In this document: positions 1 through 41,276 of the stretch, in pieces
How the letters are laid out: each line of letters opens with the position of its first letter
Position numbering within the stretch: position 1 is the stretch's first letter
NCBI GenBank assembly: GCA_020283715.1
Contig: JAIQCW010000248.1
Location: 1 to 41,276, forward strand
Length of the DNA: 41,276 bases
Reading direction: 5' to 3'
From: Cytauxzoon felis
Lineage: Eukaryota; Apicomplexa; Aconoidasida; Piroplasmida; Theileriidae
Made by a program: the position numbers and the translations under genes
Notes under the pieces: model-generated
Databases searched by the model: none
Seen by the model: the letters and a program-made list of their open reading frames with translations, nothing else
What the model was told of the DNA's origin: nothing

Positions 1-47
1 CGTTAGATTCTTTATAATACATTCAAGGAAGAATAGGATGCAAGAAT

Positions 48-975
48 CTAAGATGTAGATATTTCATTTAAATGCTCGCAGATAGTATTAAGATTACAAT
101 CATTTAAAAGAAAACAAGATCTATTACACTCAATAAATGAAGAATTCATAAATATTCTATTAGTTAAATCACAATTATTTTCAGTGGAATCAGTCGGGGT
201 GGGACTCTTAAAGAACGAACAAACCAAGTTTTTAACCTCCTCATCCTGAGTACTTTTAGCTATACTACAAATCTTCGTACACAAATCATTATACTTACAC
301 TTAAAACAAGACTTCATACAATTAACCCTTTTCTTCCTACACTCAATAACTTCCTCAAAATTACACAACTTCTTATGAATTTTATTAAGCGTACATAAAA
401 TACCGCATAATGTTCCACAGATTTTACCAAGTCCAATATTCATATTATATACATTACACTTGACTTTACATAAATTATTATTCAAATTTTTAATATTATC
501 ATTCAATCTCTGTAAACCACATCCAATCCTATGCCCAGTACAACATCCATAATCCAGGGCTTTACCATTAGATGCCTTACCATTATTACATGCTGTAGCA
601 GTATCATTACTACATACACATGTTATCGCACAATCAATATTCAGGTTACCATTAGACTGATTACCATTTGCACAGCTGGAACAAAAATATAATCGGGAAC
701 GAAAGAAACAGAGTCCGCATTTACACTCAGCGGAACCAGAACTTCCTGTGGTAGAACAACATGAACAAGTACAATTCTCATCAGCAGTCTTACAACACAG
801 ACATGTACCTTCAGTATCAGAACATGTACAACTACCATTCTTGCAATTCAAACCGCAATAGACGTAGCATCTGAAGATATGTTTCCAACAACAGGGACAA
901 CAACATTCAGTAGAAGAACCTTCATTCTTACAAGGACACATACACTTATCGGATTTACAACACTCCTTCAAACAA
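48..975 (-). CDS. Cysteine-rich protein, 3' exon (partial gene)
   Basis: Open frame of about 307 codons with 52 cysteines, 34 of them in the first half (runs such as ECCCPCC, TCSCCS). I do not recognise the family. Its composition recalls Cys-rich variant or surface proteins of piroplasms, but that is an impression, not a match. The second half is more Leu/Asn/Lys-rich with spaced cysteines. There is no ATG at the 5' end: the frame opens just downstream of an acceptor-like TATCCAG (rev. comp. at 976-982) and meets a stop a few codons further up, so the first exon should lie upstream. I did not find it with confidence. No hydrophobic signal or anchor is visible in this exon. The gene runs away from the NT-C2 gene, with a shared 5' region. 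Confidence 0.55.
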
Positions 976-1333
976 CTGGATATTCCATTGCGTGATTATT
1001 GTATATACAACACATGGGATGCCGGAAACCTATTTGATAATGTGAGAAAATTCACAAAGCTAGATTAAAAAGTCAAACGAATCTCGTTTATATAATATAC
1101 ATTGTACTAACTTCTGTATTTTATACATATTTGGATGAAATTATATCCATTTAGGCATTTCTTTCTCGGTGAGAAAATTTTGATAAATAAAAGATTACAT
1201 GAAATTTCTTGTAGATTTTTTAATTTTTAGTTAGATGTGTATTTAATAATTTCATTAAAAGTCTAAAACTTTTATAAAAATTACCGATATTGTAATTTAT
1301 GATCATTTATTTATATTAATTAATCCATGAACA
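976..1333. other. Intergenic, divergent 5' region
   Basis: AT-rich spacer between the Cys-rich gene (minus) and the NT-C2 gene (plus). It should hold both promoters and the missing first exon of the Cys-rich gene. No repeat family and no convincing RNA gene is seen. Confidence 0.4.
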
Positions 1334-4159
1334 ATGACGGGGTCCAGTTTAAACACGTCGGTAAACCGTTATATATTCGAGTTAAATTTGCACAAATTAG
1401 TATTAAATGTGGATAATCCAACGTTGATACATTTTTTATGGACATCAGGTAATATTTAAATGCCAAATTATTTATATAAAAATTCCATAATGTAGGAAAT
1501 AACCGTAGTCAATCTTGTGACTCAATACTATTAGATCCATCAGCCAGCACGCATAAAATTAACCAAAAAGTTGTAATACATCACTCATTTATACGTGGCG
1601 CGAGTGATGAATTAAGTTCAACTAAGCTCAAAGTAAGTAAAAACCCATGAAATGTTATGGAGGATTTGGGTGACATTTATATAGACTAATGTGCTAATTA
1701 ATTTTGTGGTGAAAAACAACTAATAATTGTATAAAAATTATTATAATTACCCCCCCCTTAAAATTCGCCACAGACATTGGTTTTGGCCGTTACAAAGTTG
1801 GATGTGTAGCAGGCACGTTCTGTACTACGGGAGAGGTGGGAAATATACGAAGATTCCATAGATTGTGCAACACTAGTTGTCAATACTTGGTCACTCATAC
1901 CTCTAGACACTATCTAATATATCCTATACTTGTTATAAATTCATTTATTATAGGTAATAAGTACGAACTCCGGAAATGAAGTGGTTATAGGAGAATGTGA
2001 ATTGGATTTAGCAAATTTATTAGCAAATCATAACAAACAACCTGTAACGCAATCATTGAAATCCACTTTCGATCATAATGCAGCCATCAAATTCTCAGTT
2101 AATATAACAACATTTATCATCGATGGTAAGTTAACCTACAATTCATGAAGTAACTATCTTATATCTCCTTAAATTTACCTCCAAATATTGAAGGAAATCC
2201 TTAATTTCTGGGGAAACTCATGAAGATATCTCAATGACCATTGAATGAATTCTAGATGTCAATACTTCATTAGAGAGGATCTTGATGATTGTATTTAGTT
2301 TTATCATCCTCACTTCTTTTCATATTATATTCATTGAGATATCCTCATCTATGTGAAAACCACTACCTTCGACTCATCTCGTCGAGATTATGAATTATAA
2401 ATCCTGGGATAAATGAACTCTTTGTTACGTAACTAAAACAATTTTATAGATGTCAATGACACTTTAGCATCATCGAGCTTATTCCAAAATTCCGAACTTT
2501 CAGGTAATTTATCAACAACCAAAAATATTTAACGTTAATTTACTTTATAGGCGCATCAAGTGGTTTTAAATCACATGATTTGGTAAATTTTTACTTTTAA
2601 AAATGTATTCATACATTCATATAGACTGGCTTAGATAATGATAAGTTATACATGAAAATCAACAAAATGGCTACGAAATTAGCTAAAATTGAGCGTGAAA
2701 TTCAAATTAAGACTACGAAATTAAGCAAAATGAGCCGAAAAGGTTTAGAAGGATTAGGTGAATCCAGGAATAAGTTAGATGAAGAAATATTACAAAAGGA
2801 TCTTCAAATTAAGATTTTATTGAGACAGTTGGATGAAATGCATACAGCATTAGCAATTTCTCATCAAAGAGAATTGGAATTAGCCAATAATACGAATCCT
2901 GAATTATTGTATGGAAATGCAGTTAGAAAACAAGTTAATTTACCCGATTTAAGGAAGCATGCATTGAATTCCGTTGTTGACAACAAATCAACCAATGGAT
3001 ATACACCATTTTCAGGTGTTAACAGAGGTATTTAGATTTATCCCAATTATTAATATACATTTATAGTACCAACATTTGATTGTAAAGTGAATGAAATAAA
3101 CAAGCTTGGATATGTAGGGAATGATGATAAAAAAAGAAATGATTGTTTCCCTAGATATAAAAACAATGCCTTACATACCGAACAAAGAGATCAGTTTGCT
3201 AATAGAAGTGAGTTTATATCCACAAGAACTATTTTCCATGATCCATCGATGAAGTTACCTCCACGAGGTCACAACCACCGTTGGTCTTGCAGACAGCTCT
3301 TCCAATTACCTCCCCGTAAACGGTATAGCCACTCCCGGAGATCGTGGCAGTGGAATACCCGTAGCTGATCTATGGGAAGCGGAGGGGGAGGTAAATAAGA
3401 GAGCTGACGGCAGGATGGACCTCAGGTGGAGAGCTGTTTCAGGATAAAGCGATGCCAGTTGGACATATCCAGTATATACTTTATAAATTAATTTTATAGT
3501 TCCATCATCAACTGCGTTACGTACGGGTACATTGGGTGTTCCAAGGTTGTACGATTCAGAGGCAAATAAATACCGTGATATGGAACCTACACAGATTAGC
3601 CGCAATATCCCATCTGCTACTTTCATGAGGGGTAATCAGCTTCGTACGGGTTCAAATAGCGGTGGTCATCAGAAGGAAAAGGTTTGTTATTGTTTAAATA
3701 ACTCATTCATCATTACCCTTATAGGCACCAGTTGTACTAGGTGAGAAGGTACCAGGGACACGTTTGACGGCAAAATTTGACACATCATCCCAAGTAAGCG
3801 CTGTTTTAGCACCAAAGCTTGTAGCGCCAGTTAATTTTGAAACAGTTCCAACACCAACATTATCATCAAATGTACAAAAGCTAACCGCACCAACTGCTGG
3901 TATTATCACCAAAAGTAAGTAACATCAATTAATATATTATAATTTCCTTTCAGTGGCAAGAAGTAACACTTTGAACACTCCTAGCACAGCGTTGCGTGAC
4001 ATACCTGCGAATGAATTAGAGGGTCAAATTACAGGTTTGGAAAAGGAATTGGAAGAAACTCGTGTCCAATTGGCAGAGACTAAAGTTGCATTGGCTGATA
4101 TTGAAACATCGAAAGAGGTTGAGATAGACGCTATACTTAAAAAGAAGAAAACGTTGTAA
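1334..4159 (+). CDS. NT-C2 domain and coiled-coil protein, 11 exons
   Basis: Exons by consensus and phase: 1334-1448, 1496-1636, 1774-1835, 1954-2125, 2450-2503, 2551-2582, 2625-3027, 3067-3207, 3500-3681, 3725-3914, 3954-4159, giving about 565 aa. Residues 1-163 (exons 1-4) look like an N-terminal C2 (NT-C2, EEIG1/EHBP1-type) domain: RYIFELNLHKL at the start, IGFGRYKVG in the middle, and GECELDLANLL before the last strand. NT-C2 domains are usually membrane-associating. Exon 7 is a Lys/Glu-rich coiled coil with repeated TTKLSK/TKLAKI-like heptads. The middle is low-complexity and polar, and exon 11 ends in a second coiled coil (about residues 510-560). Intron 4 holds a family-2 repeat and intron 8 a family-1 repeat; the other introns are short. 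The start ATG at 1334 was preferred to the one at 1327 because only it opens the C2-like frame. The exon 2 donor at 1637 was chosen by phase. The function in the cell is not evident. Confidence 0.7.
2174..2398 (+). repeat. Family-2 repeat, copy 1 (NT-C2 intron 4)
   Basis: Starts with TTTACCTCCAAATATTGAAG, has TTCTGGGGAAAC near the start, and ends with the near-palindrome ATCTCGTCGAGAT. It has no family-1 flanks, unlike the other four copies. It is the most diverged copy: the short open frame shared by the others is broken by a TGA here. Confidence 0.75.
3245..3437. repeat. Family-1 modular repeat (NT-C2 intron 8)
   Basis: Begins with CTCCACGAGGTCACAACC (left-arm delimiter), then the GTCTTGCAGACAG hairpin module, CAATTACCTCCCCGTAAACG, the CGGAGATCGTGGC module, the GTAGCTGATC...GCGGAGGGGGAG module, GAGCTGACGGCAGGA, and ends with ACCTCAGGTGGAG. 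Left and right ends are inverted copies of the delimiter. Confidence 0.85.
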
Positions 4160-4303
4160 AGTGGAGGTAGAGATATGTGGTCGAGTGAGCGATGAATAAA
4201 ATGAAAATTTGAAGATCCCAAATCAGGATCAATTAATTTATAAACACATTAAAATAATTTAATTAATTTTATAGAATAATATATTCATCGCAATTTATAA
4301 ATA

Positions 4304-6295
4304 ATGTCAACATGTGGAGAACTATTAAGGAGTATAGAGTCTAAGGACCGTTTAATATTGGCTAAAATTAAGAAAAGACATATAAATATATTATTGGAAA
4401 GAATAAATTCATCGATTACAGGCTTAATAACTTTATTATCGATTCAAGAAGTTAAGGATTTGTTTAATGAAGTGGGTTCGATACCTAGCATACACGCTGA
4501 TTATATAAAATTCACGCAGGGTCTGACATCGTTGGATAGTGAATATTCCATACCTTCTTTGATACACAAATTGAAGGTATATGGCTCAACTGATGACAGA
4601 AATTCATTTATTACATCCATTGAAAATGATTGGAGTAGTATATCGCAAATTGTTAATGATTCTAGATTAGATGTATACATCGCATTAGTTACACGTGACA
4701 TTGATTTTTTAGGTCCCATTATACAGGAATATAATACATTAATTGATTCACAATTGAGTGATGTTGAGTCTCTTTCATCGGAGCAGGACGATATTGATAA
4801 AAGGCAATCCCGTGATGATGATGGGCATACTCCTGGAGATCAATCACCATTTTCAATTACTTCTGTCTCTTTGAGATCGAATGTAGTTGAGGTGAAGCAA
4901 TCTCAAGAGTCAGATGAGGATCGTTATGATAATATGAAATTAAAATCATCTCAATCTCCTGCAAATGATTCAATTTTTTTATCGAATTCGGCTACTATAG
5001 ATAGTCCTGAATTGGATATATTAGGAACTGTTTATTCACCTTATAAAAAGCTATTTTCAACATCTGGTGTTATACCTTCATTTAGACCAATGAGATTACA
5101 GAATTTTGTAAAAATTCATCAAGTTGGACAAGGTGCTTATGGAGATGTATGGCTTGCTGAAGATATAGTAAATAAGATTCCAGTAGCTTTAAAGAAATTG
5201 AAATTGAATGAGGAAAGGGAAGGATTTCCTAAGAATGCTATAAGGGAGATTGTATTATTGAATTCATTAAAGCATAAAAATATAGTAGATTTATTAGGTA
5301 TTACATATTCTAATCCAGATAATGAAAATTCTAAAGAGAATGTATGGATGGTTTTTGAATATTTACCATTTGATTTAAGTGGTTATATAGAAGCATTAAG
5401 AGATCCTAGAGAGAAATGTGATAAATTAATACGTCCTTCAATATGGTTATCAATTGGTGAAGTAAAAACTATAATGAAACAATTATTTCGTGCAATATCT
5501 TATTGTCATCGTAATAATGTATTACATAGAGATTTAAAAACAGCAAATTTATTAATGACACATGATGGTATTATAAAATTAGCAGATTTTGGTTTAGCAA
5601 GATTTTTACCACATGGTAAAGGATTACTTACAAATAGAGTTGTAACATTATGGTATAGACCACCAGAATTATTATTAGGTAGTGAACATTATGATTATGC
5701 TGTAGATATGTGGTCTATTGGTTGTATATTTGCTGAATTAATATCTGGTACACATATATTTGCAGCAGATAAAGAATCTATTATATTAAAATTAATATGT
5801 GAACATTTAGGATTACCAGATGAATTAGATTTAAAATATTTAAGAACATTACCATTATGGAATGATAAAAATGCTAATCCATTACATCCAGAAAAAATTA
5901 GTACATTAATTATTAAAAGTAAAGAATTTGAAAGATTATTTAAAATTAGTAATGAATTAGGTAATGATGGTTGGGATTTATTAAAAAATTTATTTACATG
6001 GTCACCATCACGTAGAATATCAGCAAAAAAAGCATTATTACATCCATGGTTTAATAATGATCCATTACCAAATCCATTAATTAATCGACCAAATATTAAA
6101 GCTGCACATAGCTATATGACCAAAAATCAACGCAAAAGAGAAACACAAAAAAATCCACATAGAAGACATGAATATGTCAAATATGCTAATACAGGTGATA
6201 TAAGAAAAGCACTCGAAAAACAACTCGCAAATGCCAAAGTATTAAACGATGCCGATGATAACGGAAAATCACATAAAAAATCCAAAAAAGAATAA
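4304..6295 (+). CDS. CDK-like Ser/Thr kinase, CDK9/CDK12 type
   Basis: Single-exon, 663 aa. The kinase domain spans about residues 268-590: glycine loop GQGAYG (275-280), VALKK lysine (297), PSTAIRE-equivalent PKNAIRE, catalytic HRDLKTAN (H408, D410), DFG (D428), T-loop TNRVVTLWYRPPE with presumed activating T443, and LLLGSEHYDYAVDMWSIGCIFAE. The T-loop and GFPKNAIREI pattern resembles the transcriptional CDKs (CDK9, CDK12/13) more than CDK1/2, so a role in RNA polymerase II control with a cyclin partner is inferred. Residues 1-267 are a long N-terminal extension with no domain I recognise, followed by a Ser/Asp-rich acidic linker (about 160-240). The tail is Lys-rich and basic. The ATG at 4304 follows an in-frame AT-rich leader, 144 bp after the NT-C2 stop. 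A cyclin lies at the other end of the window, but of another (Pho80) class. Confidence 0.88.
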   Translation: MSTCGELLRSIESKDRLILAKIKKRHINILLERINSSITGLITLLSIQEVKDLFNEVGSIPSIHADYIKFTQGLTSLDSEYSIPSLIHKLKVYGSTDDRNSFITSIENDWSSISQIVNDSRLDVYIALVTRDIDFLGPIIQEYNTLIDSQLSDVESLSSEQDDIDKRQSRDDDGHTPGDQSPFSITSVSLRSNVVEVKQSQESDEDRYDNMKLKSSQSPANDSIFLSNSATIDSPELDILGTVYSPYKKLFSTSGVIPSFRPMRLQNFVKIHQVGQGAYGDVWLAEDIVNKIPVALKKLKLNEEREGFPKNAIREIVLLNSLKHKNIVDLLGITYSNPDNENSKENVWMVFEYLPFDLSGYIEALRDPREKCDKLIRPSIWLSIGEVKTIMKQLFRAISYCHRNNVLHRDLKTANLLMTHDGIIKLADFGLARFLPHGKGLLTNRVVTLWYRPPELLLGSEHYDYAVDMWSIGCIFAELISGTHIFAADKESIILKLICEHLGLPDELDLKYLRTLPLWNDKNANPLHPEKISTLIIKSKEFERLFKISNELGNDGWDLLKNLFTWSPSRRISAKKALLHPWFNNDPLPNPLINRPNIKAAHSYMTKNQRKRETQKNPHRRHEYVKYANTGDIRKALEKQLANAKVLNDADDNGKSHKKSKKE

Positions 6296-6304
6296 TACAA
6301 CACT

Positions 6305-6722
6305 ATTCCACCCGAGGTCCATCCTGCCGTCAGCTCTTCCAATTACCTATCTCTAAAGAGTAAAGCCACTCCCGGAGATCGTGGCATGTTAACCCGGAGG
6401 AACAGGAAATGTTAACTCGGAAGAACGTAGATGTTCAACCCCTAAGAACAGGAATTATCTACCCGGTGGAACAGAGAATATTAACCCGGAGGAACGGGAA
6501 ATGTTAACTCGGAAGAACGAAGATAATCAACCCCTAAGAACAGGAATTCTACCCGGAGGAACAAAAGATGTCAACCCGGAAGAACAGGCATTTAGTTATT
6601 GGACCTCAGGTGGAGACCTCTAGTGGAATACCCGTAGCTGATCTCAGGGAAGCGAAGGGGGAAGTAAATAGAAGAGCGGTCTGCAAGACGACGAGAGTTG
6701 GATTGGACCTCGGCTGGAGTGG
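6305..6722. repeat. Family-1 modular repeat with GGAGGAAC sub-array (intergenic)
   Basis: Starts CCACCCGAGGTCCATCC, then the CAATTACCTATCTCTAAAG and GCCACTCCCGGAGATCG modules. About 200 bp follow of degenerate units built on ACCCGGAGGAACAGG, AACTCGGAAGAACG and CAACCCCTAAGAACAGG. It then has GACCTCAGGTGGAGACC, the GTAGCTGATC module, and ends at ACCTCGGCTGGAG. It fills most of the spacer between the kinase and ARO; the remaining 6723-6898 is AT-rich with no feature seen. Confidence 0.85.
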
Positions 6723-6898
6723 ATGTATGTGATTATTTATCTTCGTTGATAAGCTTATGGTCGTATTGAAGTATCTTTTATATTAATATATCGAGATTTA
6801 AAATGGGCCAATGGGTGCAATAGCCTTTGTAAATTAATTTAATTTGTTATAAAAATACATTTAAATCTTAGTTTAGATTTAGTTTTTATTGGATTTAA

Positions 6899-8438
6899 AT
6901 GGGTAACAACTGTTGTTATGGTAGATATGTGAGTTTACACATTGTCTAATGTAAGTATGACCATGTATAGAACGAGTATAAGAAGACTCTGGAAGCATTA
7001 GAGGCACAAGTCATAGATAACATTACATCATATGCTCCTATATCAGAAGCTTTAGGTCTAGATGAAGATTTAACAGATGTTGAAAAATTCGATATTGCAT
7101 TTGAAAATGGAGATATTGCTAAATTTGTAGAATTATGTAGTTCGAAAGCAACTGTATGTTGAAAAAATATTTTAACATCATCTTATTTCAATTATTTTAG
7201 ATTGAAAAATTACAAGAGAAGTTACACCCGTGGGCTGCTAATCCAAAGACTATTGGAGCATTAGCTGCTACACAATTGGCAATATTTGCCAGTAAAGAAT
7301 GTATTTTTATATATAAATCACTTTTATAATTACACATTTAATTAGATGAACCGGAATATAAAGAAGATATACGTATGGCCGGTGGAATTGTTGTATTAGT
7401 TGAATTGCTAAAGAGTAGAGTTAGTATCTCATTATATGCTTCAAGTCTTATTAATACAGGAAGATGACAGGGTCCATGCAGCAGTTGTTGCATTATCGTT
7501 TCTTTCAGCCGGAAGTAAATTTTCTCTATACTCATTATCACATTCCACAGATAACACGTGTTGCATAGAAATGTACAAATGCAATGCACTACCAGAACTA
7601 ATCAATGGAATGAAATCACCCATCGATGGCATGAGAGCAGCATGCGCACAAATATGTCGCAACATTTACCAAATAAGTACGTATCCAATTCCTGATCCAA
7701 CACCCTAATTTACCTCTCACCTGAGGTCCTTTCCTTGTCTCCACCTGAGGTTACATTCCTGCCGTCAGCTCTTCTATTTACTTCCCCTTCCAGCTCCCGT
7801 AGATCGCTTCCAGGTATTCCACTTGAGGTTACATCCAACACATCCTTAGAATCATCTTCCATCATTCCCATGATGGATGATCCATCACTACCTTCACCGC
7901 CACGATCTCCGGGAGTGGCATTACTCTTTAGAGATAGGTAATTGGAAGAGGCCTCCACGGCGAGTGGAAGAAGAGTTGGATTGGACCTCGAGTTGATCTG
8001 CAGGATGAAGTTAAGTTTGTATAAATATCTGATAGACAATATAAAAATTTCTAATCTCTTTGGATTACATTTCATTTTTATAGGTGTGGACTATCGCAAG
8101 GAGTTTTTAAAATTGGGTGGTTTGGTTAATTTGGTATTATTATTGGATTCGGGTACAGATGGTGATGATGAAGTATACCTTACACAATTGGAGGCTATAT
8201 ATCACTTGGAAGATTTTATAATGGTATGTATTGATGAATGAATTTATATATAATTTTAAAGGATGGTGTTGAAGAGATACCAGAATTCGTTGCATCTGTA
8301 AAAGCTTCAGGTGCATTACCAAAATTACAGTTATTAGAAAAGGTATATAAATTTATATAATTATATATAAATCATTAGGGTAATAATAAAGAATTATCAT
8401 TAGCAGCTAAAGGTGTTAGTATAAGATTAGTTGATTAA
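6899..8438 (+). CDS. ARO: Armadillo repeats-only protein ARO (rhoptry), 8 exons
   Basis: Exons 6899-6928, 6971-7153, 7201-7300, 7346-7419, 7460-7676, 8084-8223, 8262-8342, 8379-8438; all phases agree, giving 294 aa. The N-terminus MGNNCCYGRY has Gly2 for N-myristoylation and Cys5/Cys6 for palmitoylation. As I remember it, apicomplexan ARO begins with almost the same residues and is of similar length. ARO coats the cytosolic face of rhoptries and is needed for their apical positioning. The rest is armadillo-like helical repeats: AGGIVVLVELL, then DDRVHAAVVALSFLS, then GMRAACAQICRNI, then KLGGLVNLVLLL. Intron 5 (7677-8083) is expanded by a family-1 repeat. The stop at 8436-8438 lies 19 bp from the stop of GET3 on the other strand, so their 3' UTRs must overlap. 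Confidence 0.9.
7713..7996. repeat. Family-1 modular repeat (ARO intron 5)
   Basis: Left arm CACCTGAGGTCC and CTCCACCTGAGGTTAC, then CCTGCCGTCAGCTC, the CCAGCTCCCGTAGATCG variant module, the CCATGATGGATGATCC hairpin module (reverse orientation), CACGATCTCCGGGAGTGGC, and a right end ACCTCGAG. It accounts for most of a 407-nt intron among otherwise short introns. Confidence 0.85.
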
Positions 8439-8457
8439 TTTTAAAATAAAAATTCTA

Positions 8458-11000
8458 TTATGGTAATGGTGAATGATCCAATAATATTTTAGAGAATTTT
8501 TTTATAGATTCATGACCACGAACTTCATTCTCATGTCGAGGAACAGCAACTATTTATTATAATCATCACTTAACATCAACTTACTCAAATTAAAATATTC
8601 TTGATATAATTCACGCAAATCCTCCATATATTTACGCTGTATCGATACCATACCATTATGTATAGACTGTTGATCCTTTACCTATAATTGTTAATATATC
8701 ACCAAAGCTCATACATCTACAACTGAAACACAATCCACATGTGGTCCAATCCAACTCTTCTCGTCCTGCCGTCAGCTCTCCACTCGAAGTCCAATCAAAC
8801 TCTTCTTCCACTCGCCGTTCCACCTGAGGTTAGTCCTGCCGTCAGCTCTTCCAATTACCTATCTCTAAAGAGTGAAGCCACTCCCGGAGATCGTGGCATG
8901 TTAACCCGGAGGAACAGGAAATGTCAACTCGGAAGAACGTAGATGTTCAACCCCGAAGAACAGGAAGGTAATGATGTAACCTCAAGTGGAACCTGGAAGC
9001 GATCTATGGGAGCTGGAAGGGGAAGTAAATAGAAGAGGCTCCACGCCTAGTGGAAAGAAGAGTAGGATTGTAACCTCAAGTGGAAGTGGAATACCCGTAG
9101 CTGATCTCAGGGAAGCAAAGGGGGAGGTAAATAAAGGAAGCTGACGGCAGGACGACCTCAGGTGGATATATGTTTGGATTGGTTTGTAAACATACATCTT
9201 GTATGAATTCATTGAGTATGATTTTATCATCATCGTTTAAACGATTTATATATTGTGTAACTTTATTGATGGATTTATCGAGATCTGTGTATGGATGATG
9301 GGGATTATTGGGTTTATTACTTTTGTATTTGATAATTTGATTAATAATTACATATGAACAATCGATGTCATTTTTTGCCAAATGTTGTATTAATCGTTCA
9401 GTTTCATATACACTTAAAAATTCTGGTATACATACACATATAAATGTTGTTAAATCCTATATCATTTTATAATGATACATCATTAATACATACAGGATTC
9501 TTCATCTGACTCATTGTTAATGTTAATATATGCTTCAAATTCTTAATCTTATCAAATATCTATAATGGGGTTTTATGAGGAAGAAAAAAAAATGAGGTAT
9601 GGGGTAATTTTACCTCATCTTGTGATAATTGTGAGTTTAATACAGAAAATACCTATAAATAATCAAGTATATATAATAATAGATAATAATATACCCTCAT
9701 GAAAATACCAAATAATGATTCAACTTTTAATAAATTATCTACAACTTTATCCAATACGTCAGGTAATTTAAGGAATTTAAGTGTATGACCAGTTGGAGCA
9801 GTATCAAATATAATAACAGAATATTTCATAGACTGTACAGATCTAATAATAAATATATCTATACACTTATAAAAAACTTACTGTATAAGTTCAGCAAATG
9901 ATAGTGCCTCATCAACACCAGGCAACATCTGAAACAATTCTGGAACCGTATCCAATAATGAACGAGCATCATTCAAACTAAAACCCGCATCATTCACATG
10001 TGATGAATCTACCTCCTGTACATTTAATATATCCATATACCAAAATGAGTTGTTGTATGTCTCCTCCTGAGGTCCTTTCCTTGTCTTTCCACCTGAGGTT
10101 ACATCCCTATCTTTACCACTCGCCGTGGAGGCTCTTCTATTTAGTTGTCCTTCCGCTTCCCTGAGATCAGCTACAGGCTATATAATATTATGGTTTCATA
10201 GCTTTACCGCATGTATTTCCATCCTTTAGGCAATTTCGTGTGTCTTCTTTGCAACAAGGGCATGGTATTTTTCGTATGTTTAATGAGGATATGTCTGCAT
10301 CATCATTAGTACGAATAAATAACGTACTTACAGAAGTAAATGAGTGGAGTATTATATTAGGTTTAGTGGAATCTCCTTTGGAACCAGTACATTCGTAGAT
10401 TGAATCACAACTACACATGGCACGGTTCAATTTCTCAGTATACTCCTCAACGAGTCTAAAGTACAATTTCCACATCACCCGTAGCTGATCTCAGGGAAGC
10501 GAAGGGGGAAGTAAATAGAAGAGGCCACCACGGCGAGTGGAAGGGATGGAACGAGGAGTAGGATTGGACCTCAGGTGCAGTAGACAACAGCTCACTCATG
10601 TTCTCCTGACAATATAGGCAGAGTATATAGTCATTGTTGTATAATATTGTGAGTATTATAGACTATAGTTTACATACCATGGCGTATAAATTCCTATATC
10701 CGTGTACGAGCCTGGGATAGTCTGTAAATTTTTGACCGAATGCATCGCTGAGACTATGTGCGGGATCAGTAGACAATAATAGTACCTAAATGTTAATGAT
10801 ATATTAACTTTAAAATTTAATAGACGTACAGATTCTCTAGATTCTGATAGTATTGAGGCTAAAGAGCATGCGATTGTTGTTTTACCAACTCCACCTTTAC
10901 CTCCAACGAATATCCATTTTAATGAATTTTGATTAATAAGATTTTTAATATCATTTCTTAAATTTAATACATTATTTACATTATTACAAGAACTATCCAT
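8458..11000 (-). CDS. GET3: GET3/ASNA1 (ArsA-family) tail-anchored protein targeting ATPase, 9 exons
   Basis: Exons in gene order: 11000-10830, 10785-10678, 10015-9882, 9842-9695, 9652-9614, 9559-9494, 9456-9196, 8681-8585, 8549-8458; phases agree, giving 371 aa. GET3 is a homodimeric ATPase that carries tail-anchored membrane proteins to the ER. Seen here: P-loop GGKGGVGKT (33-41), switch [13 protein letters not shown] (62-73), YAMEVDSS at the exon 2/3 join, switch II DTAPTGH (151-157), [18 protein letters not shown], and the C-terminal [16 protein letters not shown]. The exon 2/3 join skips 662 nt holding two family-1 repeats and a Cys-rich ORF; intron 7 holds another repeat. Oddity: the zinc-binding CxxC expected between INQII and [10 protein letters not shown] is absent and replaced by about 50 residues of polar insert. 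The GET3 and neighbouring gene starts are 99 bp apart, head to head. Confidence 0.9.
8735..9170. repeat. Family-1 modular repeat (GET3 intron 7)
   Basis: Carries several delimiters (TCCACCTGAGG, ACCTCAAGTGGAA, ACCTCAGGTGGA), the CCTGCCGTCAGC module, CAATTACCTATCTCTAAAG, a GGAGGAACAGG sub-array (8897-8965), both variants of the ...GGGGAAGTAAATAG module, and the CTCCACGCCTAGTGGA module. Confidence 0.85.
10062..10178. repeat. Family-1 repeat fragment (GET3 intron 2, left)
   Basis: CTCCTGAGGTCC, CACCTGAGGTTACATCC, CACTCGCCGTGGAGGC and CTTCCCTGAGATCAGCTAC in one orientation only. It is paired with a second fragment at 10477 in the opposite orientation, so the two bracket the intronic ORF as inverted arms. 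Confidence 0.75.
10188..10475 (-). other. Cys-rich ORF inside GET3 intron 2, possible gene fragment
   Basis: An ATG-started frame of about 95 codons (start at 10475) lies wholly within GET3 intron 2, same strand, bracketed by inverted family-1 arms. It holds ten cysteines, clustered as [10 protein letters not shown] and [11 protein letters not shown], and an amphipathic start ([17 protein letters not shown]). It is not needed for GET3: the exons on either side join directly into a conserved motif. Composition and Cys spacing recall the Cys-rich ORF at 48-975, so it may be a fragment of such a family, but I see no alignable segment. It may equally be noise. Confidence 0.25.
10477..10585. repeat. 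Family-1 repeat fragment (GET3 intron 2, right)
   Basis: ACCCGTAGCTGATCTCAGGG, ...GAAGGGGGAAGTAAATAG, CCACCACGGCGAGTGGA and ACCTCAGGTGCAG. It is in opposite orientation to 10062-10178. Confidence 0.8.
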
Positions 11001-11099
11001 TAGTATTTTATATTTTTACATAAATTTAGAGTAAACGTATAGAATCTACCCACATGTAATAGACATTTTAACATTCAATTCCAATTTTAACAATGTTAA

Positions 11100-13892
11100 A
11101 TGGTCATTCAACGCAGATTAAGTGATAAAAAAAGTAGATTCACCTGTAAAAAAATCACATTCCTAGAATATCAACGATACAAACTTAATGAAGTCACCAA
11201 ATATATTACTCAAAAAAAACGACAAACCAAGATACTCTTTGTACCAAATCGTATGTTTTACATCAGAATTAGTCATAGTAAACTATGTCTACATCCCTCT
11301 TTTCCACTAACTGTTCAACCGTTGGTCGTCTTGCAGACAGCTTCCACTCGAGGTCCATCTTTTCCATTGCATGGAGCTCCTTTATTTAGTTATCCCTTCA
11401 CTTCCCTGAGATCAGCTGCGGGTTCCACTTGAGGTCACATTCTCTGATCCTCCGGGTAGAATTCCTGTTCTTAGGGGTTTAATATATTCGTTCTTCCGGG
11501 TTAACAAAATACCGAGGATGATCTACGGGAATCCGAGGGGAGGTAATTGGAAGAAGGCCACCACGGCGAGTGGAATGAAGAGTAGTACTGGACCTCAGGT
11601 GGGACCCGTAGCTGATTTCAGGGAAGCGAAGGGTGTGGTAAATAGAAGAAGCTCTCTGCAAAGGGAACAAAGTAACTTTAGACTGGATCATTCTTCTGTG
11701 ATGTTAATATCATTAATTTATTATAATATTTAGTTGTGGATGAGGTTGATTCATTGACACAGGAGTCAATGCAGAGGATATTACATCAGGGTAGTTTATT
11801 TCATCAGACATCATTAGTAGAGAGACCGGTGGTAAATGATCTTATAGAGTCATTGATATTTGATGGTGTATTTAATATAAATAATTTGAATAATCATGAG
11901 ATATCATTGTTATTTTCATTAATAATTAAATTACCGAATCTTAATAAATCATTACTGAGTAGATTATTTAATAAAATTTTAATAAAATTTGATACATTAT
12001 CAAAATGGGAATTATCACATGTGCTTTATTGGATAACTCAGATCAATGATCCATTAAATAATGAATTCACAAGTCTTATAATGCCAAGGGTACTATCGAT
12101 GATTAATGGTAATATCCATCAGTTATCTGGTACAAATGTAGCTAAAATTTCATATTTTTTATGTAAAAATGGTATAAAAAATCATTTATTAATATCAAAT
12201 TTAATTAAATTATATCCTAATGATATAGAATTTAATGATCAATTCTCTAGGGATATCAAATTAGTTATATATTCATTGATGTCTTGTGGAATATATGATC
12301 GTCCATTCCTCAAATTAGCATCAGATTATTACAATGGAATACTCATGAAGTTAAATACTGAGAAATCAGTTGAAGAATATAGTACGATTGGAATTTTTAA
12401 TCCATTTGATGATGACATCGATGATATAATACTGGATGTTGAAGGTCTGGTGGAATTAGTGGATTGTAATTCATACTTTGGATATAATAATAAGAATTTA
12501 TTAATAAACTTCAATAAATATATAATAAACTCATTAAATGAATTTATAAATGATGGGGAGATTGGAAAATTCTACGGTAGAGGAAAAATTAACAAAAGTG
12601 AGGAATTTTTAAATAATTTGGTGAAATTAATAAAAAGTGGTAAATTTATACGAAATAATAAACTTGACTTAACAAAATTAATATTAAATTTGAAAATCAA
12701 ATCTAATAATAATAAATATTGGACCATTAATACAATTGTCACAATCGGTAATAAATACACGACCAATACACAGTTATACACAAAATTTATCGCATATATA
12801 CAACCATTTCTAAATGATAATGATCACTCTGAATTAATACCAATATTAAATAAATATCATGTACCCATCAACAATAAATTTATCACATCCAAAGTGAAGG
12901 CAGTGAACAAATCATTGTATACCGAAGGTTCTACACTCGAGGTCCAATCCTACTCTCCTTCCACTAAGCGTGGAGCCTCCTCCAATTACCTATCTCTAAA
13001 GAGTAGAGCCACTCCCGGAGATCGTGGCGGAGGTGATGGTGGTGAGGATGTAACCTCAAGTGGAAGTGGACTACCCGTAGCTGATCTCAGGGAAGCGGAG
13101 GGGGAGGTAAATAAAGAAGCTGTCTGCAAGACGGCCTCAGGTGGAACGCCTATTGGAAAGACCTCAAGTGGAGAAGCTGACGGCAGGACGACCTCATGTG
13201 AAACTCTTACTGTTAAATCATCGTCTAATATGGAGGATATTCTATTGAAATCAATAAGGGATCTTCCAGATGTTTACAATTGGAATGAGATTAAATATGC
13301 TCTTGGATATATTAGATCTGAGGGTCGCGTAGATTTTATACCCATGGTTTATACATTATACCAAGAATGCTGTATTATATTTGAAGATTTATCGAGTCAA
13401 GTCCACGATATCGTCGATATTTTATGTACGTTAAGAGATGATGATGTGATAATCGTCGACAATTCTATAAGGTTACTTGGATATTTACTGGATTGTGATT
13501 TACAAAATGACTCTATCAACGTTAAAATCTTCTTAGATGTGCTCAATTTATATACAAAATGTAAATTTCATCAAGTAACTACACCGATATTAAACAGCTG
13601 CTACACTGAGGACAATGACTTGACGTCAATACTAGAAAATTACTTGATGAAGTATTCAATAAAGAAGACGGAAATACATTCTGAAACTGTAGATGATGAC
13701 GCTTATAGAATATTCTTTGATATCTTTGGCATTAAATATCGCAACTTCTGTACAATAGAATCCATAGTGGATATGTTGGATCATTTAAAGCTCAGAAATG
13801 ACCTTATTGGAAATGTTATTAAATGTAATTATAATTTAATCAAATTCATCACTTATAACCATATTATCAATAATATAAATATAAATAATTAA
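11100..13892 (+). CDS. Helical-repeat protein, possibly organellar RNA-binding (HPR/FASTK-like), 2 exons
   Basis: The large open frame begins without an ATG right after an acceptor (TATTTAG, ending 11733). The ATG-started frame at 11100-11277 ends in a phase-1 donor (A|GTAAAC) that fits, so I join exon 1 11100-11277 to exon 2 11734-13892, giving about 778 aa. Exon 1 encodes a basic, Arg/Lys-rich N-terminus that could be an organelle-targeting sequence. The body is all-helical with repeated Leu/Asn-rich units (for example HEISLLFSLIIKLPNLNKSLLSRL, split by repeats of similar spacing). This recalls heptatricopeptide/RAP-type mitochondrial RNA-binding proteins of apicomplexans, but no RAP domain is visible at the C-terminus, so the family is a guess. 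A family-1 repeat is translated in frame at 12931-13203. Intron 1 is also filled by a family-1 repeat. The stop is 54 bp before the Aquarius start. Confidence 0.6.
11308..11672. repeat. Family-1 modular repeat (intron 1 of helical-repeat gene)
   Basis: Contains GTCGTCTTGCAGACAGC, CACTCGAGGTCC, CTTCCCTGAGATCAGCTGC, CTCCGGGTAGAATTCCTG, a GTTCTTCCGGGTTAAC stretch of the GGAGGAAC sub-array in reverse, CCACCACGGCGAGTGGA, ACCTCAGGTGG and the GTAGCTGAT module. Confidence 0.8.
12931..13203. repeat. Family-1 repeat translated in frame (helical-repeat gene)
   Basis: Begins ACACTCGAGGTCCAATCC, has CAATTACCTATCTCTAAAG, CACTCCCGGAGATCGTGG, ACCTCAAGTGGAAG, the GTAGCTGATCTCAGGGAAG module, GCTGTCTGCAAGACG, and ends at GAAGCTGACGGCAGGACGAC. 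It is read as [23 protein letters not shown] and REAEGEVNKE. The frame before and after it is the same, and no stop occurs through about 90 codons. Confidence 0.9.
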
Positions 13893-13946
13893 ATATAATT
13901 GTAGGGTGCTTGTACATACATAAATATTATATATATATTATGAATC

Positions 13947-16900
13947 ATGTCTATGAATACTTATAATAATATAACATTAAAAGAGATACAAGGACATGAA
14001 TTTTATAAGTTGTTATTGAAATCTATAGATGAGAGTATACCGGAGTTAGGAGGTATTAATGACCCAGAGGGTCTATTAAAATGTAAAATATCGAAGGATG
14101 TAGTAGAAATTTATAAATTATTATACGAAAATGATTTTAATAAGAGATTGTTGACCATTATTGAATATTCAAATTATTTGATGCAGTTATGGCCATGTTT
14201 AACATTAGAATCATTACCATTGATGGTCAAGTTAGATGAAGACCTATCAAAGGAATATAATAACGTTAGAAGATGCATTGTAATGACATGTATATGGGCA
14301 ATAATTGAAGAGTTTTCAAGTGGTCGTGATGATTATATTGATCTACTATTGAATATCACCAAAGGTACGTCGACCAAAAGTTACTTACATCTACATCATA
14401 CCCTCTCTACTCACTCACTTTTAAATTTATTTTAGATTCGTGTAATTCTTTCGAGTGTATATTTTTCAATGCAGCACAATTGTTAATGTTAGAGTCATGG
14501 AAAAATGATATATGTGATTCAAGTGACTTCAGTGATCGTTTAATAGTACTGGAGCAACGTGTACTGGTGAGATTCTTTGTAATATGTTATCAGAGGATTG
14601 AAATTGTAAGTATAAGGCGATGTTGTATGAAGTTGTTATCACCGTCCATATGGTTACATTTGAATGATGACGTTAAAGATCATTTAATCTTTGACAATAA
14701 TAAATTATCGAAAATTCTATACAGTAAATCAATAAATTCACTGAATCATAACTATAATGATTTGAATTTCAATGATTACAACCACCTCAACGATGTCTAC
14801 TCATCCACCAATGATATTACAGTAGACAAATTAAATAAAATCGCAAATTTCATACTCGTCAGAGACTTTGTCAATTCATTACTCAACCACTTTATCTATA
14901 TACTAGAAGATGGTATCAATCTCGATGTCTTTAATAACCAAACGAACTCTCCACCTGAGGTTACAACCAGTGTTCCACTCGCCGTGGAGGCTTCTCCACC
15001 CGAGGTTAGTCCTGCCGTCAGCTCTTCCAATTACCTCCCCGTAAACGGTAATGCCACTCCCAGAGATCGTGGCGAAGGTAGTGATGGATCATCCATCATG
15101 GGAATGATGGAAGATGGTTCTAAGGATGTGTTGGATGTAACCTCAAGTGGAAGTGGAATACCCGTAGCTGATCTCAGGGAAGCGGAGGGGGAAGTAAATA
15201 TAGAAGGCACCACGCCTAGTGGAAAGTCCTCAAGTGGAGAAGCTCCATACAATGGTATAGGTGAATCCAATGATAGAAATGGATCTCTTATCGATGGTAA
15301 CGATAGCTCTCACATTCAATCATCTACTGGCAAGGGTGGAAATATGAGATCTGATTCTCGTAAACGATCGATTGCTGGTGGAACTCGTAGTAAAAAGAAG
15401 AAACGTTCAAACGATTCTGATAAAGACTCTATGTATATGATGAATCGTATAATGTTATGTGAGAATTATTTGGAATTTATGATTGATTTATTAAGTCAAT
15501 TATATACACGTAGGATAATTAAGCCATTGATCGATGTCAAATTGATATATGTACGTTGTGCTCAGTCTTTATTATATAATGATGATAAGAATGGTATGAT
15601 ATTTAAGGGTATGGTTGATATATTGGAGTATTATATCAATTTTTCTATTAATGAGGAATTAGGTATACCTATGGAATATAATGACATCTTGGAGGCATAT
15701 TATAAGAAATTTAATGAGTTTCAACGCTTATGCTATACAAAATATAAAGATAATGATGTTTTATATAATTTTTATTTATTATCTTTATATGAATTAAATG
15801 ATGTTGAAAGGATTAAAAATATGCTTTCAAAGGTTGATTTAACACTACTCATTAAGCTACTCGCTGATTTACATGTAATTTCAATTGAAGATGGTACTAG
15901 AGATAATGATGGGGTTAACTCTTCTAATGAGGTAACGGGATTACAGGAAAATTTATTGAAATTAAGACCGATTCAATTGATACCTATGAAACGTAAGAAA
16001 AGTACAAGTGTAAAATCATTCTTTATTCAAGTACTACTGAATTATTTAAGTAAACCTGTTGATATAATCGATGTATTGAATAAAACATCCGTATACCCCA
16101 CAGAGGAGATGTTATTATCATCACGATATATACCACCTATGGATTATATTAAATTGTCATCATTATCATTATATAAATTGAATTTACAATATTTAACATT
16201 ATTTGATTACGTATATAGAAATTTCAAATTATATCAATTAGAATCATATCATCAAATAAAAACATCTATACAAGAAGCTATTTATCATACTAAACCATAT
16301 TCTATCTTTGACGATAGTAAAAGTAACTATCAAGATTTAATGGGGTATAATGGGGATAAATTACACCACAAATCATTACCTGGAGCTGATATGGGGGAAG
16401 GAAATAAAAGAGATACGATAGTTAATAATAATATTGATAGTAATATGGGGTCATCTGGGGTTAATTATCCCAATAATATCAAAAATGGTGCAATTATGAA
16501 TTTACCCACTTTGACGAAATTTGGACATAATTATAGAATGGCAATAGAGATTGAGAATATAAATATAGTTAATATTAATAATTTGTCTAATGTAAATATA
16601 GAAATAATTATAGATACAGTGAAAGTTAAAGATTATCAAATTAGAAAAGAATGGCAATCATTAAAGAGATATGATATAATTTATATGGTATATATTAATA
16701 AATCATTAGTCAATAATAATAAATATATACACCAATATGATATACCAGAAGAATTCGCATTGGATTATGGGGTAATTTCTATAAGATGTGGGGAAGTTGT
16801 TAATTTAATTGATGAAGAAGATAATATAATATCAGATTTAAATCCATATGATATTAAAAAACCAATAGGATTTAAAATTAAGATAAATACATTAATAGAT

Positions 16901-19900
16901 TATAAACAATATATAAATGATATACAAAATGATCCAAATTTCTATACAAATTTTAATCTTTTAATCCGAAGAAAAGCAAAGGAAAATAATTTCAAACATA
17001 TACTTAACAATATCAGAAATAATGTTAATCGCAAAAATAAAATACCAAATTGGATATTACAACACTTTTTAGGATATGGTAATCCACAACAATCATTATA
17101 TCCAACACTAGAAGATGATTGCACAACAACAACAATCAACTCATCTGTATATTCTAACCTTAATACTACTGATTTTCCAACATCTATACCACTTTCCCCC
17201 ATAAATTCTGGAAATTTATCAGGTGATGATACTCTTGTGAATATTTCCGGTATAAAAATTAATTATCTGAATACATGGAAGACAGTGAGACATTTTATGG
17301 ATACAATATACTCATTTAATTATAAACTGGTTAGATTTGGTGAGTATAACATCGATGAATATATGGATACTGAATTGATAGAATGTAATACAATAAATAA
17401 AAAATTAAGTAAATTTAATCTAAATATCAACGATTTATTAAATGAAATTAATGAATTAAATCTTGTAGTATATAAAAAATTAAATAATGGATATCATCTA
17501 ATCGATAATAATCGCAATAATTATCTTTTATATTATACCATCATTAATAACACCACAAATGATAATACATTAGCTAAACACCCATTAAGAAATGACCTCG
17601 ATATCAAACCTAGATTAATACTACTACTTCCTAAATTCAAATCCAATGTGAAACAAAATAACATAATTGAAGGTCATCCACGCGAGGTTCAATCCAACTC
17701 TCTTTGTCCTGCCGTTCCACCGGAAGTCCAATCCACCTCTGTTCCACTCGCCGTGGAGGCTTCTCCCAATTACTCATCTCTAAAGAGTATAGCCACTCCC
17801 GGAGATCGTGGCGGAGGTGAAGGTAGTGATGGATCATCCATCATGGGAATGATGGAAGATGGTGCTAAGGATGTAGAGGATGTAACCTCAGGTGGAAGTG
17901 AAATACCCGAGAGCGATCCACGGGAGCTTGAGGGGGAAGTAAATAGAGAAGGCTCTCTGCAAGAGGAAGACAAGGTTGTAACCTCAGGTGGAAAGGCCAC
18001 CACGGCTAGTGGAAGAAGAGTTGGATTGGACCTCGGTGGAGAAGTTCCATGTAATGGAAAGGATGAATTTCAATTGGATCCTATGAAGGTTAAATTGACA
18101 TCGACATCGAGTTCATTTTATTTTACATCTAGGCAGGTTGAGTGTATAAGATCTGGTGTATCTAATGGTTTAACGATGATAGTGGGTCCACCAGGTACTG
18201 GTAAGACGGATGTTATATGTCAGATAATAGGTATATTATTTAAGAATTATCCTACAGAGAAGACTGTTATATGTACACATAGTAATTATGCATTGAATGA
18301 TATATTTACTAAACTTGTTATTAATAAACATGTAGATGAACATCATATTGTAAGATTAGGATCAAAAGAATTAGAAATTGATAATTATGGTGATTTTACT
18401 AAATGGGGACGTGTTAATCATATATTACAAAGAAGATTAGATCTATTATCTATCATTAAACAATTCATCACAGCCATGAATATTATCGGTGATTACGATT
18501 TCAATATACAATATGCACTACAATTATTCGAATCCAAAATTCTACCATTTATCAATCATAAGAAATATAACAATACTACACCTGATGTTACCTCTACCGT
18601 TGGTCTTGCAGACAGCTCTTCTCCACTTGAGGTCCATCCTGCCGTCAGCTCTTCCAATTACCTATCCCTAAAGGGTAGAGCCACTCCCGGAGATCGTGGC
18701 GAAATATCCGAGACGATCTATGGGAGTCGAGGTGATATAAATAAGAAGGCCACCACGGCGAGTGGAATGAATAATAGTACTGGACCTCAAGTGGAACCCG
18801 CAGCTGATCTCAGGGAAGCGAAGGGGGGAAGTAAATAAAGGAAGCTGTCTGCAAGACGAAAATAAGGTTGGAGATGATGTTGAAATTAGGAAGGATATGG
18901 ATGTAACCTCAGGTGGAGAAAATGGGGTAATGACTGATAGTGGGGATAATAAACCTCACAATAATGATAATAATCCCCACAATTTATATGAAATACAAGG
19001 TGGAGAAGATAGTGATGTAACCTTAGGTGGAATTGGACTACCCGAGAGCGATCCACGGGAGCTTGAGGGACAACTAAATAGAGAAGGCCACCACGGCGAG
19101 TGGACGACCTCAGGTGTAGATGATAGTGATGTAACCTCAAGTGGAGAACCTCCATGTAATGGTAAAGAGGTATATTTTAAATTGGGTATGTATGATGAAT
19201 TTTTTGCATTGGAATTGATTGAATATTCTACATTGAATGATTTGATGTTATATTGGTATGATGTTAAGAATAATATATTGGATATTAATAATAGGATAAG
19301 ATTTTTATTATATTTATATAAATCATTAAAAGAATTATTACCATTTGAAATACTACGTAATAATACAGATAGGAGTAAATATTTAATTGAGAAATATGTT
19401 AGATTGATTGGTATGACATGTACACATGCTGCAATAGCTAATGAATTATTTAAATATGATAATTTAATTATAGAAGAAGCTGGTCAGATATTAGATATAG
19501 AAACATTTGTACCATTATTACAATTATTAAAACGTTTTATATTAAGTGGTGATTATTTACAATTACCACCTATAATACAAAATAAATCATTAATTAGATA
19601 TAGTAATTTATATCAATCATTATTAAATAGATTAATAAGATTAGGTACACCATATATAATATTAGATAAACAAGGACGTTCTAGACCAGAAATATCAAAT
19701 TTATATAAACATTTTTATCCTATATATATATATGATATTAATAAACCTAATTATATAAATCCTGGTTTTAAATATGTATATCAATTTATAGATATAAATA
19801 ATTCTAATGAATATATACCTATACCATATTTTTATCAAAATTTATTAGAAGCTGAATTTATAGTATCTACATTTATATATATGAGATTAATAGGTTATAA

Positions 19901-20345
19901 TAATAAACAAATTGTTATATTATGTTCATATAATGGACAAAAATCATTAATTGAAGATATAATTAAAAAAAAATGTTCATGGAATCCTAATATTGGTATA
20001 CCAAAATCTATATCTACTATAGATAAATTTCAAGGTAAACAATCAGATTATATATTATTATCATTAGTTAGAACTAATAAACCTGGTTATCTTAAAGATC
20101 CTAGAAGAATATTAGTAGCATTAAGTAGAGCAAGATTAGGATTATATATATTCGGTTCATGGAATCTATTCAATAATATACATCAATTAAAAAAATTCAG
20201 TAATGAATTAATCAAACATCCATTGAAATTAGAAATATTACCCAATGAAAATATGTACACCAATAGAAATGATAATCATAACACCGTCATAATCAACTCA
20301 CTTAATCAATTCAATCATATCATACATAATATGAAAAATAAATAA
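13947..20345 (+). CDS. AQR: Aquarius (intron-binding spliceosomal RNA helicase), one frame break
   Basis: Exon 1 13947-14364 (donor G|GTACGT) joins exon 2 from 14436. The frame runs to 18838, then continues in the next frame to 20345, for about 2100 aa against about 1500 in animals. Aquarius/IBP160 is an SF1 helicase that binds the intron upstream of the branch point. Seen: the N-terminal helical ARM-like region; the helicase core with Walker A GPPGTGKT (from 18185), THSNYALNDIF, RLGSKELE and GRVNHILQRRLDLL; and after the break MTCTHAAIANELF, LIIEEAGQILDIETF, LSGDYLQLPPII, YNGQKSLIEDII, STIDKFQGKQSDYILLSLVRT and ALSRARLGLYIFG. Order and spacing match Aquarius, not Sen1 or UPF1. Extra length comes from Asn-rich loops and three in-frame family-1 insertions. 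The break is a six-G run at 18823-18828, where other copies of the same repeat have five; correcting it leaves no stop up to the downstream ORF. Confidence 0.9.
14947..15255. repeat. Family-1 repeat translated in frame (Aquarius, site 1)
   Basis: Left arm read as PPEVTT, PLAVEA and [15 protein letters not shown] (reverse-oriented modules), then [40 protein letters not shown] (forward modules) and SSGEAP. Orientation flips near the centre, so the DNA is a long imperfect palindrome. It lies in the N-terminal helical region. Confidence 0.9.
17668..18062. repeat. Family-1 repeat translated in frame (Aquarius, site 2)
   Basis: About 130 codons just upstream of the helicase core: PREVQS, PAVPPEVQS, PLAVEASPNYSSLKS, ATPGDRGGGEGSDGSSIMG, DVTSGGSEIPESDPRELEGE and TTASGRRVGLDLGGE. 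It uses the ELEGE variant module rather than the REAEGE module of site 1, so it is not a simple duplicate. Confidence 0.9.
18578..19168. repeat. Family-1 repeat(s) in the Aquarius helicase region (site 3), carrying the frame break
   Basis: Two adjoining blocks (18578-18860 and 18899-19168) inside the region that in other Aquarius proteins links the two halves of the helicase core. The first has CACCTGATGTTACC, GTCTTGCAGACAGC, CCTGCCGTCAGC, TCCCTAAAGGGTAGAGCC and the REAKG module with the six-G run. The second has ACCTCAGGTGGAG, ACCTTAGGTGG, CCACCACGGCGAGTGGA and CTCCATGTAATGG. Confidence 0.85.
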
Positions 20346-20373
20346 ATTTAATTGACATACAATATACATGAGG

Positions 20374-20610
20374 CCAGTCCTGCCGTCAGCTCTCCACTCG
20401 AGGTCCAGTCCAACTCTCCTTCCACTCGCCACTACACCTGAGGTCGTCCTGCCGTCAGCTCTTCCAATTACCTATCTCTAAAGAGTAAAGCCACTCCCAG
20501 AGATCGTGGCGAAGAAGGTGGAGTAGAGGATGTAACCTCAAGTGGTAGACCCGTAAGAACGAAGATGTTCAATCCCTAAGAACAGGAAATGTCTACCCGG
20601 AGGAAGAACG
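20374..20610. repeat. Family-1 modular repeat (intergenic)
   Basis: CCTGCCGTCAGCTC, CCACTCGAGGTCC, CACCTGAGGTCG, CAATTACCTATCTCTAAAG, CACTCCCAGAGATCGTGG, ACCTCAAGTGGTAG, then a GAAGAACG/AAGAACAGG sub-array ending at CCGGAGGAAG. Confidence 0.85.
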
Positions 20611-20742
20611 TAAAATTCTATCAAGAATTGTTATTTTTCATTTTATACCCCATTAATATAGGGATAAAAACACCATTTACACTACAATATTAATGTCAAT
20701 TGAAGATATATCCATTAATATTATATATACTACAATATTAAT

Positions 20743-20917
20743 ACAATTGAAGGATGATATATAGTTGTAGTAGGTATATAATTATTAATATAAATAATTA
20801 TTATAATATATATACTATATAAGTACTAACATGAATTGAAGATAGTATAGTAACTATATAATACTTATAATAATAGTAAGTATATATACTTTAATAAAAT
20901 TATTAAAATATTGTATG
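20743..20917 (+). repeat. Family-3 AT-rich repeat, copy 1
   Basis: Matches the reverse complement of 32865-33024 over about 170 nt: ACAATTGAAGGATGAT, then TTAATATAAATAATTATTAT, ATATATATACTATA, ACTAACATGAA, TATAGTAACTATAT and ATACTTATAATAATA follow in the same order in both. Just upstream, CTACAATATTAAT...CAATTGAAG occurs as a partial direct repeat. Confidence 0.75.
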
Positions 20918-20972
20918 AAGATTGTAAATGATTGAGGGAAGATAATTATTGTATTAAATAGAGAATATTAAA

Positions 20973-21305
20973 GTGCTAGACCTCGAGTGGAACCCGTAGC
21001 TGATCTCAGGGAAGCGGAGGGGGAAGTAAATAGAGGAGGCACCACGCCTAGTGGAACGACCTCAGGTGGAACGGCGAATAGAAGAAGTGAAGGTAGTGAT
21101 GAAGGTAGTGATGAAGTTAGTGATGGATCATCCATCATGGGAATGATGGAAGATGGTGCTAAGGATGTGTTGGATGTAACCTCAAGTGGAATGAAGTGTA
21201 GTACTAGACCTCGAGTGGAACCCGTAGCTGATCTCTGGGAAGCGGAGGGGGAACTAAATAGAGAAGCTCCATGCAATGGGAAAGATGTAACCTCGAGTGG
21301 ATTAC
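20973..21305. repeat. Family-1 modular repeat (intergenic), forward-oriented
   Basis: A run of forward modules only: ACCTCGAGTGGAACCCG, the GTAGCTGATC module twice, CACCACGCCTAGTGGA, a tandem of GAAGGTAGTGAT units, the hairpin GATGGATCATCCATC, ACCTCAAGTGGAATG and CTCCATGCAATGG. It has open frames on both strands. Confidence 0.85.
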
Positions 21306-21490
21306 AAATTATGTAGGATAAATGATTTGTATGTTTATTATTGATATAGTTTGTAGAAATTATATTGATTAATTTTCATATGTATGAGGTAAAATTTTTT
21401 TTATTTATGGCATGTTGATGCCTCACTATATATGAATTATTATAGACACTATATAAATATTTATTATTAATGTATTATAATTAGATCTAC

Positions 21491-22935
21491 ATGACAGTAT
21501 TAATATATTCATTAATTGCTAGACAAGGTATAGTAATAGCTGATTATATAACATGTAATATAATTGATGATGATATAAATATAGATGCTATTGCTAGGTA
21601 ATATATAAGAAGTAGAATAATAATAAATTTATTATAGAGATTATATTAATAAATTATCTAATGATAATAATTTTAATTATAAAACTATTATAGGTTATAA
21701 TTTTTATCATGTATGTTTATTTAATTTAATTTTAATTTAATTATTAGATTATATCTAATGATTTATTATTATTATGTGTTACTTCAATTGGTAATTATAA
21801 AGATATCGCTAAAAGATTTCTTGTAAATTTTTTAAAAAATTTTTCATTATATAATTCATTTAATAGAATGAATTAAATTATAATATTTCTATACACATTA
21901 TAAATAATCATACAAATACTACTGAAATTTTAACTAAATTACTTATTAAATTAGTTGTAAGTTGAATATAATTATAAATTTCATCATCAATTATATCATT
22001 TTATTAATCTCATATTATATTAAACAGAATAATTATAATAATACAACTGATAAATTGAAATCAATAGAAGATTCATTACTACATACTACAGATACAATAA
22101 AAAATAATCTAAGTAAATATAATTATATATTAATCTATATATAATTTTAGGTAACATCCTAGAACGTGGTGAATTACTCGATTCTATCATAGATAAATCA
22201 AATAATCTCAATAACGAAACACTACTATTAAGAAATAACATCAAATCATCAAATAATACAATCTTTACATACATCAATAATATACTATGTAATAAATATA
22301 TACAAATCATCATATCCGTACGTTTATACATACATAATTACTTGTCTAATACAACTCTTTTGGTCCTGCAGACAGCTCTCCACCTGAGGTTACAATCACC
22401 TCTTCCTGTCTTGCAGACAGCTTCTCTATTTAGTTGTCCCTCCGCTTCCCTGAGATCAGCTGCGGGTAGTCCACTTCCACTTGAGCCCCAATCACTATCT
22501 TCCACTACTTCATTTTTACCTCCAAATATTGAAGGAAATTCATCATTTCTGGGGAAACTCGTGAAGATTGTGGAATAACTATTGGATGAATTATCATCTC
22601 AATACTTCATTGAAAAGGAATTTGATGATTGTATTGAGTATAATAAACCTCACTCCTTCGCAATTTATATTCATTGAGATATCCTAATTTATATGATTTC
22701 GTTACTTTATCCTTATCTCGTCGAGATTAGAAATTATAACCTCAAGTGGTACCTGGAAGCGATCTACGGGAGCTGGAAGGGGAAATAAATAGAAGAGCTG
22801 ACGGCAGGACGAATGAAAGGTGGATTGGGCCTCAGGTGGAGATGGAACTCTTTCTTCGATATATATTCTTTGATGATGATATTATAGATTAGTTTTATAT
22901 TAGTGTTTATATATGTATATTTGATGAGTAATTAA
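21491..22935 (+). CDS. R-SNARE with longin domain (VAMP7-like), 7 exons
   Basis: Exons 21491-21597, 21638-21710, 21748-21822, 21867-21956, 22028-22112, 22151-22317, 22888-22935; phases agree, giving 214 aa, the length of VAMP7. Residues 1-115 are a longin domain (MTVLIYSLIARQGIVIAD, then ISNDLLLLCVTS). The SNARE motif follows (DKLKSIEDSLLHTTDTI, then NILERGELLDSIIDKSNNL), with the zero-layer Arg in ERGE. The last exon adds ISFILVFIYVYL, which together with YIQIIIS makes a C-terminal membrane anchor. R-SNAREs of this class drive fusion at late endosomal/vacuolar or plasma membranes; which step here is unknown. Intron 6 (570 nt) holds a family-2 repeat between two family-1 arms. The last exon is inferred from hydrophobicity and phase. 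Its stop is one base before the next ATG. Confidence 0.8.
22362..22497. repeat. Family-1 repeat arm (R-SNARE intron 6, left)
   Basis: GGTCCTGCAGACAGC, TCCACCTGAGGTTAC, GTCTTGCAGACAGC, CGCTTCCCTGAGATCAGC and CCACTTGAG, all in reverse orientation. It precedes the family-2 copy. Confidence 0.85.
22515..22738 (+). repeat. Family-2 repeat, copy 2 (R-SNARE intron 6)
   Basis: TTTTACCTCCAAATATTGAA ... TTCTGGGGAAACTCGTGAAG ... ATTCATTGAGATATCCT ... ATCTCGTCGAGATTAG. It is inserted between two family-1 arms. The reverse strand keeps a short open frame (PQSSRVSPEMMNFLQYLEV). Confidence 0.85.
22739..22845. repeat. Family-1 repeat arm (R-SNARE intron 6, right)
   Basis: ACCTCAAGTGGTACCTGG, GCGATCTACGGGAGCTGG, AGAGCTGACGGCAGGACG and CCTCAGGTGGAG, in forward orientation. 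Confidence 0.85.
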
Positions 22936-22936
22936 G

Positions 22937-23227
22937 ATGTGGTATCGTAGGTTACTGAATAAATTTATATTTAAATCATCGGATGATGTTATAATAACTC
23001 AATCATTATTTCCAGCATTATTAATTGGTGGTTTATTTGGATCTAATTTAAGATTAAATCAATTATTAAATAATAATCATCAAAAATATGATATTATCTT
23101 ATATATCATTATCGGAATCGCAATAGGCTTCACCATCTACTACATCTATAACAATCATTACTCATTCTTTGCAAATAAATATCAACAATACTTCCGTAAT
23201 CGTAAACAAAATGAAGAAGAAATATAA
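22937..23227 (+). CDS. Small membrane protein, two hydrophobic segments
   Basis: Single frame of 96 codons with an ATG at 22937. Two hydrophobic stretches are seen: SLFPALLIGGLFG (about residues 27-39) and IILYIIIGIAIGFTIYYIY (about 53-71), with a basic/acidic C-terminal tail (FRNRKQNEEEI). I do not recognise the family. The layout would suit a small organelle-membrane protein, but that is a guess. It starts one base after the R-SNARE stop, which either shows extreme packing or means the two belong to one transcript. No intron is seen. Confidence 0.55.
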   Translation: MWYRRLLNKFIFKSSDDVIITQSLFPALLIGGLFGSNLRLNQLLNNNHQKYDIILYIIIGIAIGFTIYYIYNNHYSFFANKYQQYFRNRKQNEEEI

Positions 23228-23276
23228 AACATATACAATATAATCATACAATTATATCATCCATTGTTAACACAAA

Positions 23277-23580
23277 CACTCGAAGTTCATTCCCACCTGA
23301 GGTCCAATCCTACTCATCTTCCACTCGCCGTGGTGGCCTTCTCCACCTGATGTCGTCTTGCAGACAGCTCTTCTATTTATCTCCCCTTCCAGCTCCCGTA
23401 GATCGCTTACAGGTATTCCACTTCCACTTGAGGTTACATCCTCACTACCTTCTTCATTGCCACGATCTCTGGGAGTGGCTTTACCCTTTAGGATAGGTAA
23501 TTGGAAGAGGCTCCACGCCCAGTGGAAGAGAAGATGAAGTATAGTGGAAGAAGAGTTGAATTGGGCATCGAGTTGGGTAG
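23277..23580. repeat. Family-1 modular repeat (intergenic before AP-2 alpha)
   Basis: CCACCTGAGGTCC, CACTCGCCGTGGTGGCC, GTCGTCTTGCAGACAGC, CCAGCTCCCGTAGATCG, CCACTTGAGGTTACATCC, CACGATCTCTGGGAGTGGC, CTCCACGCCCAGTGGA. The rest of 23228-23857 is AT-rich leader with no gene seen. Confidence 0.85.
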
Positions 23581-23857
23581 ATACAACTTGCAAATTCGTT
23601 AATGTGTTACATAGATGTTGTATATTTATTTAGTGGTTGAAGTTGTACGTTGAGTGATATGAAACCTTCTGCATTACAAAGGAATAACATTGTAATTATA
23701 ATTATTATATTAGTATTGATGAGATTAAGTTGATATATATGTATATTGTATTATTTAGTATAGATGTTAATGTACCCTATAGTTATTGCCCTATTAATAA
23801 TATGGATTTTATTATAATGGTATTGATAAATGTAGTTTAATAATGATATTTTAAAAG

Positions 23858-26800
23858 ATGAAGGGACAATATATACGTGGTTTAGTAAATTTTATATCAG
23901 ATTTACGTCAATTAAATACCGAGAATGAACGTGAATATCGTATTAAAGAAGAAATTGCTAAGATTCGTATAAATTTTTCTGGTAAAACTAGTGATTATGA
24001 TAAGAAAAAAAATATATTGAAATTATTATATATACAAATGTTAGGTTATGATATAGATTTAGGTCATTTAGAATCTGTACAATTATTAGCATCAGATAAA
24101 TATTTTGATAAAGCTACTGGTTATATGGGTTGTGAAATGTTATTAGGTGATTATGAAGAATTATATTGTTTATGTATTAATACTACATTAGAAGATCTTA
24201 ATAGCTCTATTGAACCTGTATGTTCATTAGCACTTACATTTATTGCAAATAGTCATTGTATTGAAATGAATGAAAGATTATCTAATGAAATTATTAAAAT
24301 GACTACTAAATTACCAATAGAAAATGAATATCTACGTAAAAAATTATATATGTGCTTATTAAAAACTTATAAATTAAATCCCCAACTTTATAATATCAAT
24401 GAATGGTATCAAATCGCATTACAAGTATTGAAATTTGAAAAAGATATCTATTGTATATTATCAATCTGTAATTTTCTTATACCACTACTTGAACATTTAC
24501 CCAAAAATTGGGAAGAATCCATCAATCATCTCACCAATGTACTCTGGAATGTATCCAACGATAATGTCTCCAGTGAATACAGCTACTTTAATATCAATGC
24601 ACCATGGCTCATCATCAAAATACTCTATATACTCTCCATCGTACCAAAACAAGAAGATGCAACGTTAGTTTTATACCATATCCACCGAAGGTTATACAAC
24701 CTGACATTCCACTTGAAGTTACAACCTCTATCTTCTTCATCCTTCCTTCGTCTTGCAGACAGCTTCTCCAGTTGAGGTTACATCCTCATCTTCCACTCGC
24801 CGTGGTGGCTTCTCTATTTAGTTCCCCCTCCGCTTCCCTGAGATCAGCTACGGGTGATTTTTGATATTTTACACAAATAACAAGAGGAGGATAATTTGGA
24901 TAAAGATGATGGATATAAGGATAAATTAAAATGAATCAAATTACAAGTGTTATAGAACCCATATGTAATAAATGGACAGGTACTGATGCTCAACATACTG
25001 CATCTGTATTCCGTCACAAACTCGCAATGTTTCTTACGGGATTTATAATGTTAACACCTCATAGGATTGCCATTTTATGTGCTCCTCATCTCGTGAAGCG
25101 ATTCCATTTACCACTTGATAAGATCCCATTATTCATCTACAAGTTCTTCAGTTCTATGGAGTTGGCGAGTTTAATTGGGACCACGATACAAGTTGTATTA
25201 ACAGTAACAATAACTGCAATATGTAAAAGTATGAATACAAATGGATTATTTGGTGTAAATAAAAAACTTGGTGGTTATAATTACGTGGGTAAAACATGGA
25301 ATGATCCAGTTCCTGCTGATGTTGATACCGGTATTACTCAACTCAAAGCACTATTTTCTATTATAATTGCATGGATTATGTTTTCCAGTAGTATACTCAC
25401 GTACATTTTCTTTGTTACTGGTGATGACTATGGTCATTTTAATTTATTCTTCTGGAGTGTTATTTTTAATGCCTTTGCAAATGGTATGTACTCATCCATT
25501 TCCTTTGGAATAAATACAAATACAGCTATTTATGCAGTTGGTCTACCCCTCTCTGGTGCCTTTACATTTATTTTTAATAAGATTTGTCGTTCTATCCATA
25601 ACAGATGGGATTGGGATGATTATGATTACACGAGAGTTCAATTACAGATTATATTCACCATATTAATCTTATTTATAACTGCTGGTTGGTGGAGTTTTGA
25701 TCAGGTTTGCCAAATATATGGAAAAAATGGTGAAGCTAAAGGTACTGGTAGAAGTGATACTACTGTTGCTGCAACACTTCCTGGTCAAACCAGTTTTGGT
25801 GAACTTTTTGATACTACAAATTCTCAAGGTATATCTCACTGGTCTCCAATATTGATGTTGGGTTCTTCTCTTGGCTCAGTTTACGCCTTTTATCCTGCAA
25901 TTACACCGTACATGCTCATGGATATTGATGAAGCCAACGATCTCGATCAATGGATTCAATTCATATCATCCATTCCAACACTTGTAATAGGATTCCTAGA
26001 TGAGTTTGATGTAGGACCGGGTGGAGTTACAATGAGTGGTAATTGGTACAAAAGAAGGTGGTGGCATCCTATAGGTTGGGGTCCATTTATTCCATATATT
26101 TTATGTCTCCACATCCTCATATTACCACTTCCGCCACGATCTCTGGGAGTGGCTATACCGTTTACGGGGATGTAAATAGAAGAGCTGACGGCAGGACGAA
26201 GAGAGGTGGAACTGGAAAGAGAGTTGGATTGTATTTCAAGTGTAATGACTATTTGAATGTACACATATTTTTTTCCAATAATGATTGATATATATAGTTG
26301 TTTATCTGTGATGACGAGTTGTTTTAAGACGTTATTGGATCGTATGGGTAATATTGGTTCGACGAATAATGTAGCGAAGGAGCAGAATCGTAATATTAGA
26401 TTGATGAATTTGAGTATATATATGATAAAAACTGCTATATTATTTGAATGTATAAGAGCAATTGTTAAATGGTATAGTTGTTTAACATCGATTACAGCAG
26501 AAGATATTTGTGATTCAATACGTCATTTATATTCATCATCGGTAATATTAAATTCATCTAATAAAAAACACCACATTTATAATTATAGATGCCACAAATA
26601 CGACTCGTTACACTAGAAATCATTGAAGAACTTATCAAAGTACCTCAAATGTTCTATATTATTAAAAATGATGTCGAAATCATTATACAATACCTCAATG
26701 ATAACGATCCCGCCATCAAAAGAAGAGTAAGTCTTATCACATACATTATAATCCACATGAACTCTTATCATCTACCTTCTACTCCTCTCATTTCGTCCTG

Positions 26801-29800
26801 CAGACAGCTCTCCACCTGAGGTCCAATACGCCTCTCTTCTTCCACTCGCCGTTCCACCTGATGTCGTCTTGCAGACAGCTCTTCTATTTACTTCCTCTTC
26901 CAGCTCCCATAGATCGCTTCCAGGTCTCCACCCGAGGTTAATTGCTAATCTCGACGAGATAAGACTAAAGTGACGTAATCTATGTTTGTTGACATATCTC
27001 AATGAATATAAATTGGAATTAAGTGAGCATGAGTAAACTAAATAGAATCATCAAATTCCTGTTGAATGAAGTATTGACATCAGAAATACATCCAATAGTC
27101 ATTGCACAATCTTCATGGGTTTCCCCAGAAATTGAGGATTTCCTTCAAATTTTGGAGGTAAAATGAAGTTAGTGAAATTAGTGACTGGACCTCGAGTGGA
27201 ACCCGTAGCTGATCTCAGGGAAGCGGAGGGGGAGGTAATTGGAAGAGCTGTCTGCAAGACGACCTCAGGTGGATTGGACCTCAGGTGTAGTGGAATCAGA
27301 GTTGAATTGGATCTTGGGTATTAATGTATGATTAAATATATATATAACATATAGTCTACGAAAATATTGCATTTAATATGTGATTCATTTAATTGGGAGA
27401 TTATTGTTCCGGAGTTGTTATCAACGGCTAGGCATTCTGAAATATCATTACAAGAGTATATAATACCATTGATATGTGATAGTATTGATAAAGTAGCAAC
27501 AAAGAATAGTTTATATATAGATATATTTTTTAAAATTGTTATTTATGCACCATTTGTATATAGCAATTCGATATTTTCATCATTAGTTGCTACACTTTAT
27601 AAAGAAAATTCTACCAAATTCCAAGTATGTTGTAATCATTACTCAAATATTCATACCCTAGATCACTGTCGTTAATAAATGTATACAATGCCTAATGGAT
27701 CCTAATCTAGAAATCAATGATACACTCATACGGTACGTCTATAACAATCACACCAAATAATCACTACCTTCACCTTTTCTACTCTTCTTTCCACTAGGCG
27801 TTCCACCTGGGGTCCAATCCAACTCCTTTTCCACTCGCCGTGGCGGCCTTCTCTATTTACTTCCCCTTCCAGCTCCCATAGATCGCTTCCAGGTTCCACT
27901 TCCACCGAGGTTACAACAGTACACTCTTCGCTGCCACGATCTCCGGGAGTGGCTTTACTCTTTAGAGATAGGTAATTAGAAGAAGCCACCACGGCTAGTG
28001 GAACACTGGTTGTAATCTCAAGTGGAGAGCTGACGGCAGGACTAAGAGAGTTGGATTGTACATCGGTTGTATGACCTTCAATTTTGTTATTGATGTTATT
28101 ATATTTATATATATAAATGATATAGGATATGTGCGTATGTATTGGGTGAATATGGTTATTTATATGATGAGATGAGTTTGATGGATCAGATACGTTTATT
28201 AGAGAAGTATTATGTTATATCATCTGAAGAATGTAAGGGTATTATTATTACTTCATTAAGTAAGATGGCTAATTATGATAATAGTTTATTAAAATATATT
28301 CAACATATATTTGAATATTATATGACATGTTCTGATATTAATTTACAAATTCGTATATGTGAAGTATTAAAAATGATACGTATAGATATAGATTTATTTA
28401 ATAAAGTTCATACATTAAAGAAAAAAGATGATATAGATAATAAAAATAAAAATAAAAAAGAATCTATTAATAAATTATCTTATACATCTAATGATACCCC
28501 ATTATCTAAAGAACGTATTGGGCAACATGGGGTAATTTATACCCATAATACTAATATAGATACAATATTAATAAATAAAAATATAATATTACAATATAAT
28601 AATAAATTAGAATGTAGTATATTTAATAATAAGAAATGTATAATATATAAAGATGATATAATAACAATAGAAATAATACAAGCATATAAAGAAATAAATT
28701 CTAAAATATTAATAAAATATACAAATAATATAAATACAACAATAAAAATAAAAAAAATAAAATTAAGAAAACCCCAGAAGGTTTATTATATGAATTTCAT
28801 AATGAATTAGACGGTTATATATTAAAATCTAATGATGAAATTGGTCATAAATTATCATTTATATTAATAAATGAATTTATAAAATTCCCCATTTATACAA
28901 TAGAATATAATTTTTATGATAATTATAAAAAAATTTCATTAGAATTACCTATTAATATACATAAATTCTTATCACCAACACCAATTGATTTACAACGTTT
29001 TAATAATATATGGAATACATTAAATAATTATAATATTAATAATAATTTCAATACTAATCTTGATTATAATCATATCGCAAATCTATTAGAAACACATCTC
29101 AATTTCTCATGCCTCAATATCAATAATAAAATCTATACTTGCGCTAGCGGTGTCAAAGGATATAAACATCAACAAATCATCATACTCGCCATCTTCTATA
29201 ATACAACACAGTATGTTTTCTATATTACATACATTCACTCGAAGTCCTGTACTACTTTCGTCCTGCAGACAGCTCTCTACCTGAAGTCCATCTTTTCGTC
29301 TTGCAGACGGCCTTCTCTATTTACTTCCCCCTTCGCTTCCCTGAGATCAGCTACGGGTATTACACTTGAGGTCTCCACCTGAGGTTATAAATCTAATCTC
29401 GTCGAGATAAGTATAAAGTGACGAAATCCATGTTTGATCAGATATCTCAATGAATATAAATTGTGATAAAGTGAGGTTCAGTAAACTCAATACAATCATC
29501 AAATCCTTTTCAATGAAGTATTGACATCAGAAATACATCCAATAGTCATTGCACAATCTTCATGGGTTTCCCCGGAAATTCAGGATTTTCTTCAAATTTT
29601 GGAGGTAAAAATGAAGAAGTGGAAGACGGTGATTGGACCTCAAGTGGAGACCTCAATTGGAACCTGGAAGCGATCTATGGGAGCTGGAAGGGGAAGTAAA
29701 TAGAAGAGCTGACGGCAGGATGGACCTAAGGTGGGGTGGATAGGACATTGTGTATATATTTTTTCATTTATTTTTGTATTGATATGAGTATTTTATGATG

Positions 29801-30041
29801 GAAGGTTCAGCTTTGATATATGGTGGAATATTATAGTGAGAGATGTCTTTGTTGCATGACATTTGGTTTACTAATTGTGGTTTATTGACATAGACAATGA
29901 TAATTATATTTTAGATTAAATTTTATTTCATTATTTATAATAATTAATAATTATAGGTCGATGTTATCGGTATCGGTTCGTGGTAATAGTGTGTTGATGT
30001 CGGAGAGTGTGATGAATATTTTGAAGTTATTATTTGGTTGA
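23858..30041 (+). CDS. AP-2 complex alpha adaptin, 7 exons, one frame break
   Basis: Exons 23858-24663, 26298-26541, 26589-26726, 27355-27624, 27662-27732, 28126-29210, 29957-30041; about 899 aa, near the usual AP-2 alpha length. It is the large subunit of the clathrin adaptor that selects cargo at the plasma membrane. Seen: N-terminal RGLVNFISDLRQ and KKKNILKLLYIQMLGYDIDLGHLE; trunk segments NAPWLIIKIL, AILFECIRAIVKW, NIRLMNLSIYMIK and RICAYVLGEYGYL; ear LPINIHKFLSPTPIDLQRF and, after the last splice, SMLSVSVRGNSVLMSESVMN, which aligns without gaps to the animal C-terminus. Four introns are enlarged by repeats, and intron 1 encloses a separate gene. The frame breaks at a CCCC run (28772-28775): upstream it stops at 28810, while the ear continues in another frame from about 28776. 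One more C would join them. Confidence 0.88.
24703..24860. repeat. Family-1 repeat arm (AP-2 alpha intron 1, left of nested gene)
   Basis: CCACTTGAAGTTACAACC, TCGTCTTGCAGACAGC, CCACTCGCCGTGGTGGC and CGCTTCCCTGAGATCAGC, in reverse orientation. It lies 70 bp before the nested gene's ATG. Confidence 0.85.
24931..26175 (+). CDS. Multi-spanning membrane protein, Tpr/ENT-like, nested in AP-2 alpha intron 1
   Basis: An intronless 414-codon frame with an ATG at 24931, entirely inside intron 1 of the AP-2 alpha gene and on the same strand. It has about 8 to 10 hydrophobic segments (for example FSIIIAWIMFSSSILTYIFF, LQIIFTILILFITAGW). It shows an ENT-like pattern, NAFANGMYSSISFG followed by AVGLPLSGAFTFIFNKI, then HWSPILMLGSSL and YPAITPYMLMDID. 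This resembles the Theileria Tpr/Tar-related membrane family as I remember it. Exact membership and any transport role are unproven. Base composition is visibly less AT-rich than that of neighbouring genes. The last 14 or so residues (PPRSLGVAIPFTGM) come from a family-1 module, so the native C-terminus may have been replaced. Family-1 arms stand on both sides. Confidence 0.7.
   Translation: MNQITSVIEPICNKWTGTDAQHTASVFRHKLAMFLTGFIMLTPHRIAILCAPHLVKRFHLPLDKIPLFIYKFFSSMELASLIGTTIQVVLTVTITAICKSMNTNGLFGVNKKLGGYNYVGKTWNDPVPADVDTGITQLKALFSIIIAWIMFSSSILTYIFFVTGDDYGHFNLFFWSVIFNAFANGMYSSISFGINTNTAIYAVGLPLSGAFTFIFNKICRSIHNRWDWDDYDYTRVQLQIIFTILILFITAGWWSFDQVCQIYGKNGEAKGTGRSDTTVAATLPGQTSFGELFDTTNSQGISHWSPILMLGSSLGSVYAFYPAITPYMLMDIDEANDLDQWIQFISSIPTLVIGFLDEFDVGPGGVTMSGNWYKRRWWHPIGWGPFIPYILCLHILILPLPPRSLGVAIPFTGM
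26125..26240. repeat. Family-1 repeat (AP-2 alpha intron 1, right; overlaps the nested gene's end)
   Basis: CCGCCACGATCTCTGGGAG, GTTTACGGGGATG, AGAGCTGACGGCAGGACG and GTGGAACTGGAAAGAGAGTT. It encodes the last residues of the nested ORF. Confidence 0.8.
26767..26940. repeat. Family-1 repeat arm (AP-2 alpha intron 3, left)
   Basis: CGTCCTGCAGACAGC, TCCACCTGAGGTCC, CACTCGCCGTTCCACC, GTCGTCTTGCAGACAGC, CCAGCTCCCATAGATCG and TCCACCCGAGGTTA. Confidence 0.85.
26944..27163 (-). repeat. Family-2 repeat, copy 3 (AP-2 alpha intron 3)
   Basis: Opposite orientation to copies 1 and 2: TAATCTCGACGAGATAAG ... AGATATCTCAATG-like segment ... GGTTTCCCCAGAAATTGAGG ... TTTTGGAGGTAAAA. On the plus strand it keeps the open frame LTSEIHPIVIAQSSWVSPEI. 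Confidence 0.85.
27186..27315. repeat. Family-1 repeat arm (AP-2 alpha intron 3, right)
   Basis: GACCTCGAGTGGAACCCG, the GTAGCTGATCTCAGGGAAG module, GCTGTCTGCAAGACG, ACCTCAGGTGGATTGG and CCTCAGGTGTAGTGGA. Confidence 0.85.
27774..28062. repeat. Family-1 modular repeat (AP-2 alpha intron 5)
   Basis: CCACTAGGCGTTCCACC, CACTCGCCGTGGCGGCC, CCAGCTCCCATAGATCG, CCACCGAGGTTACAAC, CACGATCTCCGGGAGTGGC, CTCTTTAGAGATAGGTAATT, CCACCACGGCTAGTGGA and AGAGCTGACGGCAGGAC. It fills most of a 393-nt intron. Confidence 0.85.
29236..29387. repeat. Family-1 repeat arm (AP-2 alpha intron 6, left)
   Basis: CACTCGAAGTCC, CGTCCTGCAGACAGC, CGTCTTGCAGACGGCC, CGCTTCCCTGAGATCAGC and TCCACCTGAGGTTA. The rest of this 746-nt intron after 29735 is AT-rich without features. 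Confidence 0.85.
29388..29611 (-). repeat. Family-2 repeat, copy 4 (AP-2 alpha intron 6)
   Basis: TAATCTCGTCGAGATAAG ... GGTTTCCCCGGAAATTCAGG ... TTTTGGAGGTAAAAATG. On the plus strand it keeps the open frame SEIHPIVIAQSSWVSPEIQD. Confidence 0.85.
29630..29738. repeat. Family-1 repeat arm (AP-2 alpha intron 6, right)
   Basis: GGACCTCAAGTGGAGACC, CCTGGAAGCGATCTATGGG, AGCTGGAAGGGGAAGTAAAT, AGAGCTGACGGCAGGA and ACCTAAGGTGGGG. Confidence 0.85.
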
Positions 30042-30345
30042 AGTATGTACTTTATAGTATTTAATAGTGATGATAATTTAATGATATATATATGAATATA
30101 TAGTTTTTTATAATAGTTGACGTTGTTGAGGTATGTGTGACGCAATATTATCGGTCCCCACATATGAAGGGTTATATGATTATAATATGATAATATTGTT
30201 GTTATGTTATGGTTAATGATTGGATAATAAGATAATAAAATATTGATTGAATATTGTGTAATTTTTTATATAGATTTCTATAATTGATGGATATGATGTA
30301 TTTATTATTGTTATGAGTTGATATAAGTATTGTATTTATTTAATA
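30042..30345. other. Intergenic, AP-2 alpha to BFR1-like
   Basis: AT-rich spacer without repeat modules, RNA gene or ORF that I can support. It should hold the 3' UTR of AP-2 alpha and the leader of the next gene. Confidence 0.4.
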
Positions 30346-31799
30346 ATGTCGACGGTAGTAACATCAGAGAGTGTGCCAAATGGTACAGTAGTAATGAATA
30401 ATACACCATCAAATGGTATAGATAAGAAGGGTAATAATATGAGTGGTAATTCTAATAGGCGTAAAGGTCCTAGACCATTGAGACCTGAAGAGATACCATT
30501 GAAGATACAGATAGATGAGAAAACAAAATTAATAACAAAATTACAGAGTGATTTAGCAGCAATAAATCGTTGTATATATGAGAATAAGGGTGGTTTAACC
30601 GATAATGATGAACGTAGTTTAATAAAAAGTCGTTTAGATGAGATACAATCTCGTATAAATAGTTTGGATATTAAACGTAATGAATGTTTAGATGAATTAG
30701 ATATGAAACAAAAAGAATTAAGACGTAAAAATAAATCTATAAATGATATGAAGTCTAATATTGGTTTTAAAAATGAAGAAGAGATAAATCATCAGATACG
30801 TATGTTAGAAGGTATGATGATGACATCATCTTTAAGTTTAAAAGAAGAAAAACAAATGATGGCAAAATTACAACAATTACGTAATACAAAAACATCATTA
30901 GAAAGGATACAAAAATTTGAAGCATTACAAACTAGTGATTGTGTTGATCAAATGATGATTGGTGTAAAAAATAATTTAGATAATTTAAGAGAAGAAATGA
31001 ATGCATTACGTCGAGCAAAGCGTGAAGAATCACAAAAATTATATCAATTAAATGAATCTAAAAAAAAACATTAGATTCAATGAGAGAATATTTTGATACT
31101 AAATCACGTATAATTAATGAAATTAAAGAACATATTTCTAATAAACAAAAACTTGTTAAACAATTAGAAGATTTAAATAATGAATATTATGCTAAACAAA
31201 AGGTTATGTATCAAAATAAAATTAAAAAACAACAAGAAGATAGAGAAAGAAGACAAATTGAAAATGAAATTAGAGAATTACAAAATCAATTAGATAATTG
31301 TGATTTCTTACCACATGATAAAGAAATACGTTTATTACAACAGGTTATAACATTTATTAATAATCTTGAACAAGAATATCAACCATTAAATAATGGTACA
31401 AATATTTCTAATAATAAACTTTTAATTTCACCAACAACTTCATCTAATAATGATTCAAATATTACATCAACTTCTAATAATTCATTAGAAGGTGTACGTG
31501 TAGTACCTAAAAAAGAACGTGATGAATATTTTATTGTACCCAAAAAAATCAAGGATAAGAATAAGCAAAAAGATAAAACTAAACAATTCAAACTCGATAT
31601 GGTCACATTAAATTATTTCGAATCATGTGGTGTTGAACCACCAATATCTATTGAAGCTATACCAACATGTAGACAACAATTGCATGAAAAACTCGATTAC
31701 TATAATAATATCCGTAGTCAATGTAATGTTGATGAAATACGACTTGAACTCTGTAATAAACTCGATGCTGCCCATAAAAAACTCGAAGCACTCAAATGA
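30346..31799 (+). CDS. BFR1-like coiled-coil protein, one frame break
   Basis: Two frames (30346-31074 and 31080-31799) form one protein of about 484 aa. The first ends SKKKH-stop right after a run of nine A (31060-31068); one extra A would carry the frame without a stop into the second. Family evidence: NEEEINHQIRMLEGMM followed by LSLKEEKQMMAKLQQLRNTK is the signature of yeast Bfr1 and plant PPI-type proteins (an xLSLxEEKxxxxxIxxLxxxK pattern). Bfr1 associates with ribosomes and mRNPs at the ER; a similar role here is inferred. Almost the whole length is Lys/Glu-rich coiled coil, with a Ser/Asn-rich linker around 31395-31490 and a basic KKIKDKNKQKDK stretch. The N-terminus is low-complexity, then RRKGPRPLRPEEIPLKIQ. 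Confidence 0.75.
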
Positions 31800-31884
31800 T
31801 TAGAGTAATGTAATTCTTATATACATTTATATATATCTACACACTTGTCAGCCTCACATGTTCACCTCCTCAATTTATATCAAA

Positions 31885-32418
31885 ATGTCCTCTACTGCCA
31901 CGTCACCAGTAAGTTTTTATTAAATTTCATCCCATGTTACGTCATAATTCATGTAGCCAGTAGGATATGATAGAGGTTCTACCGTAATCGTAACCGACTT
32001 TCCAGAAAATTATACAGAATATGATTGTAAAAATTTCCTATCATGGTTTGGACCTGTAATTTATATAGAAAAAATTGAAAATAATGATAAATGTTGCTAT
32101 GTTGTAGTCTTCGCATCAAATACACACGCCGAAGTACGTTTTGTACACCAACACCTACACATTTATATTATAGTCGTTGATAAAACTCAAAAATTTGACA
32201 ATCGATTCACATAATAATACAATCAATATTTCATCTCCAGATGAAATCGATTCCGTCTGGAATACCGTCGGAACACTCATCACATCAGCATCCACGGTAT
32301 GATATTATACAATTTCATCAATTACATTCAGACACCCATTCTACAATTAGCTCAAGATGGGCTAAACGTCGCTCTAAATGGATTAGGGTGGAATTTAAGT
32401 AATTATCTAGGCTACTGA
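31885..32418 (+). CDS. RRM-fold protein, 4 exons
   Basis: Exons 31885-31908, 31957-32133, 32174-32296, 32332-32418; all in phase 0, giving 136 aa. After a short N-terminus it reads STVIVTDFPENYTEYDCKNF, then FGPVIYIEKI and CCYVVVFASNTHAESLIKL: the beta-alpha-beta order of an RRM with weak RNP motifs. The C-terminal tail ILQLAQDGLNVALNGLGWNL is a possible amphipathic helix. An RRM followed by a terminal amphipathic helix recalls Nup35/Nup53, but the similarity is by layout only. It may be an ordinary small RNA-binding protein. No repeats occur in its introns, which are 35 to 48 nt. Confidence 0.65.
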
Positions 32419-32494
32419 AATATTTATACCCATCTTAGATGCCGATACATGATCTCGTTCAAGACATAACCTGACGGAGAGAGAATGTAGATTG

Positions 32495-32747
32495 TCAACC
32501 TGAAGTTACAACCTTATCTTCTCCAACTTTCGTCGTCTTGCAGACAGCTTCTCTATTTACTTCCCCCTTCGCTTCCCTGAGATCAGCTGCGGGTTTTCCA
32601 CTTGAGGTCTAATGACTACAGTTCTGCCACGATCTCCGGGAGTGGCTCTACTCTTTAGAGATAAGTAATTAGAAGAAGCTGACGGCAGGACGACCTCAGG
32701 TGGAACGGCGAGTGGAAGAAGAGTTGGATTGAACTTCATGTTGATAA
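32495..32747. repeat. Family-1 modular repeat (intergenic)
   Basis: AACCTGAAGTTACAACC, GTCGTCTTGCAGACAGC, CGCTTCCCTGAGATCAGC, CCACTTGAGGTC, CACGATCTCCGGGAGTGGC, GAAGCTGACGGCAGGACG, ACCTCAGGTGGAACGG. It is the last copy before the repeat-free FAINT block. Confidence 0.85.
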
Positions 32748-32864
32748 TACGAAATATACATTCTCACTGTCATTTAAGTTATGTCTTGTTAATTCTATTT
32801 AAAATTAATTTGGATTATACATGAATAAATAGTATTAATCACTTATAACCTAAATATAATATTA

Positions 32865-33024
32865 TAATAATTTTATGAAGTGTATATATAGTTAGTATTA
32901 TTATAAGTATAATATAGTTACTATACTTCAGTTCATGTTAGTAGTATTATAGTATATATATTATAATAATTATTTATATTAATACATCAATACATTCCCA
33001 CTTTCATCAATCATCCTTCAATTG
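32865..33024 (-). repeat. Family-3 AT-rich repeat, copy 2 (inverted)
   Basis: Reverse complement of 20743-20917, differing by scattered substitutions and small gaps. It stands at the boundary between the housekeeping region and the FAINT block. The span 32748-33057 otherwise shows no gene. Confidence 0.75.
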
Positions 33025-33057
33025 TAATGATATATGATTCAATCATGGATTTAACTA

Positions 33058-33273
33058 ATGGATCTTTGTAATGATGAAAATATAGTGTTGGTTTACCCTA
33101 TAACAGGTATGAATATATTTTAATAGACATCACATGTATATAATTAAAATCTGACCCAATAAAAACTTAATATATTTAATGTCGTAGGAGATTTTCTTAA
33201 TATATGTAAAATTAATACCTGGACTATTGTAAAAATATTAAATAGAGTTAGGCAGTATTTTATTAAATTTTAA
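33058..33273 (+). CDS. Possible small two-exon gene
   Basis: An ATG at 33058 opens MDLCNDENIVLVYPITG and reaches a phase-1 donor (G|GTATGA, 33107). An acceptor GTCGTAG at 33187 leads to GDFLNICKINTWTIVKIL in the fitting phase and a stop at 33271, for about 44 aa. Splice sites and phase agree, but the product is too short to judge and matches nothing I know. It might also be the start of a longer gene with further exons. Confidence 0.25.
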
Positions 33274-33429
33274 AATTATGTAGATTATATTAATAAATAA
33301 CTCTCTTGTTATTAATATGTTTATAAAATGCATTATATTCAGATGATTTGTTCAGATATGTTGTGCTCCACTCATGTGGCCATTTTAACCCCCCTGTAAT
33401 GAAAGTTTAAAATTTCCCCCAATGCAAAA

Positions 33430-33687
33430 ATGAATAAATGTACATTATATAATGGCCATTGTATGCTATTAACAAATTTTATACTTTATGGTTGTACGTC
33501 ATATAACTCATTTCATTCATACGTAGTAAGAATAAAAAACTTAGACATCCGAATTATAGTGAAAATTTATAATGCATTAAATTACTATAAGAATTTTTCA
33601 TTATATATTAATTTGTTAATGGTATATATTGTTTATTTGTGTTTATTGATGATAATCTGTTATAATATGTACCAGGCCCATGGCTAA
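33430..33687 (+). CDS. Hypothetical small ORF with membrane segment
   Basis: An ATG-started frame of 85 codons. It is Tyr/Ile/Asn-rich with one strong hydrophobic stretch near the end (LLMVYIVYLCLLMIICYNMY). It lies in the AT-rich spacer before the FAINT genes, where an ORF of this length can arise by chance. There is no known domain. The rest of 33274-33923 shows no other feature. Confidence 0.25.
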   Translation: MNKCTLYNGHCMLLTNFILYGCTSYNSFHSYVVRIKNLDIRIIVKIYNALNYYKNFSLYINLLMVYIVYLCLLMIICYNMYQAHG

Positions 33688-33923
33688 TTAACGTATTTAT
33701 ATTACAATTGTATGACTTCATTTTTTAAATACCAATAATTTTATATAATTTAATATATATTTATTTTAGTATTACTTACAAATCTAAATATAATTAATTC
33801 TGTTCCCCATAGTAGACATATTTAAATCAAGTTTAGAATTGATTTGCATATATGTATATTATATTTAATATTTGGTACTTTATGATTATTATATGTTAGG
33901 ATGCATATAGAATTGGTAAATCT

Positions 33924-35042
33924 ATGATGATAAATTATGTATTATTAACTATTGCTATATTTGGCTATGTTCCATGCGTATGTAATAATATATTGGTGAC
34001 ATTGAATGTAGTAAATCCGGCGTCTTTTATAAAAGTTATTACGTCTACAAATGGACATATGGATAGAATTTTCTTTAATGCCCATTCTCGTTATAGTATA
34101 ATAAAAGTCAGGGATGATATTAGTATTGTATGGGAGTCAGATGATGTTGCAAATGTAATATGCCAAGAAGCTCTGTTGTATAAAAGTAGATTGGGATTAT
34201 GTATTATAAATCTTGTAATAACCGTATGTGGAGGTACTAGATATTTATATTATATGAAGTCCAATCATATTGGTAATTGGGATCCAATAAATGAGTCTCA
34301 GTATAGTGAAGTGTTGCGTCGTATAATATATGATCGTTTGTTTGACATTAACAGTAGTACACCATTTTGTATTAAAGAATCGAGAGCTACTCCAACTTCT
34401 AATACTTTAATAAGTTACCGAATGCGTCATCTATATTCTGTGAGGAAAGTGACAGATGGTGATGTATGTGTATGGATCAGTAACGGTAACAATCATTGTA
34501 CAAATGTATCTGTAAAATGCATAAGGACTGAACCAATGTTACTTAAGTTAGTTGTATATGAAAATACAACGTATTCATTTTTCTGTTATGAGAAAGTTAA
34601 AAATGATGACTCATTGACACATCAATGGATTCAATTGGATGTGGTGTCTTATTTGAAAAGATTGGAGAGGATAATGAATGAGTGTCCATTGAATATTAAA
34701 AAGAATAAAGAGGAACAAAAATACTTTGATGTACGTTTACATCATCCATATGGTGCTAAAGCATTAATTTATATGCCATTGGGTGACAAGTTTGTTAATA
34801 AAGTAAAAGATGGGAAGTGGGTGATATGGAGTACTAATGATTTGATAACAAAGTGTATAGACATCATAGTATATTATAGAAGAAGAGATAGGGCATTATG
34901 TCAGTTATTTATAACGGATGGAAATAATAATCGTTATAGATTTTATGAAAAAGAGGGTGATGAAGAAGATGAGTGGAGAGAATTAGAATCGGAAATATTT
35001 TATGATAAATTAAGAATATTAGATGAACAATATGGTGAATAA
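33924..35042 (+). CDS. Secreted protein with three FAINT-like (DUF529) repeats
   Basis: 372 aa from the ATG at 33924. The N-terminal hydrophobic signal ends near CVCNN. Three FAINT-like units of about 100 residues can be traced by their marks: (1) IVWESDDVAN with YLYYMKSNHIGNWDPI; (2) VCVWISNGNNH with YSFFCYEKV and HQWIQLDV; (3) WVIWSTNDLI with YRFYEKEGDEEDEWRELES. FAINT domains are known from secreted Theileria proteins, some of which reach the host cell. There is no GPI or membrane anchor at the C-terminus, so the product should be soluble and secreted or held in an organelle. It is a single exon and the first of three tandem, progressively shorter family members. Confidence 0.75.
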   Translation: MMINYVLLTIAIFGYVPCVCNNILVTLNVVNPASFIKVITSTNGHMDRIFFNAHSRYSIIKVRDDISIVWESDDVANVICQEALLYKSRLGLCIINLVITVCGGTRYLYYMKSNHIGNWDPINESQYSEVLRRIIYDRLFDINSSTPFCIKESRATPTSNTLISYRMRHLYSVRKVTDGDVCVWISNGNNHCTNVSVKCIRTEPMLLKLVVYENTTYSFFCYEKVKNDDSLTHQWIQLDVVSYLKRLERIMNECPLNIKKNKEEQKYFDVRLHHPYGAKALIYMPLGDKFVNKVKDGKWVIWSTNDLITKCIDIIVYYRRRDRALCQLFITDGNNNRYRFYEKEGDEEDEWRELESEIFYDKLRILDEQYGE

Positions 35043-35269
35043 ATGTAAAATCATACATTATTTATATATAAATAATCATAATTATATATGTATTATTACT
35101 GTATATTTATTTCTAGTTTAGTAGTAGTTCCACCATAATATCATGTTAAATGACATTGATAGCATATAATGAAGTCATATACATGGATCTGAAGGTAAAA
35201 AACACCATATTGTTGACTATTTGTATTTAATTTTATATATGATTATGTGATATATATTTGTTGTTTAAA

Positions 35270-36040
35270 ATGGAGTATGTATTACTATTTTTTATAATTT
35301 CATTATCATATTATCCTACATTGTCTCAGGGTGTATCAATAGATATAGATAAGGATGAGCATGAGAATGTTTTAGAAAGACATTATAAAAATCTTTTTGG
35401 TAATGTTACAACATTGATATTACCTAATGTTAAACCTATTACTGAAGTTAGACATCGTGATATGATATTTTGGAAATCATCGGATGAAGAGAAGGGTTGT
35501 ATAAGTTTGACTATTGTTAAAAGGAAGGGTAAAAAAACATTAGCATGTGTTAGACTTAGTAGTACAGATGAGGGTAATAAATGTTTTGAAGGTGTATTAG
35601 GTTTATGGAGATGTATTAATTGTACTGATTATAATGTAAGGAAAGAACAAATAGAGAATGAAACAAAATTAGATTTATCGGGTCGTGGTGAAGAATTTGA
35701 TAAGAATATACTTAAGAATGTAACAACACGTTATAAACATCAATCTATAGAATTTGAACCAAGACCAGAAGCGCATGCTACATGTGTATCATATGGTTCA
35801 AGGATATTTTGGGAAACTGATTTGGATAATGAAAAATGTATTAAAGCATTCGTTCATGTAGTAAATAATTTTCCTAACTTTGTAGATATAACTATTTTAT
35901 CTTCAGGAGTTGAATTTACTAAATATTATCATATGGATCAACATCGAAATATATTTGAATTAACTGAAGATGACTATAAGACACATGTTGATTTATTAGA
36001 AGCATCAGTATCAGCTACTGGTACAAGTCAATCAAAGTAA
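35270..36040 (+). CDS. Secreted protein with two FAINT-like repeats
   Basis: 256 aa from the ATG at 35270; an in-frame TTG further up is not a plausible start. The signal peptide MEYVLLFFIISLSYYPTLSQ is followed by a unit with MIFWKSSDEEKGCISL and a second with RIFWETDLDNEKCIKAF and YYHMDQHRNIFELTEDD. Both units keep the aromatic W and the following acidic turn of FAINT domains. Cys residues pair within units. There is no C-terminal anchor and the tail is Ser/Thr-rich. It lies 227 bp after the previous member, same strand. Confidence 0.7.
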   Translation: MEYVLLFFIISLSYYPTLSQGVSIDIDKDEHENVLERHYKNLFGNVTTLILPNVKPITEVRHRDMIFWKSSDEEKGCISLTIVKRKGKKTLACVRLSSTDEGNKCFEGVLGLWRCINCTDYNVRKEQIENETKLDLSGRGEEFDKNILKNVTTRYKHQSIEFEPRPEAHATCVSYGSRIFWETDLDNEKCIKAFVHVVNNFPNFVDITILSSGVEFTKYYHMDQHRNIFELTEDDYKTHVDLLEASVSATGTSQSK

Positions 36041-36618
36041 ATTATATTATTAGACAACAAGCGTATATATTTGTCATTAATTTAAGGCTTATATATATAA
36101 ATAAATATTTAAAAGTAGTATATATTAATATAATAGGGAGATTTATATATTCAACTATGGATAATTTAACATGTGTATATACTTTATAATATCGCCGACT
36201 TTATCAATTATTAATATCATGATATAACCCCATAATATAATATAGTAATTAAGTCATGCATTATATATAAATACAAAGGAATAAATATATTATATATATA
36301 TAGATTAATTATACTTTGTTTAGTATCCATAAATTATCATTAATGCATGTAATATATTAACCACCTTAGAGTACCATTTTTATAAATGATAACTAAATGA
36401 CATTTTAACACACCATAAAACCATTTATTAACTTTAAAAATTTATATTAATAACAATTTTTTAATATAATCTACCATTAAGATTAAATGAATTGATTGAT
36501 CTAATAATCCCACATTGTGTATAATCTACTATTAAGATCTTCATTTGATCTTAAGTTTATAGATATTGTATATGTATTTGTTTATTCTAAGTATATATAT
36601 GTATTATTTTGTATAAAA
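36041..36618. other. Intergenic, AT-rich
   Basis: Spacer of about 580 bp between the second and third FAINT-like genes. It is low-complexity AT with no repeat family, ORF or RNA gene I can support. Confidence 0.4.
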
Positions 36619-37104
36619 ATGAAGATTATATTGTTATTATTAACAATTGGATATTATAAAGTAAATGGTGGTTGTTTATCATGTAATTCAGTAAAGATAT
36701 CATTAGATATTTCACAAACTAAATCTGATGAATTTGTAACTATAACAAGTGATGAAAGAGATTATAGTATACAATATAATGTAGAACCAAATGAAGGAAT
36801 AAAATTAAAAAAAATTTATGATAGGTTCGAATTAATATATAAATTTAAAAGATTTTCAAAATATGGATCAATTACAACTATATGGTCAAAATTACAATCT
36901 AAAGTAATATTTGTTAATATACAACCAAAAAAATCAAAAGATATTGATGTATTGTATTTTTTTGAATTTACAGATGGATGGGGAAGAATTAGAGAATCAT
37001 GTTATCTATTTCTTAAATATAAATTAGTAAATGGTGATATAATAACACAAGAATTAATAGATGAATTTGAATCCATGACTAGCTATAACAAATGTAAATA
37101 TTAA
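36619..37104 (+). CDS. Short secreted protein, single FAINT-like repeat
   Basis: 161 aa from the ATG at 36619, chosen over an upstream GTG-led extension because it is followed at once by a clear signal peptide (MKIILLLLTIGYYKVNGG). One unit resembles FAINT: VTITSDERDYSIQY, then ITTIWSKLQSKVIFVN, then DVLYFFEFTDGWGRIRES. The CLSC motif after the signal and two later Cys may form disulfides. The FAINT call is weaker than for the two preceding genes. There is no repeat and no anchor. Confidence 0.6.
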   Translation: MKIILLLLTIGYYKVNGGCLSCNSVKISLDISQTKSDEFVTITSDERDYSIQYNVEPNEGIKLKKIYDRFELIYKFKRFSKYGSITTIWSKLQSKVIFVNIQPKKSKDIDVLYFFEFTDGWGRIRESCYLFLKYKLVNGDIITQELIDEFESMTSYNKCKY

Positions 37105-37211
37105 ATTAATAAAGACTTCAACAGTGAATTGTAATAATATGTTCATATAACTTCTAGAATGCAGTTTATTATATAATAATAACATAAATAACATTATAAA
37201 CTATTATAAAT

Positions 37212-37237
37212 CATATATATATATATATATATATATT
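37212..37237. repeat. TA dinucleotide microsatellite
   Basis: A run of about 12 AT units just beyond the PSMB1 stop codon, between it and the convergent FAINT-like gene. Confidence 0.85.
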
Positions 37238-37245
37238 CTATCATA

Positions 37246-38697
37246 TTAATCAATACGTAAATCCATACGTACAGGATCATGAACTATATCATCACATATT
37301 ATAACCTCAGCAGAATCACCTGTAATAATAATATTGAAACAATAAATATAGTCAGTCATATATTTACAATCTCTTCATACTCCACTTGAGGTTAAAACCA
37401 CTATCTTCTAGTACAACCTCTCTTCGTCCTGCAGACAGCTCTTCTATTTACTTTCCCTCCGCTTCCCTGAGATCAGCTACGGGTAGTCCACTTCCACTTG
37501 AGGTCTAATCTCACTGAGATACGACTAAAGTGACGGTTTCTATGTTTGTGAGGATATCTCAATGGATATAAATTGGAATGAATGGAATTCAGTAAACTCA
37601 ATACAATCATCAAATTCCTTTTCAATGAGATATTGACATCAGTAATTCATCCATTAATGATTCCACAATCTTCAGTAGTTTCCCCAGAAATTCAGATATT
37701 CCTTCAAATTTTAGAGGTAAATGTGAAGTAGTGGAAGAAGAGTATGATTGGACTCAAGTGGATTACCTGGAAGCGATCTACGGGAGCTGGAAGGGAAAGT
37801 AAACAAGAGAGCCTCCACGGCGAGTGGGAAAGAGGTAGATTGGACCTCGAGTGGAGTGGATATTAATTTTCAATGTACAAGATGTTCTTATGTATAAGAT
37901 TATATATTAACATACCGGTATAGACATCTCTTTCAACGGCGGCAACGAGTGAGTTTTTGACGATATTAACGAGTTCTTCTGGTGATTGTATATTTGGTTT
38001 ATTGATAAAATTAAGTCCACACATCTATATAAGATTGAATTGATATGTAATATGAATATACTTGGCTATCTAATGAAGAGGCTAGTATTAAAGCACTGGT
38101 TCCTTGTGCACTGTAAGGTTCTTTATGGAATGATCCGGTAGCATCGAATGTAAAGACAGCTCCATTTCCTATGAATAATATAATGAATAGTTCATTATAT
38201 GGTTTATACCTTCTTCATCTATTCCGCAGATTGTATTAAATGTATAATATGGAAAGAATCTTTTACTGTATAATATTGTAGATAACAGTTGTACTACGGC
38301 TGTAATGGATGGGTCTTTATGATGTGTAAAACGATATAATTCAATTTGTCTCTAAAGAAAATGATAAAAATTCTATGATATAAACATACAGTTAGAGCAG
38401 AGTGTAATGAAAGCATATCAGCTTGCATACCGGAGGTACCCAAAACACATTTATCAGTCCTATAAATTGATAATTTATTAAATATATATTAATAATAATA
38501 TACAATTTGACTAATTTACTAGAATTTCTTGTATGAATAGTATATCCAGCTGATAATCTGGTATCAGCTGCAATGACAGCATAGTTCTTCCATGAAGCAG
38601 CTAATACAGTACTAAATTATAGTATAATATATAAAAATATATAATAAATTTACCCTCCATTATTAATATATGGATTATAACCTTGATTTAATTCCAT
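37246..38697 (-). CDS. PSMB1: 20S proteasome subunit beta type-1 (beta6), 7 exons
   Basis: Exons in gene order: 38697-38654, 38611-38504, 38459-38390, 38351-38210, 38168-38062, 38024-37916, 37319-37246; phases agree, giving 217 aa. It is a structural, non-catalytic beta subunit of the 20S core in nucleus and cytosol. Seen: PYINNGGTVLAASW, DTRLSAGYTIHTRNS, SKLVKLTDKCVLGTSGMQ, LLSTILYSKRFFPYYTFN, GIDEEGNGAVFTFDATGS and AAVERDVYTGDSAEVIICDD, which follow animal PSMB1 almost without gaps. The exon 2 donor at 38503 was chosen because it restores the KLTDK motif in phase. Intron 6 (37320-37915) is enlarged by a family-2 repeat between family-1 arms. The other introns are 37 to 45 nt. Confidence 0.93.
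37378..37506. repeat. Family-1 repeat arm (PSMB1 intron 6)
   Basis: CTCCACTTGAGGTTAAAACC, TCGTCCTGCAGACAGC, CGCTTCCCTGAGATCAGC and CCACTTGAGGTC. Confidence 0.85.
37507..37722 (-). repeat. Family-2 repeat, copy 5 (PSMB1 intron 6)
   Basis: TAATCTCACTGAGATACG ... AGGATATCTCAATGG ... GTTTCCCCAGAAATTCAGAT ... TTTTAGAGGTAAATG. On the plus strand it keeps the open frame SVIHPLMIPQSSVVSPEIQI. Confidence 0.85.
37748..37862. repeat. Family-1 repeat arm (PSMB1 intron 6)
   Basis: GGACTCAAGTGGATTACC, GCGATCTACGGGAGCTGG, GCCTCCACGGCGAGTGG and GACCTCGAGTGGAGTGGA. It is the opposite orientation to 37378-37506. Confidence 0.85.
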
Positions 38698-39644
38698 TTT
38701 ATATAATATTAATAATGACATGGAAACACCAGAACTCCATCATGAAGTAGCATATATTAAATGTAAAAGTTAAAAGAGATTAATTATATGTATAATTATA
38801 GATAGTGTGGGATCCTTATGGGTAAATATGAAAATGATAAAGTGGACAATTGTATTATTTTACATGAACCTTTAAACGATTGATATACGGGATCCATTAT
38901 TAACTCTCTAACGTATATCAAGAAGATAATTATTATAATCTACTCAAAGTACCTTATAAAGAACACCATATGGATATCGAAAACATAAAATAATAATACA
39001 ACCTTTAATAATCATTATAGGACCTCTCTAATAACCTTTGAATTAAAATGAAAATAATAATCTTATCTCATTCTAATCACAATACATACACGAATAACAA
39101 TAATATAACTCTAATACTCACAAATCATACTGTGTCATAACTCCACCTGAGGTTACCTCTACCGAAGGTAATACAACCTCTGTTCGTCTTGCAGACAGCC
39201 TCATCTATTTACCTCCCCCTTCCAGCTCCCGTAGATCGCTTCCAGGTTCTACACTTGAGGTCCAGTACTACATCACGTTCTTCCGGGTAGAAGTCATTCT
39301 TAAATTCATAAGTCCTCATATGGATAATTGAGATCAAGAGGACCGAGGAAGTTTCTTCAGTATAAATGTCAACCCGGAAGAACGAAGATGATCAACCCCT
39401 AAGAACAGGAATTCTACCCGGAGGAACAGACATTACCTCCGCCACGATCTCTGGGAGTGGCTTTACTCTTTAGAGATAGGTAAATAGAAGAAGGCTCCAC
39501 GCCGAGTGGAAGAAGAGGTGGATTGGACCTCAGGTGGAGGTGGAAGAAGAGTTGGATAATTACGTAGACCTAACGGTCATCGGATGAAGTTTCAGAGGAA
39601 TGGTATTCAATTACGTTTATTTGTTAATGAATTATTTAATGTAG
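38698..39644. other. Intergenic between divergent PSMB1 and downstream of cyclin
   Basis: 38698-39138 is AT-rich with only short, unsupported frames. 39139-39558 is a family-1 repeat. 39559-39644 is the 3' flank of the cyclin gene. Confidence 0.45.
39139..39558. repeat. Family-1 modular repeat with GGAGGAAC sub-array (intergenic)
   Basis: CTCCACCTGAGGTTACC, CGTCTTGCAGACAGCC, CCAGCTCCCGTAGATCG, CACTTGAGGTCC, GTTCTTCCGGGTAG and, after a unique stretch, AACCCGGAAGAACG / CAACCCCTAAGAACAGG / ACCCGGAGGAACAG. These are followed by CACGATCTCTGGGAGTGGC, CTCCACGCCGAGTGGA and ACCTCAGGTGGAGG. Confidence 0.85.
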
Positions 39645-40709
39645 TTACCAGGTATTTCTTTTGAGTTTATTCCATGTGAGTAGGTTGAGGTATTGAAAGT
39701 CCCAATTATTGACATTATGTGAGCATTTTCTTTTAAGATTATCACGATATCTTGATTCGAGTGCATTGACAAAGGCTTCACATTCATCAAATTTATTTCT
39801 TAATGATTTACAGAGTTCATCATGTTCATAATCGGTATGATTAGTACTGACAGTGATATTAGAGAGTGTTCTATTAAAGTATTGATTATTATTATTAATA
39901 AAATCCATCATATATCCATTTGATGATTTAATATATGTATGATTTAATAAAGAGGTATCTTCGAATGAATTGGATGAATATTTAAAATAATTTGGTATAT
40001 CTTCAAATGATGTATATAATCTTTTTGATGTCTCATCTATTATATTTCTATTTATTAATGTTGTTGATGATAATTGTCTAGACATATTATGATTATTATA
40101 TTTCATAATATGATTATTATTATTAATCATCTGAACCCCATTATTTTGTATAACTTGTGCCCCATTATTTAAATTAATATTAAAATTATGTGTGGTATTA
40201 TAATAATTGATATGGGGTATAGAATTAGCTTTTTCAACACCTTTTCTACAATTTTCATAATCATTAGCATTAACATATAATTTATAATTTATAAGCATTA
40301 GGAATTTAACTTCAAGTAAATTAATTTCATTAACTTTAATACCACCAACTTGTGCATAAAATGAATTAGAATAATAAACATCATCACTAAATTTTGCAGC
40401 AAGCATAACAGCAGTAATAAGTAAACGATGTATATTCATAATACTAACACTAAATTCTTTATGTAATTTCATAATACGATCAATATAAACAAGTGCTAAT
40501 ACAAAACATTCATTACTACAATGTACATATCTAGCTATCCTAACAATATAATCTGATATTGGTGGGGCATTTATAGAATTAAAACAAGTCATCATACATT
40601 TACCACCAATATTACCCTCCGATACAATTCTTGTTAATACATTAGCTAATAATTGTATAAAACCATCATCAGTAGCTGTAACTACACAACATTCACCTCT
40701 CTTACCCAT
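39645..40709 (-). CDS. Pho80/P-type cyclin
   Basis: Single exon, 354 aa, ATG at 40707-40709. The cyclin box lies in the N-terminal half: ISDYIVRIARYVHCSNECF, then VLALVYIDRIM, then NIHRLLITAVMLAAKFSDD, then QVGGIKVNEINLLEVKFL, which is the signature order of Pho80-like (P/U-type) cyclins. Such cyclins activate CDKs, for example Pho85-type kinases, and some apicomplexan cyclins belong to this class. The partner kinase here is unknown. The C-terminal half is Asn-rich and low-complexity (about residues 180-290), then ends in a conserved-looking helical tail (ALESRYRDNLKRKC). No repeats and no introns. Confidence 0.88.
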   Translation of the reverse strand: MGKRGECCVVTATDDGFIQLLANVLTRIVSEGNIGGKCMMTCFNSINAPPISDYIVRIARYVHCSNECFVLALVYIDRIMKLHKEFSVSIMNIHRLLITAVMLAAKFSDDVYYSNSFYAQVGGIKVNEINLLEVKFLMLINYKLYVNANDYENCRKGVEKANSIPHINYYNTTHNFNINLNNGAQVIQNNGVQMINNNNHIMKYNNHNMSRQLSSTTLINRNIIDETSKRLYTSFEDIPNYFKYSSNSFEDTSLLNHTYIKSSNGYMMDFINNNNQYFNRTLSNITVSTNHTDYEHDELCKSLRNKFDECEAFVNALESRYRDNLKRKCSHNVNNWDFQYLNLLTWNKLKRNTW

Positions 40710-41276
40710 TTTTATAATATTTTTTTTAATTTATCCACAGTATAAAAACTATATTTTCAATATATATACTCATCCTAAGTATATTTTTTTTTAAAACAAT
40801 AGAAATGTCCTTACAAATTTAAATTTATTTTTTTAACAATAAAAAATCTATACATGTATAACATATATCCCTTATCCACCACCAATTCATATCATATCTT
40901 AACCACCCACCTCTATCGATATATATAAAAATACCCCTTTTTTCTTATTCCTTTATAGTCCCATCAATACATTAATTTATATTCTATTACAACTATAAGA
41001 TTTTATATAATTTTATATCATATTATCATTCAAATTATATGACAAATATCAATATAACCCCCCTCAATCTATATATCCAATATTATCCTCCCGTTCCACA
41101 AATTATACTATCACTTTTCATACCAAATTTAATTTTTTAGTTAATCATATGAAAAAAATTACCGGGTTATATATATAATATAAATAAAATTTTCAAATTT
41201 ATTATTATCAATTTCTACAATCAAAACACGTCATCAACGGCAGACAGTCATCGTACCCATTCCCCATTAGTGTTAT
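40710..41276. other. Intergenic / promoter side of the cyclin gene
   Basis: Very AT-rich with A/T homopolymers and short C runs (ACCCCCCTCAA at about 41057). No ORF, repeat-family copy, telomere repeat or RNA gene is visible. Confidence 0.4.

Follow-up and report, generated by a model that had tools for sequence, protein, structure and literature searches.

The interspersed repeat analysed here is probably (we put the probability at about 0.57) a selfish palindromic element, non-autonomous and residing in the nuclear genome of a piroplasm, which would work in the manner of the Rickettsia palindromic elements (RPEs) and be rewritten by short-tract gene conversion. Its copies are numerous, share one scaffold and show no detected association between their arms; some lie in sense within open reading frames, including those of the spliceosomal helicase Aquarius, where two of the inserts are absent from the eight orthologs aligned.

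Results

Copy number and genome share

The window, i.e. the whole stretch of 41,276 nucleotides, is contig 145 of an 8.62-Mb genome assembled in 181 contigs; together with 200 kb from two further contigs (C9 and C4, picked by size and not at random) it forms a sample of 241 kb. The host is piroplasm-like, the Aquarius ORFs having their best matches in Theileria equi and Babesia, and one C9 ORF carries FAINT (DUF529) domains; COX1, sought in the assembly, gave no match. The first-pass annotation, made from the letters of the window, had reported more than 20 blocks sharing a set of modules, which agrees with the 25 family blocks that self-BLAST finds between 3265 and 39545. All eight quoted modules lie far above chance, with 8 to 50 matches each in the window (at most one mismatch, both strands) versus means of 0 to 0.05 in 20 dinucleotide shuffles of the window; the 8 matches of GATGGATCATCCATC represent 4 near-palindromic places, each counted on both strands. 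The genome-wide search proposed as a check of the family gave the same picture, the exact core words GTAGCTGATCTCAGGGAAG and CACTCCCRGAGATCGTGG occurring 1,269 and 2,530 times, respectively, with 0 occurrences of either reversed control.

The 171 unmerged blocks, mostly of 200-500 bp, span 36.8 kb or 15% of the sample. The sample is richer in the repeat than the genome at large, for it holds 50 and 102 exact core words where the genome-wide rates predict approximately 35 and 71. The 15% was therefore scaled by word counts, giving a genome share of approximately 11%; scaling from the sample likewise puts the L cores at approximately 3,000 and the P cores at approximately 3,900 genome-wide. The elements have a G+C content of 50%, that of the remaining DNA being 29%. 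A known RNA family was rejected as their identity, there being no Rfam family at gathering score within the window; an IMG/VR pattern scan for the repeat gave 0 matches, and no description of it appears in the titles or abstract starts among the literature matches listed.

Scaffold and folding

The copies follow the scaffold <D linker <L, loop, D> P> linker D>, in which each arm consists, from the centre outward, of a core, a linker and a delimiter (Table 1). The L-arm (core L or l) and the P-arm (core P or p) form an inverted pair around a short loop, usually with a further delimiter inside and at times with an N module or F3 units. When blocks less than 260 bp apart are joined, 88 of the resulting 150 merged blocks are single inverted L-P pairs, 12 pair two P-arms in inverse orientation, usually around a loop of 230 bp, none is a simple L-L pair, 35 are single arms, and 15 are of other form or without a core. 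The cores thus keep set places and orientations, contrary to the proposal that module order differs freely from block to block. Core sequences differ by approximately 7% from the majority sequence, among matches pre-limited to 20% mismatch.

Other repeats, F2 (approximately 230 bp) and F3 (a unit of approximately 37 bp), are enclosed by the blocks. F2 was detected in 9 of the 12 inverted P-P pairs, one of these 9 having an extra P core, and 10 of the 11 F2 copies found by BLAST sit between inverted P-arms; the F2 copies are 72-81% identical to the armless copy (Table 1, last row).

Table 1. Copies of the element and one armless F2 repeat in the window (strand as assigned; ".", inverted P-arms)
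Feature	Positions	Strand	Basis
Element copy, l-type L-arm then P-arm	3245..3432	+	left edge by eye, self-BLAST
L-arm, three F3 units in loop, P-arm; downstream of kinase ORF	6306..6729	+	self-BLAST
p-arm, N loop, L-arm; intron-like stretch (by eye)	7716..7997	-	self-BLAST
L, p and P cores, F3 in loop	8733..9167	+	self-BLAST
Solo P-arm	10062..10177	-	
Solo P-arm	10478..10572	+	
Inverted P-arms; F3-like loop by eye	11327..11673	.	self-BLAST
Element copy within ORF 11736-13892, sense frame	12931..13202	+	
Aquarius site 1, in reading frame; absent from 8 aligned relatives	14948..15258	+	
Aquarius site 2, in reading frame; absent from 8 aligned relatives	17677..18060	+	
Aquarius site 3; frame broken at homopolymer run; stretch variable among relatives	18577..18917	+	
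Aquarius site 4, second Aquarius ORF, in frame; outside ortholog alignment	19005..19165	+	
L-arm block, F3-like unit by eye, 3' of Aquarius	20376..20605	+	self-BLAST
Two tandem P-arms, N between	20972..21302	+	self-BLAST
Inverted P-arms around F2 (22515-22736)	22344..22863	.	self-BLAST
p-arm; degraded L-arm by eye	23292..23573	-	self-BLAST
Solo P-arm	24681..24855	-	
Solo L-arm (l core)	26121..26242	-	self-BLAST
Inverted P-arms around F2 (26939-27168)	26787..27307	.	
Element copy, p-arm then L-arm	27794..28064	-	
Inverted P-arms around F2 (29394-29609)	29234..29740	.	
Element copy, P-arm then L-arm	32495..32744	-	
Inverted P-arms around F2 (37506-37722)	37380..37860	.	
p-arm block	39142..39275	-	
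L-arm, F3-like units by eye	39364..39545	-	self-BLAST
F2 repeat without arms	2168..2397	+	self-BLAST

The description of many blocks as starting with reversed and ending with forward delimiters holds for 64 of the 171 unmerged blocks in the window plus 200 kb (delimiter or its extended form, blocks over 150 bp). That the blocks form long imperfect inverted repeats is likewise supported, both by the inverted-pair scaffold and by folding of window positions 14948-15240 as single-stranded DNA (-50.9 kcal/mol versus a shuffle mean of -36.0, z -3.9). Fold and scaffold together give the element the palindromic character of an RPE, and its inverted arms correspond to the terminal inverted repeats of a MITE or foldback element, with ragged ends. 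The further claim that several modules are themselves hairpins stands in part: among ten short pieces, the RNA folds of GTCTTGCAGAC, CCACTCGCCGTGG, CCACTAGGCGTGG and ACTCTTTAGAGA were matched by only 15, 6, 19 and 16 of 200 shuffles, respectively, whereas the hairpins of CCATTGCATGG, CCGTAAACGG and GATGGATCATCCATC were equalled by 47, 102 and 48 of 200, the complement of the CTGACGGCAGGACG module gave no fold, and the two long core words folded no better than shuffles. A hairpin kept in every slot was accordingly rejected, since some linkers and the L stem have one and others fail or equal shuffles. The fit of the blocks to one scaffold comes close to the single consensus that the first-pass annotation had itself named as the test against its modular view.

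Mosaicism

The copies are mosaics, their shuffling consisting of alternative fillings of fixed slots. The five linker types (Q, G, H, h and I) have similar use on the two kinds of arm (p 0.14) and show no association with core type (p 0.18) or, within a copy, between left and right linker (p 0.50, 79 copies), and L/l is not associated with P/p (Fisher p 0.54, 86 copies), the absence of association resting on approximately 80 copies with limited power. Over 131 sites in 86 two-armed copies, mean r2 at 1-3 bp is 0.22 for the L-arm and 0.17 for the P-arm, short-range values that are inflated because linker columns were aligned across unlike linkers, and falls to 0.026 and 0.015, respectively, beyond 50 bp; the decay in the L-arm is uneven (0.071 at 11-25 bp, 0.078 at 26-50 bp). 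Between the arms mean r2 is 0.0114 versus 0.0120 when permuted, with 135 of 200 permutations reaching 0.0114. The core variants are multi-base haplotypes, from which we infer recombination between copies rather than repeated mutation.

Of the earlier idea of combinatorial shuffling around a 12-bp delimiter, the combinatorial variation of slot contents is therefore real, but free order and inversion at the delimiter are not sustained. Site-specific inversion there was rejected as an origin of the variety, L/P pairs that stand in tandem or face outward being present in 2 of the 150 merged blocks. Renewal of the palindrome by copying of one arm onto the other was also rejected, as P and p cores, and unlike linkers, mix within one element.

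On C9, copies separated by less than 3 kb resemble each other slightly more than expected by chance (10 of 500 permutations). In a duplicated stretch of this contig (62.7-64.3 and 124.0-125.8 kb), the flanks of which are 74-88% identical, elements occur at two places that correspond roughly between the duplicates; at each place the two copies lie in opposite orientation and have different linkers, an arrangement that could reflect either inversion plus conversion in place or repeated insertion.

Copies in protein reading frames

The first-pass annotation had placed the repeat in introns, intergenic DNA and exons, and copies are indeed seen in intron-like, intergenic and open-frame DNA, "exonic" being used here of open frames only. 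Under a strict rule (blocks of at least 120 bp, n = 137, with the frame open for at least 120 nt beyond both ends), 23 of 137 blocks are ORF-embedded, of which 22 use one sense frame and 1 is antisense; these blocks are 139-594 bp long, equivalent to about 46-198 residues. With 200-nt flanks, 15 of 16 two-core copies are sense and 1 is antisense, compared with 28 sense among 47 open strand-assigned frames elsewhere (p 0.004). Among the remaining 70 two-armed copies the same frame is the one most commonly open (28), the antisense frames accounting for 8, 6 and 5. The distance between L and P is divisible by 3 in 16 of 16 ORF copies versus 33 of 70 others, a difference partly built in because open frames were the selection rule. 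When the rule is relaxed to accept any stop-to-stop frame of 100 codons that spans the block, there are 44 sense and 11 antisense cases among 164 blocks with a core; given this count, and because picking blocks by open frame makes the frame evidence partly circular, that evidence is weaker than the strict rule suggests. Linker variants in ORF copies keep the frame, as judged by eye. Selection by codon position, and with it any constraint beyond the frame, is not supported for the copies, the bias being not significant (third positions 65/157 versus 214/616, p 0.14), nor the synonymous share (p 0.21).

The element is thus present in frame in unrelated protein genes, with one preferred frame, as judged from open frames and not transcripts. 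Outside the window, 11 of 17 host ORF pieces have Pfam matches, i.e. CAF1 ribonuclease (two pieces), kinesin, CAF1B/HIR1, LCCL, MFS, gamma-tubulin complex, WD40, ABC1, beta-lactamase-like and FAINT, and 6 are without a match. Within the window, ORFs 14480-18838 and 18897-20345 encode Aquarius, which was aligned with eight piroplasm proteins of 103 homologs; none of the eight has the insert at site 1 or 2, where T. equi carries eight other residues and B. bovis four. Identification of relatives through the encoded peptide was unsuccessful, none being found at E <= 1 among 514 and 13 candidates in two word-based searches.

Mobility and enzymes

The absence of a transposase and of a target-site duplication, reported for the window by the first-pass annotation, extends to four enzyme families genome-wide and to the flanks of 64 two-ended blocks. 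The longest direct match in the 15-bp flanks of these blocks averages 3.30 versus 3.19 (sd 0.09) for mispaired flanks, although the block ends are ragged around repeated delimiters, which could hide a short duplication. The four families covered, Y1_Tnp, DDE_3, rve and DDE_Tnp_4, have no match in the genome, whereas 3, 1, 6 and 5 of 14 control genomes were positive for DDE_3, DDE_Tnp_4, rve and Y1_Tnp, respectively. Both RVT_1 matches fall in one telomerase ORF; as this is the only reverse transcriptase ORF found, a retrotransposon or retroposed SINE was rejected. The 241 kb contain no clean empty site and one informative duplicated stretch, that on C9. Since neither an enzyme nor a target duplication was found, we can only infer movement itself. 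A published survey that covered 64 apicomplexan genomes reports none with class II transposons; LINE-like elements are recorded there from T. equi and some Babesia, and C. felis, T. parva, T. annulata and T. orientalis are listed as having no elements (PMC9141347).

Discussion

A full copy consists of delimiter, linker and L-core and, on the inverse side, of delimiter, P-core, linker and delimiter. New sites would be reached through an activity encoded elsewhere or now lost, which may be transposase-like or may be templated repair at breaks. The copies would then be rewritten by short-tract, microhomology-guided gene conversion, as in the segmental gene conversion of Babesia bovis, for which a mean tract of 109 bp and breakpoint homology of 2-35 bp, sometimes none, are reported (PMC7485966); the scale of linkage decay seen here fits such a process. 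Copies landing in exons would mostly persist where the conserved open sense frame (a 24-residue stretch) is read, and those that persist would become extra stretches in host proteins. A more tentative proposal, to which we give appreciably less credence, is that of a genome-wide conversion network, in which thousands of one-scaffold copies would trade slot contents and orientation by segmental gene conversion, leaving even conserved proteins, among them Aquarius and CAF1, with interchangeable peptide inserts.

An ordinary foldback or MITE family, the autonomous partner of which is lost or too diverged and the mosaicism of which is a by-product, would account for the inverted arms, for arms that encode no enzyme and for thousands of copies in all compartments, and the transposase search covered only four families. 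We nevertheless regard it as unlikely, because the flanks of the 64 blocks show no direct-repeat excess, the ends are ragged with repeated delimiters, all four families are unmatched here while detectable in control genomes, the 64-genome apicomplexan survey reports an absence of class II transposons (PMC9141347), and the arms show no association with one another. The wider comparison with foldback elements and MITEs is similar: long inverted arms and non-autonomy are shared, whereas no target duplication, fixed termini or transposase (four families) was found and the arms reassort.

Spliced copies would be expected if the element resembled introners, for which there is alveolate precedent in Amoebophrya, where inverted repeats with predicted hairpins spread in a transposon-like manner (PMC7789003). 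GTAAAT- and TTGCAG-like words are seen by eye in the arms, and selection by open frame would have missed spliced copies. Such an origin is, however, improbable, in that 22 of 23 ORF-embedded blocks keep the same frame open into both neighbours, as a spliced insert need not, and copies between same-strand ORFs lie both ways (15 antisense, 7 sense), unlike stranded splice sites; the Amoebophrya introners are described as introns with 3-5-nt direct repeats at their boundaries (PMC7789003), whereas in the present ORF copies a single frame continues through the insert. It is very improbable that the repeat is a domesticated coding module, i.e. a peptide cassette retained because of what it does to proteins, the non-coding copies being debris or a donor archive. 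The dominant open frame of the ORF copies, commonest also among the other two-armed copies (28 of 70), and their frame-preserving linkers are in keeping with such a role, but 114 of 137 blocks by the strict rule, and 109 of 164 by the looser one, lie outside long frames, there is no codon-position signal, and neither word-based search gave a peptide relative.

The non-autonomous palindromic element that we favour would probably work like an RPE, to judge from the comparison of features, and we do not file it as one. RPEs are likewise short palindromic repeats, many of them in frame in genes, and each contains an ORF that specifies a conserved peptide; they are bacterial, approximately 150 bp long and described in 44 copies in R. 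conorii (PMC10969869). The present element, in contrast, is mostly 200-500 bp long, eukaryotic, present in thousands of copies and mosaic in its slots, and word-based peptide searches found no sequence relation. REP and BIME elements also resemble it, being mosaics of palindromic units in alternating orientation with a set of short motifs, but they are bacterial, extragenic and linked to Y1 transposases; the Y1 transposase of that kind (PF01797) has no match in the genome studied here. The ves genes of B. bovis share with it short conversion tracts, little homology and mosaics drawn from many loci, the difference being that conversion there concerns one antigen gene family (PMC7485966), whereas in the present genome its targets would be interspersed repeats throughout. 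Coding sequences with inverted repeats or dyad symmetry are also reported for Nematomorpha mitochondrial genes, as mitochondrial repeats coding conserved residues (PMC6649704), and for PARCELs, as tandem 25-residue repeats (PMC2996958), neither being described in these reports as an interspersed two-armed element.

On these estimates about one tenth of a compact apicomplexan genome is one element, in a group reported to be poor in mobile elements (PMC9141347). The element may represent a eukaryotic counterpart to the Rickettsia coding palindromes, a habit very unexpected in piroplasms. The evolution of its copies would be that of a recombining population, not of a tree, and may provide a natural record of short-tract gene conversion at loci other than antigen genes. 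Repeat-derived protein inserts may be mistaken by annotation for domains or introns; in one CAF1 ribonuclease gene two element copies lie within the span of the Pfam match.

The element copies L011 and L012, which lie 1.7 kb apart in the same ORF of C9 (28727-30739), a further contig of the same genome, are the most similar pair among 86 two-armed copies, which suggests local copying. In the window, antisense copies contain the ends of ORFs 23858-24775 (at 24708-24775) and 24931-26175 (at 26121-26175), and thus the element may provide the ends of some proteins; both ORFs fall outside the ORF-embedded count, which takes only blocks with the frame open past both ends.

F2, the ~230-bp repeat that is the usual loop between inverted P-arms, occurs without arms at window 2168-2397; of the 11 copies sampled, the remaining 10 are flanked by inverted P-arms. 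Another AT-rich repeat, with 78-88% identity among its places, adjoins element blocks and is perhaps one more loop type, similar to F2.

Places of the AT-rich repeat
Sequence	Positions	Setting
Window	20659-20858	beside element block
Window	32913-33035	beside element block
L009	5350-5630	beside element block
C9	126901-127103	beside element block

By eye, window 48-971 and 33924-37104 hold one cysteine-rich ORF and three with secretion-like N-termini; the two of these four that were scanned (51-971 and 33924-35039) gave no Pfam match.

A homopolymer run inside element copy 3 (window 18800-18840) interrupts the frame of Aquarius, a spliceosomal helicase; the break may be either a sequencing error or a real frameshift. 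A ACATTTCGGTTAT-like motif lies immediately outside three block ends, near C9 34405, 35732 and 41045.
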